Shown: positions 1-64,000 of the stretch, in pieces | How the letters are laid out: each line of letters starts with the position of its first letter | Numbering within the stretch: the first letter of the stretch is position 1 | Assembly (NCBI GenBank): GCA_022414725.1 | Contig: CM039462.1 | Coordinates: forward strand, 128,047,314 to 128,111,313 | DNA: 64,000 bases | Source: Microglena sp. YARC | Taxonomy: Eukaryota; Chlorophyta; Chlorophyceae; Chlamydomonadales; Chlamydomonadaceae | Direction: 5' to 3' | Program-made: the position numbers and the translations under genes | The notes under the pieces: model-generated | Database searches by the model: none | Seen by the model: only the letters and a program-made list of their open reading frames with translations | Told to the model about the DNA's origin: nothing

Positions 1-1190
1 TTTTGTATCGGTATTCCGCTAGAGGGTTTCTCTGTCTGGGGTGCTGATCCAGGCTGGTTCCGCTCGTTCGTGTGTTGTACCCACGCAGGTATTTTCCACC
101 TGGAAGGTAGGGAAGAACACAATCAAGGCCTTCAAGATTCATCATAGTATTCATGTATCAAGATGCGATCCAGCAGGCTTCAATTGCTAACAAGATGATG
201 GCCACTAGAGTTCAGGTTTCTGTGAGTGCCTGTACCTCTGAGGAAGCAGCAGGCTAGAAGACACACCACTCCTCTCTGATCTGTCCCTACTGAATACGTA
301 TGACTTCCCACGAATCCGCAGAATACTCTTTAGGGCATGATTGTATATTCCCAGACTCCCCAAGATTCAAAACCTCCACCCACCGTTCTACCAGCACCTT
401 CTTCAACCTTATGTCAAACGGGGACTGAATCCCGCCCTGAATAGAGGGTATATCATCAATTCAACCCACAGCAATCTACCACTTTTGCTATCTCTCTTCC
501 ACAATAAGCTGCATCTCTTCAACTGGTCGCTTAGTGAAGCAAGTATACCCCTGGCATCCATCTCCTGATAGGCTGCAAATGGGCAGCTGCAGCTTACAGG
601 GCCAGGAAGCCACTTCAACAGCCAAGCACCTCCCATTCCCGAGACAGGACTTATCTCCTAAAGAAGATGATCATGCTGGAAACTGTGGTGGGAATAGGGC
701 CAAGGCTCCAGAGGACTTTGCACCAGTGAAGACACTGAACCTGGCTTTCCAAGGCCAGGCTGATTCAGATGATAAGCTGACACGGGATCAAAGTCACCTC
801 CCAAGAACAGATCAGGAGATCGACAAGACTCTGACTACAAGAAAGACCCCAAGCAAATACCAGTGACAGGAACCAACGCCTCATAAGATACCCAAGCAGG
901 GGCACGCCATCGCCCACGTTGCTGATGTTGATCAGTCCACCTCACCTCCAACTTCTGACAAGTGAGGGTGAAAGAACACATACTTTCCTGTCCCTGGCCC
1001 TGGATAAGACAACCTCCAGTCCCCATGAGATTTGCCTACAACCATACAGAGGCAAGTCTGTTTCATATGCCTTTGCCACTGAACCCTGGCTAATACAGCA
1101 TTTTTGGACAAATAAGTGCTGATGATGAGATGCACTATAGAAGATGATGGGAGAAGTTTCCAGGCAGCGCTTGCGCCCCAAAGTGGGATG
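1..1190. other. Left end, no gene recognised
   Basis: Only short open frames are present. The longest, 534-866 on the plus strand (110 codons), matches no family I recognise and has no visible partner elsewhere in the window. No tandem repeat is evident. It is not obviously related to the 22-24 kb intergenic DNA, although the sequence just to the right is related to 24.3 kb onward. Confidence 0.4.
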
Positions 1191-1194
1191 CGAA

Positions 1195-2440
1195 AAAATC
1201 GTCATGTAGGAAACCCTGGTACAGATGCGATTGGTTGGAAGTTGGATTGCTGGAAGACAGGAAGCTGCCCAGAAGCTGGTACTTGTACCCCAAACAGTAA
1301 ACACCGTGGCTATTTTATACCAGCGCTTAGGCGGGCCAGTGTCTGAGCCCATAGAAATCAGTAGGGCAGCTGTCTAAGAAGGCTGTGTTACATAAGTATG
1401 CCCAAAACAGAAACCGTGGCTATTTTTACAAGTGACCCTTTAGGACAGGGCCAGTGTTGACCAAAAGAATCAGTAAGGGGAGCTGTCTAGAAGTTGGTAC
1501 AAGTAGCCCAAAACAGAAACCGTGGCTATTTTTACCAGTTGCCGATAGGCAGGCCCAGTGTTGATCCAAAGAATAACGTAAGGGTCATAGTGCTGTCTTA
1601 GAAGCTGGACATGTAGCCCAGGACAGAAACCGTGGCTTATTGTTTATGTTACACGGTTTTGGCCTTAGTTATGACAGCGCGATGGCGTGTGCTTATTATT
1701 ATATTTCTGCGTACATATGTCTTATCTTGTAGAATTGATCAGTGCTGCGTATAAAGCTCGATCCCACCACTTTGCATCCTGCGTTGCTGCTTTGGACGCG
1801 TCTTTGTGTCTTGTATCTTGGTCGGTGGACACGGCGGCCTCAGACCATATCGTTCTACCACCCACAGAAACAGGCTCACAACTGAAACGCCTCATGTCTG
1901 AGTGTTTTTCTCATCAGAATCTTGGACCGAGTAATCTCTGGATGGTTTAATGCTGGGCGGCATATTTTCTTCCACTGCATCTATGGGCAACGGGTGGGGC
2001 TCCAACCCATCTCACAACCACAACAGCTCCACGGAGCCATAGGACAGACTTTCAGCTACAATGCAAACCCAAGACCTCTGCGGACAGCGTTCAGCTGTCA
2101 CGAGTCCTTAAGAATATCTGCTATGCAGCTCGATGGTCATACAGGAGAGCACCCATGATCGGTCTTGCAGAGCCACCACGCATGTCTACATGTCTCCTCT
2201 TAAATGATAAAGAGTTGTTCTCTTTCTGATTGTACTACCATCAGCTGTTCGTCACGCACCCTAAGAACTCCTTCCGCTCTAGGACCCCCCTACACTCAGC
2301 AGTATCTTTGTTCTCCAGGTTCTTTGTCGCGCGATAGCCCTCGATTGTGTGGAGGCAGATCTCTAAGGTCTTAGCTAGTGTTATATCAGGTCCGGTGGAC
2401 TTCTTACAGGAGCTTTCGTTTGTCTCGCGCCAGCCACAAG
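1195..2440 (-). repeat. Insertion-rich counterpart of 24.29-25.46 kb (DNA downstream of UBA1)
   Basis: Several stretches align by eye with the right-hand copy. 1209-1290 (ccctggtacagatgcgattg) corresponds to 24295-24360. 1300-1650 holds repeated aaccgtggctatttttac and ggccagtgttgac motifs as at 24488-24540. 1980-2155 (gggtggggctccaaccc onward) corresponds to 24660-24830. The left version carries many extra single bases. It is either an unpolished contig end or a decayed duplicate. Confidence 0.6.
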
Positions 2441-2770
2441 CCGAGCTCATTATCGGGAACTTGTTATGGACCAACAACGGGGTTGCCACTCCAGATCCCT
2501 CGCCGATCGAAATTCTCGTCTTCTTCGCAGACACCACCGATTGTTTCACTGTCGGAAATGCTTGGCGGTAGGCAGGGATTTTTCCATCTTTCGCTAACCG
2601 TGTCCCCACGAGGCTGCTCGATGGTCGTGCTTAAGACGCTCCTTGTAACTGTTGCATGCGGGAAGCATGGTGATGTCATTGCTTTGACATAGGCTCTCTG
2701 GCGCAGCTGATGGAGTACGGCAAGTCAGTTTATCGTTCCTGAGAACAGATGAAATAGTCGAACACCTTGA
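2440..2770 (-). pseudogene. UBA1 exon 12 copy, many indels
   Basis: This is a broken copy of the last UBA1 exon, which encodes the C-terminal ubiquitin-fold domain that recruits E2 enzymes. The plus strand shows the landmarks of the intact exon at 25467-25703 in the same order: cttcgcagacacc, gcttggcggtaggcaggga, ccccacgaggctgctc and gctgatggagta. Numerous single-base insertions separate them and no frame stays open. The differences are mostly insertions, which favours raw long-read error over mutational decay. Confidence 0.75.
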
Positions 2771-2959
2771 GGCGAGTGGGTTGGGGCGTGCGTATGATGA
2801 GTAGGAGTTGGTTTCGGTTTTATGAGTTTGTGTGGCGATGGCGATGATGGAGCCAGGAGGGTATTGTAGGCAGTGTTTGGCATAGGTGGCAACTGGGCAG
2901 GTCTATCCTCCAGTTTGTGGCAGTGGCGGTTCTCTTATTTTTGGCGCTCTTTTCGTGAG

Positions 2960-3070
2960 CTTGGAGTGGAACATGGAAGAGCCAACACACCAGGCTTTGT
3001 CCAGCGGCTGGTTGTTATGGATGTGGGCAGTTCAGCCCCAACCTTTTTGAGAAATAGGTTTGTGTTAGGT
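2960..3070 (-). pseudogene. Partial copy of UBA1 exon 12 5' part, indel-rich
   Basis: It corresponds to the partial exon-12 copy at 25814-25895. Shared landmarks are gaacatgga, cagcggctgg, gggcagt and ttttgagaaataggtttgtg, in the same order and at similar distance from the exon-12 copy. It lies in the intron between exons 12 and 11 of the left counterpart. Confidence 0.55.
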
Positions 3071-3259
3071 GGATAGGTTATGTGGGGAGGGCTGTATGCC
3101 TGCGTGCAGGGTGTGGGTGGTGGGTCTCGTGGGGTTTGGATTGCTGTTTGGTATGGAGGTTGCGATTACACCGTTGGCCAGATGGGGGGTGGTGGGCAGT
3201 GGAGTGTGGTTCTTCCTCTAGTACACATGCTGGCGTGTAGATTCTGAGTTAAGTGTTGA

Positions 3260-4200
3260 TTATATTATAGGTGAGGGTTCGGACTTATTTATATGGTTTA
3301 TGGTTAACAGTCTGGTGCTCCTGATGTTGTGGTTACACAGCACGATGTGCTGGGAAGGAGTGGATGGTACCGACTGTGTGTATGGTGTGGACAATGATGG
3401 TGGTACGGGATTTTGCGAATTGTTGTTGTTTCTGGTTTATTACTGGTGAGTATGGACATGATGTGGTATGTAAGGGTTTATGGTATCGGTCATCCGTACG
3501 GCTTGTGGTTACTTGGGCATCAATGTTGGTTTTGGTGTACTTGGGTAACAGTTCGCTTTTTTATTGATTGTTTTGGTGTATGGATATGTGGTTACAGTCA
3601 GTGTCGGGTATGTCGTGTTGATTTGTGTATTGGGATACGGTCCGCTTGTCTTTTGCGGTACGCGATACAGTTGCGGTGGTATTGTTGTGGTATGGTAGCT
3701 ACTAGTTGTACGTTCGTTCTGTGTTGGTATTGGTAACGTTACAGTGTGGATGGGTTGCTTTGTTGTTTTGTTGTGGCGTGGTACGGAGCATTGTGTGGTT
3801 TTTGTGGTCTGCACGGTTTCTGCTATTGATACGTTATCACTGTGATATGGCGTGCGACAGTAACAAAGTGGTGGCTGGTCGTTCATGGGTGGCACGGTCC
3901 GTGCTGGAAGTGTGATGATACGTACAGTGTGATATGTTGTAGTACATGTGGTGTGGTATGGATTGGTCAGTTGTAGGGTACTTTTACAGCCATATGGTAT
4001 GGTGTGGTATGATGGCAGTTTACAGTTTGGTATGGTGGATGTGGTAATGGTACGGGGTCCGTGTTGATACCGTTACAGTGATGGGATGGTGGTGCTGCTA
4101 CAATGTGGGTGTGCGTATATGGACGTATTGGTACGGTATCGGTACAAGTGGTGTGTTGATGGACGTATGGGTACGGTATGGTACAATGTGGTGTGGTACA
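3260..4200. repeat. Degenerate GGTATGGT/GTACAATGTGGT array
   Basis: Imperfect tandem units rich in tgtggtatgg and ggtacaatgtgg fill the intron between the left copies of exons 12 and 11. The same array in the right copy is split into 26.00-26.74 and 28.77-29.19 kb by a 2-kb insert. Here it is continuous but noisier. Confidence 0.8.
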
Positions 4201-4209
4201 GTTAGTTTT

Positions 4210-4562
4210 ATATCTTAGGGTGCTCAGCCTCGTTCTGCACACCAGTGATGGTTCACCACTCCCAAATCCTAGCGACTCCCGTCACTCTACACTAGCGTCC
4301 ATGTCATGTCTATCTTGGTGCTTGGTTCCACACCTGGGTTGCGATGGCGGAGTCTCACACAATTGCTTAGAGGGGAAGGGCTAGGTTGGCAAACGTTGTT
4401 ACGGTCAATCCTCCACCTTCTTGTTCTGTAAAGAGGCTTGTACAGCTTCCAGGCCACACCTGCCAGTGGCCAGCCGCGGTGGCGTGTTGCAAAATGGCGG
4501 GATATGATTCGACGGCAATTCAGCTTTGGCCTTCAGCTTGTCCACCTCTCCCTACCCTGAGG
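4210..4562 (-). pseudogene. UBA1 exon 11 copy, many single-base insertions
   Basis: This is colinear with intact exon 11 at 29377-29655 over its whole length. Shared plus-strand landmarks are ggaagggctaggttggcaaac, ctccaccttcttgttctgta and cttcagcttgtccacctc. At least a dozen one-base insertions break the frame. The encoded segment is the end of the active adenylation domain. Two tandem partial units of the right copy (29197-29303 and 29377-29655) are represented here by one. Confidence 0.8.
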
Positions 4563-4751
4563 TTGTGTGGTGGTGAGAGTAGGGGTTGTTGAAGTACCAA
4601 AGTAGAAAACTAGAAGGGGGGACCAATGAATCGTGGGGCGTTTTGGGGCACGAGGGCATGGTGTAGAACCTATTGGTAAGAGGTGTGGGGTACGTACAGC
4701 TCTACGCACACCAGGGCCAGTAGCGCAGCAGCAGCGCGGTGGTAGTTTGCA

Positions 4752-5412
4752 ATGGCCGAGATGGTTCTGCTGGCAATCAGCTTTGCCTTGAGCTTGGTCC
4801 AACCTCTCCCACCTGATTACAGGGGTAAGGGTCAGTACTAAAAAGAAAAAAAGCGTGGGTCATGGGCGTGGACATAGGCAGGGTTTTGGTGTAGGTGCTG
4901 CGGTAGTGTGATGGTGTTGGATAGTGGATGCAGGGGCTGCAGTGGCGGCTCTGCAGTGGCGGGGATGAATTCTGCCAGCAATCGGCTTCACTTGAGCTTG
5001 TCCACACTTTCCTAACTGGGGTTTGTGGTTGTGGTGAGACAGGGGTCGTGACAGCAGGTCCGCACCAGTGGAAAACAAAGCCATGGGCATGGGGGGGGGG
5101 TCAAAAGGTCCAGTGGCCTGCTTGGAGAGGATTATTCAAGTATGGCATCAAATAAATAATAAAAAACTGTTGTTATGATTTCTGCCGACGGTCAGCTTCG
5201 AGCCTTCAGCTTGTCCACCTCAGATGGGTGCGGTAAACCGGTCTTCGGCGGCGGCGGCTGGGGGGGGGAGGGGGGGAGGGGTCAAAAGGTCCACTGATAG
5301 GCCTGCCTTAGAGAGGATGATTTAAAGTATGGCATCAATAAATCATTTCAAAAAATTAGCTTTTATGATTCTGCTGACAGTCAGCTTCGCCTTCAGCTTG
5401 TCCACCTCAGGT
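4752..5412 (-). repeat. Tandem truncated copies of UBA1 exon 11 5' end
   Basis: Four copies of the exon-11 start (VDKLKAKL-A type coding on the minus strand) lie at about 4752-4815, 4964-5020, 5176-5222 and 5367-5412, separated by G-rich or low-complexity spacers. They sit on the acceptor side of the intron upstream of exon 11. The right copy has three such units at 29.75-30.21 kb. Confidence 0.7.
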
Positions 5413-5480
5413 GGGTGAGGTAAACAAACTAGAGGCGAAGCTGATTGCCGGCAGAATTATTCCTGCCATTGCAACGGTCC
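5409..5480 (+). pseudogene. Inverted copy of UBA1 exon 11 5' end
   Basis: On the plus strand, 5409 onward reads GTGGGTGAGG and encodes [20 protein letters not shown], the exon-11 start, in the orientation opposite to the rest of the gene. It abuts head-to-head with the minus-strand copy ending at 5412, which makes a palindromic junction. It could be a real inversion or a long-read hairpin artefact. Confidence 0.75.
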
Positions 5481-5562
5481 CTAAGATTCAAGCAGCCTCT
5501 TTCTCCCCTTCCAACAGAGGGATTGGTCTGTAAGAAGTCTTGAGTAAGAAGAGGAAGTAGGA

Positions 5563-5705
5563 GACATGGGCATGGGGCAGGGGGAAATAGAGACATGGCA
5601 GGGGGCAGGGGGAAGTAGAGACATGGGCAGGGGGCACGGGGGAAGTAGAGACATGGCGCAGGGGGCAGTAGAGACATGGGTATGGGGGCAGGGGGATTAG
5701 AAAGC
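5563..5705. repeat. ~33-bp minisatellite (agagacatggcagggggcag)
   Basis: About five imperfect units of gtagagacatgg plus a G-rich stretch lie in the intron between the left copies of exons 11 and 10. Confidence 0.8.
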
Positions 5706-5837
5706 AGGGGGATGGGGCATGAAGAGATAGGGGGGCAGAGACAGAGGCAACAAGAAAGGACAAACAGGCTGGCAGGTGAATGGGGCATGCAGACAGATAC
5801 AACACCTCAGTCAGTCAGTCGGACACAAGCACCGACT

Positions 5838-6255
5838 CACACAGTGTGTACCTCGAAGTTACCAGCTTGCATGTTGGTCAGGTCTGCAATGAAGTCCATG
5901 TGGGGGGCAGATAGAAAAACCATGGGGATAGATAGATAGACGAACAGACAGGCTGACGGTCAGAGGAGACAACAGACAGACACAAGCACCGACACACAGC
6001 GAGTTTTCCTCGAAGTGCCAGCACACATTTGTTGGTCAAGTCCGCAATGAAGTCCATTGTTGTGGGGGGGGTGGGGGTGGGGGGCAAGATGGAAAGGACA
6101 CTGGGATACATAGATTGACTGGACCAACCGCCGAGCCGTACAGACAGACTAAGCAGCAGCCAGGCAGGACAACAAGCACGCCGTCACATCACAGAGCATA
6201 CCTTTGTGGCTATAGCACGTTGGCCAGGCCCTAAATGTAAGTCCATGAGGGGGGG
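5838..6255 (-). repeat. Three truncated copies of UBA1 exon 10 3' end
   Basis: Copies lie at about 5838-5905, 5998-6058 and 6196-6255. On the minus strand each begins near HMDFIA and runs through the RNY-type end of exon 10 towards the donor. They are separated by cagacagac-rich spacers. The third is the most diverged. Confidence 0.7.
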
Positions 6256-6279
6256 CAGATGGAAAGACAATGGAGATAG

Positions 6280-7376
6280 ACTCCCGCAAGCCCCTGGAGG
6301 TAGTGGAAGATTGTGGATGGACCATGGCTGTTTTACTCCATGGGCCATTCCCACAAGCTTGACGACCTCCAGGGCCTCGTGGGAAGCTTGTGTCAGCCTG
6401 TCTGTCTGCCCGCCTGGTCTGCCCTGCCAGAATCTACGTGCTTGTTGCCTGTCTGTCTGCACGTCAGCCTGTTCACAAGCTTCCCATCGAGCCCCTAGAC
6501 GGGAACCATTCCCACAAGGCCTGACCACCTCCAGGGGCTTGTGGGAATCTTGTGTCTGCCTGCCTGTCTGCCTGCCTTAAACCCCGTGCTTGTGTCTGTC
6601 TGTCTGTCTGTCTGTCTGCATGCCACAAGCTTCCCACGAGGCCCTGGAGGTATTCAAGCTTGTGGGATGGACCATGGGGTGGACAGCCCATGTCTGTCCA
6701 CTGGATGGTCCATCTCACAAGCTTGACTACCTCGAGGATCTCGTGGGAAGCTTGTGACTGCCTGTCTGTCTGCCTGCTAGAAGTTTTGTGCTTGTGTGTC
6801 TGTCTGTGTGTCTGTCTGCCCGTCAGCCTGCCACAAGCTTGCCACGAGCCCCTGGAGGTAGTGAAGCTTGTGGGATGGACCATGGGGTGGACAGACATGG
6901 GCTATTTAAGCCATGGGCCATCCCACAAGCTTGACAACCTCATGGATCTCGTGGGAAGCTTGTGTCTGCCTGTCTGTCTGCATGCCTGCTAGAAATTTCG
7001 TGCTTGTGTCTGTCCTGTCTTGCCTGCCCGCCAGCCTGCCACAAATCTTTCCCACGAGCCCCTAGTGAGGTAGTGAAGCTCGTGGGATTGGACCATGGGG
7101 TGAAACAGCCCATGTAACTGTTTTGACTCCATGGGCCATCCCACAAGCTTGATAACCTCCAGGGGCTCGTGGGAAGCTTGTGTCTGCATGCCTGTCTGTC
7201 TGCATGCCTGTCTTCTTGCCAGAAGCTCCGAACTTGTGTCTGCCTGCCACAAGCTTCCCACTAGACCCTAGGGGTAGTAAAGCTTGTGGGATGGACCGTA
7301 GGGTGGACAGACATGGGCTGTTAACCTCATGGGCCATCCCACAAGCATGACTACCTCCAGGGCTAGCGGCAAAAGT
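6280..7376. repeat. Six tandem long-hairpin (palindromic) repeats
   Basis: Units at about 6283-6393, 6478-6556, 6623-6757, 6830-6965, 7038-7181 and 7248-7376 recur every ~200 bp. Each has arms of about 45-58 bp, cacgagcccctggaggtagt against actacctccaggggctcgtg, around a ~25-nt loop. The spacers are ctgtctgtctgcc-rich. Two more units occur in the right copy at 30689-30805 and 31340-31465. A transcript of either strand would fold into stable hairpins. Confidence 0.85.
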
Positions 7377-7730
7377 TTGTGGCAGGAAGGACGGGCTGAC
7401 GGGCAGGCAGACAGACACAAGCACAGGCTGACGGGCAGGGCAAGATATACAGGCGTACTGGCAGACAGACAGACACAAGCTCAGGCTGCCGGGCAGGCAG
7501 GCAGACATACAAAAAGCACAGGCTGACGGAAGGCGGGCAAGAACAGACCACAAACACAGGCTGACGGGCAGGCAGACGGACAGAGAGACACAAGCACAGG
7601 CAGGCAGGCAGACATACAGGCTTACTGGCACACAGATATACACAAGCGCAAAATGACAGGCAGGCAGGCAGGCAGACATACACAAGCACAGGCTGACGGG
7701 CAGGCAGGCAGACAGACACAAGCACCAACA
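7377..7730. repeat. GACGGGCAGGCAGACAGACA minisatellite
   Basis: Imperfect units of caggctgacgggcaggcag plus acagacacaagcacagg fill this stretch of intron 10. The spacers between the hairpins to the left read as the reverse complement (ctgtctgtctgcc), so orientation flips at the hairpin block. Confidence 0.85.
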
Positions 7731-8236
7731 CACACAGTGTGTCCATTGAGGTTGCGGGCACGCATGTTGGCCAGGCCCCCAATGAAGTCCATGTGGGGTG
7801 GGCATTTGGAAAGACCATGGGGGATAGATAGACTGACAGACAGGCTGACGGGCAGATAGACAGACAGACACATGCACCAACAACAACAGGTGTGTCCATT
7901 GAGGTTGCGGGCACGCATGTTGGCCAGGCCCTAAATGAAGTCCATGTGGGGTGGGCATTTGGAAAGAGTATGAGGATAGATAGACAGACAGACAGGCTGG
8001 CAGACAGAAACAAGCACCGACACACACAGTGCGTACATCGTGGTTGCGAGCATGCATGTTGCAAGGCCCTAAATGAACTCCATGTGGGGGGGGGGGGGCT
8101 TTTTGGAAAGGACCATGAGGACAAATAGACAGAAAGACAGGCTGACGGGGCAGGACAGACAGGACACACACAGTGCGTACATCGTAGTTGCGAGCACGCA
8201 TGTTGCAAGGCTGGCTATGAGGTCCATGTGAGGGGC
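7731..8236 (-). repeat. Four truncated copies of UBA1 exon 10 3' end
   Basis: Copies lie at about 7735-7795, 7888-7945, 8030-8090 and 8176-8236. Each encodes an HMDFIAGLANMRARN-type segment and ends at the donor-like GATGTACGCAC or its variants. Spacers are (cagacagg)n and gggggg tracts. All lie on the donor side of intron 10, directly downstream of full-length exon 10. Confidence 0.8.
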
Positions 8237-8330
8237 AAACGGAAATACTTGAGGGTGGATAGATATGACAGACTGACCAACAGACAGATACACTAAGAGG
8301 CAGAAAGGAACAAACACACGCAGTACGTAC

Positions 8331-8684
8331 ATCGTAGTTGCGAGGCACGCATGTTTGGCCAGCCGGCAATGGAAGTTCCATGTGGAAGTGTTAGCGTCGT
8401 CGTCCTTCTCGAATTTCGATGGGCGTCAGCTTGAAGCTAGCAGGGAGTGCTGCCTTGGCAGCCACCATCTTCGCCATCAGTCCGTCGATAACCGCCTCGT
8501 CGTCCTCTGTCAATGAGGAGTAGTTCTTGGAAGCCTTGGGGTCTGTCTCAATCTTGACACCCTTGCGGGGCTCGAAGACAGGTACTTTCACCTTCTCTGC
8601 GCACACGGCGGCCACCTTGAGGGCGTCGTCGGCATAGGCGGGGCGGGGGATGCCGTAGACGTCCGCCTTCAAGATGGCCCCAGA
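8331..8684 (-). CDS. UBA1: UBA1 exon 10, frameshifted near its 3' end
   Basis: The acceptor cccccag|TCTGGGGCC leads into [20 protein letters not shown] through KLTPIEI. Single-base insertions (GAAATTCGAG where GAATTCGAG is expected, and several in the last 70 nt) then interrupt an EKDDDAN, MDFIAGLANMRARNYD reading. Donor GAT|GTACGT. It joins the second catalytic-cysteine domain to the end of the adenylation domain. Indel density rises from here leftwards. Confidence 0.88.
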
Positions 8685-11600
8685 CTGGGGGAGAGGGGGA
8701 GAGGGGGAGAGGGGAGTGTGGGGGGTTAGGTCCTGTATTTGCTTTGGTCTTGCTTTAGTTTGGTTGTGCACTCGGCTAACACCCGAAGGGCGTTGCCAGC
8801 ATAGTTGGGACGGGGGATGCCGTAGACGTCCGCCTTCAGGATGGCACTAGACTGGGGGGGAGGGGGAAAGGGGAGTGTGGGGGGTTAGGTCCTGTCTTTG
8901 CTTTGGTCTTCCTTTAGTTTGGTTGTGCACACGGCAGCCACCTTCAAGGCGTCGCTGGCGTAGTCTGGACGGGGGATGACGTAGACTTCCGCCTTAAGGA
9001 TGGCGCCTGACTGGGGGAGAGGGGGAGACCGGAGGAGGGTATGCCATGTACTTGTTTTGGTTGTTGGTGTTTGTCTGTGTTTGGGTCAAACACTAGGGGG
9101 AGAGGCAAGCGCTCGGATGCCGACCAGAATGGAAGGTGGAGGTGAGCTGGACCCACCCACATTTACAATTGTACCAATCCCCATCATTCCATCCACCCAT
9201 ACCATCAACACTAACACCAGCCCCCCACCCCACCCCCACACCCCCCACACACATATTACAGTGTCCATGAGCTGGGCCCACCCACGGCACCCCCACGTCC
9301 ACCACCCCTGCACCCAACCCCACACACACCACCCACACGTAACCCCGCGTCCACCACACACGCAACCCAAACCCATGAAACACCACCCACACGCAACCCA
9401 ACATCCACCGCCCCCGCACCCAACCCTACAAACACCACCCAAACGCAACCCCTCGTCCACCACCCCTGCATCCAACCACACGAACACCAACCACGCGCAA
9501 CCCAGCATCCACCAACCCCACACCCAACCCCACAAACACCACCCACACCCACTCACCTGGACAAATGCAGCATGCGACAGGTCCTTAGGGTCAAACACCA
9601 GGGGGCGAGGGAAACGCTTGGGTGCCGACCAAAGGGGGCCGCCGGTGGAGGTAGTAAGCATCCTCAAGGGAAGGTGTAGGTGAGCTGAGCGATGCGGTTG
9701 TAGTGGTACTCTTGGAAGCGGTGGCGGGCCCAAGATATACAGTCCTCAAATGTGAGGCAACGGTCGCTCACCAACACATCCACTACCTGCGGGTTGGGTT
9801 GGGAGGGAGAGAGGGAGGGGGTGAAGGGTAGGGTTGAGAGCGGTTGGGTTTGAGTGGGTAAGGGTTGGGGTAGGGGTTGGGTAAGGTTGGGTAAGGTTGG
9901 GTAAGGTTGGGTAGGGTTGGGTTGAGAGGGAGGGGGTGGGCTGGGCTGGGCAGGGAAGAGTTGGGTTGTGTGGGATGGGGAGATAGGGAGGGGAGGGAGG
10001 ATGGGGAGAGAGGTGAGGGGTGAGCTGAGGTTGTATACGTACTCTTGGAAGCGGTGGCGGGCCCAGGATGTGAAGTCCTCTTATGTGAGGCAACGGTCGC
10101 TCACCAACACATCCACTACCTGCGGGTTTGGAGGGAGGGAGAGACGGAGGGAGAGAGGGAGGGGTTGGGTTTGGAGGGTTGGGCTGGCTGGAAGGGGGGG
10201 AGGGGTTGGGGTGGGTGGGGAGGGAGAGGCTGGGTTTGGTTGTTTGGGTTTGGGTAGGGGCAGCGTGAGGGTGGTGGGGTATGAAGTCTATGGACATGGT
10301 GTAGCATTTGCCCATCAACACATCCACTACATTACATTGTATTAGGCAGGCCAGTGTTGACCCATGGCCTGTTTCCAATTGGATTGTCATGTTTCCCCTT
10401 CGTGATGATATCTTCAAGGAAATAGGAAAAGTAAAAACCGGGTTTGCGTAAACCTTTTCGACCCTCTTCGTTGCGCAATCCAGACTACCCAAACCCAACC
10501 CATCCGAACCCAACCTTACCCAACCAGCTGAGCCAAAAGCAACCTAACGTACCTGAACCCAACCTACCCTATCTGAACCGAAACTATCAAAACCCAACCC
10601 ATCCAAACCCAACCTTACCCAACCAGCTGAGCCAAAAGCAATTTAACGTACCTGAACCCAACCTACCCTATCTGAACCCAAACTATCAAAACCCAACCCA
10701 TCCCAAACCCAACCTTTTACAAAACCCAACCAGCTGAGCCAAAAGCAACCTAACGTACCTGAACCCAACCTACCTATCTGAACCCAAAAACTATCGAAAC
10801 CCAACCCCATTCAAAACCCAACCTTACCCCAGGCCAGTGTTGACCCAAGGCTCCGCTTCCAACTAGATTTGTCACGTTTCCCCTTTAAATGATATCCAAC
10901 CCACCTGCTCCAGCTGTGCCTTGATGGCATTCGAGACCTTGACAGAGTCGATGAGAAACGTGATAGCCACAGCTGGTCCCTTGTCCTACAGCCCTGCCCC
11001 CCCCTCTCATGCCCCCCCCCACACACCACACTCAGTCGCCTCCACCTGCCCCCCCCCCCCCCCCCTCTCGTGCCCTCCTCTCAACCCACCTGCTCCAGCT
11101 GTGCCTTGGCAGCAGCGTCCTTGTTTGGCCATGATGGCGTTCCAAGAAGCTTGTTCAGAGTCCCATGAAGAAACGTGTTGGCCTCAGCTGGTCCCTTCTC
11201 CAACAGACCCTCAAACTCCGAGCGTGCCCAGGTCAAGCAGTGGTCGATGTTGTGTGGGAAGGAGTGGACGGTGCACATGGGGGACTGCTTCTCAGGAGGG
11301 TCACGACTGGCTCCATAGTTCTCTGTCAGGCCAGGAATCACCACCTGTGGGTGGGTTTTGAGTTGTTAGATGAGGTAGGGTGTGAATGGGATGGGTAGGA
11401 AGGCAGGTAGGTAGGTAGGTTGGAGGTGGATGAGGGGTAAGTGGGTTGGATTTTGTTTGAGGGTTTGTGGATAACGTCGATGGGCTGGTTGATGGCTTAA
11501 ATACGCGAGCAAACTAAGCAGCCTTGTGTGTTGCACTTGGGTCCCAACAAATTCAAAGTTCGAACTTACATATACATTTAAACATACCAACTAACCAAAC

Positions 11601-14600
11601 ATACCTGTGTGTTGCACTTGGGTCCCAACAAATTCAAAGTTCAAACTTAATATACATTTAAACATACCAACTAACCAAACATACCTGTGTGTTGCACTTG
11701 GGTCCCAACAAATTCAAATTCGAACTTCAAACATACATTTCATCGTACCAACTGACCTAACATACCTGTGTGTTGCACTTGGGTCTCAAGGTGCTGCACT
11801 CCAGGAAGGGGTTGTTGAGGTACACGCAGTGCGTCAGGGCTTCTTTTTACCTCTATATATAGCGGTCGCGAGTTTTGACCCCGTTTTGGCGAAAATATTG
11901 CTTCAAATAAGAAAAAACATAAAAAATGTTTTGCCCTAAATGGCCTTAAAAGCTAGAAAAGGCTATAAAAGCACTAAAACGCTGTCCCTAGAGGAGGCCT
12001 ACGACCAAGAACCTAGAAAAACCCACCTTCAGATTTGGAAAAAAAGCCCTGGCGCATATGTTTCCATTGTCTCCAGCTGATAATTTAAAATTCAAATTCA
12101 AATTTGAACATACATAACATAGAAACAAGCTAATTATACTTGTGTGTGGCACACGGGTCCCAAGGTGCCTGACTCCAGCAGGGGATTGTTGAAGTACATG
12201 CATCAGTTTCACTCCAGCAGATAATTTCAAATTCAAATTCGAACGTCAAAAACACACAGAACATACTAAGACACAAAACATACCTGCGTGTTGCACATGG
12301 GCCCAAAGGTGCCAGACTCCAGCAGGGGCTTGTATAAGTACACGCACCGCCTGTCAACGTACAGCCTAGCGCTCACATTGTACAGGCGCGTTCACCCACA
12401 ACATCTAAGCAATTCAAAATTCAAATTTACTCTAAATAATGTGCCAACACACTAAACATACCTGTGTGTTGCACTTGGGTCCCAAGGTGCCAGACTCTAG
12501 CAGGGGCTTGTTGAAGTACACACACCGGCTGTCAACGTACAGCCTGGCGTTCACATTGTCCAGCGCATTCACCACCAAATCCAGCTTCTCCCAGAAGGTG
12601 TCGTTGAATACGGTCTCGGTCTCAGGCGAAACCCGGTTCTGGAGCGCGTTGATCTTCATAGCAGGGTTCAGCTTCAGGGCAGCTACCGCTGCACAGGTTG
12701 ACTTGGCTTGTCCGATGTTCCAATCACGGAACAGGAACTGTCGGCTGAGGTTACTCATCTCGATGACGTCATCATCCGTGACCGTGACCATGCCTCCTTC
12801 CTCCGCGCCCAGACCCATCATGGCAAAATTCTTGATGAATTCACAGCCCAGGGCGCCAGCGCCGACCAGGAAGAGGTTGCTCTTGGCCATCTTGCGCTGC
12901 AGGGAGATGCCGAAGATTGAGATCTGGCCGTCATACCTGGACAGGGCGGGGGGGATGAGGATGAGGGCGGGGGATTAGGGTGAGAGCGGGGGTAAGGGTG
13001 AGGGCGAGGAGGTTAGGGTGAGGGCGGGGGGGTTAGGGTGAGGGCTGGGGGGTTAGGGTGAGGGCGGGGGTTAGGGGTGGGGTGATGGTGGGGTGGGGGG
13101 GAGGGAGTTGGGGTGGGTGGGGTGAAAGAGAGTTGGGGCGGGGGCGCGGGGGGGAGAGGGGGGGTAAGGATTCGGGGTTAGGGTTGAAGTTGATGGGGGC
13201 TAGGGAGGGTGGAGGCCGGGGCAGGGGCAGGGACGGACCGGGGGAGATGCTGATGGAGGTGGTGGTGGTGGTGCTGGTGGTGGCGGCCGTGAAAGAACTT
13301 GCCTTGAGCCAACTGATTCGTACTCCTTATGAGCAAGAGGTTCTGAGAGAAGCTCTCAATGGAGGCCTAGTACAGTCACTAGTGGGTATTGGTGGTGGTG
13401 GTGGCTGTGGTTATGGTTGGTGGTGGTAGTGGATGGCCCGGATACTGGTGGTGGTGGAGGTGGTGGTTACCCTACCTGGAGTCCCCACTGGTTTGTAACT
13501 CCTTGACAGGGAGAGGATCCGAGGGACAGCTCTCAATGGAGTCAATGAAGCTCGCAATGAAAATACAACCCACTGGTGGACAGGGGTGGTGGTGGTGGTG
13601 GTGGTGGCTGTGGTTGGTGGTGGCTGTGGTGGAGATTGGTGGTGGTAGATGGATGGTGATGGTGGCAGTGGTGGCAGTGCCGACCTTGAGCCCACTGGTT
13701 CGTACACCTTATGAGCAAGAGGTTCTGAGAGAAGTTCTTAAACGAGTCAAAGTACAGCCACTGGCGGATATTGGTGGTGGTGGTGGTGGTGGCTGTGGTT
13801 ATGGTTGGTGGTGGCAGTGGATGGTGATGGTGGCAGTGGTGGCAGTGCCAACCTTGAGCCCACTGGTTTGTACTCCTTGGCAGGGAGATTTTCTGAGGGA
13901 AAGCTCTCAATGGAGTCGAAGTAAAACCACTGGTGGACAGGGGTGGTGGTGGTGGGCTGTGGTTGTAGTTTGGTGGTAGGGTAGGTGGATGGTGATGGTG
14001 ATGGTTGTGGCAGTGGCCTACCTTGAGCCCACTGGGTTCGTACTCCTTGGCAGGGAAGAGTTTTCCGAGGGCAAACTCTCGATGGAGTCGAAGTACAAAC
14101 CACTGGTGGACAGGGTGGACTTTCCGGAAACAGCCCTTGACCACCTCCTGGCCACCACCTCCAACCCGAACATGCGCGGTCATGGGACTGATCTCGGCGT
14201 TTGCATTGTAGTGCCAGCTTGGCCAATATCTCGTTTCATTGAATCTCAGCCTTGGCCTCGCTGGGCATTTTCTCGTTGATGGCTGTAGCTAGGGCCAACA
14301 TCTTCTTGGCGTCTGCCGCATTGGCGGGGCGGGGGGCGTGCCCGGTCTCAGCCTGGGCAAGGGGAGGAGGGGGAAGGGGAGGGGATGAGGAGGGAGGGAA
14401 TGAAGCGATGGAGAAGGATATTGAGTTGAGCTACGGTAGGGGTGAAGAGAGGGATAAGGTGGGCAGGGGGCGTACCCGGTCTGACAGCCTGAGCAGGGCA
14501 AGGACGGGAGAAGGTGCGGGAATGAAGGGAGGAGGGTATGAAGGAGGGGTTGAAGAGGGGGGGGGTGGGGGGCCGGGGTGAAGAGGGAGGGGATGGATAG

Positions 14601-15269
14601 GGGCGAGATATAGATAAGGGAGGGAGAGTGATAGTTGGGGATGAAGATGGGATGGTGGTGGGCGGGGCGGGGGCGGGCCTGGTCTCAGCCTGAGCAAGGC
14701 AAGGTGAGGAATGGGAAAGGATGAAAGAGGGCATGACAGGGGGGGGGAGAGGGGAGGGGATGAAGAGAAAAGAAAAAGGGAATGAAGCGAGGAGGACAAG
14801 TCCTAGGCAGCGTTGCAAGCAACACGGAAAATTGGCGGAGAGTGTTGGCAACTGAATCGAGCGGACCAAAGCCAGTAAGTTACGAGACCGTTGCCTGATG
14901 TGTCAGATTATGATGACTCGGGCGCACGTTTGATCGCACAAACCAAACAAACGGACAAACGGGGTGACCCTGGGCTCCGGCCCAACAGAAGGAGGGGGCT
15001 CCGCCAAAAATATTGATTGGGGATGAAGAGGGAGATACAGAAACAAAACAGTGAGTGCCCCACACCACCCCATACCTCAAATGCATCCAGGGCCAAGAAT
15101 CCAACATGCAGGAGGGGGGGGCGGTCGAACTTGGCAAAGTCAGTGACAAGAAACTCCCCAGGCTGCTCCATAGCCTTGGAGAGAGTGTTGAAGGCCAACA
15201 CCTTGGTGTCCTTCACCTGAGTCACGATGCCACCTGGTACACAGGTATAGGTTGTTGGCGAGTGTGTGT

Positions 15270-15358
<89 letters not shown>

Positions 15359-15596
15359 GTGTTGAAGAACAGCACCTTGGCATTCTTCACCTGAGTCACG
15401 ATGCCACCTGGTACACAGGTGTAGGTGTAGGTGTAGATGAGCTTTGTGTGCATGTGTGTGTGTGTGTGTGTGTGTGTTGTGTGTGTGTGTGGTGGGGGGG
15501 GGGGGGTACTGTGTTGAAGAACAGCACCGTTGGCGCTCTTCACCTGAGTCACGATGCCACCTGGTACACAGGTGTAGGTGTAGATGAGTTTGTGTG

Positions 15597-15640
<44 letters not shown>

Positions 15641-18600
15641 GGGCGTGGGGGGGTGTGGGGGGGGGGGGGGGGGGTACTGTGTTGAAGAACAGCACCTTGG
15701 CGCTCTTCACCTGAGTCACGATGCCACCTGGTACACAGGTGTAGGTGTAGATGAGTTTGTGTGCATGTGTGTGTGGGTGTGTGTGGGGTGTGTGTGTGGG
15801 GGGGGGGGACTGTGTTGAAGAACAGCACCTTGGCGTATTTCACCTGAGTCACGATGCCACCTGGTACACAGGTGAAGGTGTAGGTGTAGATGAGTTTGTG
15901 TGCATGTGTGTGTGTGTGTGTGTGTGTACTTTGTGTAAGGGAAGAAGCAGGGCCAGGTGGCTAACCTCTCAGGTACTCCCCATATAAGCTGGTGTCACAC
16001 CTACACAAACACACCCACAGATCGCACTAACACACACACCTACACACTCACACAACACACACCTACACTCTCACAAAACACACACCCACACACTCACACC
16101 ACAAACCTACACACTCAACACACCTACACACTGACAACAACACACACCTACACACTGACACAACACACACCTACACACTGACACAACACACACCTACACA
16201 CTCACACAACACACACTACCACACTCACACAACACACACCTACACACTCACACAACACACACCTACACACTCACACAACACACACCTTCACACCCACACA
16301 ACACACACCTACACACTGACACACCACACACCTACACACCTACACACTCCCATCAGCACACCTACACACTCACAGCACACAAACACCACCTACACACTTA
16401 CACACCTACATCACTGACACAACACACACCTACACACTGACACAAACACACACCTATGACCACAACACACACCTACACACTGACACAACACACACCTACA
16501 CACTGATACAACACACACAACACACACCTACACACTGAATACAACACACACACACAAACTCACACAACACACACCTACACCCTCACACAACACACACCTA
16601 CACACTGACACAACAAACACCTTCACACTGACACACGACACCTACACACACACACCTACACACACACATACACACACCTTACACACCAACACCTACACAA
16701 CACACACCCTACACTCGCACACCACACACAGTGCATGCAATTAAAACAACACTCAAAAGGGCAGAAGAAAACTCGAGGCAACTCACCTCGCAGGTACTCC
16801 CCATACACGCTGGTGTCAATGTCCAGCAGGAAGGAGTGTGCCATGCACTTTTTTTCACCTTGATGGAGGGCGGTGAGCGTTGAGCTTGGGCATACCACTA
16901 ACCTCAGTGAAGGTGACGCACTCACCATCCCTGGATGGGTGGGGTGGGAGGGGTGGGATGTGTGTGTTTTTTTTTTGGGGGGGGGGGAGGGTAATGAGCT
17001 TGGGCATACCATTCATTTTATCGAAGGTGACGCACTCACCATCCTGGATGTGTGGGTGGGTGGGAGGGAGGGATACGTAAGAGGGGTAGGTAGGTGGGGT
17101 GGGGTGGGGGTACGTAAGGGAGGGATGGGAGGTGACGGGTGACCATGGTATCAAACCCAGTCCAGACATAGGCCACACGGATACATACTCCCTCTTTCCT
17201 CACACCCACGGCAGAAACACATTCCCTCAAACACAGACACGGCAATAGAACCACACTAACACTCACTCTCATGAATGTGCAGCCTCTCGTCCTCTACACG
17301 TAACCACGGTATAAAACACAATACGGACAGAGGCCTTAATACCACACACACATGCAAACACACTCAGGACACCCACACAAATTCCCTTGAAACGAAATGG
17401 CCATAGTACCACACACACACACACACAAATTAACTTGAAACAAAATGGCCATAGTACCACACACACACACACACAAATTAACTTGAAACAAAATGGCCAT
17501 AGTACCACACACACACACACACAAATTAACTTGAAACAAAATGGCCATAGTTACCCACACACACATTAGTACCCTTGAAACAAATTGGCTTTTAGTACCA
17601 CACACACACACACACACACATTCACACACACACACACAAATTCCCATGAAACAAAATGGCTACTGTACCATTCACACACACAAATTTCCTTAAAAAAAAA
17701 TAGCTATAGTACCACACACACACACACACACACACACAAATTTCCTTGGAACACAATGTCCATAGTACCACACACACACACACTCAGGACACACACAAAT
17801 TCCCTTGAAACCAAATGGCCATACTACCACCCACACACGGACACAAATTCATTTGAAACAAAACGGCCACAATAACACTCACTCACTCACTCACCTGAAT
17901 CTGCAGCCTCTCGTCATCTACGCAGGTGACCAGAGATTTGTCTTACCACCACCAGTGTACTTCAAAGCGCGCTTTTCTGCGCTGGGGCGCTGCCTTTTTG
18001 AGCCCCACTGCGCGTTTCGCGCAGTTTTTTCAACCCCCTGTGGGCGCAGCACGCAGTTTTTGCACTTTTTGCACTACAAAGCGCTGACAAATTTGACGTT
18101 TTGTGCGCTTTTAAAACGCTGGCCAATTTGGTCAATTTGGTCAGAGCTACCCTCACATGACCACTAACATATAGCTAGCTACTTTTGACCCTTATCAACC
18201 CCAAATTTAACGCTAAGAAAGCAACCAAACAATATGGCCCGAAATGCCTTTAAAAGCTGCGAAAAAGCTAGACAGATGCCGGTTCCTTGGGGAGCGGAAC
18301 CCACATAAGCTGTGAAAAAAAACTGAACTGAAAACAAATCCATGTATAAAAACCCAGTCAGGACAGAAGCCACAGTACCACACACACACACTCAGGCAAC
18401 ACAAAACACAATTTCCCTTGAAAAAATATGCCAGAGAAAACACACACACACACACAAACACAATTTCCCTTGAAACAAAATGGCCACAGTAACCCTCACA
18501 CACACTCCCCTGGATCTGCAGCCTCTCGTCCTCAACACAGGTGACCATAGTATCAAAACCAATCCGGACAGAAACCACACACACACATTCCCCCCCCACA

Positions 18601-21600
18601 CTCCACAAACACACATACATTCCCCTTCCAAAACAAACACACACACCTGGAACTGCAGCTTCGTCCTCAACTCAGGTGACCATGGTACCAAAACCAGTCC
18701 AAACAGGAACCACACACACACATTCCCACCCACACTTCACCAACACACATACATTCCCCTTCCAAAACAAACACACACACACCTGGAACTGCAGCCTCTT
18801 GTCCTCAGGTGACCATGGTACCAAAACCAGTCCAAACAAAAACCACACACACACACATTCCCCCAACACTTCATACACACATAAACTCCCCTTAAAAAGA
18901 AAGCCACGGTAGCATCCACACACTCACTCCCCTGTATCTGCAGCCTCTCGTCCTCAACACAGATGACCATGGTATCTAAACTAATCCGGACAGAAACCAC
19001 ACACACACACATTCCCCCCCACACTCCACAAACACACATACATTCCCCTTCCAAAACAAACACACACACCTGGAACTGCAGCCTCTCGTCCTCAACTCAG
19101 GTGACCATGGTACCAAAACCAGTCCAAACAGGAACCACACACACACATTCCCACCCACACTTCACCAACACACATACATTCCCCTTCCAAAACAAACACA
19201 CACACACCTGGAACTGCAGCCTCTTGTCCTCAGGTGACCATGGTACCAAAACCAGTCCAAACAAAAACCACACACACACACATTCCCCCAACACTTCATA
19301 CACACATAAACTCCCCTTAAAAAGAAAGCCACGGTAGCATCCACACACTCACTCCCCTGTATCTGCAGCCTCTCGTCCTCAACACAGATGACCATGGTAT
19401 CTAAACTAATCCGGACAGAAACCACACACACACACATTCCCCCCACACTCAACAAACACACATAAATTCCCCTTCAAAAACACAAACAGCCACAGTAGCA
19501 TCCACACATACAAACACTTGGAACTGCAGCCTCTCGCCCTCAACACAGGTGACCATGGCATCAGGACGAATCTCAATTCAGGAACAACACACAAACAATG
19601 TATCTCTCTTGTATCTCTCTTGTATCTCTCCCTCTCCCTCTCCCTCTCCCTCTCTCTCTCTCTCTCCTCTCCCTCTCTCTCTCTTCTCTCTCTCTCTTCT
19701 CTCTCTCTCTCTGTTTCACACACACACCTGGAACTGCAGTCTCTCGTCCTCAACACATGTGACCATGGCATCAGGTCCACTCTCAATAGAGGCAACAATC
19801 CCGGAGTGAGGCTCCTCTCCATTCACATCGATGACAGTGAATTTGGGACCAAAGTCGGTGAACACAGAGGCAAACACTCCGCGAGTCTCGGCACGGATGA
19901 AGGCGATGGAGGGGCTCTGGGCATGGCAGAACGCATCAATGCGCTTGGACTCAGCCAGGGAGGCATTGGTGACCACAACAACCTGTGTGGGTGTGGGTGT
20001 GAGTGAGGGTAGGTGTGGGTGGGTGGTGTTGTGGGTCATGGTGTGGGTGTTGGTGTGGGAGTGTGTGGTTGTGGGAGTGTGTGGGTGTGGTTGGGTGGTC
20101 GGGTGGAGGGGGGGCAGTACTCATCGATGCGCTTGGACTCAGCCAGGGTAGCCATGGTGACCACAACCACCTGTGTGGGTGTGTGTGTGTGTGTGGGTAG
20201 GTGTGGGTGGGTGGTGTTGTGGGTCATGGTGTGGGTGTTGGTGTGGGAGTGTGTGGATGTGTTGGTGGTTGGGTGGGAGGGGGGGGCAGTACTCATCGAT
20301 GCGCTTGGACTCAGCCAGGGTGGCCATGGTGACTACGACAAACTGTGTGGGTGTGGGTGTGGGTGAGGGTAAGTGTGGGTGGGGGTATGGGTGAGGGTGG
20401 GCGTGGGTGTGGGCGTGAGGGTGGGAGTGAGGGTAGGTGTGGGTGAGGGTGAGAGGGTGTAAGGGTGTGGGTGAGGGTGGGTGTGAGGGTGCGAGGGTGT
20501 GGGGTTGTGGTGTGTGAGGGTGGGTGGGGTTGTGGGTAGATGCGTCGGTGGGTGGGTGTGAGGGTGTGGGGTTGTGGGTGTGTGAGGGTGGGTGGGGTTG
20601 TGGGTAGATGTGTCGGTGGGTGGGTGTGAGGGTGTGGGTGCGCTGGGGTGGGTGGGTGGGTGTGAGGATGTGAGGGTGTAAAAGTGTGTAGATGGGTGTA
20701 AAAGGGTGCAAAAGTGTGTAGATGGGTGTAAAAGGGTGTAGATGGGTGGTACAGTGGGTTTGGGTGTGGGTGTGGGGGGGGCAATTGTGCACCATATCCA
20801 TGCACATGTATCTCTTGTGTGCTCGCAATCTAGCCTCAGTTACAATTTGGGCCTATTCCTGACAAGATCTGGCTATACATGTTACGAGCTGTAAAGGGTG
20901 GGTGATATCTCTAGAAATGGTTGTCTGGGCCGGGCTGGGTGGGTGGGTGGGTGGGGTGGGGTGGGATATGTTTTACCTGGAATTGCTTGAGAAAGTCCTC
21001 GTTGAGAGCAGCAGAGGAAGAAGTTACAACCACAGCTGTGTTCAACTCCTGCAGCTTCTCCTTGCATGCTTCTGCTCTATTCTTGCCGATGTCCGCCTCT
21101 GTCAAGTAGAACTGTGAGCCCAGATCTCGCAAGGTAGTCACTGCCGTGTCGTGGATCGTGACCGAACGCATGCCAGCAAGAATTACATTCTTGGCTACAG
21201 TGGCAGAAGTGTATTACGAGGTCAGATCGCGAAGCTAGATCGACACATTTCAACTTCTAGAAAGCTCCTGAGATGAAAAACACAAAAAGAAAAGAAACGA
21301 GGTAGGAATTGGCATGAATGGCACAGGTGTCCACTGGGAAGGGGGGATAGCAAACGAGGCTGGCAGGAGGCTGTCGGGCTTCTTCGGGGTATTCGTGCAC
21401 ATATTCATTCAGGAAACTTCCGTTTGCAGGCCTATCGACTCCGTAAACACACCCTTGCCGCTAACTAAATCTAGCGGGTGTCGCACAGGTCCGACAGTAA
21501 GAGGTAGCTCTGGTGAAGCGTATGAGGACGATAACGAAGCTAGATGGAGAGTCCGACCAGCACTGACCAATTTCACATCCCAGGCCGTTGGCACCGCTGA

Positions 21601-21760
21601 TTAAGATGTTGGAAGCAGCCATGCGCCTCATGACCTCGCGTCCGTAGACAGCGATCTGCCTGGAGTGCAAATTCTCATCGAGCACGACCTCAGAGACAAC
21701 CATTTTTGTTTTTTTCGAGCAGGACTTGACAGGAGAATGAAGGCGCTTGTTAGCAGACAT
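8331..21760 (-). CDS. UBA1: Ubiquitin-activating enzyme E1 (gene span, exons 1-10)
   Basis: E1 adenylates ubiquitin with ATP, captures it as a thioester on a catalytic cysteine and passes it to E2 enzymes in the cytosol and nucleus. Ten exons in order on the minus strand rebuild most of a plant-type E1. The N-terminal adenylation half includes [10 protein letters not shown] and GLGCEIAKN. The first catalytic-cysteine half-domain follows. The active adenylation domain has [18 protein letters not shown] and [12 protein letters not shown]. The catalytic segment is PMCTVHSFP, followed by the second catalytic-cysteine domain. Introns use GT/AG. Exons 1, 2, 3, 5, 7 and 8 are open; exons 4, 6, 9 and 10 carry single-base indels. 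Exons 11 and 12 of this copy survive only as indel-rich versions at 4.2-4.6 and 2.4-2.8 kb. Whether it is functional or a pseudogene cannot be decided from this sequence alone. Confidence 0.93.
8767..9010 (-). repeat. Two in-frame copies of exon 10 5' end with acceptors
   Basis: Starts at 9010 (ctcccccag|TCAGGCGCCATC) and 8851 (ccccag|TCTAGTGCCATC). They encode [20 protein letters not shown] and [20 protein letters not shown], both open, with a few changes relative to exon 10. They sit directly before full-length exon 10 and could compete for its acceptor. Confidence 0.88.
9068..9150 (-). repeat. Truncated copy of exon 9 interior/3' part
   Basis: The minus strand encodes [17 protein letters not shown], matching [16 protein letters not shown] of exon 9. 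It marks the end of the donor half of intron 9. Confidence 0.8.
9170..9550. repeat. CACCACCCACACGCAACCC repeat, donor side of intron 9
   Basis: About a dozen imperfect ~35-bp units. GT/GGGTG-rich on the coding strand. It gives long spurious open frames on both strands. Confidence 0.88.
9557..9786 (-). CDS. UBA1: UBA1 exon 9, two +1 insertions
   Basis: It encodes [40 protein letters not shown], then [20 protein letters not shown] and HAAFVQ, with donor CCAG|GTGAG. This is the second catalytic-cysteine domain. Two extra T near 9645-9665 shift the frame; removing both gives 76 codons. The APKRFPRPL motif is typical of E1. Confidence 0.88.
10025..10332 (-). repeat. Two truncated copies of exon 9 5' end with acceptor
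   Basis: The first starts at 10119 with cccgcag|GTAGTGGATGTGTTGG and runs to [10 protein letters not shown] with one stop. The second, near 10283-10332, is more diverged ([11 protein letters not shown]). Spacers are ggttgggtttgg on the plus strand. Confidence 0.82.
10480..10830. repeat. ~100-bp repeat (acccaacctaccctatctgaac), intron 8
   Basis: Three units of acccaaccagctgagccaaa plus agcaacctaacgtacctgaac. Mid-intron 8. CA/C-rich on the plus strand. Flanking motifs (ggccagtgttgaccca at 10350 and 10827) belong to a dispersed repeat also seen at 1.3-1.6 and 24.5 kb. Confidence 0.85.
10905..10983 (-). repeat. Truncated copy of exon 8 3' end with donor
   Basis: The minus strand encodes [20 protein letters not shown] then AQLEQ|GTGGG, in frame and similar to the end of exon 8 (GPAEANTFL...AKAQLEQ). 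It lacks the central part of the exon-8 tail. Confidence 0.85.
11090..11344 (-). CDS. UBA1: UBA1 exon 8 (catalytic cysteine)
   Basis: 85 codons, open, from [20 protein letters not shown] through [20 protein letters not shown] to AAAKAQLEQ. The cysteine of PMCTVHSFP is the expected ubiquitin-thioester residue. Acceptor cccacag|GTGGTGATTCCTGG, donor GAGCAG|GTGGGT. The 100-bp satellite at 32.4-40.3 kb has the acceptor and first ~20 nt of an exon like this one at its core. Confidence 0.95.
11500..12400 (-). repeat. Six truncated copies of exon 7 3' end with donor
   Basis: Copies ending near 12284, 12140, 11766, 11685, 11605 and 11524 match the exon-7 end ([19 protein letters not shown]). The longest, 12284-12395, reaches back to [10 protein letters not shown]. 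The last three retain only about 25 nt of exon and recur every 80 bp with aaattcaaattcgaac spacers. 11850-12110 holds an AT-richer unique insert. Confidence 0.9.
12462..12936 (-). CDS. UBA1: UBA1 exon 7 (active adenylation domain core)
   Basis: 475 nt, fully open, from YDGQISIFG to [10 protein letters not shown]. It holds the ATP-binding [12 protein letters not shown] loop, the acidic VTDDD segment, [25 protein letters not shown] and [17 protein letters not shown]. Acceptor ctgtccag|GTATGAC, donor CACAG|GTATG. This is the best-preserved exon and fixes the identity of the gene. Confidence 0.96.
12950..13290. repeat. GGGTTAGGGTGAGGGCGGGG repeat, acceptor side of intron 6
   Basis: Gagggcggggggttagggt units followed by ggtggtggtg lie before exon 7. 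They are C-rich on the coding strand. They resemble telomere repeats superficially but are short and degenerate. Confidence 0.8.
13290..13935 (-). repeat. Four truncated copies of exon 6 3' end and donor
   Basis: Copies end at donors near 13303, 13472, 13693 and 13856. They encode QW-YFDSIES-type segments and continue towards CCAGTGGGCTCAAG|GT. Several begin at ctgtccaccag, which could serve as an acceptor and make them 60-80-nt cassettes. Spacers are (gtggtg)n on the plus strand. Confidence 0.85.
14022..14352 (-). CDS. UBA1: UBA1 exon 6, frameshifted
   Basis: The acceptor ttgcccag|GCTGAG leads into [19 protein letters not shown] and [19 protein letters not shown]. After a frameshift near a TGA come [16 protein letters not shown] and [12 protein letters not shown], with donor CTCAAG|GTAGG. 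This is the four-helix and return part of the N-terminal adenylation half. At least two single-base changes are needed for a continuous frame; one, an extra base in gtacaaacc, is absent from the downstream partial copies (gtaaaacc). Confidence 0.82.
14470..14702 (-). repeat. Two truncated copies of exon 6 5' end with acceptor
   Basis: At about 14474-14500 and 14664-14695 the minus strand reads gccctgctcag|GCTGTCAGACCGGG and gccttgctcag|GCTGAGACCAGGC. Both match the exon-6 start GCTGAGACCGGGCACGCC. G-rich spacers with gatggggagg motifs surround them. Confidence 0.8.
14808..15012. repeat. Dispersed repeat in intron 5, copy 1 (ggctccgccaaaaa end)
   Basis: This block shares ttggcggagagtg, agttacgag, ccgttg.ctga.gtgtc, a cggacaaacgg stretch and ggctccgccaaaaa with 28275-28497 in the same order. 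Probably a non-autonomous mobile element. Confidence 0.75.
15076..15233 (-). CDS. UBA1: UBA1 exon 5
   Basis: 158 nt in frame encode [19 protein letters not shown] through [18 protein letters not shown], with donor GAG|GTATGG. The segment leads from the first catalytic-cysteine half-domain back to the adenylation half. FDRPPLLH is a hallmark of eukaryotic E1. No indels. Confidence 0.93.
15258..15355. repeat. (GT)n followed by a ~33-nt poly-G tract
   Basis: This pure dinucleotide then homopolymer lies between exon 5 and the first truncated copy. On the coding strand it is poly-C then (CA)n, an exaggerated pyrimidine-rich acceptor context. Confidence 0.95.
15358..15860 (-). repeat. Four truncated copies of exon 5 5' end with acceptor
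   Basis: Starts lie at 15407, 15560, 15727 and 15860. Each reads gtgtaccag|GTGGCATCGTGACTCAG and encodes GGIVTQVK(N/S/Y)AKVLFFNTV before ending in poly-C/CA. Spacers are (gt)n and poly-G on the plus strand. All lie on the acceptor side of intron 4, ahead of full-length exon 5. Confidence 0.93.
15966..15998 (-). repeat. Truncated copy of exon 4 3' end with donor
   Basis: The minus strand reads GACACCAGCTTATATGGGGA then GTACCTGAGAG|GTTAGCC, encoding [11 protein letters not shown]. It keeps the four-G run missing from exon 4 itself. It sits at the boundary where intron 4 switches from CA-rich to GT-rich on the plus strand. Confidence 0.85.
16000..16735. repeat. ACACACCTACACACTCACAC minisatellite in intron 4
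   Basis: Tens of imperfect 18-24-bp units of acacacctacacactcac or acacacctacacactgac. The array is GT-rich on the coding strand, on the donor side of intron 4. Confidence 0.9.
16788..16929 (-). CDS. UBA1: UBA1 exon 4, frameshifted
   Basis: It encodes [17 protein letters not shown], then a lysine-rich link, then [14 protein letters not shown] and YLRG, with donor CGAG|GTGAGT. It covers the end of the first catalytic-cysteine half-domain. Three local problems break the frame: an extra G at the acceptor side, a run of seven A near 16850 where six would restore the frame, and three G where the copy at 15966 has four. All are homopolymer-associated, which suggests consensus error. Confidence 0.8.
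17022..17043 (-). repeat. Copy of exon 4 5' end with in-frame acceptor
   Basis: The minus strand reads acatccag|GATGGTGAGTGCGTC, encoding [17 protein letters not shown], then runs into poly-C and poly-A. Its acceptor is in frame with exon 3, unlike the one on the longer exon-4 copy at 16929. It may therefore be used, or may be a decoy. Confidence 0.8.
17386..17880. repeat. 46-55-bp tandem repeat (aaacaaaatggccatagtac + CA tract)
   Basis: About nine units of ttgaaacaaaatggccatag followed by a variable (ca)n tract. Three central units at 17430-17540 are nearly identical. Confidence 0.88.
17945..18175. repeat. Dispersed repeat (gcgcgtttcgcgcagttttt), copy 1
   Basis: A unique-looking block with agccccactgcgcgtttcgc and caaccccctgtgggcgcagc recurs at 26985-27165 in the same orientation. 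It is inserted among the cacacac repeats of intron 3, and the DNA to 18360 shows no tandem repeat. No coding potential was recognised. Confidence 0.8.
18500..19360. repeat. Near-identical ~425-bp direct duplication within intron 3
   Basis: Sequence around 18500-18935 recurs 425 bp downstream at about 18925-19360. From 18716-18935 against 19141-19360 I see no differences. The unit holds three exon-3-end copies. This points to a recent duplication layered on older repeats. Confidence 0.85.
19629..19716. repeat. CT microsatellite just inside intron 3
   Basis: A (ct)n tract with ctccct interruptions lies directly after the exon-3 donor, GA-rich on the coding strand. It is followed by cacacacac. 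Confidence 0.9.
19728..19982 (-). CDS. UBA1: UBA1 exon 3
   Basis: 85 codons in frame run from [16 protein letters not shown] to VEDERLQFQ, with donor CAG|GTGTGTGTG. It includes [21 protein letters not shown], typical of the N-terminal adenylation half, and enters the first catalytic-cysteine half-domain at [18 protein letters not shown]. The exon is intact. It is bracketed on both sides by truncated copies of its own ends. Confidence 0.93.
20124..20170 (-). repeat. Truncated copy of exon 3 5' end with acceptor (proximal)
   Basis: The minus strand reads cacccacacag|GTGGTTGTGGTCACC, encoding [18 protein letters not shown]. It carries the same truncation and the same flanking gtgggtgtg repeat as the distal copy. 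Confidence 0.87.
20296..20342 (-). repeat. Truncated copy of exon 3 5' end with acceptor (distal)
   Basis: The minus strand reads cccacacag|TTTGTCGTAGTCACC and continues as [18 protein letters not shown], then dissolves into G-rich repeat. It matches the start of exon 3 ([16 protein letters not shown]). Confidence 0.85.
20360..20960. repeat. GGGTGTGGGTGAGGGT array in UBA1 intron 2
   Basis: Gtgggtgtgagggtgtgggt-type units run from about 20360 to 20790 and are CA/C-rich on the coding strand. The remainder to 20960 is a short unique stretch followed by a gggtgggtgggtgg tract next to the exon-2 donor. Confidence 0.8.
20977..21194 (-). CDS. UBA1: UBA1 exon 2
   Basis: The acceptor ctgtag|CC completes the alanine codon of the [16 protein letters not shown] segment. 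218 nt stay in frame to KQFQ, and the donor is CCAG|GTAAAA. The exon continues the N-terminal Rossmann-like adenylation half ([25 protein letters not shown]). No indel is visible. Confidence 0.92.
21568..21760 (-). CDS. UBA1: UBA1 exon 1 (start codon, N-terminus)
   Basis: The exon encodes 64 codons plus one base, from [10 protein letters not shown] to [10 protein letters not shown]. It holds the conserved [12 protein letters not shown] segment and the glycine-rich nucleotide-fold start of the inactive adenylation half. The donor is GAAATTG|GTCAGT. The chosen ATG at 21760 gives a short lysine-rich leader before DENLHSRQ. The frame stays open upstream to 22018, so an earlier start is possible but unlike known E1 sequences. 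Confidence 0.9.
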
Positions 21761-22740
21761 AACGGGACGGATCCCACTGTTTAGCGAAGAATAAACAGCC
21801 TCGTTTAAATACGAGGCGAGCCCGAGTGTACTGCCACAAAGTACAACTCTCCAGCATGTGGTGCGGGAGAAATAGGAATTATTGGGTCGACCCCCGGTGT
21901 CGACTCTGGCCGTGGCCTGTCTCCGACAAAGTAATGTGATGTAATATTTCAAGGAAGGCCTGTGACAACGCAATGTGTGTTGATTGCCATAGGGTTGAAC
22001 AGTGAGCACAGTGAGCAAGCTAAAATGTGTGTGAGAAACCAGATAACTGGTAAAATATTGGTTGCAACCGAGGGCAGAAAAATCTGAACATGGCTCATTA
22101 AATCAGGAATCCCCCCTCTTCTGTTTCTTTTTTTGTTATGCATCTAAGAAAGTGTGGATAAATGTAGAAGTATAAATTACATATCTCAAGTCCACGATGG
22201 CACCATGGGCCCAAAGAAGCAGCAATTTTAGTGGCCCTTGCCCATCCAACATAAGAATTGCTGCATATCAAGTTCCTGATGAGATAGCGTCACAATATAC
22301 TTCAATACGAATCATGATTCTATAGAGACAGCAATCTTACCTGAACTGCGACCTGGGAAGGCAGCAAGGTCTATCACGAGTCGTTATTGACCAGTAGGGG
22401 AGGTTTGTGCCCCCGAGCCCCCATATAATATATAACAGGCTCCTTCGTCGCCACCCGAGTGATTGATTGAGTGTTGTTAACCTATTTGGGGTTGACCAGA
22501 ATAATGAAAGGGAGCTGCCAAGAAGCTTTCAAGCGTAGACCCGAATAGAAACAGAAGTTAATAGTTAAACTTGTGAGCACTTCAACCATATGTATTCATT
22601 TTGTTGCTGTTAGACTGGTGATCTAATCAGGGTTGTGAATTCATTTTGTTGCTGTTAGAATGGTGAACTAATCATCGTTCTCCTGCCGGGGCATGCATTA
22701 TTGTTAGAATGGTGAACTACCTGCACAAGGATGCTTAGTT
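21761..22740. other. Upstream region of UBA1, no element recognised
   Basis: Expected to hold the promoter and 5' UTR of the 8.3-21.8 kb UBA1 copy. I see no convincing TATA box or tandem repeat apart from three partial repeats of tgttagaatggtgaacta at 22600-22720. Confidence 0.4.
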
Positions 22741-23050
22741 GCACCGTAACTGCTTAGTGGCACCGTAATTTATCATCCCTTTTTTTTCTTCTTCTTGTGA
22801 CTTCTCATTTGTTAGCTTCTTACCTCCGCCACTGTAAGTGGTTGAGATCTGGGTCCGGCTCTAAGGGGTTTAATACCTACGCCACCAAAACGGTGGTTGG
22901 GAGTTTGGTTTGTTTGTCCTCGACACACCCCTGATGTAATGGGGTTTTTTGCTTTGTGGGTGCTTTTTCTTTTTGTTTAAAGCACAGAGTCTCATACACC
23001 CTCGCGGTGTCAAGTAGACTTTAACATGTAATGTAATGTAATGTAAGGAT
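22740..23050 (-). mobile_element. ACATT-tailed dispersed repeat, copy 1 (full)
   Basis: A ~300-bp element contains tcaagtagactttaacatg, acaccctcgcggtgtcaag, a ctttttctttttg box and gcgtaggtattaaacccctt on one strand or the other. It ends in (tgtaa)n at 23030-23045. The reverse-complement full copy is at 32000-32300. The terminal pentanucleotide tail suggests non-LTR-type retroposition. The frame encoding CALNKKKKH is not a gene. Confidence 0.8.
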
Positions 23051-23560
23051 GGTACATTGGTATCTAGATCTAGATACCAATGTAGCATCCGTGTGCATAT
23101 AGTTAACCATTCTAACAGTTGCTTGTTACACAACTTTGAGATTACGCATCACGATTGGGTTGCAGTCAAACAAACGTGTCACACGAATCACCCAGACCTT
23201 AACTAAAACGACCGCAAGCGGAGGACGCTAAATGCTTGTGTGGACGATTTTTGCTGCAGTTTAGGGGTTAGGCCAGCTTGGACGCCGGGACCCTAAACTC
23301 TCCGGTTTAGTGGCTAAGCCAAACCTTAAGCTAAACGGGCGTGTGTGATCGACCTGCAACTGGTGGAATGTTTCTAACCATCTTCCCGAAAGTTAAGGCC
23401 CGCTTAGAGGTCGACCCTGAACCCTCCAAAACACAATCCTTATGACCCTTAACTGGTTGGAAACAGGCCGTAAGTTGATACAAGGGTGAGGTACAACAAG
23501 GAAGCTGCTGCTCGTAGCTGAAAAGAAAATATTAATAATAAAGCCTGTTGGGGCGTGGTA
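23050..23560. other. Intergenic, nothing recognised
   Basis: Mixed unique sequence with several ttaag/taaac motifs. A (gg)ttggaaacaggcc motif resembles the one at 10365. No gene or array seen. Confidence 0.4.
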
Positions 23561-23730
23561 TTAAGTGAGCTCCGTCTTACGGTGGGAGGGAACGGGTTGC
23601 TACTTTACCGGGACAAAGCCATGATGGCGGTTGACAACGACCGCGAACACTGAAGCGCACCCGTGGGGAATCGAACCCGGCACCAACGTCCTTCAAGAAG
23701 CTTTGCCACTGAGCCATTCGGGGAAGAGAG
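23560..23730 (-). mobile_element. tRNA-derived SINE, family A
   Basis: The minus strand starts ccgaatggctcagtggcaa (A-box-like) and has gggttcgattcccc (B box) about 40 nt later. A body with tgtcaaccgccat and gtaaagtagc follows. The same head and body recur at 31842-32000. It is not a functional tRNA gene because the stems do not pair throughout. Confidence 0.75.
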
Positions 23731-24039
23731 AGAGGATTTAGTTACATACTCAGCAAAAATCAACGCCGAGACTGAACAGCGCCGAGGCAGCTGGACAGTT
23801 TTATAACAGTGAGGGTTTGGGCAACATACCCCTCAGAACCTGGTCCAGGAGGTGACCTCCAAAAAAGCGTACGAAAGAGCAAATAAAAGGCTTGACAACA
23901 AGCAATGCGAACTACCAAGGCATAGAGAAACTAGCGAATTAAGTGTATATTGTAGAAGGGCTGAGAGTTGCCGAGGCCTAAAAAGCGAGATTCTACAAGA
24001 AGAAGCCCTTCATGTAGTACCCTGGTGCAACGGTGACTA

Positions 24040-24300
24040 TAGCTAGCTCCGGCTTAGGCTCTGGTGTCCTTAACTTCACCGCCCAGTCTGGAGGGCGGTA
24101 TGGTCCAGACCCGGTGGTTAAGGCTTCGGCCACCGGAGTTCGAGCCCCGCTGCCGGAAGACGGCGGGTGCTTTCTCGAGTCCGACTTTAGGGCGGTGTTG
24201 TTTCACTGCTAGGACATGAGCCCCTTGTAATCTTTCTACTTCACGTCCTGTGAGTAACTGTATTACACGGATGTAACAATTTTAATTTCAATACCCTGGT
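24040..24300 (+). mobile_element. tRNA-like SINE, family C
   Basis: Tagctccggctta.gc and ggtgtccttaacttcac lead into ccggtggttaaggcttcggc and ggagttcgagccccgctgcc (A- and B-box-like). The tail is ggatgtaacaattttaattt. Partial copies lie at 24361-24460, 57500-57745 and 58380-58640. Confidence 0.75.
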
Positions 24301-24360
24301 ACAGATGCGACTGGTTGGAAGTTGATAGGTGGAAGACAGGGAGCTGCCCAGAAGCTGTTT

Positions 24361-24460
24361 CATGTATGGTGTTCGAGCCCCGCTGCCGGAAGACGGCGGA
24401 TGGTTTCTCGAGTCCGACTTTAGGGCGGTGTTGTTTCACTGCTAGGACATGAGCCCCTTG
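24361..24460 (+). mobile_element. SINE family C, partial copy
   Basis: It starts at tgttcgagccccgctgccgg and runs through actttagggcggtgttgttt to gagccccttgg. It has lost its head and tail. Confidence 0.75.
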
Positions 24461-24794
24461 GAAGAGAAAAAAATACTTGTAGCAAAAAACAGAACCGTGG
24501 CTATTTTTACAGTGCCTTAGGCAGGCCAGTGTTGACCCAAGTACCCAACACGATCCCCCACCACTGCATCTTGGGTGGGGCCTCCAACCAATCCACCCAA
24601 CAGAACAGCTCACTAACCGCCATCAGTTCATCAGAACTTGACAGAAGGTAATGGCGCATCCAGGGTGGGGCTCCAACCATTCTCACAACACAACACAACA
24701 CAACAAAACACAACAGCTCACGAGCCACAGACAGTTCAGCTACAAAGCAACAAGACCTCTGCGACAGCAGCGTCTACAAGAGCTTAAGAATTCA

Positions 24795-24876
24795 TCAGGA
24801 CTCGATGGTCACTAAGGACGCACCCAGATCCTCTCCATCTTCATCCTCGCAGGCCACCAAGATGGTCAATATGAGC
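24795..24876 (-). pseudogene. Truncated copy of UBA1 exon 12 3' end
   Basis: The minus strand encodes LVACEDEDGEDLGASLVTIE then stops, matching VVACEDDDGEDLDAPLVSIK at the true C-terminus (25467). Adjacent cagcagcgtctacaagagct motifs recur at 24765, 24890 and 25430, so the 3' end of the gene is also tandemly duplicated. Confidence 0.85.
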
Positions 24877-24979
24877 ATCAGCAGCGTCTAAGAGCTATCC
24901 TAACGAGCCACAGGCCCACAGACAGTTCATGATGGCCAAGTTGTTGCGGTAGATACGGATCTCCTACCATCCACACAAC

Positions 24980-25420
24980 ATGATCCTAAGCTACACAGCA
25001 CCTAAGCCTTCAGCTACACAGCACCAATGCCTTCAGCTACACAGCAAAAAGGCCTTCAGCTTCACAGCACAAAGGCCTTTAGCTACACAGCATCAAGGCC
25101 TTCAGCTACACAGCACCAAAGCCTACAGCTACACAGCACAAAGGCTTTCAGCTTCACAGCACCACAGCCTTCAGCTAAGCATCACAAAGACCTTTAGCTA
25201 CACAGCACAAAGGCCTTCAGCTATACAGCACAAAGGCCTTTAGCTACACAACACCGAAGCCTTCAGCTACACAGCACGAAGGCCTTTAGCTACACAGCAT
25301 CAAGGCCATAAGCTACACAGCATCAAGGCCTTAAGCTATACAACACCAAAGTCTTCAGCTACACAGCACCAAGGCCTTTAGCTACACAGCACCTAAGCCT
25401 TCAGCTACACAGCAATGAAG
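24980..25420. repeat. 23-bp minisatellite (ccttcagctacacagcacca)
   Basis: About 19 units of aaggccttcagctacacagca downstream of UBA1 exon 12. Little divergence. Confidence 0.93.
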
Positions 25421-25466
25421 CCTCGGTATCAGCAGCGTCTACAAGAGCTCGCGAGCCACAGCCAGT

Positions 25467-25703
25467 TCATCGGAACTTGATGGACACCAAGGGTGCATCC
25501 AGATCCTCGCCATCGTCGTCTTCGCAGGCCACCACGATGTCGAAATGCTTGCGGTAGGCAGGGATTTCCATTTTCGCAACCGTGCCCACGAGGCTGCTCA
25601 TGGTCTGCGTTAGACGCTCCTTTTGCCTGGAGCTGTACATTAGGCTTTGGCCGCAGCTGATGGAGTAGGCAGTCAGTTTACGTTCTGAGAAATAGTCGAG
25701 CAC
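25467..25703 (-). CDS. UBA1: UBA1 exon 12 of upstream copy (C-terminus)
   Basis: The acceptor ccctcag|GTGCTCGAC leads into VLDYFSERKLTAYSISCGQS through KMEIPAYRKHFDIVVACEDD to PLVSIKFR and TGA: 78 codons, open. This is the E1 ubiquitin-fold domain. TAYSISCG and VVACEDDDG match plant E1 closely. It is the intact counterpart of the broken copy at 2.44-2.77 kb and belongs to a second UBA1 gene whose N-terminal exons are not in this window. Confidence 0.94.
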   Translation of the reverse strand: MLDYFSERKLTAYSISCGQSLMYSSRQKERLTQTMSSLVGTVAKMEIPAYRKHFDIVVACEDDDGEDLDAPLVSIKFR

Positions 25704-25813
25704 CTGAGGGAGTGGGTTGGGTTGGATGAGTAGGTTTGGTTTTGGTTTGGTTCGGGATGGATGGGGCAGGGTAGGGCAGGTTTAGTTGGGTTGGCAAGGG
25801 TGTGGGTTAGGCG

Positions 25814-25895
25814 CTTCTTGTGCTTAGGGAACATGGAGCTGAACATCAGGATTTGCCCGCAGCTGGTGGAGTAGGCAGTCAGCCCGCTTTTGAGA
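25814..25895 (-). pseudogene. Truncated copy of exon 12 5' part
   Basis: The minus strand encodes LTAYSTSCGQILMFSSMFPK then HKKRL, matching LTAYSISCGQSLMYS of exon 12. It sits on the acceptor side of intron 11. Confidence 0.85.
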
Positions 25896-25999
25896 AACAG
25901 GTTGTGTTGGGTGGGATGGCAAGTAAGGGCTGGGCTAGGTGGGGAGGTTTGGGCTGGGGGTTGGATTGGGTTGGGATGGCTTGGTGGTTGGTTGGAGTG

Positions 26000-26740
26000 G
26001 AGCGGGGTTGGGTACGATACTACGGTGTGGTACAGTACTCAGTGGTATGGTGTGGTATGGTGTGGTACAATGTGGTGTGGTACGGTACGGTAGAAAAGAG
26101 TGTGGTATGGTGTGGTATGGAAGGGTTTGGTATGGTACAATGTGGTGTGGTATGGTACATTATGGTATGGTACGGTACAATGTGGTGAGGTACGGTACAA
26201 TGTGGTGTGGTACGGTACAATGTCGTATGGAAGGGAGTGGTATTGGACGATGTGGTATGGTATGGCTTGGTATGATGTAGTATGGAAGGGTTTGGTATGG
26301 TTCAATGTGGTGTGGTATGGTACATCACAGTGTGGTATGGAAGGGTGTGGTATGGTACTGCGTGGTCTGGTGTGGTACAGTACAATGGGGTGTGATGTGG
26401 TGTGGTATGGTGTGGTATGGTGTGGTATGGTACAATGTGGTATGGTACGGTATGGAAGGGTGTGGTATGGTGTGGTATGGAAGGGTGTGGTACAACGTGG
26501 TGCGGTGTGGTATGGAAGGGTGTGGTATGGTGCTGCGTGGTATGGTGTGGTACGGTACAATGGGGTGTGGTGTGGTATGGTGTGGTATGGTACAATGTGG
26601 TATGGTACGGTATGGAAGGGTGTGATATGGTGTGGTATGGAAGGGTGTGGTACAACGTTGTGCGGTGTGGTATGGAAGGGTGTGGTATGGTACAATGTGG
26701 TGTGGTATGGTACGGTGTGGTATGGTACAGCCTGTTACTC
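26000..26740. repeat. TGTGGTATGGTACAATG array, part 1
   Basis: 10-15-bp units of tgtggtatgg, ggtacaatg and ggaaggg occur in higher-order blocks. CA/CAT-rich on the coding strand of UBA1. It yields long spurious frames rich in VVWYG or HTTPYHT on opposite strands. Confidence 0.95.
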
Positions 26741-26984
26741 GAGTGCTGTACTGGAGGGGCGAGCACACGAGCGGAGGCCGCGGAACACCCTACAGTACAG
26801 GAAGACGTAACACCCTACAGTACAAGAAGACGTTACGCCGTTAAATACAGCCGCTCAGCGGGTCAGGCACCTCTTTCAAAATTCAAAATTCAAAATTCAA
26901 AAACGAAGAGAGACAGACCTGTATGTGACTTGTGTATTGAGTCCCCCCCCCTTCTTCCACATAAAAATACACATGTGCAGGGCA

Positions 26985-27165
26985 CTACAAAGCGCGTGCG
27001 GCAGCACGATTTTGCGCACGCTTTTTGAGCCCCACTGCGCGTTTCGCGCAGTTTTTTCAACCCCCTGTGGGCGCAGCGCACAGTTTTCGCGCATTTTGCA
27101 CTTCAATGCGCTGACCAATTTGATGTTTGTGCCTTTTGTGAAATTGTTGGCACGATGCGCCTTTC
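26985..27165. repeat. Dispersed repeat (gcgcgtttcgcgcagttttt), copy 2
   Basis: It matches 17945-18120 in order: agccccactgcgcgtttcgc, aaccccctgtgggcgcagcg, ttgcact and aatgcgctgaccaatttga. Confidence 0.8.
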
Positions 27166-27394
27166 TCGTGGGAGGGGATGATGGGGAAGGATGGGGATAA
27201 CCAATTTGACAAAATGTAGTACCTGCTCATGTTACCGAAATCCCCAGACCACAACTACCTATGCTGTGCCAATGTTTTCACACATCCTAGGAACCCCTTG
27301 ATGTTAAATGACTACTGAAGACTGACTGCCTGATTATTTTAAACTTTGATAGAGCCCTTTCCCAATACGAGTTGCCCACCAAGAGAGTGACGGG

Positions 27395-27397
<3 letters not shown>

Positions 27398-27430
<33 letters not shown>
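27398..27430. repeat. Poly-C tract (~33 nt)
   Basis: An uninterrupted C run flanked by gtgacggggtg and aagcagctttctg. Confidence 0.95.
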
Positions 27431-27432
<2 letters not shown>

Positions 27433-27807
27433 GCAGCTTTCTGTCTTCATGACTGCACGTATGTCTGGGTACTCCCCCCCACCCCCACCCCCTCATCTCG
27501 ATTGTTACATATTTTAAAAAGGGAAGAATACGTTTCCCCTGGAATTATTTAAGGATGAAGACCCCTATTGCTGGGTCTATGAGTGAATAGGTTCTTTAGC
27601 AACGCCATTTTTGTAATCATTCTCTGCAGAAAAAGTTGGACCCGCCCAAAGTTTTAATACAAGGCAACCCTCAAGCCATTCAAACTAAATCCTCCAGGTC
27701 GCTGTTTTGCGTCGTGTGACCCACCTCCCAGGGTGAAAGTCCTTTCACATCTTAAAAAAATAGCCAGTGGGTCTCCCTGATCTCCTTCAAGCAACCTTGC
27801 GGCTTTA

Positions 27808-27965
27808 ATGACGGTGGTTGGGAGTTTGGTTTGTTTGTCCTCGACACACACCTGATGTAATGTTTTTTTTTGCTTTGTGTGTGCTTTTTCTTTTTGTTTA
27901 AAGCACAGAGTCTCATACACCCTCGCGGTGTCAAGTAGACTTTAACATGTAATGTAATGTAAATT
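27808..27965 (-). mobile_element. ACATT-tailed dispersed repeat, copy 2 (truncated)
   Basis: It begins at acggtggttgggagtttggt, lacks the distal third of the element at 22740-23050, and ends with tgtaatgtaatgtaa. Confidence 0.85.
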
Positions 27966-28141
27966 GAGGCGTCAAGATATCTCCCACTGTGACATCCCCT
28001 TAGCGAGAAACTCTTTCTTTACCATGTGGTAGGGTTCTTCTCCTTATGAAGGAAGCTTAAAGGGTCCCTAGGACCGGAGCATCCCGACCCACGATGCAGT
28101 CCTTGCTTCTGTTATCGCTCTTGCATATCGAAAAGGGCTGA

Positions 28142-28215
28142 ACGTTTTGACTTTGAAATGCCCCGTGCCCCCCCCACCCCACCCCACCCCACCCCACCCC
28201 ACCCCACCCCACCTT
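28142..28215. repeat. CCCCA pentanucleotide tract
   Basis: (cccca)n, about nine units, inside the 2-kb insert. Confidence 0.95.
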
Positions 28216-28274
28216 TAAATTGATATAATGCTGGCAGTGCAATAGCACATGCCATGCATGTGAGACAAGTTTGA

Positions 28275-28497
28275 TGCAGCGTCGCCTGCGACGCTTATAA
28301 TTGGCGGAGAGTGATTGCGAGGGAGCGACAGGTGGCAACGAAGCGAGTTAGTTACGAGGCCGTTGGCTGAGGTGTCGGGCTTCATCACGGTCAGATGGAT
28401 GGATGGATGGTCGGTCGGTCGGTCGGTCGACCGGACAAATGGGTAGCACTGGGGGCTCCCGCCCCCCAGAAGGGGGGGGCTCCGCCAAAAACATGTT
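28275..28497. repeat. Dispersed repeat, copy 2 (ggctccgccaaaaa end)
   Basis: It shares ordered motifs with 14808-15012 and has an internal (ggtc)n/(atgg)n stretch. Confidence 0.75.
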
Positions 28498-28769
28498 TTT
28501 GCAGTGTCCAAGGATGTTATTTGCATTGCAGGGTGCCATTGAATTCATTAGTTGCTCTCGTTCTTCAAGAGCTTTTCCCCTTCGTCTCTCACAAAGGGGG
28601 CATGATTAGGTATTGGCATAGCTAGGTGTTGAAACTTCCAGCTATGCTGTACCTACGAGCGTTCACCCCCCAAGGCCGATAACTCAAGATGCAAGAGTGA
28701 TATTAGAAGCCAGGTGTACTCCACACCCGGGCCCGTACAAGTGTAATTACTCCAGAACACTCAAGTACA

Positions 28770-29190
28770 ATTTGGTATGGTACTGTATGGCACAAAGTGG
28801 TGTGGTATGGTATGGAAGGGTGTGGTAGGGTACAATACGGTGCGGTATGGTACATTATGGTATGGTGCGGTACAATGTGGTGTGGTACGGTACAATGTCG
28901 TATGGAAGGGAGTGGTATGGTACTATGTGGTATGGCTTGGTATGGTGTGGTACGGTACGATGGCGTTTGGAAGGGAGTGGTATGGTACGATGTGGTCTGG
29001 TGTGGTTTGGTACGGTATGGTATGGGAGTGTGTGGTATGGTATGGTACGGTACGATGTGGTATGATACAATGTGGTGTGTTATGGGACGGTATGGTGTGG
29101 CATGTAATGGTATGGTACAATGTGATATGGTGTGGCATGGCGAGGTGTGGTACAATGTGGTGTCGTACAGTTAGCTTGTTATACTAGGGT
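28770..29190. repeat. TGTGGTATGGTACAATG array, part 2
   Basis: Continuation of the array at 26.0-26.74 kb after the insert, ending 10-20 bp before the exon-11-end copy at 29197. Confidence 0.95.
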
Positions 29191-29196
29191 GCTCAC

Positions 29197-29303
29197 CTGC
29201 TGCACAGTGAGGTCACCCTCCAGAATCCAGCGGTCCCACAGCGTCCGTGTCATGTCTTGGTACTTGCACACCTTGGGTGCGATGGGCTCACACATGGTGG
29301 AGA
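29197..29303 (-). repeat. Truncated copy of UBA1 exon 11 3' end with donor
   Basis: The minus strand encodes [20 protein letters not shown] then [19 protein letters not shown]. It is nearly identical to the end of exon 11, with changes T/C, H/Y and W/R. It lies on the donor side of intron 11. Confidence 0.93.
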
Positions 29304-29376
29304 AAGACAGTAAATAAACACAAAAACAAGCAAGAACACTAAAACTTTGACTGCAGTTATAGTAGCACAGGCTCAC

Positions 29377-29655
29377 CTGCTGCACAGTGAGGTCACCCTC
29401 CAGAATCCAGCGGTCCCACAGCGTCCATGTCATGTCTTGGTGCTTGGTCACCTTGGGTGCGATGGGCTCACACATGGCGTAGAGGGGAAGGGCTAGGTTG
29501 GCAAACGTGTTACGGTAATCCTCCACCTTCTTGTTCTGTAAGAGCTTGTACAGCTCCAGGCACACCATGCCAGTGGCAGCCGCGGTGGCGGTTGCAATGG
29601 CGGGGATGATTCGACCGGCAATCAGCTTTGCCTTCAGCTTGTCCACCTCGCCCAC
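29377..29655 (-). CDS. UBA1: UBA1 exon 11 of upstream copy
   Basis: 93 codons, open: [58 protein letters not shown], then [20 protein letters not shown]. Acceptor tattcag|GTGGGC, donor CAGCAG|GTGAGC. It ends the active adenylation domain (crossover and [11 protein letters not shown] helix). It joins in phase 0 to exon 12 at 25703. Confidence 0.95.
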
Positions 29656-29744
29656 CTGAATACAGGGGTTGCGACAGTACAGATTCGGAAGTAGGTAGCG
29701 AAGTAGGGACAGGGTTTGTGATGGCGTTGGAAGGGGAAGAAGGG

Positions 29745-30206
29745 GCTGCCGTGGCGGGAATGGTGCTGCCGGCAATCAACTTTGCCTTAAGCTTGTCCAC
29801 CTAAACCCACCACCACGCTCTCACCCCCCAACACCCCCACCCCACACACACCCCAGGTTGTCTTCCCACCCCCAGTATCCTTTCAAGCCCCCCTCTATCT
29901 CTCTCTTCACACCCAATAGACGCTTTGCCCCCGCCGCAGTGGCAGTTGCCGTGGCGGGAATGGTGCTGCCGGCTATCAGATTTGCCTTAAGCTTGTCCAC
30001 CCCGCCCACCTGAATACAGAGATAGAGCCAGCACTAAAAAGAAAGAAGCTTGGGTATGGGCGTGGGCATAGGCAGGGTTGGTGTAGGTGATGCGGTAGTG
30101 TGATGGTGTTGGAAGGGGAGGCAATGGTAGCCGTGGTGGCGGTTGTAATGGCGGGGATGATTCTACCAGCAATCAGCTTTGCCTAGAGCTTGTCCTCCTC
30201 GCCCAC
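29745..30206 (-). repeat. Three truncated copies of exon 11 5' end
   Basis: Starts lie near 29800, 30009 (attcag|GTGGGCGGGG) and 30206 (tattcag|GTGGGCGAGG). They encode [22 protein letters not shown] segments and fade after 60-70 nt. All lie on the acceptor side of intron 10. Confidence 0.88.
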
Positions 30207-30369
30207 CTGAATACAGGGGTAGGGACAGTACAAGGTCGGAAGTAAGGGCCGGGGCAGGGGTTGTGATGGCGTTGGAAGGGGGGGAGGGGTGTAACTACGA
30301 TATAAAATATGAAGCCGCGGTGGGGGCGGGGGCGAGGGCATGTGTATGGGAAGAGGTGTGGTATGTACA

Positions 30370-30562
30370 GCTCTAAGTGGTAGACCAGATCGCTTGAGGA
30401 CGAAGAGTCGGTGGTTCGACTCCCCCTTCGTTCGCTCTTGGCGTTGCATGTCGTCGTCTACCGCGATGGTAGCTTGTCCAGTCGAGGTAGGAGACCGCTC
30501 CCCACCCGCGTACGACGGGCTCCCTTAACACCACACCCCACCAGGCGTTATCATTACAGCTC
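30370..30562 (+). mobile_element. tRNA-derived SINE, family B, copy 1
   Basis: Agtggtagaccagatcgctt (A-box region), then gtggttcgactcccccttcg (B box), then a body with accgcgatggtagcttgtcc and a tail ccaccaggcgttatcattac. About 85% identical by eye to 57835-58020. Confidence 0.82.
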
Positions 30563-30688
30563 TAGGCACGCTAGGCTAGGAGCAGTAGCAGCAGTGGCGG
30601 TCACACTCATAGTTGCGAGCACACATGCTGGTCAGGTCTGCAATGAAGTCCATGTGTGGGGCGGGTGGAAACAGAATGGAGATAGACT

Positions 30689-30805
30689 CCCACGAGCCCC
30701 TAGAGGTTGTGAAGCTTGTGGTATGGACCATGGAGTGGACAGACATGGGCTGTCTACCCCATGGGCCATCCCACAAGCTTCACAACCTCCAGGGGCTCGT
30801 GGGAA
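30689..30805. repeat. Long-hairpin repeat, right copy 1
   Basis: Left arm cccacgagcccctagaggtt and right arm aacctccaggggctcgtggg. Arms are ~45 nt with about three mismatches and the loop is ~25 nt (gtggacagacatgggctgtc). Same family as the six units at 6.28-7.38 kb. Confidence 0.92.
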
Positions 30806-31050
30806 GCCTGTTGCAGGCAGACTGGTTGACGGGCATACAGACAGGCACAAGCACAGGCTAACAGGCGGACAGACAGACAGACAGGCTGACATAACACAAG
30901 CACAGGCTGACGGGCAGGCAGGTAGGCAGACAGGCTAACAGGCTGACAGGCAGACAGACAGACAGGCTGACATAACACAAGCACAGGCTGACGGGCAGGC
31001 AGGCAGACAGGCTAACAGGCAGACAGGCAGACAGACAGACAGACACAAAG
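30806..31050. repeat. CAGGCTGACGGGCAGGCAGG minisatellite
   Basis: Units of gacataacacaagcacaggc plus tgacgggcaggcaggcagac between the hairpin and the next exon-10-end copy. Confidence 0.9.
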
Positions 31051-31339
31051 ATGAACACATATAGTGCATACCTCGTAGTTGCGAGCACGCATGTTGGCTA
31101 AGCATGCAATTAAGTCCATGTGTGTGGGGGGGTGGGGGTGGGGGTAGGGGTGGGGGTGGGGGCAGATGGAAAGACACTGGGGATACATAGATTGACTGAC
31201 CAACCGACAGACAGACAGGCTAGCAAGCAAGCAGACAAAAGCACCCACAAACACAGTGCGTCACTTGCAGTTGCGAGCACACATGTTGGTCGGGCCCGCC
31301 CTAAATGAAGTCCATGTGGGCGGAAGATGGAAAGAGAAT

Positions 31340-31465
31340 GGAGATAGACTCCCAAGAGCCCCTGGAGGTAGTTCAGCTTGGGGGATGGACCATGGGGTGG
31401 ACAGACATGGGGGTTTACCCCATGTTCCATCCCACAAGCTTGACTACCTCCAGGGGCTCGTGGGA
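31340..31465. repeat. Long-hairpin repeat, right copy 2
   Basis: Arms agagcccctggaggtagt and actacctccaggggctc with loop gtggacagacatgggggttt. Same family as 30689-30805. Confidence 0.9.
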
Positions 31466-31841
31466 AGCTTGTGACAGGCAGACAGGCTGACGGGCATACA
31501 GACAGACACAAGAACAAGCTGACAGGCAGACACAATCACGAACTCACAAAGTGCATATTTCTTAGTTGCAAGCACACATGTTGGCTAAGCATGCAATGGA
31601 GTCCATGTGTGGGGCAGAGGAAAGACACTGGGGATATATAGATAGATTGACCAACCGACAGACAGCCTAGCAAGCAGGCAGACGGGCAGGCTGATAGACT
31701 CAAGCACGTACACACGCACACAGTGTGAACCTCGAAGTTGCGAGCACACATGTTGGCTAAGCACGCAATGAAGTCCATTTGGGGGGCAGATAGAAAGACA
31801 GTGGGGATAGATAGATAGACTGACCAAGACCCCGTTTTGAC

Positions 31842-32000
31842 GAATGGCTCAATGGCAGATCTCCTTGAACGAAGAAGGTGCCGGGTTCGAATCCCTACGG
31901 GTGCGTTTTAGTGTTCGCAATCGCTGTCAACCGCCATGGTAGCTTTGTCCAGGTAAAGTAGCTGCCCGTTTCCTTCCGTCGTAAGACGGGGCTCCCCTAA
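31842..32000 (+). mobile_element. tRNA-derived SINE, family A, copy 2
   Basis: Cgaatggctcaatggcagat and ccgggttcgaatcccta are A- and B-box-like. The body is cgctgtcaaccgccatggta then gtaagacggggctcccctaa. It runs directly into (attac)n. Confidence 0.82.
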
Positions 32001-32300
32001 TTACATTACATTACATTACATGTTAAAGTCTACTTGACACCGCGAGGGTGTATGAGACTCTGTGCTTTAAACAAAAAGAAAAAGCACCCACAAAGCAAAA
32101 ACCCCATTACATCAGGGGTGTGTCGAGGACAAACAAACCAAACTCCCAACCACCGTTTTGGTGGCGTAGGTATTAAACCCCTTAGAGCAGGACCCAGATC
32201 TCAACCACTTACAGTGGCGGAGGTAAGAAGCTAACAAATGAGAAGTCTCAAGAAGAAAAAAAAAAGGGATAATAAATTACGGTGCCACTAAGCAGTCCAG
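32000..32300 (+). mobile_element. ACATT-tailed dispersed repeat, copy 3 (full)
   Basis: It starts with (attac)n and atgttaaagtctacttgac and is the reverse complement of 22740-23050 over its length, ending aaattacggtgccactaagc. Confidence 0.87.
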
Positions 32301-32419
32301 GGCTTCCTGTCTTGCTCTTCTACAAGTAGAAAGATAGTCGGCTAGGTTGCTCCAAAAAGACTTAGTGCCATTTCCATTCATAAAGGTTCTGAATGTGGAA
32401 TCGCAGAATTCCACATTCC

Positions 32420-35400
32420 ATACGGTGTGATTGGGTTTGGTTCTTGTGACAGCAAAGGATCCGACACTAAGCCATTCTGTATGTCAGGCCGGGAATCACT
32501 ACCTGTGGGTTGGGTTTGGGTTTGGTGTGGTTGGGTGTGGTTCTTGTGACAGCAAAGAATCCGACACTAAGCCATTCTGTATGTCAGGCCGGGAATCACT
32601 ACCTGTGGGTTGGGTTTGGGTTTGGTGTGGTTGGGTGTGTTCTTGTGACAGCAAAGGATCCGACACTAAGCCATTCTGTATGTCAGGCCGGGAATCACTA
32701 CCTGTGGGTTGGGTTTGAGTTTGGTGTGGTTGGGTGTGGTTCTTGTGACAGCAAAGGATCCGACACTAAGCCATTCTGTATGTCAGGCCGGGAATCACTA
32801 CCTGTGGGTTGGGTTTGGGTTGGTGTGGTTGGGTGTGGTTCTTGTGACAGCAAAGGATCCGACACTAAGCCATTCTGTATGTCAGGCCGGGAATCACTAC
32901 CTGTGGGTTGGGTTTGGGTTTGGTGTGGTTGGGTGTGGTTCTTGTGACAGCAAAGGATCCGACACTAAGCCATTCTGTATGTCAGGCCGGGAATCACTAC
33001 CTGTGGGTTGGGTTTGGTTTGGTGTGGTTGGGTTGGTTCTTGTGACAGCAAAGGATCCGACACTAAGCCATTCTGTATGTCAGGCCGGAATCACTACCTG
33101 TGGGTTGGGTTTGGGTTTGGTGTGGTTGGGTGTGGTTCTTGTGACAGCAAAGGATCCGACACTAAGCCATTCTGTATGTCAGGCCGGGAATCAGTACCTG
33201 TGGGTTGGGTTGGGTTTGGTGTGTTTGTGGTTCTTGTGACAGCAAAGGATCCGACACTAAGCCATTCTGTATGTCAGGCCGGGAATCACTACCTGTGGGT
33301 TGGGTTTGGGTTTGGTGTGGTTGGGTGTGGTTCTTGTGACAGCAAAGGATCCGACACTAAGCCATTCTGTATGTCAGGCCGGGAATCACTACCTGTGGGT
33401 TGGGTTTGGGTTTGGTGTGGTTGGGTGTGGTTCTTGTGACAGCAAAGGATCCGACACTAAGCCATTCTGTATGTCAGGCGGGAATCACTACCTGTGGGTT
33501 GGGTTTGGGTTTGGTGTGGTTGGGTGTGGTTCTTGTGACAGCAAAGGATCCGACACTAAGCCATTCTGTATGTCAGGCCGGGAATCACTACCTGTGGGTT
33601 GGGTTTGGGTTTGGTGTGGTTGGGTGTGGTTCTTGTGACAGCAAAGGATCCGACACTAAGCCATTCTGTATGTCAGGCCGGGAATCACTACTGTGGGTTG
33701 GGTTGGGTTTGGTGTGGTTGGGTGTGGTTCTTGTGACAGCAAAGGATCCGACACTAAGCCATTCTGTATGTCAGGCCGGGAATCACTACCTGTGGGTTGG
33801 GTTTGGGTTTGTGTGGTTGGGTGTGGTTCTTGTGACAGCAAAGGATCCGACACTAAGCCATTCTGTATGTCAGGCCGGGAATCACTACCTGTGGGTTGGG
33901 TTTGGGTTTGGTGTGGTTGGGTGTGGTTCTTGTGACAGCAAAGGATCCGACACTAAGCCATTCTGTATGTCAGGCCGGGAATCACTACCTGTGGGTTGGG
34001 TTTGGGTTTGGTGTGGTTGGGTGTGGTTCTTGTGACAGCAAAGGATCCGACACTAAGCCATTCTGTATGTCAGGCCGGGAATCACTACCTGTATGTGGGT
34101 TGGGTTTGGGTTTGGTGTGGTTGGGTGTGGTTCTTGTGACAGCAAAGGATCCGACACTAAGCCATTCTGTATGTCAGGCCGGGAATCACTACCTGTGGGT
34201 TGGGTTTGGGTTTGGTGTGGTTGGGTGTGGTTCTTGTGACAGCAAAGGATCCGACACTAAGCCATTCTGTATGTCAGGCCGGGAATCACTACCTGTGGGT
34301 TGGGTTTGGGTTTGGTGTGGTTGGGTGTGGTTCTTGTGACAGCAAAGGATCCGACACTAAGCCATTCTGTATGTCAGGCCGGGAATCACTAAGCCATTCT
34401 GTATGTGGGTAGGTTGGTTGGGTTTTGGGTTTGGATTGTGGTTGGGTGTGGTTCTTGTGACAGCAAAGGATCCGACACTAAGCCATTCTGTATGTCAGGC
34501 CGGGAATCACTACCTGTGGGTTGGGTTTGGGTTTGTGTGTGGTTGGGTGTGGTTCTTGTGACAGCAAAGGATCCGACACTAAGCCCATTCTGTATGTCAG
34601 GCCGGGAAATCACTACCTGTGGGTTGGGTTTGGGTTTGGTGTGGTTGGGTGTGGTTCTTGTGACAGCAAAGGATCCGACACTAAGCCATTCTGTATGTCA
34701 GGCCGGGAATCACTACCTGTGGGTTGGGTTTGGGTTTGGTGTGGTTGGGTGTGGTTCTTGTGACAGCAAAGGATCCGACACTAAGCCATTCTGTATGTCA
34801 GGCCGGGAATCACTACCTGTGGGTTGGGTTTGGGGTTTGGTGTGGTTGGGTGTGGTTCTTGTGACAGCAAAGGATCCGACACTAAGCCATTCTGTATGTC
34901 AGGCCGGGAATCACTACCTGTGGTTGGGTTTGGGTTTGGTGTGGTTGGGTGTGGTTCTTGTGACAGCAAAGGATCCGACACTAAGCCATTCTGTATGTCA
35001 GGCCGGGAATCAACTGTGGGTTTGGGTTTGGTTTGGTGTGTTGGGTGTGGTTCTTGTGACAGCAAAGGATCCGACACTAAGCCATTCTGTATGTCAGGCC
35101 GGGAATCACTACCTTGTGGGTTGGGTTTTGGGTTTGGGTGGTTGGTTGGGTGTGGTTCTTGTGACAGCAAAGGATCCGACACTAAGCCATTCTGTATGTC
35201 AGGCCGGGAATCACTACCTGTGGGTTGGGTTTGGGTTTGGTGTGGTTGGGTGTGGTTCTTGTGACAGCAAAGGATCCGACACTAAGCCATTCTGTATGTT
35301 CAGGCCGGGAATCACTACCTGTGGGTTGGGTTTGGGTTTGGTGTGGTTGGGTGTGGTTCTTGTGACAGCAAAGGATCCGACACTAAGCCATTCTGTATGT

Positions 35401-38400
35401 CAGGCCGGGAATCACTACCTGTGGGTTGGGTTTGGGTTTGGTGTGGTTGGGTGTGGTTCTTGTGACAGCAAAGGATCCGACACTAAGCCATTCTGTATGT
35501 CAGGCCGGGAATCACTACCTGTGGGTTGGGTTTGGGTTTGGTGTGGTTGGGTGTGGTTCTGTGACAGCAAAGGATCCGACACTAAGCCATTCTGTATGTC
35601 AGGCCGGGAATCACTACCTGTGGGTTGGGTTTGGGTTTGGTGTGGTTGGGTGTGGTTCTTGTGACAGCAAAGGATCCGACACTAAGCCATTCTGTATGTC
35701 AGGGCCGGGAATCACTAACCTGGGTTGGGTTTGGGTTTGGTGTGGTTGGGTGTGGTTCTTGTGACAGCAAAAGGATCCGACACTAAGCCCATTCTGTATG
35801 TCAGGCCGGGAATCACTACCTGTGGGTTGGGTTTTTGGTTTGGTGTGGTTGGGTGTGGTTCTTGTGACAGCAAAGGATCCGACACTAAGCCATTCTGTAT
35901 GTCAGGCCGGGAATCACTACCTGTGGGTTGGGTTTGGGTTTGGTGTGGTTGGGTGTGGTTCTTGTGACAGCAAAGGATCCGACACTAAGCCATTCTGTAT
36001 GTCAGGCCGGGAATCACTACCTGTGTGGTTGGGTTTGGGTTTGGTGTGGTTGGGTGTGGTTCTTGTGACAGCAAAGGATCCGCACTAAGCCATTCTGTAT
36101 GTCAGGCCGGGAATCACTACCTGTGGGTTTGGGTTTGGGTTTGGTGTGGTTGGGTGTGGTTCTTGTGACAGCAAAGGATCCGACACTAAGCCATTCTGTA
36201 TGTCAGGCCGGGAATCACTACCTGTGGGTTGGGTTTGGGTTTGGTGTGGTTGGGTGTGGTTCTTGTGACAGCAAAGGATCGACTTCTAAGCCATTCTGTA
36301 TGTCAGGCCGGGAATCACTACCTGTGGGTTGGGTTTGGGTTTGGTGTGGTTGGGTGTGGTTCTTGTGACAGCAAAGGATCCGACACTAAGCCATTCTGTC
36401 AGGCCGGGAATCACTACCTGTGGGTTGGGTTTGGGTTTGGTGTGGTTGGGTGTGGTTCTTGTGACAGCAAAGGATCCGACACTAAGCCATTCTGTATGTC
36501 AGGCGGGGAATCACTACCCTGTGGGTTGGGTTTGGGTTTGGTGTGGTTGGGTGTGGTTCTTGTGACAGCAAAGGATCCGACACTAAGCCATTCTGTATGT
36601 CAGGCCGGGAATCACTACCTGTGGGTTGGGTTTGTGTTTGGTGTGGTTGGGTGTGGTTCTTGTGACAGCAAAGGATCCGACACTAAGCCATTCTGTATGT
36701 CAGGCCGGGAATCACTACCTGTGGGTTGGGTTTGGGTTTGGTGTGGTTGGGTGTGGTTCTTGTGACAGCAAAGGATCCGACACTAAGCCATTCTGTATGT
36801 CAGGCCGGGGAATCACTACATGTGGGTTGGGTTTGGGTTTGGTGTGGTTGGGTGTGGTTCTTGGTGACAGCAAAGGATCCGACACTAAGCCATTCTGTAT
36901 GTCAGGCCGGGAATCACTACCTGTGGTTGGGTTTGGGTTTGGTGTGGTTGGGTGTGGTTCTTGTGACAGCAAAGGATCCGACACTAAGCCATTCTGTATG
37001 TCAGGCCGGGAATCACTACTGTGGGTTGGGTTTGGGTTTGGTTGTGGTTGGGTGTGGTTCTTGTGACAGCAAAGGATCCGACACTAAGCCATTCTGTATG
37101 TCAGGCCGGGAATCACTACCTGTGGGTTTGGGTTTGGGTTTGGTGTGGTTGGGTGTGGTTCTTGTGACAGCAAAGGATCCGACACTAAGCCATTCTGTAT
37201 GTCAGGCCGGGAATCACTACCTGTGGGTTGGGTTTGGGTTTGGTGTGGTTGGGTGTGGTTCTTGTGACAGCAAAGGATCCGACACTAAGCCATTCTGTAT
37301 GTCAGGCCGGGAATCACTACCGTGTGGGTTGGGTTTGGGTTTGGGTGGTGGGTTGGGTGGGTTCTTGTGACAGCAAAGGATCCGACACTAAGCCATTCTG
37401 TTATGTCAGGCCGGGAATCACTACCTGTGGGTTGGGTTTGGGTTTGGTGTGGTTGGGTGTGGTTCTTGTGACAGCAAAGGATCCGACACTAAGCCATTCT
37501 GTATGTCAGGCCGGGAATCACTACCTGTGGGTTGGGTTTGGGTTTGGTGTGGTTGGGTGTGGTTCTTGTGACAGCAAAGGATCCGACACTAAGCCATTCT
37601 GTATGTCAGGCCGGGAATCACTACCTGTGGGTTGGGTTTGGGTTTGGTGGGTGTGGTTGGGTGTGGTTCTTGTGACAGCAAAGGATCCGACACTAAGCCA
37701 TTCTGTATGTCAGGCCGGGAATCACTACCTGTGGGTTGGGTTTGGGTTTGGTGTGGTTGGGTGTGGTTCTTGTGACAGCAAAGGATCCGACACTAAGCCA
37801 TTCTGTATGTCAGGCCGGGAATCACTACCTGTGGGTTTGGGTTTGGGTTTGGTGTGATTGGGTGTGGTTCTTGTGACAGCAAAGGATCCGACACTAAGCC
37901 ATTCTGTATGTCAGGCCGGGAATCACTACCTGTGGGTTGGGTTTGGGTTTGGTGTGGTTGGGTGTGGTTCTTGTGACAGCAAAGAATCCGACACTAAGCC
38001 ATTCTGTATGTCAGGCCGGGAATCACTACCTGTGGGTTGGGTTTGGTTTGGTGTGGTTGGGTGTGGTTCTTGTGACAGCAAAGGATCCGACACTAAGCCA
38101 TTCTGTATGTCAGGCCGGGAATCACTACCTGTGGGTTGGGTTTGGGTTTGGTGTGGTTGGGGTGTGGTTCTTGTGACAGCAAAGGATCCGACACTAAGCC
38201 ATTCTGTATGTCAGGCCGGGAATCACTACCTGTGGGTTGGGTTTGGGTTTGGTGTGGTTGGGTGTGGTTCGTGTGACAGCAAAGGATCCGACATTCTGTC
38301 AGGCCGGGAATCAACTAGGATGACAGCAAAGGATTCGACTAAGCCATTTCTGTATGTCAGGCCGGGAATCACTACCTGTGGGTTGGGTTTGGGTTTGGTG

Positions 38401-40337
38401 TGGTTGGGTGTGGTTCTTGTGACAGCAAAGGATCCGACACTAAGCCATTCTGTATGTCAGGTCCGGGAATCACTAGCCCTGTGGGTGTGGGTTGGGTTTG
38501 GGTGTGGTTGGGTGTGGTTCTTGTGACAGCAAAGGAATATGCCGACACTAAGCCATTCTGTATGTCAGCATCACTAGACAGCAAAGGATCCGACACTAAG
38601 CCATTCTGTATGTAAGCAGGTCGTATGTTCGGGAATCACTACCTCCGGGTGGGTTGGGTTTGGGTTTGGTGTGGTTGGGTGTGGTTCTTGTGACAGCAAA
38701 GGATCCGACACTAAGCCATTCTGTATGTCAGGCCGGGAATCACTACCTGTGGGTTGGGTTTGGGTTTGGTGTGGTTGGGTGTGGTTCTTGTGACAGCAAA
38801 GGATCCGACACTAAGCCATTCTGTATGTCAGGCCGGGAATCACTACCTGTGGGTTGGGTTTGGGTTTGGTGTGGTTGGGTGTGGTTCTTGTGACAGCAAA
38901 GGATCCGACACTAAGCCATTCTGTATGTCAGGCCGGGAATCACTACCTGTGGGTTGGGTTTGGGTTTGGTGTGGTTGGGTGTGGTTCTTGTGACAGCAAA
39001 GAATCCGACACTAAGCCATTCTGTATGTCAGGCCGGGAATCACTACCTGTGGGGTTGGGTTTGGGTTTGGTGTGGTTGGTGTGGTTTCTTGTGACAGCAA
39101 AGGATCCGACACTAAGCCATTCTGTAATGTCAGGCCGGGAATCACTACCTGTGGGTTGGGTTTTGGGTTGGTGTGGTTGGGTGTGGTTCTTGTGACAAGC
39201 AAAGGATCCGACACTAAGCCATTCTGTATGTCAGGCCGGGAATACAACTGTGGGTTGGTTGGGGGTGTGGTTGTGGTGGGTGTGGTTCTTGTGAACAGCA
39301 AAGGATCCGACACTAAGCCATTCTGTATGTCAGGCCGGGAATCACTACCTGTGGGTTGGGTTTGGGTTTGGGGTGTGGTTGGGTGTGGTTCTTGTGACAG
39401 CAAAGGATCCGACACTAAGCCATTCTGTAATGTCAGGCAGCAAAGGGACCACTAAGCCATTCTGTATCACGGAATACCTGTGGGTTGGGTTTGGGTTTGG
39501 TGTGGTTGGGTTGTGGTTGTGACAGCAAAGGATCCGACACTAAGATGTGATGGGTCAGGCCGGGTCACTACTGTGGGTTGGGTTTGGGTTGGTGTTTGGG
39601 TGTGGTTTCTGTGACAGCAAGGATCCGACACTAAGCCATTCTGTATGTCAGGCCGGGAATCACTACCTGTGGGTTGGGTTTGGGTTTGGTGTGGTTGGGT
39701 GTGGTTCTTTGTGACAGCAAAGGATCCGACACTAAGCCATTCTGTATGTCAGGCCGGGAATCACTACCTGTGGGTTGGGTTTGGTTTGGTGTGGTTGGGT
39801 GTGGTTCTTGTGACAGCAAAGGATCCGAACACTAAGCCATTCTGTATGTCAGGCCGGGAATCACTACCTGTGGGTTGGGTTTGGGTTTGGTGTGGTTGGG
39901 TGTGGTTCTTGTGACAGCAAAGGATCCGACACTAAGCCATTCTGTATGTCAGGCCGGGAATCACTACCTGTGGGTTGGGTTTGGGTTTGGTGTGGTTGGG
40001 TGTGGTTCTTGTGACAGCAAAGGATCCGACACTAAGCCATTCTGTATGTCAGGCCGGGAATCACTACCTGTGGGTTGGGTTTGGGTTTGGTGTGGTTGGG
40101 TGTGGTTCTTGTGACAGCAAAGGATCCGACACTAAGCCATTCTGTATGTCAGGCCGGGAATCACTACCTGTGGGTTTGGGTTTGGGTTTGGTGTGGTTGG
40201 GTGTGGTTCTTGTGACAGCAAAGGATCCGACACTAAGCCATTCTGTATGTCAGGCCGGGAATCACTACCTGTGGGTTGGGTTTGGGTTTGGTGTGGTTGG
40301 GTGTGGTTCTTGTGACAGCAAAGGATCCGACACTAAG
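32420..40337 (-). repeat. 100-bp satellite built on the UBA1 exon 8 acceptor (~79 units)
   Basis: A 100-bp unit recurs from 32.42 kb to the gap. On the minus strand each reads aacccaaacccaacccacag then GTAGTGATTCCCGGCCTGAC. This parallels exon 8 of UBA1 (cccacag|GTGGTGATTCCTGGCCTGAC), so every unit carries a canonical acceptor plus ~20 nt of exon encoding VVIPGLT. The remainder (gctgtcacaagaaccacacc) is unit-specific. Most units are near-identical. Indel-rich clusters lie at 34.38-34.45, 34.98-35.15, 38.27-38.65 and 39.0-39.62 kb. Because 100 is not a multiple of 3 and the plus strand lacks stops, it yields long false frames. Confidence 0.95.
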
Positions 40338-41337
40338 NNNNNNNNNNNNNNNNNNNNNNNNNNNNNNNNNNNNNNNNNNNNNNNNNNNNNNNNNNNNNNN
40401 NNNNNNNNNNNNNNNNNNNNNNNNNNNNNNNNNNNNNNNNNNNNNNNNNNNNNNNNNNNNNNNNNNNNNNNNNNNNNNNNNNNNNNNNNNNNNNNNNNNN
40501 NNNNNNNNNNNNNNNNNNNNNNNNNNNNNNNNNNNNNNNNNNNNNNNNNNNNNNNNNNNNNNNNNNNNNNNNNNNNNNNNNNNNNNNNNNNNNNNNNNNN
40601 NNNNNNNNNNNNNNNNNNNNNNNNNNNNNNNNNNNNNNNNNNNNNNNNNNNNNNNNNNNNNNNNNNNNNNNNNNNNNNNNNNNNNNNNNNNNNNNNNNNN
40701 NNNNNNNNNNNNNNNNNNNNNNNNNNNNNNNNNNNNNNNNNNNNNNNNNNNNNNNNNNNNNNNNNNNNNNNNNNNNNNNNNNNNNNNNNNNNNNNNNNNN
40801 NNNNNNNNNNNNNNNNNNNNNNNNNNNNNNNNNNNNNNNNNNNNNNNNNNNNNNNNNNNNNNNNNNNNNNNNNNNNNNNNNNNNNNNNNNNNNNNNNNNN
40901 NNNNNNNNNNNNNNNNNNNNNNNNNNNNNNNNNNNNNNNNNNNNNNNNNNNNNNNNNNNNNNNNNNNNNNNNNNNNNNNNNNNNNNNNNNNNNNNNNNNN
41001 NNNNNNNNNNNNNNNNNNNNNNNNNNNNNNNNNNNNNNNNNNNNNNNNNNNNNNNNNNNNNNNNNNNNNNNNNNNNNNNNNNNNNNNNNNNNNNNNNNNN
41101 NNNNNNNNNNNNNNNNNNNNNNNNNNNNNNNNNNNNNNNNNNNNNNNNNNNNNNNNNNNNNNNNNNNNNNNNNNNNNNNNNNNNNNNNNNNNNNNNNNNN
41201 NNNNNNNNNNNNNNNNNNNNNNNNNNNNNNNNNNNNNNNNNNNNNNNNNNNNNNNNNNNNNNNNNNNNNNNNNNNNNNNNNNNNNNNNNNNNNNNNNNNN
41301 NNNNNNNNNNNNNNNNNNNNNNNNNNNNNNNNNNNNN
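40338..41337. other. Assembly gap, exactly 1000 N
   Basis: The round number indicates a scaffold gap of unknown true size placed inside the 100-bp satellite. DNA to its right is a different repeat, so the array's right edge is not seen. Confidence 0.99.
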
Positions 41338-41790
41338 ACACAGGGGACCCACTGGTATGGTGGAGAGGGGCTGTGTGTTTGTGGTGGTGGGGGGGGGGTA
41401 GGTGAATATTGTGCCCAGAATTGGTGGAGGAGGGGACCGAGGACACCGCGTAGAGTAAGTGGGGGTGTGTGGTGTGTGTGTGTGGTGGTTGTGGGTGGGG
41501 GGGTTGGGGTAGGTGGAGATGTGCAGATGTTGAGGTGGTGGAGGGGACACCAGAGACACCATGTTTGGGGAAGGTGGGTGTGTAGTGTGTGGGGGGGGGT
41601 AGGTGGATATCTGTCGCAGAATATGGGGTATTGTGGAGGGGGACACGAGGGACCCTGTATGGGTGGAGAGGCGGTGGGGTGTGTGTAGGTGGTGGTGGGT
41701 GGTTGTGGGTGGGGGGGAGTGGAAATGTGGCAGGAATGTGCAGAATGTGGTGTGAGGGGCACAGGGTGACACCATGTATGTGGAAAGGTT
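41338..41790. repeat. ~100-130-bp degenerate repeat (GGTAGGTG + gaggggacac)
   Basis: Four units: tgtgcccagaattggtggag, tgtgcagatgttgaggtggt, tgtcgcagaatatggggtat and tgtgcagaatgtggtgtgag. Each is followed by ggggacac..gagacacc-type sequence and a GT-rich spacer. May be copies of an unrecognised exon end. Confidence 0.7.
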
Positions 41791-42190
41791 AGCCTATTTG
41801 CACTATGATTCGATTAAGCATAATAGCTGTAATATGCAACGTGTGGCCCCGACCATCACCCACCAACCGTTTCAGTAACATCAACCTACAACAAGCAAGC
41901 AAGCAGACTAGTAGCAACTAAATACTGAACGAATAAACAAGCAAACAAGTAAAACAAGCAAACCCAGCAAAAAACAAAGCAGCAAACAAACCACCAGCCA
42001 ATGTACCGTCACCAACGACAAAAGTAATCCCTATTCATGTTCGTCGGATAGACCACGATCGCCAACGTTTTTCCCTGAGCACCCAAAGCTTGGAGACCAA
42101 CCCCGGTGCAATGGTCGAAGACCCCCAGCTGGTGATAAGAAGCTGAGAAGCGTCAAGCTGCATTCAGGCTAATCTTCCTGCAAGGAGAGG
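41791..42190. other. Unique stretch, nothing recognised
   Basis: A-rich segment with acaagcaagcaa-type runs. No gene, hairpin or array. Confidence 0.4.
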
Positions 42191-42860
42191 AGAGGAGGAA
42201 GCTACAGAGGTGCAATTCCACAACTCAAGGTGTGCCCTGCTGTCAGTGGGGTGGGTGGGAGGTGGGGTGGGGGGAAGTGGGATTTAAATCCCAACAGGAG
42301 GTGGTATTCATGCTGCGGATGGGCAACCCTCAGGAGCAAGAGAAGGAGAAAGCTTAGATAGGTGTTCTACAACTCAAGGTGTGTCCTGGCTGTTGTGGGG
42401 GGGTGGAGGTAAGATTTAAAATCCCACAGGTGGTGGTATTATGGCTGCGGATTGGCACAACCCTCCCAGAGCGAGAGATTGGAGAAAGAGAGAGTGTTCT
42501 TACAACTCAGGTTGTCCTCGCTGTACGGTAGGGTGGATGGGGGTGGAGAGTGGGGGACTTAAAATCCCACAGTGGTTGGTATTCATGGCTGGATGGGGCG
42601 CACCCTCAGGAGCGAGAGATGGAGAAAGAAGAAGGCGTATCTACAACTTAAGGTGTGCCCTGGCTGTCGTGAGGGTGGGGGTGGGGTGGAGGTGGGGGAT
42701 TTTAAATCCCACAGGTGGTGGTATTCATGCTGCGGATGGCACACCACAGGAGTGAGAGAAGGAGAAAGATAAGAGGTGCATCTACAACTCAAGTGGCCCT
42801 GGTGTCGTGTGAGGGTGGGGATGGGGTGGAGGTGGGGGGTTTAAATCTCCACAGTGCGAA
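42190..42860 (+). repeat. Five ~125-bp units with splice-like flanks
   Basis: Each unit has atcccacag|GTGGTGGTATTCATG, then a core with gagcgagaga.ggagaaag and tacaactcaag|gtgtgccctg, then a G-rich spacer. On the plus strand this looks like an exon of ~85 nt bounded by AG and GT, repeated with indels. The encoded product is not recognised, and no unit is clearly open throughout. Confidence 0.65.
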
Positions 42861-43105
42861 GGCTAAGCTCCGGCAAGGCCGATAAGCTTCACGGGTTGGA
42901 GAAATCCTTTTGCCTATTTGGCCTACCCCTGGACTGAACAAACAACATACAATGCTTCGCAAGGCCGATAAAGCTTCACGGTTGGGAAATCCTTTTAGCC
43001 TATTTGCCTACCCCTGGACTGTAACAAACAAGCATACAATTGCTCCCGCAAGGCCGATAAGCTTCACGTTGGCGTAAAGTCCCTTTAGCCTATTTGGCCT
43101 ACCCC
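42860..43105. repeat. Three ~90-bp units (aaggccgataagcttcacg)
   Basis: Ctccggcaaggccgataagc plus tttgcctatttggcctaccc repeated three times. Confidence 0.85.
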
Positions 43106-43730
43106 TGGAATGTCAAAATCAAAATGCTCCGTTTGTTTTTACATATCTCGATACATACAATCTCTAGCAAAAAAAACATAAAAAAATATGAACATAAAAA
43201 AAACATTTAAACGTGCATTACATGCTCCGGCAGGGAGCAGACGTTGGAAGGATCGCAGAGATAGCTAGAGAGGTGGATCCAATCCAAGCGGTGTCCTGAG
43301 TGTTGTCAACAGGCTTGCATGGTAAACACATGGTGATGTGATTATGGGTGGGTGGGGTGGTGGCGGGGCGGGAATCCCGGCTTGGAACAGAGCTAATTCT
43401 TCGGCAAGGAGCAGGATTGGAGTATCAAGAGAGAGCTAGAGCGTGATGTCCTCACCAAGGAGAGGATGCCACAGAATGCCAGGCCTGCTGGGTGTCAAAT
43501 GCCTCCCGATTCTTAAAATTGAACCGCAGATGAATGTGCAGATTGCAGACTTTGGTGGTGGTGGTGGTGGTGGGGCTGGTGCGTGGGTGCTGGGCGGGGG
43601 GGGGGGGAGGATAGCCAAGGTAAGCCAGCCTAATGAGTAGTCAAATGCTGCACGGATTCCTATTGCGTAGCGCAAGGACTGTAACTCAGGGTGTTTCCCT
43701 GACTGTGTGTACCAGCCACTGTGTTACCAC
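43105..43730. other. Mixed unique and repeat sequence
   Basis: Two related segments (43230-43330 and 43395-43470) share gcaaggagcag.ttgga and agagctagag. The frame KEQDWSIKRELERDVLTKER at 43408-43470 (+) has no recognised family. A (ggt)n/poly-G tract lies at 43550-43610. Confidence 0.4.
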
Positions 43731-43970
43731 CATCTGCTTGTGTACCAGCTGGCGTCGGCCAGCCTGGTCGGGATGTTACCAGCCTTGCTCGCCAGCCTGC
43801 TCGGTGAGTACCAGCCTGCTCGGCCACCTGGCTCGTAGGTACCAGCCTGGCTCGGTAGGTACCAGCCTGGCTCGGCCAGCCTGCTCGGTTGAGGTACCAG
43901 CCTGGCTCGGCCAGCCTGGCTCGGTTCCACCACTGTTGTGTACCAGCCTGGCTCGGTGAACACATGGTGT
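43730..43970. repeat. GTACCAGCCTGGCTCGGCCA minisatellite
   Basis: About a dozen 17-34-bp units of taccagcctggctcggccag. Confidence 0.92.
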
Positions 43971-44275
43971 TGTGTTGTGAGAGGCGGGAGTGTGTATATG
44001 TGTGTGTGCGATTTGAATTACACAAAGATATCCCAAGAATCCTCTGAGAACATATATTGAGGTTCCTAGGACATATTGCCAGGGGACCTGACGCGGTAGG
44101 GGGAAGCTAGTCCGGACCTTGCCAGTCCGGGGCGTTGGCTATAGGGTTTAGGGTCTTGATGGGTTAGGGTTAAGGGTACCACCGGTTACCCCAGGACTGG
44201 CAAAGTCCAGACTACCTTCCCCCCTCCACCTGACGCGCGCATCACCAAGATGATCACAATCCCTAACCCTTACAT

Positions 44276-44740
44276 TTGTGGAAGGTGTCTGTGTCTGTCT
44301 GTGGAAGGTCTGTCTGTCTCTGTGGAAGTGTCTGTAGAAGGTGTCTGTAGAAGGTGTCTGTAGAAGGTCTGTCTGTCTCTGTGGAAGGTGTCTGTAGAAG
44401 GTCTGTCTGTCTCTGTGGAAGGTGTCTGTAGAAGGTGTCTGTAGAAGGTCTGTCTGTCTCTGTGGAAGTGTCTGTAGAAGGTGTCTGTAGAAGTTGTCTG
44501 TAGAAGGTGTCTGTGTCTGTCTGTGGAAGGTCTGTCTGTCTCTGTGGAAGTGTCTGTGTCTGTCTGTGGAAGGTCTGTCTGTGTCTGTGGAAGGTCTGTC
44601 TGTCTCTGTGGAAGGTCTGTGTGTCTCTGTGTCTGTGGAAGGTCTGTCTGTCTCTGTGTCTGTGTAAGGTCTGTCTGTCTCTGTGTCTGTGTAAGGTCTG
44701 TCTCTGTGTCTGTGGAAGGTGTTGTGGAAGATGTCTATTC
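44276..44740. repeat. GTCTGTAGAAGGT/GTCTGTGGAAGG minisatellite
   Basis: Alternating 12-17-bp units of gtgtctgtagaag and tctgtctgtctctgtggaag. Spurious frames on both strands. Confidence 0.95.
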
Positions 44741-44863
44741 TTTTCACCTTTGCTTGAAGAGGGTGTAGGGGGCAGTAGAGTGTGTGTGTGTTTGTGTGTG
44801 TGTGAGTACAGTCGGGGACCTGAAGCGCGGATCACCAAGCAAATGCTCTTTGTCACTCACTCG

Positions 44864-45445
44864 TCCCTTGCTGAGGAACAGCCAAGGCAAGAGGGGCTGA
44901 CCATCATAAACATCCTTATAAATGAATCAAAACCAGAACCAAAACCAAAAACCAAAAACCAAAAACTCCCCCCCCCCCCCAAAAAAGACAAAAAAAAAAA
45001 AAAAAACCAAACCAAACCAACCAAACCAAACCAAACCAACTTGCCGAGGGACAGCCAAGGCAAAGAGGGGCTGACCATCATAAACAAGTTTAGAAATGAA
45101 CCAAAACAAAAACCCAAAACCCAAAACCCAAAACTCCCCCCCCCCCCCAAAAAAAACGCCCTAAAACCAAAACCAGAACCAAAACCCACCCCCCACCCCC
45201 CCACCCCCCACCCAAAAAAAAAGGAACCTAAGGCCCCCAAAAAAAAAAACCAAACCCCAAACAAAACAAAACAAAAACAAAACCAAAAATACAAACCAAA
45301 CCAACTTGCTGAGGGACAGACCAAGGCAGAGGGGCTGACCATCATAAACATCCTTAGAAATGACATTGAGGCTACCAACATGCCACAAGACTGGTACCTA
45401 TTAGCCCAGGACAGGTTATCCTGGAGGTCAGCCATCTCCATATAA
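44864..45445 (+). mobile_element. Retrotransposon RT C-terminal remnant, tandemly triplicated
   Basis: The last copy (45305-45445) encodes EGLTIINILRNDIEATNMP, then QDWYLLAQDRLSWRSAISI and a stop. The (L)AQDR..WR ending is typical of the C-terminal tail of non-LTR reverse transcriptases. Two truncated copies (44864-44930 and 45040-45100) repeat EGLTIINI or EGLTIINK and then dissolve into ccaaaacc/poly-C/poly-A. No catalytic RT domain is present. Confidence 0.6.
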
Positions 45446-45534
45446 ATGGTAGTAGAAATGGCACTGCTAGCCCCTATCCATCTCTGTAATCCTTTTGCCT
45501 AAATTGATCTGGTCTGATCTGATCTGATTTGCAG

Positions 45535-45566
45535 GTCCACGAGCTTCGATCTGGATTCGTCCAATC
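45535..45566 (+). repeat. Degenerate copy of S1 exon start with acceptor (outermost)
   Basis: Gatttgcag|GTCCACGAGCTTCGATC and gattcgtccaatc resemble GTTGACGGTGTTGTGACC and gagttgtacaatc at 51585. It lies on the far side of the CATCT array. Confidence 0.5.
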
Positions 45567-45739
45567 TTTTATAACAAACGGGCTTTTAGTCGACATCCGT
45601 GCAGGCCCTAGCGGACTGTAGCATACAAACTGAATCACCTCCGGACATCCTGGATCCTGATGTAAAATCATATGTTCTCGCCCCATTGGACCTGACCCCA
45701 TCAGACCTGACCCGTTCTCATCTGACCTCATCTAATCAT

Positions 45740-48700
45740 GGTTCAGCTGACCCATCTCACCTAACCTCATTTCATCTCATCTCATATTATCTCATCTCAC
45801 CTCATCTCATCTCATATTATCTCATCACATCACATCTCATATCTCATCACATCACATCACATCACATATATAATTCATCTCATCTCATCTCATCTCATCT
45901 CATATTATCTCATTTCTTGTCATCTCATCACATCACATCTCATACCTAACTCATATCATCTAACTTCCCCTCACCTCACCTCACCTAATCTCATCACATC
46001 ACATCACATCACATCTCATATATATATCATCTCATCTCATCTCAACTCATCTCATCTCATCTCATCTTATCTCACTTCATCTCATCTCATCTCACTTCAT
46101 CTCATCTCATCTCACCTCATCTCATCTCATCTCCATCTCCTCATCTCATCTCATCTCATCTCATTTCTCATCTCATCATAACTCATCTCATCTCATCTCA
46201 TCTCATCTCATCTCATACATCTCATCTCATCTCATCTCATCTCATCTCATCTCATCTCATCTCAATCTCATCTCATTCATCTCATCTCATCTCATCTCAT
46301 CACATCACATCTCTCATATATAACTCATCTCATCTCATCTCAATCTCATCTTATCTCATCACATCTCATATCTCATCTCATCCATATCATTCTCACTCAA
46401 ATCACATGTCATACATAACTCATCTCATCCCATCTCATCTCATCTCATCTCATATCATATCATATCATCTCATCCCCTCTCATCTCATCTCATCTCATCA
46501 CATCTCATCTCATCTCATCTCACCACATCTCATTCCCTCTCATCTCATCTTATCTCATCACATCACATCTCATATATCTCATCTCATCTCATCTCATCTC
46601 ATCTCATCTCATCTCATCTCATCCCATCTCATCTCATCCCATCTCATCTCATCTCATCACATCTCATATATCTCATCTCATCTCATCTCATCTCATCTCA
46701 TCTCATCTCATCTCATCTCATCTCATCTCATCTCATCTCATCTTTTGTCATCTCACCTCACCTCACTTCATCTCAACTCATCTCATCTCATCTCATCTCA
46801 TCTCATCACATCACATCTCATATTTCTCATCTCATCTTATATCATATCAACACATCACATCTCATCTCATCTCACCCATATCACCTCACCCATCTCATTT
46901 CATCTCACCCATCACACCTCACCTATCTCACCTCACCCATCTCATTTCATCTCATCATGCCCATCTCACCCACCTCAACTCATCTCATCATGCCCATCTC
47001 ATCTCATCTCACCCATATCACCTCACCCATCTCATTTCATCTCATCTAATCTCATCTCATCTCATCTTATCTCATTTCATCTCACCTCACTTCATCTCAT
47101 CACATCACATCTCATATATAACTCATCTCATCTCACTTCACCTCACCTCATCTCGCCTTATCTCATCACATCACATCTCATATCTCATCTCATCTCATCA
47201 CATCACATCACGTCACATCTCATACATAACTCATCTCACCTCATCTCATCCCATCTCATGTCATCTCATCTCATCCCCTCTCATCTCATCTCATCTCATC
47301 TCATCTCATCACATCTCATCTCATCTCATCTCATCACATCTCATTCCCTCTCATCTCATCTTATCTCATCACATCACATCTCTTATATATCATCTCATTT
47401 CAACTCATCTCATCCCATCTCATCACATCTCATATATCTCATCTCATCTCATCTCATCTTTTGTCATCTCACCTCACCAAACTTCATCTCAACTCATCTC
47501 ATCTCAACTCATCTCATCTCATCTCATCTCATCACATCACATCTCATATATCTCATCTCATCTTATATCATATCATCACATCACATCTCATCTCATCTCA
47601 CCCATATCACCTCACCCATCTCATTTCATCTCACCCATCACACCTCACCTATCTCACCTCACCCATCTCATTTCATCTCATCATGCCCATCTCACCCACC
47701 TCACCTCATCTCATCATGCCCATCTCATCTCATCTCACCCATATCACCTCACCCATCTCATCACATCTCATCTCATCTCATCTCATCTCATCTCATCTTA
47801 TCTCATTTCATCTCACCTCACTTCATCTCATCACATTACATCTCATATATAACTCATCTCATCTCACTTCACCTCACCTCACCTCATCTCATCTTATCTC
47901 ATCACATCACATCTCATATCTCATCTCATCTCATCTCATCACATCACATCACGTCACATCTCATACATAACTCATCTCATCTCATCTCATCTCATCTCAT
48001 CTCATCTCATCTCATCTCATCTCATCTTTTGTCATCTCACCTCACCTCACTTCATCTCAACTCATCTCATCTCAACTCATCTCATCTCATCTCATCTCAT
48101 CTCATCTCATCACATCACATCTCATGTATCTCATCTCATCTTATATCATATCAACACATCACATCTCATTTCATCTCACCCATATCACCTCACCCATCTC
48201 ATTTCATCTCACCCATCACACCTCACCTATCTCACCTCACCCATCTCATTTCATCTCATCATGCCCATCTCACCCACCTCACCTCATCTCATCATGCCCA
48301 TCTCATCTCATCTCACCCATATCACCTCACCCATCTCATCTCATCTCATCTCATCTCATCTTATCTCATTTCATCTCACCTCACTTCATCTCATCACATC
48401 ACATCTCATATATAACTCATCTCACCTCACTTCACCTCACCTCATCACATCTTATCTCATCACATCACATCTCATATCTCATCTCATCACATCACATCAC
48501 GTCACATCTCATACATAACTCATTTCACCTCATCTCATCCCATCTCATGTCATCTCATCTCATCCTTTCTCATCTCATCTCATCACATCTCATCTCATCT
48601 TATCTCATCACATCTCATTCCCTCTCATCTCATCTTATCTCATCACATCACATCTCATATATCTCATCTCATTTCAACTCATCTCATCCCATCTCATCAA

Positions 48701-51160
48701 ATCTCATATATCTCATCTCATCTCATCTCATCTCATCTCATCTCATCTCATCTCATCTCATCTTTTGTCATCTCACCTCACCTCACTTCATCTAAACTCA
48801 TCTCATCTCATCTCATCACATCACATCTCATATATCTCATCTCATCTTATATCATATCATCACATCACATCTCATCTCATCTCACCCATATCACCTCACC
48901 CATCTCATTTCATCTCACCCATCACACCTCACCTATCTCACCTCACCCATCTCATTTCATCTCATCATGCCCATCTCACCCACCTCACCTCATCTCATCA
49001 TGCCCATCTCATCTCATCTCACCCATATCACCTCACCCATCTCATCACATCTCATCTCATCTCATCACATCTCATCTTATCTCATTTCATCTCACCTCAC
49101 TTCATCTCATCACATTACATCTCATATATAACTCATCTCATCTCACTTCACCACACCTCACCTCATCTCATCTTATCTCATCACATCACATCTCATATCT
49201 CATCTCATCTCATCTCATCACATCACATCACGTCACATCTCATACATAACTCATCTCATCTCATCTCATCTCATCTCATCGGATCTCATCTCATCTCATC
49301 CCATCTCATCTCATCTCATCTCATCCCATCTCATCTCATCTCATCACATCTCATATATATCATCTCATCTCATCTCATCTCATCCCATCTCATCTTTTGT
49401 CATCTCACCTCACCTCACTTCATCTCAACTCATCTCATCTCATCTCATCTCATCACATCACATCTCATATATCTCATCTCATCTTATATCATATCAACAC
49501 ATCACATCTCATCTCATCTCACCCATATCACCTCACCCATCTCATTTCATCTCACCCATCACACCTCACCTATCTCACCTCACCCATCTCATTTCATCTC
49601 ATCATGCCCATCTCACCCACCTCACCTCATCTCATCATGCCCATCTCATCTCATCTCACCCATATCACCTCACCCATCTCATCACATCTCATTTCATCTC
49701 ATCTCATCTCATCTCATCTTATCTCATCACATCACATCTCATATCTCATCTCATCTCATCACATCACATCACGTCACATCTCATACATAACTCATCTCAT
49801 CTCATCTCATCTCATCTCATCTCATCCCATCTCATCTCATCTCATCTCATATCTCATCTCATCTCATCTCAACTCATCCCCTCTCATCTCATCTCATCTC
49901 ATCTCATCTCATCTCATCTCATCTCATCTCATCTCATCACATCTCATCTCATCTCATCTCATCACATCTCATTCCCTCTCATCTCATCTTATCTAATCAC
50001 ATCACATCTCATATATCTCATCTCATCTCATCTCATCTCATCTCATCTCATCTCATCCCATCTCATCTCATCCCATCTCATCTCATCTCATCACATCTCA
50101 TATATCTCATCTCATCTCATCACATCTCATCTCATCCCATCTCATCTCATCTCATCTCATCTCATCCCGTCTCATCTTTTGTCATATAATCTCACCTCAC
50201 TTCATCTCAACTCATCTCATCTCATCTCATCTCATCTCATCTCATCACATCACATCTCATACATCTCATCTCATCTTATATCATATCATCACATCACATC
50301 TCATCTCATCTCACCCATATCAACTCACTCATCTCATTTCATCTTACCCATCACACCTCACCTATCTCACCTCACCTATCTCACCTCACCCATCTCATTT
50401 CATCTCATCATGCCCATCTCACCCACCTCACCTTATCTCATCATGCCCATCTCATCTCATCTCACCCATATCACCTCACCCATCTCATTTCATCTCATCT
50501 CATCTCATCTCATTTCATCTCACCTAACTTCATCTCATCTCGTCCCATCTTATCTCATCTCATCTCATCTCACCCATATTACCTCACCCATCGCATTTCA
50601 TCTCATCCATCTCACCTCACCTCACCCATCTCACCAAACCTGTCCCATTTTATCTCATCATGCCCATCTCACCCACCTCACCTCATCTCATCATGCCCAT
50701 CTCATCTCACCCATATCACCCTGATCACTTCACCCATCTTATTTCATCTCACCCATCTCATTACGGATCCGAACCGAATGGCTTAGTGGCAGAGCAACCC
50801 CGGAGAAAGATCGCAGCAGGTGCGGGGTTCGAATCCCCTTTAGTGCGCTTGGGCCCGTCCGGAGGGTCGTCGACCGGCACGGTAATTGGAATCTAGACGG
50901 GTTGTCGGCACGACCACCGCATACTTACGATCCGGTTCCCTTAATCCCACCGTGGCACGTCCTTGTGAGAATTCTTGGATGTTCATTGTAAGAATTCTTG
51001 GATATTTAAATTTAAATTTTTTTCTCACCCATCTCATCTGCAGTATCGCCACATAGTGTCCGGAGTTGTTCAATCACCTCATCTCACCCATATTACCTCA
51101 TCTCACCCATATTACCTCATCTCACCTCATCTCACCCATCTCATCTCATCTCATCTCATT
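45740..51160. repeat. CATCT pentanucleotide satellite with higher-order structure
   Basis: More than 5 kb of (ctcat)n with catca, cctca and other variants. Marker blocks cttttgtcatctcacctcac (46742, 47458, 48016, 48763, 49394, 50176) and catcatgcccatctcaccca recur about every 560-780 bp, showing at least six higher-order units. The 5-bp unit keeps frames open (SHLISSHLIS-type), so the long ORFs are not genes. Confidence 0.97.
50768..50955 (+). mobile_element. tRNA-derived SINE inserted in CATCT satellite
   Basis: Ccgaatggcttagtggcaga and ggggttcgaatccccttt are A- and B-box-like. The body has ggtcgtcgaccggcacggta and ends ggttcccttaatccc. It is distantly related to family A and interrupts the array near its right end. 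Confidence 0.78.
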
Positions 51161-51960
51161 GCATCTGCCCCTAGCTGATCTGGCCTCATCTCGTCATACC
51201 TCATCTCATCTGCCCCTAGCTGATCTGGCCTCATCTCGTTATGCCTCATCTCATCTGCCCCTAGCTGATCTGGCCTCATCTCGTTATGCCTCATCTCATC
51301 TGCCCCTAGCTGATCTGGCCTCATCTCGTTATGCCTCATCTCATCTGCCCCTAGCCGATCTGGCCTCATCTCGTTATGCCTCATCTCATCTGCCCCTACC
51401 TGATCTGGCCTCATCTCGTTATGCCTCATCTCATCTGCCCCTAGCTGATCTGGTCTCATCTCGTCATGCCTTATCTAATTTGACCCATTTCATCTCATCT
51501 CGCCCCTTTTCAACTGACCCGATCTCATCTGACCCTTGCTAATGTGAAATCATCTGATTAGACTTCACCTTATTTGAATTGCAGGTTGACGGTGTTGTGA
51601 CCGGAGTTGTACAATCATGCCTCAGCTGAACTCATCTCACCCCATCTCAACTGACCCGATCTCATCTGACCCTTGCTAATGTGAAATCATCTGATTGGAC
51701 CGCACCTCATTTGAATTGCAGGTTTACGACGTTGTGTCCGGAGATTGATCTCACTTCATATCACCTCATCTCACCTCACTTCATCCCATCTGACCCATCT
51801 CACCTCATCTCATCCCATCTCATCCCATCTCATCTCGCCCCATCTCAACTGATCCGATCGCATCTGACCCTTGCTAATGTGAGATCCTCTGATTGGACCT
51901 CACCTTATTTTACTTGCAGATTAATGACGTTGTGACTGGATTTGTTCAATCGTGCCTCAA
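51044..51960 (+). repeat. Four truncated copies of the S1 exon 5' end with acceptor
   Basis: Starts lie at 51044 (ctgcag|TATCGCCACATAGTG), 51585 (attgcag|GTTGACGGTGTTGTG), 51722 (attgcag|GTTTACGACGTTGTG) and 51920 (cttgcag|ATTAATGACGTTGTG). Each continues tccggagttgt.caatca and then reverts to CATCT-type DNA. They match the true exon at 52122 ([11 protein letters not shown]). Confidence 0.9.
51168..51475. repeat. 45-bp repeat (gcccctagctgatctggcct)
   Basis: Six to seven copies of gcccctagctgatctggcct plus catctcgttatgcctcatct. Three full codon cycles per unit keep both strands open. Confidence 0.95.
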
Positions 51961-52121
51961 CTGAACTCATCTCACCCCATCTCAACTGACCCAATCTCAT
52001 CTGACTCTAACTTATGTGAACTCATCTGATCTGGCCCCATCGGACTCAACCTGATCTCATCTGGCCTCATCTCATCATGCCCCAGCTGAACTCATCTCAC
52101 CTCACCTCATCTGATTTTCAG

Positions 52122-52280
52122 GTAAGCGACGTTGTGTCCGGAGTTGTAATATCAGTGAAGCCCTATGGAGCTTTCATTGACATTGGAACTGGAGTCGCTG
52201 GTCTGTTGCATGTTAGCCAGATCAGTCACGAACGTGTAAACTTTGCCGAGAAGGTTCTCCGGGAGGGAGACAAGATCAAG
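52122..52280 (+). CDS. PRPS1: PRPS1 exon A (third S1 domain)
   Basis: 53 codons, open, phase 0 at both ends. Acceptor gattttcag|GTAAGC, donor ATCAAG|GTGGGTTG. Its pyrimidine-rich acceptor tract (ctcacctcatctgattttca) is itself CATCT-like. Confidence 0.9.
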
Positions 52281-52690
52281 GTGGGTTGTGGCTGTGGGCA
52301 AGGGTCGGCCAGGGCAGGGGGGAGTACGTGGGGTTGCAGGGTGTGGGTGGGGTGTGTTGGGGGGGGGGGGGGGGGGCGGGGGGGGGGGGGGGGGGGGGGG
52401 GGGGCTGTTGCATGTTAGCCAGATCAGTCATAAACGTGTCATAATCGAGGAGGTTTTACGGGAGGGAGACAAGATCAAGGTGGGTTGGTGACTGTGGGCA
52501 AGGGCGGGCGAGGCGGGGGGCTGCAGGGGGGTGGGGGGGGCTGATGCATGTTAGCCAGATCAGTCGTGAACGTGTTGCCAACATCGAGATGGTTCTCCGG
52601 GAGAGAGTCCAGTTCAAGGTGTGTTCAGGGTTGAGGGAAGGGGGTGGCGAGGGGGTGGGTTGGTGGTGGGTGTGCGTGGGTGTGTGTGGG

Positions 52691-52759
<69 letters not shown>

Positions 52760-52890
52760 GGGGGGGGGGGGGGGGGCTGTTGCATGTTAGCCAGATCAGT
52801 CGTGAACGTGTTGCCAACATCGAGATGGTTCTCCGGGAGAGAGTCCAGTTCAAGGTGTGTTCAGGGTTGAGGGAAGGGGGTGGCGAGGGG

Positions 52891-52921
<31 letters not shown>

Positions 52922-53522
52922 GGGGGGGGGGCTGTTGCATGTTAGCCAGATCAGTCGTGAATGTGTAGCCAACATCGAGATGGTTCTCCGGGAGAGAGTC
53001 CAGTTCAAGGTGTGTTCAGGGTTGAGGGCAGGGGGGTGGGGAGTGGGGTGGGGCTGGGAGGGTGGGGGGCTGTTGCATGTTAGCCAGATCAGTCGTGAAT
53101 GTGTTGCCAACATCGAGATGGTTCTCCGGGAGAGAGTCCAGTTCAAGGTGTGTTCAGGGTTGAGCGCAGGGGGGTGGGGAGTGGGTGGGGCTGGGAGGGT
53201 GGGGGGGCTGTTGCATGTTAGCCAGATCAATCGTGAACGCTGCAAAGGTTCAGATGCCAACGGTGAGAAGGTTCTCCGGGAGGGAGACCAGGTCAAGTTG
53301 GGTTGGTGACTGTGGGCGAAGGGTGGAGTGCAGCACGTGGGGTGGAGGAGGGCTGCATGCGCAGGGGGGGGGGATCCTTGGTTGAGGGTGCTTGGGGTCG
53401 GAGGTGGTGCGTCACACTGACCGCCAAGAAGGTGGAAGCCACCCAACACCACCCAACACCTCACAGCCCACCTCACCCCCTGCCCACTCCTAGGTCATGA
53501 TATTGACCATGGGCAACTCACC

Positions 53523-53555
<33 letters not shown>

Positions 53556-54066
53556 CACACACACCAACACACACACACCACCCAACACCTCACAGCCCCC
53601 CAACCCCCCCCCTCACCCTCACCCCTGCACACTCCTAGGTCATGATCTTGAGCATGGACCGCGACCGCAGCCGCATCACCCTGACCACCAAGAAGTTGAA
53701 GCCCCCCACTCACCCCCCCACCACACCTACTCACCCCACACCCCCACACCCCCTGCCCACTCCTAGGTCATGATCTTGAGCGTGGACCGCGACCACAGCC
53801 GCATCACCCTGACCACCAAGAAGTTGGAAGCAACCCCGGGAGACATGATCAACAACCCCCAGCTAGTATACGAGAAGGCCGATGAGATGGCCGTCATGTT
53901 CAGGGACCGAATTGGAGCGGCTGAGAATACAAGAGCGGCAGAGAATACAAGAGCGGCAGAGAATACAATCGTCAGGATCAGCAGCAAGGCTATTCCGAGG
54001 CGCCCCCTGCTGAGGACCAGCTTGAGGTGTAGAGGGTTGGCAGTGCCATGTGTCATGACGTGGTAG
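52122..54066 (+). CDS. PRPS1: Chloroplast-type 30S ribosomal protein S1, 3' part (gene span)
   Basis: S1 binds mRNA on the small ribosomal subunit. The visible exons encode the third S1 (OB-fold) domain and the tail of the plastid/cyanobacterial form. Exon A has [27 protein letters not shown] and VLREGDKIK. Terminal exon B has [27 protein letters not shown] and [10 protein letters not shown]. The STKKLE-PGDM-NP-LV-EKA-EMA tail distinguishes chloroplast S1 from bacterial or mitochondrial S1 proteins. Upstream exons are outside the window or hidden beyond the CATCT array. Between A and B lie six truncated exon-A ends and partial exon-B copies. Confidence 0.85.
52404..53297 (+). repeat. Six truncated copies of exon A 3' end with donor
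   Basis: Copies 52404-52479, 52541-52618, 52777-52854, 52932-53009, 53070-53148 and 53208-53297 start abruptly at ctgttgcatgttagccagat after poly-G and encode [20 protein letters not shown] plus ERVQFK or EGDKIK. Donors are AAG|GTGTGTTC or AAG|GTGGGTTGG; the last has lost GT (AAGTTGGG). None has an acceptor. Confidence 0.93.
52705..52776. repeat. ~70-nt poly-G tract (one A)
   Basis: An almost pure G run between two exon-A copies. Shorter ones lie at about 52360-52404 and 52903-52931. Potential G-quadruplex on the coding strand and a likely sequencing problem. Confidence 0.95.
53406..53446 (+). repeat. Truncated copy of exon B interior
   Basis: Plus strand: gtcacactgaccgccaagaa then ggtggaagccaccc encodes [11 protein letters not shown], like [11 protein letters not shown] of exon B. 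Confidence 0.8.
53494..53720 (+). repeat. Two truncated copies of exon B 5' end with acceptor
   Basis: 53494 (cactcctag|GTCATGATATTGACC) retains only ~25 nt. 53639 (cactcctag|GTCATGATCTTGAGC) runs to [20 protein letters not shown] before diverging. C-rich spacers, including a poly-C tract at 53524-53552. All lie on the acceptor side of the intron. Confidence 0.92.
53767..54066 (+). CDS. PRPS1: PRPS1 terminal exon B
   Basis: 99 codons and TAG. Acceptor actcctag|GTCATG. It encodes [50 protein letters not shown], then a short AAENTR tandem repeat (gcagagaatacaagagcg, 3 units) and a basic end. The tail after the AAENTR repeats resembles no known S1 tail, and a frameshift there is possible. Confidence 0.9.
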
Positions 54067-54231
54067 GATCATTGACACCTTTGTGGCATTATCCTGGTGC
54101 CCTTCTGGACTTGAGATGCACCAGGGTTTGGAGGAGGCACCCCCTCAGGATTGGCTTTTTCATACTTTACTACAATGCACATATCTGTGTGCTCCCTGGC
54201 CCTATTGCCTCTGAAGTTTTGGGGAGGTACC
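54067..54231. other. Presumed PRPS1 3' UTR
   Basis: Non-repetitive DNA directly after the stop codon. No clear poly(A) signal seen. Confidence 0.4.
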
Positions 54232-54500
54232 CCATTAGGATTAGGAAGACCGTATGACAGCTACTACAGCTACTACGCCCATAGTTATACCTGCTCTACG
54301 TGTACCGCTCTGGTAGCTGTTTGAAGATTAGGAAGACCGTATGACAGCTACTACAGCTACTACGCCCATAGTTATACCTGCTCTACGTGTACCGCTCTGG
54401 TAGCTGTTTTAGGATTAGGAAGACCGTATGACAGCTAGTACAGCTACTCCGCCCATAGTTGTACCTGCACTACGTGTACCGCTCTGGTAGCTGTTTTTCT
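54232..54500. repeat. Three ~88-bp units (aggaagaccgtatgacagct)
   Basis: Attaggaagaccgtatgaca, gctactacagctactacgcc and gtgtaccgctctggtagctg repeated three times with few changes, just downstream of PRPS1. Confidence 0.92.
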
Positions 54501-56010
54501 TGTTCATCAACACCACATTGCAGAAAGGTACTGTAGTGGTGGACCAACATTTGGGACACTCAATAGGAGGTGTTGTGCAGTACATATGCAGTAAGCGGTA
54601 CATGTGGTGCAGTACTTTGCTTATTGGGTACTAGAGGTGTGTACCCGCAGGTACCCTAGGCATAATATTACCCGAGTAGGTACAGAAGCATAGCAATAAC
54701 AATATCTTATTTTGTTTTATTTATAAAAATATTTAGGTACTTCTATTAGCTACATCTTTGTGGTGTTGCATTTTCAGGATATTGCACTATCTCCATAGGT
54801 GCCTTAGTCCGAAAACGCCCTAAGTCGATACAAGAATGTGATACAGAGCCGTACATGGCCCAAACTGCTCGGAATCGAATTCTGTCAGGCTCATATTGTT
54901 CGCGACGGTGTCAGCTATGCGCGCAGCTACTTTTCGTGCGCGTTCGCATCTGGTCGCGAGCAGCCTTGTTCGGCAGGCCGGTGGCAGTACATCAGATGTG
55001 CGATAATTAGTGATACAAATCCAGTACTTCCATTAGCTACATCTTTATGGTGTTGCATTTTCAGGATATTGCACTAGTGCAGTTTTTGCAGTATAACACC
55101 TCATTCAGTCCTGTTTAAGCTTGTGCTGTATCTTATATCGTAGTGTTGTGCAGCTGCAATAATAGATGCAGCGTCGTTAACAGTGCTTGCAATGGATCGG
55201 ATTGTTACATGGTTTTTTTAGCCAACTGTGGGCTTCTCACTGTCTTCCAATGTCAAGCCCCTCCCGTGCAAAACCCACGGGAACCAGGGAGCAAACTGGG
55301 CAACAGTATAAAGACTTGTCCAGGTCGTAGCAGTGATTGTATTACGTATTATATGACACCCTGTAAGACCAGTAAAAACATTACCTTAGTTCGGCCCTGT
55401 TTATACATTTTTACGAAAATATTACCAGCCCCCAACAAGGATGAGATGGTCATGAGACAGCACTGCAGTAGTACAAGTAATCGCGACCAAGTGGCAACCG
55501 GATAGCCTACTTTCCCTTCTTGCTGCCCAGCAAAACTTACGAGAACCAGGGAGCAAACTGGGCAAAACTTGTCCAGGTCGTAGCAGTGCTATTACGTATT
55601 CCATGTGATACCAGTAAAAACTATTACTTCAATTATACATTTTTGTACGAAGATATTACTTGGCCCCAACATAGGATGAGATGGTCATCAGACAGAACTG
55701 CAGGGATACAAGGAATCGGAACCAAGTGGCAACCGGATAACCTACTTTCCCTTGTTGCTGCTCAGTTGTAGTATTAGAGGGTGTACGTATTTTGGGTTTG
55801 AACTGTTACGTGGTTTTTCAGCCAACTCAGGGCTGCCCACTGGCTTGCAATACCCACGGAAACCAGGGAGCACACTAAGCGGATGAATAGTGTAGTGCCA
55901 ACGTGTATGCAGCGATGGGTGTCGTGCTGGACATTGGGAACCAAACATGTAATACGAGGCGTGCTGTCTCGTCACTTTGATTGGATTCTTAAATGTTTGC
56001 CAGCCGACTT
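54500..56010. repeat. Intergenic with degenerate direct repeats
   Basis: Blocks at about 55190-55480, 55500-55745 and 55790-55890 share ggaaccagggagcaaactgg, aacttgtccaggtcgtagca, ggatgagatggtcat and caagtggcaaccggata. Attagctacatctttgtggt occurs at 54745 and 55030. No gene recognised. Confidence 0.6.
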
Positions 56011-56014
56011 GAGC

Positions 56015-56202
56015 TTGATATCATGTGCTTTTTCTTTTTGTTTAAAGCACAGAGTCTCATACACCCTCGCGGTGTCAAGTAGACTTTAACATGTAATGTA
56101 ATGTAATGTAATGTAATGTAATGTAATGTAATGTAATGTAATGTAATGTAATGTAATGTAATGTAATGTAATGTAATGTAATGTAATGTAATGTAATGTA
56201 AT
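56015..56202 (-). mobile_element. ACATT-tailed dispersed repeat, copy 4, with ~22 TGTAA units
   Basis: The truncated element starts at gctttttctttttgtttaaa and runs through the atgtaatgtaa tail to 56202. The pentanucleotide tail is about 105 bp. Confidence 0.93.
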
Positions 56203-56714
56203 CATAGCTGCAGCAAGCGATTTGGCTGCTCGCAGTCTTAGGCGGTGAAGATAATCACCATGAAACAAAAAAATCTCTCGATTCAGTGATTAACTTTTTA
56301 ATTGCATGTTAGATTATGCATAGGAATCAGTTTGCTCTCAGCATGGGAAATCAGGTTCTGATACTTCCTTTTCATATTGAAGGCTTCGTCAGCACATTCA
56401 AAAAGCACATTTTTGGACGCTTCTAGAATCACACAGTTGACACACTCGATCATTCCAAGGGACAGTGGGTCACTTCTATCTATCAGTCTGCACCTTCAGG
56501 CGGTGGGAGGAAGTTTTGAATCCCGGTATTACGAACCACTATGTGAGGTAGGCCTCTGATGAGATACCGGCAAGTAGGCATCTCAGTTTTACCACACTCA
56601 TCCCATGATCAGGATTTTTTAGGAAGCTGTTTAGCTGTGTCATCCGTTGGATACGCAACGTGGGGGGGGTCCGTTGACCAGAAGGAAGGGTCAGTTGCGT
56701 TGCAGGACGCAGGC

Positions 56715-57135
56715 TTTTACATTAAATTACATTACATTAAATTACATTGCATTACATTACATTGCATTACATTGCATTACATTACATTACATTACATTGC
56801 ATTACATTGCATTACATTGCATTGCATTACATTGCATTGCATTACATTGCATTACATTGCATTACATTACATTACATTACATTACATTACATTACATTAC
56901 ATTGCATTGCATTACATTGCATTACATTACATTACATTACATTACATTACAATGCATTGCATTACATTGCATTACATTGCATTAGATTGCATTGCATTAC
57001 ATTGCATTGCATTACATTACATTACATTACGTTACATTGCATTACATTGCATTACATTGCATTACATTGCATTGCATTGCATTACATTACATTACATTGC
57101 ATTATATTACATTACATTGCATTACATTACATTAC
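56715..57135. repeat. ATTAC/ATTGC pentanucleotide array
   Basis: About 83 units of acatt or gcatt, tail of the following ACATT element. ORFs reading HYITLHYI are artefacts of the 5-bp period. Confidence 0.97.
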
Positions 57136-57262
57136 ATGTTAAAGTCTACTTGACACCGCGAGGGTGTATGAGACTCTGTGCTTTAAACAAAAAGAAAAAG
57201 CACCCACAAAGCAAAAAACCCCATTACATCAGGGGTGTGTCGAGGACATAGGGAGGAGGCTA
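57136..57262 (+). mobile_element. ACATT-tailed dispersed repeat, copy 5 (truncated)
   Basis: Atgttaaagtctacttgaca through aggggtgtgtcgaggaca, then it breaks off into unrelated DNA. Confidence 0.92.
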
Positions 57263-57499
57263 TAAAGGGTCCGTTGCGTCTCAGGCAGCAGAGCTGGGGG
57301 TCCTCCTGAAGTACCCTGCCCATGATGAGGACATCCAAGTACACAGCATGCATCCTTCCTTGTAATCCAGAACTTAAACTTGAACTTGATTGCATAGCTG
57401 CAGCCAGCAATTTGGCTGCTCGCCATCTTTGTCAGCAAAAAAATAATACCAGGAAATGTAAACGCGAACAGATAACTTGTTTTCTTCAGTTGTTTCACT

Positions 57500-57745
57500 T
57501 TCTTCTCCTTTTTTCTTGTAATCCAGAAGAAAGATTACAAGGGGCTCATCTCCTAGCAGTTAAACAACACCGCCCTAAAGTCGGACTCAAGAAACCACCC
57601 GCCGTCTTCCGGCAGCTGGTAATCCAGAAAGATTACAAGGGGCTCATGTCCTAGCAGTGAAACAACACCGCCCTAAAGTCGGACTCGAGAAACCACCCGC
57701 CGTCTTCCGGCAGCGGGGCTCGAACTCCGGTCACCGAAGCCTGGT
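57500..57745 (-). mobile_element. Two partial SINE family C copies, tandem
   Basis: Two repeats of gattacaaggggctcat, acaacaccgccctaaagtcg and cccgccgtcttccggcag, the second extended by gcggggctcgaactccggt. Reverse orientation to 24040-24300. Confidence 0.8.
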
Positions 57746-57827
57746 AATCCAGAGCTTTCATCGCTATGGCAGATACCTGATTACTTGGTGTTGTCCCGTA
57801 GTAAAAATGAGCCCCTCTCAGTGACAT

Positions 57828-58025
57828 ACAATGGTCTAGTGGTAGACCAGATTGCTGGAGGACGATGGGTCGGGGGTTCGACTCCCCCTTTGGTCGCTCT
57901 TGGCGTTGCAGGTCGTCGTCAACCGCGATGGTAGCTTGTCCAGTTGAGGTAGGAGACCGCTCCCCACCTGCGTACGACGGGCTCCCTTAACACAACGCCC
58001 CACCAGGCGTTATCATTACTTATTA
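57828..58025 (+). mobile_element. tRNA-derived SINE, family B, copy 2
   Basis: Tggtctagtggtagaccag and gggggttcgactccccctt are A- and B-box-like. The body is gtcaaccgcgatggtagctt and the tail caccaggcgttatcattact. Best-preserved family B copy. Confidence 0.85.
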
Positions 58026-58107
58026 CCGTAGTAAAAGAGAGCAGGGGCAGGGTTGTTCAGGACGCTGCGTGTGGTGCGGCTGCTAAAAGAAGGGGATGTA
58101 GGTTCTT

Positions 58108-58202
58108 ATTTAACACTATATAATACTATATAGTGCGATATAGTGTTATATAACACTATATAACACTATATAGTACACTATATAATACTATGTATAGTGC
58201 GA
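58108..58202. repeat. AT-rich palindromic tract (cactatata)
   Basis: Repeated aacactatataacactatat and tatagtgcgatatagtgtta blocks are mutually complementary and could form a cruciform. Confidence 0.85.
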
Positions 58203-58379
58203 CTAATACGTCGCCTCTAGAGTGGCAAAGAGCACACAGGTCTGAGACCCTACTGGGCTCAGTACCGCTTGCTGCATTAGTGCCGATGCCAGCTATGGCC
58301 ACATGCCTTACCATGCAGTACCTGATGTACTGCCTGCCGCCACCTTTAATCAACTTTATAGTTCAAGCTCCCATGCTTG

Positions 58380-58640
58380 ATGGTATTGAAATTGAAATTG
58401 AAATTGTTACATCCGTGTAATACCGTTTACTCAGGACGTGAAGTTAAGGACACCATAGCTTAAGCCGGAGCTAGCTATAGTCACCGTAGCTTGATGGTAT
58501 CTTACTCCTACCTCTGTAACGAAGTAGCATCTTTGCTCTAATGTTTCCGTGACTTCTGCTAGCTCCGGCTTACGCAGTGGTGTCCTTAACTTCACGTCCT
58601 GAGAGTGGCACATTACTCGGAAGTAACAATTTCAAATTCA
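58380..58640. mobile_element. SINE family C ends, inverted pair
   Basis: 58390-58490 carries attgaaattgaaattgttac and acgtgaagttaaggacacca on the reverse strand. 58555-58640 carries gctagctccggcttacgcag and tccttaacttcacgtcctga on the forward strand. A third diverged end lies at 58775-58920. Confidence 0.75.
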
Positions 58641-59200
58641 ATTTCAATGTCTGCATTCTCCTGATCCCAAACAAGAAATAGGTAACCTGTAGAGAGTGTA
58701 GAGTTATGGCCCAATCTTCTGCAAATAGAACCCGCCCTGATGAAGACGTTCGGGGAAGTGTCCACATGTCTTGATAATTGAAATTGAAATAGTTGAAATT
58801 GAAATAATTGAAATAATTGAAATTGAAAAATTACATTCGAGTAATGAAGTCACTCACAGGACGTGAAATGAAGGTTACCACAGCGTGAGCCAGAGCTAGC
58901 CATGTAGCTAGTCACCGATGTCTTGAAAACGGTAATCTTCCCTCTCCTTTTTTTTTTTCCTTCTCCTCCTTCTCAGTCTATTTCTCATCTATGTTTGTCG
59001 CAGCCTTAGTTGAACCTGTCACTTCGTCTTTGATATTGTTGTGACAGCTGAGACGATGGTCCCACGTTGCCACGCACACACGTGAGTGGCATGTGGCTAA
59101 ACAGCTACTAGGCTACCTCATTCTACTTGGACAGCTGAGATGATGGTCCCACGTTGCCCTTGTCAAAGGCCCCGGGGGTAAAAAATTGGCCTGGGAAAAT
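58640..59200. other. Intergenic, nothing recognised beyond repeat ends
   Basis: Contains a (gaaat)n-like stretch at 58775-58830 and two copies of gatggtcccacgttgcc at about 59056 and 59140. Confidence 0.45.
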
Positions 59201-59224
59201 AGGCTCCCCGGGGCAACCACGTCT

Positions 59225-59580
59225 GGGGCTGCCCCGGCTCATGCCCTGGCCCATGCTCTTGCAGCCATGCCCCTGCCCTTGCTCATGCAGTCAAGGTCAT
59301 ACCCATGCCCATGCCCATGCAGTCATGCCCCTGCCCTTGCCCATGCTCATGCAGTCATGCAGACATGCCCAAGCCCATGCCCATGCAGTCATGCCCCTGC
59401 CCATGCTAATGCAGACATGCCCATGCCCATGCAGTCAGGCCCCTGCCATGCAGTCATGCAGACATGCTCATGCCCATGCAGTCATACCCATGCCCATGTT
59501 AATGCAGACATGCCCATGCTCATCCAGTCATGCCCATGCTCATGCGGCCATGCCATGCCCCCGCCCCATGCTCATGCAGT
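59225..59580. repeat. CATGCCCATGCAGTCATGCC minisatellite
   Basis: About 20 imperfect units of cccatgcccatgcagtcatg. Spurious frames rich in HAHAHA. Confidence 0.93.
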
Positions 59581-59988
59581 CAGTCTCCTGCACGATCTAT
59601 CCAGACGCACCTGCGGCGATACTTGGTGGATGGTCACAAGCGAATCTTGGATCACGCTCGGGTCGAGCAGCTTGCCAGTACGGAGAGTATATCTAAATTG
59701 GCGAGCGAGTTCTTCTTGGTGGCCGCGAGTCGGGTGCAGGATAATGCTGCCATGCTTGGACTCATCGTACGTGGGTTCTAAGCGACCTTTGCGAAGCACT
59801 GGGTACTCGCTTGTTTGCTTCCATAGATCACGTATTGTCTTGAAGCGTCCATCGACCACGTAAAAAGGTACATACTTCGGTACATCGCTTAGCTCCAGGC
59901 CCTCCCCTATAGGCCCCTTCGTCCTCCCCGCGCATTCCGCATGGACTGTTATCTTGTTGACACGTCCCCACCCTATCTCATCTCTTTG
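59572..59988 (-). CDS. Unidentified open segment, possible exon or element remnant
   Basis: An uninterrupted minus-strand frame runs from after a TAG at 59989-59991 to the stop at 59572, about 138 codons. It includes NKITVHAECAG, LSDVPKYVPFYVVDGRFKTI, RDLWKQTSEYPVLRKGRLEP and RGHQEELARQFRYTLRTGKL. Composition is protein-like (mixed, non-repetitive), unlike the surrounding minisatellites. No start codon precedes GRFKTI except the one at 59859. I do not recognise the family. The opposite strand is also partly open (59530-59781), so coding status is uncertain. Confidence 0.4.
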   Translation of the reverse strand, partial: QRDEIGWGRVNKITVHAECAGRTKGPIGEGLELSDVPKYVPFYVVDGRFKTIRDLWKQTSEYPVLRKGRLEPTYDESKHGSIILHPTRGHQEELARQFRYTLRTGKLLDPSVIQDSLVTIHQVSPQVRLDRSCRRLTA

Positions 59989-60122
59989 CTAGACTTGACG
60001 ATTCATCGCCATGTTGTCCAAGGTTACAAACGCTAGTAGCTATCGAGTACCAGCAGCTGCTCGCTGCCCAGTTTTGAGGTCGCTTATCCCCAGCAGACTA
60101 CCTCAACGTGAGCTAGATAGAT

Positions 60123-60123
60123 G

Positions 60124-60199
<76 letters not shown>
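60123..60199. repeat. Poly-C tract (~77 nt) followed by CA/CCACC
   Basis: An uninterrupted C run, then (ca)n, accaccacc and cccccc stretches to about 60310. The longest homopolymer in the window. Confidence 0.96.
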
Positions 60200-60213
<14 letters not shown>

Positions 60214-60559
60214 ACCACGCACACACACCACCAACCACACACACCACCACCTCCACCCACCACATCCACCCCCCAACCACTCAACCACCCCCCCCCCCCC
60301 ACCCCCCCATCACCACCCTGGCTATAGAGCACTCAACTTAACCAAACCCTCTATACCAAACCACTACTGCAGGCCCAGCACCGAGCGTTGGTCAAAGCCC
60401 CCCAGGGCTGCGGAGAAGAGTGAGGGTATCAGCGGGGATATTGTGACAGATGAAGCAGTGTCTAGAGAAGTGACTCAGACATACCAGTCGTGAGCTCTGC
60501 CACAACACTCCCCCCACCCCCACCCCACCTCCCCCCCACCCCCCCACCACACTCACTGA

Positions 60560-60735
60560 TGTTGATGGAGAGGCAGCCTTCACAGCAACCTTTAAACCAC
60601 TGATATTGGATGGAGAGGCAGCCTTCACAGCAACCTTTAAACCACTGATATTGGATGGAGAGGCAGCCTTCACAGCAACCTTTAAACCACTGATATTGGA
60701 TGGAGAGGCAGCCTTCACAGCAGCCTTAAAATAAA
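60560..60735. repeat. 45-bp repeat (gatggagaggcagccttcac)
   Basis: Four near-identical units of tgatattggatggagaggca plus gccttcacagcaacctttaa. Confidence 0.95.
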
Positions 60736-61010
60736 CTGATATTAACAAACAGGCACCTCCACCTGTTTCCTTCAAATCACTGATCATTTATTTAGTGACT
60801 GTCCGCAAAGTAACCTCGAAATCCTTGATACCTGATGAAATGATATTCTTATCAGACAAACGTATTTGGTCAGGTAGCAGTTAGTGCTTTTTTTTCCAGC
60901 TTCAAGCAGCAGCTTCTAGGTAGCTCCCCTGACTGGCTATTCAGCCTAACCTAGTGCAACCTAGTGCACCTTGAAGCACTGACACAATTAGTTGGGCAGA
61001 CCTGCTGAAA
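60735..61010. other. Unique spacer, nothing recognised
   Basis: Mixed sequence between two tandem repeats. No gene. Confidence 0.4.
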
Positions 61011-61019
61011 TAGTTCAGT

Positions 61020-61115
61020 GTAACACAGGGGCTGAAATAGTTCAGTGTAACACAGGGGCTGAAATAGTTCAGTGTAACACAGGGGCTGAAATAGTTCAGT
61101 GTAACACAGTGGCTG
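61020..61115. repeat. 27-bp repeat (gctgaaatagttcagtgtaa)
   Basis: Four almost perfect units of gctgaaatagttcagtgtaa plus cacaggg. Confidence 0.96.
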
Positions 61116-61199
61116 GCTCAGGTAGCTGCCTAGAAGCTGCTAAGAATGACTGAAAAGAAAAACCCTGGTAGATGCCTTCAAATTAAACCATTACTAACA

Positions 61200-61515
61200 A
61201 TTGTTTTAACGGTAGTCGTCATTAAAACATTCAAATCACGCGTTTTAACGGTAGCCGTCATTAAAACATTCAAATCACGTGTTTTAATGGTAGTCGTCAT
61301 TATAACATTCAAATCACGTGTTTTAATGGTAGTCGTCATTAAAACATTCAAATCACGCGTTTTAACGGTAGCCGTCATTAAAACATTCAAATCACGTGTT
61401 TTAATGGTAGTCGTCATTATAACATTCAAATCACGTGTTTTAATGGTAGTCGTCATTAAAACATTCAAATCACGTGTTTTAACGGTAGCCGTCATTAATA
61501 CATTCAAATCACATG
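61200..61515. repeat. 39-bp repeat with internal dyad (gttttaacggtagccgtcat)
   Basis: Eight units of gttttaa(c/t)ggtag(c/t)cgtc plus attaaaacattcaaatcacg. Gttttaa and ttaaaac form an inverted repeat. 39 bp equals 13 codons, so frames on both strands stay open. Confidence 0.96.
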
Positions 61516-61619
61516 TGTCTTGTTAAGTGGGACGCTTAAATGGCAGCAAATGAAATGAAATGGCGAAGGAGAGGGTAGACAACATCAATGAATAAAAAAT
61601 AGTTGCAGGCTGATCAAGC

Positions 61620-62420
61620 CTTGCAACTGCCCACATTCTCATAACCCTAATCACTTTGACCCAAATCCTAATAAATCTTGATGTGGCCCAATTATTGCAA
61701 TTTTCAACATCCTCATTACCCTTATCACTGTGACCAACGTTCTCATACATCTTGATGTGACCTGAACGTTACAATTGCCCACATTCTCATAACCCTAATC
61801 ACTTTGACCAGCATTCTCATACATCTTGATGTGGCCCAATCCTTGCAATTGCCAACATTCTCATTACCCTAATAACTTTGGCCAAAATCCGAATAAATCT
61901 TGATGTGGCCCGAACGTTGCGATTGCCAACATTCTCATTACCCTTCTCACTTTGACCAATGTGCTCATAAATCTTAATGTGGTCCAATCGTTGCAATCGC
62001 CAACATTCTCATTACCCTCATCACTTTGACCAAAATCCTAATAAATCTTGATGTGGCCCAATCGTTGCAGGCGCCAACATTCTCATTACCCTCATCACTT
62101 TGACCAACATTCTCATAAATCTTAATGTGGTCCAATCGTTGCAATCGCCAACATTCTCATTACCCTCATCACTTTGACCAAAATCCTAATAAATCTTGAT
62201 GTGACCTGAACGTTGCAGGCTCCAACATTCTCATTACCCTCATCACTTTGACCAACATTCTCATACATCTTGATGTGGCCCAATCGTTGCAATTGCCAGC
62301 ATTCTCATTACCCTAATCACTTTGGCCAAAATCCTAATACATCTTGATGTGACCTGAACGTTGCAATCGCCAACATTCTCATTACCCTTATCACTGTGAC
62401 CAACGTTCTCATACATCTTG
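61620..62420. repeat. 74-bp repeat (acattctcattaccctcatc)
   Basis: About 11 units of caacattctcattaccctca, tcactttgaccaa and aatcttgatgtggcccaatc plus gttgcaatcgc. Two alternating versions (aaaatcctaataa and cattctcataca). Confidence 0.95.
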
Positions 62421-62665
62421 ATGTGACCCAAACGTTGCAATGGCCAACGTTCTCATACATCTTGATGTGAGCCGAACGTTGCAATAGCCAACGTTCTCAA
62501 ACATCTTGATGTGACCCGAACGTTGCAATGGCCAACGTTCTCATACATCTTGATGTGACCCGAACGTTGCAATGGCCAACGTTCTCATACATCTTGATGT
62601 GAGCCGAATGTTGCAATGGCCGACGTTCTCATACATCTTGATGTGACCTGAACGTATTCATGCAG
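62400..62665. repeat. 44-bp sub-repeat (cgttctcatacatcttgatg)
   Basis: About six units of aacgttctcatacatcttga plus tgtgacccgaacgttgcaat. This is the 44-bp half of the 74-bp unit amplified alone. Confidence 0.93.
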
Positions 62666-62735
62666 GAGCTCCAAGGCTCTCTGGTTCCGCAGAGGGAGGC
62701 TGCTGCCTTGGATCCCAACCTTAAGGGCACCGCTC
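62662..62735 (+). other. Possible short exon
   Basis: Tattcatgcag|GAGCTCCAAGGCTCTCTG continues open as ELQGSLVPQREAAALDPNLK GTAHTS. It is preceded by repeat and followed by CAC-rich DNA. Non-repetitive, protein-like, but the family is unknown and no clear donor is visible. Confidence 0.3.
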
Positions 62736-64000
62736 ACACATCCACCACCACTACACCACACACACACACACCACACCACCACACTAACACACACACACAC
62801 ACACACCACCACCACCACACACACACACCACCACCACACCACACACACACCACCACACACCACACACACACACACACACCACTACCACACACACACACTA
62901 CCACCACACCACACACACACACCACCACCACCACCACACACACACACACACCCACCCACACCACACACACACACCACTACACCACACCACCACACACACA
63001 CACACACACACACCACACCACACACACACACCACACCACCACACACACCACCACATCACCACACACACCCCCCGCACACCACACACACACACCACCACAC
63101 CACCACACGACAACACCACACACAAACACCACACACACACACCACCCACATAACACCACCACACACACACACCACCACCACCACCACCACACACACACAC
63201 TACCACACACCACACACCCGAACCACACACACCACACCACCACACACCACACACACCGACCACCACCACACCACACACCACACACACCACCACCACCACC
63301 ACCACCACACACACACACACACCACCACCACCACAGCACAACACCACCACCACCACACACCACACACCACCACCACCACACACACACACACACACCAAAC
63401 CACCAACCACCACACACCACCACACACACACATCCACACACACCACCACACACCACACCACACACACACACCACCACCACCACACACACCACCACCACAC
63501 ACACACCACCACCACACACACACACACACCACCACACCACCACACCACACACACACCACCACACACACACACCACACACACACACCCACCACACACACAC
63601 ACACCACCACCACCACCACACAACCACACACACACCACCACCACCACCACACACACCACACACCACCACCACCCAACCACACACACACACACCACGCACC
63701 ACCACCACACACACACACACACCACCACCACCACACACCACACACCCCACCACCACCACCCCACCACACCGCACACACACACACCACACACACACACACA
63801 CACACCACACCACACGACACACACCACCACCACCACCACCCACACACACACACACACACACCACACACAGCAACCACACACCCACCACCCACCACCACCA
63901 CACAACACATACACCGCACCACACCACACCACACACACACACCACCACCACCACCACACATACACACACCACCACGCACACACCACACACCACACCACCA
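62736..64000. repeat. CAC/ACACC low-complexity tract to window end
   Basis: More than 1.2 kb of cacacacacaccaccaccac with no other base order. GT/GGT on the minus strand. Long cysteine/valine/tryptophan-rich frames are artefacts. Confidence 0.97.

Follow-up and report, generated by a model that had tools for sequence, protein, structure and literature searches.

The window, a 64,000-nucleotide stretch of contig CM039462.1 of the green alga Microglena sp. YARC, carries on its reverse strand a UBA1 gene (gene A) that extends from 21703 to about 2440. Apart from it stands a partial second copy (copy B, 24.8-31.8 kb), which corresponds to the 3' part of gene A and lacks exons 8-10; an earlier note on this DNA had taken the range 2440..31790 for a single gene. 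Beyond that range, the pattern described below recurs in a long array of exon 8 beginnings and at 51.5-54.0 kb, where a second gene lies (Table 1). Among named protein neighbours, green algae of the Chlamydomonas-Volvox type predominate. UBA1 exon positions were set by homology and splice consensus; as search queries for copy B, exon 11 was ended at 29374 (3 bases too far) and exon 12 was taken as 25704-25470. A codon-usage gene finder, trained partly on an out-of-frame exon 12, was dropped, having recovered 7 of the 12 exons of UBA1, a single one of the two S1 exons in the window and none in locus L007. ARAGORN and Rfam searches of the whole window each returned no match, nor did Pfam assign a family to the last S1 exon. 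The first part of the window (1-6 kb) is a contig end that resembles uncorrected sequence, and a 1000-N gap ends 468 bases to the left of the window.

Table 1. UBA1, exon-array and S1 features of the window
Feature	Position	Strand	Remarks
UBA1 gene A exon 1	21568..21703	-	start codon at 21703; no copies by profile and tile searches
Gene A exon 2	20977..21194	-	no copies by profile and tile searches
Two acceptor-type copies, exon 3 start	20113..20348	-	
Gene A exon 3	19728..19982	-	
Array, 11 donor-type copies of exon 3 end	17136..19587	-	last (17161-17136) partial, without junction
Acceptor-type copy, exon 4 start	16946..17045	-	
Gene A exon 4	16787..16929	-	broken frame, probably assembly indels
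Donor-type copy, exon 4 end	15961..15997	-	
Four acceptor-type copies, exon 5 start	15352..15866	-	
Gene A exon 5	15076..15233	-	no donor copies by profile search
Two short acceptor-type copies, exon 6 start	14465..14710 (approximate)	-	
Gene A exon 6	14022..14352	-	broken frame, probably assembly indels
Four donor-type copies, exon 6 end	13302..13946	-	
Gene A exon 7	12462..12936	-	no acceptor copies by profile search
Six donor-type copies, exon 7 end	11523..12407	-	three with only about 25-30 exon bases
Gene A exon 8	11090..11344	-	no acceptor copies inside gene A
Donor-type copy, exon 8 end	10899..11014	-	
Acceptor-type copy, exon 9 start	10011..10125	-	
Gene A exon 9	9557..9786	-	
Downstream copy, bases 135-202 of the 230-base exon 9 (3' region)	9080..9143	-	stops short of donor
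Two acceptor-type copies, exon 10 start	8751..9015	-	
Gene A exon 10	8331..8684	-	body matched once in genome assembly
Seven donor-type copies, exon 10 end (gene A)	5850..8230	-	
Inverted copy, exon 11 start	5407..5469	+	
Four acceptor-side copies, exon 11 start (gene A)	4694..5409	-	low-quality contig end
Gene A exon 11	4266..4552	-	insertion-rich sequence
Gene A exon 12	2516..2767	-	insertion-rich sequence
B: five donor-type copies, exon 10 end	30607..31781	-	
B: three acceptor-type copies, exon 11 start	29721..30210	-	
B exon 11	29377..29655	-	
B: donor-type copy, exon 11 end	29191..29303	-	
B: acceptor-side copy, exon 12 start	25789..25900	-	
B exon 12, terminal	25467..25703	-	with stop codon
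Copy of terminal exon's 3' end, downstream of exon	24790..24873	-	splice donor not involved
Array of about 100-bp units, 78.5 by TRF	32424..40337	-	each unit acceptor plus first exon 8 bases
Plastid-type ribosomal S1 gene, internal exon	52122..52280	+	S1 domain
Six donor-type copies, 3' part of internal S1 exon	52402..53301	+	
Acceptor-type copy, last S1 exon	53633..53707	+	
Last S1 exon	53767..54031	+	

With 60-nt exon ends as queries, iterated profile searches find 56 truncated exon copies in 2440..31790, not counting the true exons or the degraded exons 11 and 12 that belong to gene A itself; the some 40 copies that the earlier note had seen in UBA1 introns are real. Exon 3 contributes two acceptor-type and 11 donor-type copies, exon 4 one of each, exon 5 four acceptor-type, exons 6, 7 and 8 four, six and one donor-type, exon 9 one acceptor-type, exon 10 two acceptor-type and 12 donor-type, exon 11 eight acceptor-type (one inverted) and one donor-type, and exon 12 one acceptor-type copy and one of its 3' end. 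Three copies come on top of the 56: two of the exon 6 acceptor and one of the exon 9 3' region. Acceptor-side copies had been claimed for exons 3, 4, 5, 6, 9, 10, 11 and 12, and each was found; for the donor side (exons 3, 4, 6, 7, 8, 9, 10 and 11) the downstream copies exist, with the reservation that the one of exon 9 does not reach the donor.

Copies keep to the side of the exon edge from which they derive. When the 12 exons were cut into 266 tiles of 40 nt, 135 matches outside those exons were obtained (reversed tiles of the same exons gave none), and all matches within 9 kb, the limit of the side table, obey one rule: upstream matches come from exon 5' parts only and downstream matches from 3' parts only. 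Farther matches, which include copy B exon 11 matching gene A's copies, were left untabulated. A further similarity search yielded 42 non-self exon matches, two of them off-pattern: a weak inverted exon 6 match overlapping that exon's own edge (E 0.001) and a match of the exon 8 interior at 53.3 kb (E 0.007). Within 9 kb there is no wrong-side copy, as the earlier note had found, and one inverted copy, at 5407-5469, is strong. One copy (24790-24873) repeats the terminal exon's 3' end, an edge that has no donor, whereas the earlier note had put a donor in every donor-side copy.

The pattern is genuine and is not confined to UBA1. The exon-8 array gives 80 profile matches to the exon 8 acceptor (32.4-40.3 kb) with no exon 8 body attached, and stops at a scaffold gap. 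Two S1-domain genes conform to the side rule; in the one in the window a weaker acceptor-type copy of the last exon also aligns near 53494 (identity 0.67). In a sample of chaperonin and proteasome genes copies occur at 19 of 53 exon loci (13 of 30 chaperonin, 6 of 23 proteasome; the 30 include L027 and L032, which are the same exon region, and L009 and L014, which look intronless), and lie on the expected side at all 22 exon sides; no inverted copy was seen in either sample. Seeming exceptions have local explanations: at L007 the 3' ends of exons X1 and X3 are alike, and the two matches upstream of X3, like the two that lie far downstream of X1, fall on copies of the other exon; at L024, 2 of 89 downstream tile matches come from the 5' half and represent a long 3'-end copy crossing the midpoint. 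Many introns carry half-exon fossils of their own growth.

Could collapsed or chimeric long reads have made the copies? The seemingly uncorrected contig end at 1-6 kb, the missing exons 8-10 of copy B and the 100-bp array that stops at a gap would suit such an origin. Against it, identity of the copies to the true exon is graded, from 0.67 to 1.00 over 45 bases, unrelated genes on several large contigs contain copies, a gene model taken from a different source (P0022) contains two, and read artefacts should not leave exon interiors untouched. An assembly artefact is very improbable, and a pure one was rejected on the chaperonin and proteasome copies and the graded identity.

What was duplicated is not exon alone. 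The intron flank of a copy matches the true intron flank over at least 50 of 70 nt in 34 of 46 usable rows (two of 48, the exon 4 acceptor and the third exon 11 acceptor, were dropped because they aligned to the true junction itself); for ten exon 3 donor copies the flank alignment spans only 10-13 intron bases. The copies are direct and head-to-tail, each unit consisting of an exon part and the adjoining intron, which is the arrangement of boundary-spanning tandem duplication. Identity to the true exon drops with rank from the exon in four of six rankable arrays (Spearman -0.58, -0.80, -0.99 and -0.71, the exon 7 trend leaning partly on three copies with only about 30 exon bases). There is no trend in the exon 10 donor array (-0.01 for A and B pooled; -0.64, p 0.12, for A alone) or the exon 11 acceptor array (-0.07), and the exon 5 acceptor array is uninformative. 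Flanks and rank trends together support the earlier inference of repeated tandem duplication across the exon/intron boundary.

Drift of the copies is close to that of noncoding DNA. Mismatches to the true exon number 95, 101 and 115 at codon positions 1, 2 and 3 (of 639, 639 and 644), or 85, 77 and 107 (of 548, 556 and 551; 0.155, 0.138 and 0.194) when frame-broken exon 6 is left out; the third-position excess is what silent drift of the true exon would be expected to produce, and does not prove that copies go unused. Single-base indels are common. Splice dinucleotides are retained in 18 of 23 acceptor copies and 35 of 46 donor copies (36 with the corrected exon 11 end, that donor row having been scored lost because the exon end used was 3 bases off; several exon 11, 12 and 4 acceptor rows that align poorly were also scored as lost sites). 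That most copies keep AG or GT, that gene model P0022, probably of the same species, contains two stretches matching copies, and that the innermost copies in the exon 4-5 intron bracket a 105-nt mini-intron might suggest a function: the copies could serve as alternative exons, or the long introns could be spliced stepwise (nested or recursive splicing) from sites inside them. We consider this improbable. Retention falls inside the spread of neighbouring dinucleotides, and selection for it was rejected on that ground; the differences at all three codon positions and the indels led to rejection of alternative exons; P0022 is listed without transcript evidence; and among the sampled UBA1, chaperonin and proteasome exons none is copied over its full length (in this check the limits of L026, whose match contains a stop, are unsure, and an array at 42220-42854 was left out).

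Recurrent local tandem duplication, filtered by selection, probably explains where the copies lie. Duplication of units often near 170 bp would recur in introns and adjoining exon edges. When a unit crosses an edge, the complete exon would stay intact and a truncated copy, with one splice site and part of the exon, would enter the neighbouring intron, necessarily on the side of its source edge, since any tandem duplication across an edge forces that geometry. Duplications within exons, or of whole exons, would alter the protein and be purged. If exon definition holds, with exons recognised as wholes, half-exons without a partner site would be ignored by the spliceosome, and junction-crossing duplications, being therefore nearly neutral, would accumulate. 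Repeats would so drive exons apart, turning introns a few hundred bases long into introns of 1-3 kb, each with its older core in the middle. The junction-spanning units, the side rule in sampled genes, the similar copying of exon ends and introns, the depletion of exon interiors and the near-noncoding drift are observed; we infer neutrality, exon definition and short ancestral introns. The earlier picture of introns growing inward from both ends is right in that introns expand by duplication, and would be better put as growth at exon edges around an older core.

Tile counts bear on whether junctions themselves are singled out. Local direct copies are found for 356 of 902 deep-intron tiles (0.40), 49 of 147 near-intron tiles (0.33) and 19 of 58 exon-end tiles (0.33), the chaperonin exon limits being domain-match limits; exon interiors are depleted (10 of 95). 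A process that duplicates splice junctions specifically, through DNA breaks at R-loops, say, or repair from an RNA template at splice sites, could account for copies on one or both sides of most UBA1 exons. In the three genes with limits set here, where 8 of 25 exon-end tiles compare with 13 of 51 near-intron and 148 of 365 deep-intron tiles, exon ends may be copied modestly more often than near intron. Local copies are also commoner in introns (0.395) than in sampled unannotated stretches (33 of 632, or 242 of 1653 over a wider set, transposons lumped in), an excess not predicted by uniform duplication. Such targeting is nevertheless unlikely: over all segments exon ends do not exceed introns, the donor-less 3' end of the terminal exon has been copied as well, and the position of the junction in the unit is indistinguishable from uniform (mean exon share 0.53; KS p 0.11, n 13). 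Slower drift of the exon template should, moreover, keep exon copies visible longer, biasing detection toward them. (The 14 unit lengths and exon shares were entered by hand and omit the exon 4 donor, about 820 bp, the terminal exon, about 675 bp, the exon 6 and 12 acceptors and the 100-bp exon 8 array.)

In nine introns (intron 9, both B introns and the L007 introns excluded) the core between innermost copies has a median of 370 nt, against 1117 nt in total; six related algae have median introns of 198-343 bp (PMC8226300). Simulated random duplications on introns of 200-400 nt span a junction in 60-90% of tolerated events. With ancestral introns of a few hundred bases, chance duplication would thus often strike a junction.

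Introner elements carry splice sites and add intron content to genes. They are, however, one element family across many genes, whereas the algal copies found derive from the neighbouring exon; a transposon or introner origin was rejected or left weak, exon 10 DNA (the one exon searched) matching only its own locus and first local copy, in a search that did not list the second and so was not exhaustive. Tandem exon duplication can yield mutually exclusive exons, which likewise arise beside their source; these are complete, with two splice sites and coding constraint, whereas the algal copies are truncated and drifting. Intronic minisatellites and tandem repeats form the same head-to-tail arrays, with units of tens to hundreds of bases; the algal founding unit differs in taking in part of the neighbouring exon, anchoring the array on the gene. 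In Rogers-type intron gain a new intron arises inside a former exon; here, viewed in this assembly alone, copies lie in introns between intact exons. For potato RdRp, tandem duplication across an intron-exon boundary is reported (PMC4974935, which also cites Gao and Lynch 2009 on internal gene duplication). There, too, the duplicated segment brings splice signals along; in contrast to that case, in which a new intron is made, the algal copies lie inside existing introns, which lengthen, and the event repeats many times per intron in several genes, the copies seemingly being skipped. No paper on introns lengthened by junction-spanning duplication is among the matches listed, from a coverage mostly outside subscription journals. 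The earlier note knew of no named mechanism, but the side rule is geometric and requires no new one, junctions are not clearly favoured, and boundary duplication is in print (PMC4974935). The phenomenon is a known process in a new and extensive form, unusual in its scale.

Exon ends serve as slow-drifting tags in introns: they tell how many growth steps occurred, in which order and how old each is relative to the others, and intron growth becomes testable gene by gene. Transposons are commonly credited with intron lengthening. Half-exon arrays also raise a question for splicing, namely what singles out the outermost sites from so many look-alike decoys. Introns of related algae are described as conspicuously long, with no known advantage of that length so far (PMC8226300).

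A second unusual feature, and only a lead, is that unit spacing in genes is often near 170 bp (13 of the 53 loci, eleven overlapping L039-L042 plus L009 and L014, are omitted from this analysis). It is conceivable, if doubtful, that intron growth is driven mainly by a gene-biased tandem duplication favouring units of about 150-210 bp, in which exon ends would be bystanders of the copying and become dated landmarks; the broader spread of spacings in short loci weighs against this reading. A unit of 150-210 bp is close to the length of a nucleosome or an Okazaki fragment.

Iterated profile searches with the exon ends recover the truncated exon copies that the earlier note had described in the introns of UBA1, 56 of them between 2440 and 31790, true exons excluded. 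When the exons are cut into 266 tiles of 40 nt, 135 matches are found outside exons and 0 with reversed tiles as control. For matches at distances up to 9 kb, tiles copied upstream come only from the 5' parts of exons and tiles copied downstream only from the 3' parts, which is the side rule that had been noticed in the sequence. The longest copies extend about 120 nt into the exon; no copies were found for either of the first two exons, nor for the donor of exon 5 or the acceptor of exon 7. There is one strong inverted copy, as had been observed, and two weak matches are off pattern: exon 6 matches inverted sequence overlapping the exon's own edge, and the interior of exon 8 has a match at 53.3 kb. 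Downstream copies are indeed 3' exon ends, but they do not all carry a donor: one of them repeats the last part of the terminal exon, which has no splice donor.

A head-to-tail duplication spanning a donor puts another exon end, followed by another intron start, directly behind the first donor, and the copy can land nowhere else; with dispersed copying, copies would be expected on both sides. The side rule, being forced by tandem geometry, thus tells us what kind of event took place, namely local tandem duplication, but does not point to a new mechanism. The unnamed mechanism that the earlier note had suspected is therefore not needed. Its proposal of tandem units that span the exon/intron boundary fares better: of 46 usable rows, 34 have an intron flank that aligns with the true one over at least 50 of 70 nt, a match comparable to that of the exon part. 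(In ten exon 3 donor copies only 10-13 intron bases align.) Recurrent tandem duplication crossing exon edges is most likely the mechanism, and such duplications would be tolerated because half-exons are probably harmless. The type of process is already known; its extent as an intron builder and a possible preferred unit length merit follow-up.

The observation is confirmed and reaches other genes on several large contigs. A genome-wide PF00118 search for chaperonin exons gave 64 matches, and the 30 of these given as loci were tested; copies lie within 1.5 kb at 13 of the 30, with 126/126 upstream tile matches from the 5' half and 87/89 downstream ones from the 3' half. Among proteasome exons (PF00227, all 23 matches used) six have copies, and 12/12 upstream and 16/16 downstream tile matches are on the expected side. 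Neither the 30 chaperonin loci nor the 23 proteasome exons yielded inverted copies or control matches (0 in each case). Since tile matches in one array are not independent, the better count is of exon sides with copies, and 22/22 in the two families obey the rule. For the plastid-type S1 gene of the window (51.5-54.0 kb) there are six donor copies and one or more acceptor copies; in a related gene 10 kb past the window, in locus L007, donor copies follow exons X1, X2 and X3, and X2 is also preceded by an acceptor copy. Before X3, at L007 7141-7518, acceptors followed by about 11 bases of exon are arrayed in short units (about 22-44 bp, by eye). The truncation rule may have an exception in the S1 region: at 42220-42854 lie about 4.5 units of 140 bp, which by eye resemble an entire short exon together with its acceptor and donor.

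Is the junction special? Counting a direct copy 40-1500 bp away as local, and with chaperonin exons limited by their domain matches, we found local copies for 356/902 deep-intron, 49/147 near-intron and 19/58 exon-end tiles, for 10/95 tiles in exon interiors and for 33/632 in unannotated stretches (reversed controls 0 throughout). In the three genes whose limits were set here the figures are 148/365, 13/51, 8/25 and, for exon interiors, 4/40. The similar shares imply that exon ends behave like intron; the depletion of exon interiors is what one would expect were duplications within exons eliminated. On average, 0.53 of a unit is exon (13 junctions; KS test against a uniform distribution, p 0.11). 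When random duplications are simulated, those tolerated cross a junction in 90, 60, 44 and 29% of cases for introns of 200, 400, 600 and 1000 nt, respectively. In nine introns, the median length is 370 nt for the core that the innermost copies enclose and 1117 nt for the intron as a whole; median introns of 198-343 bp are given for six related algae in PMC8226300.

Mismatch rates at codon positions 1, 2 and 3 are 0.149, 0.158 and 0.179 in all 29 copies, and 0.155, 0.138 and 0.194 in the 25 left on removing exon 6, whose frame is broken. The splice dinucleotide is kept in 18/23 acceptor and 35/46 donor copies (36 once an exon end is corrected), neighbouring dinucleotides at 0.72 (sd 0.13) and 0.64 (sd 0.15), respectively. 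Both patterns fit near-neutral decay, and we infer that splicing skips the truncated copies through exon definition. Similarity is highest in the copies closest to the exon in four of six rankable arrays (the exon 7 trend coming partly from short copies), so growth is seemingly still ongoing at the exon edge.

At 23 chaperonin and proteasome exon sides, the first copy lies at a median spacing of 181 bp (range 99-540), the pair from the chaperonin locus L026 being unsure; at 14 hand-listed UBA1 and S1 junctions the median is 170.5 bp, leaving aside longer spacings at about 675 and 820 bp. Array clusters are not fully independent, but 40/91 in long gene segments are spaced at 150-210 bp, against 15/74 in short loci. 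Half of all 165 clusters fall within 110-220 bp; for 31 clusters from unannotated stretches the share is 0.19. These stretches also have fewer local copies (242/1653 tiles, with a share varying from 0 to 0.81, in a small sample with transposons not separated). A preferred spacing, if there is one, might be linked to nucleosome or Okazaki-fragment length.

The window is placed at C1:128047314-128111313 of a 568 Mb assembly of 2390 contigs. Gene A, the UBA1 gene, has 12 located exons, and its protein is nearest to green-algal proteins (69% for the best full-length match). P0022, a 756-aa gene model from another source that matches it at 88% across 73% of the query, is probably of the same species. 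Copy B, a partial second copy of the 3' part of the gene, is either a tandem partial duplication or an assembly problem; the exon 10 body was found once in the assembly. In a comparison of 24800-31800 with 1-8300, copy B is the cleaner, lies upstream of gene A and lacks exons 8-10. Window 1-6 kb resembles uncorrected sequence of the kind left at the end of a contig; 468 bases left of the window a gap of 1000 N stops, and another lies at 40338-41337. At this second gap ends an array (32424-40337) of 78.5 near-identical 100-bp units by TRF, each with the exon 8 acceptor and with no exon 8 body attached. The profile searches make 80 exon 8 start matches there and find no exon 8 acceptor copies in gene A, a strong copy-number difference between the two UBA1 stretches.

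Features of the UBA1 locus (window coordinates)
Feature	Position	Strand
UBA1 gene A	21703 down to about 2440	minus
Copy B, UBA1 3' part (exon 10 end copies, exons 11 and 12)	24.8-31.8 kb	
Only strong inverted copy	5407-5469	
Copy of terminal-exon 3' end, no splice donor	24790-24873	

Other repeats were seen in passing. An element about 190 bp long, which begins like a tRNA and by eye resembles a SINE, recurs at 30383-30540 and 57828-58010 in the window and at 6210-6410 and 6890-7080 in L007; ARAGORN and Rfam made no calls in the window. Five direct-repeat families with units of 27, 39, 44, 45 and 74 bp follow in series at 60564-62699, these units being shorter than most in the genes studied.
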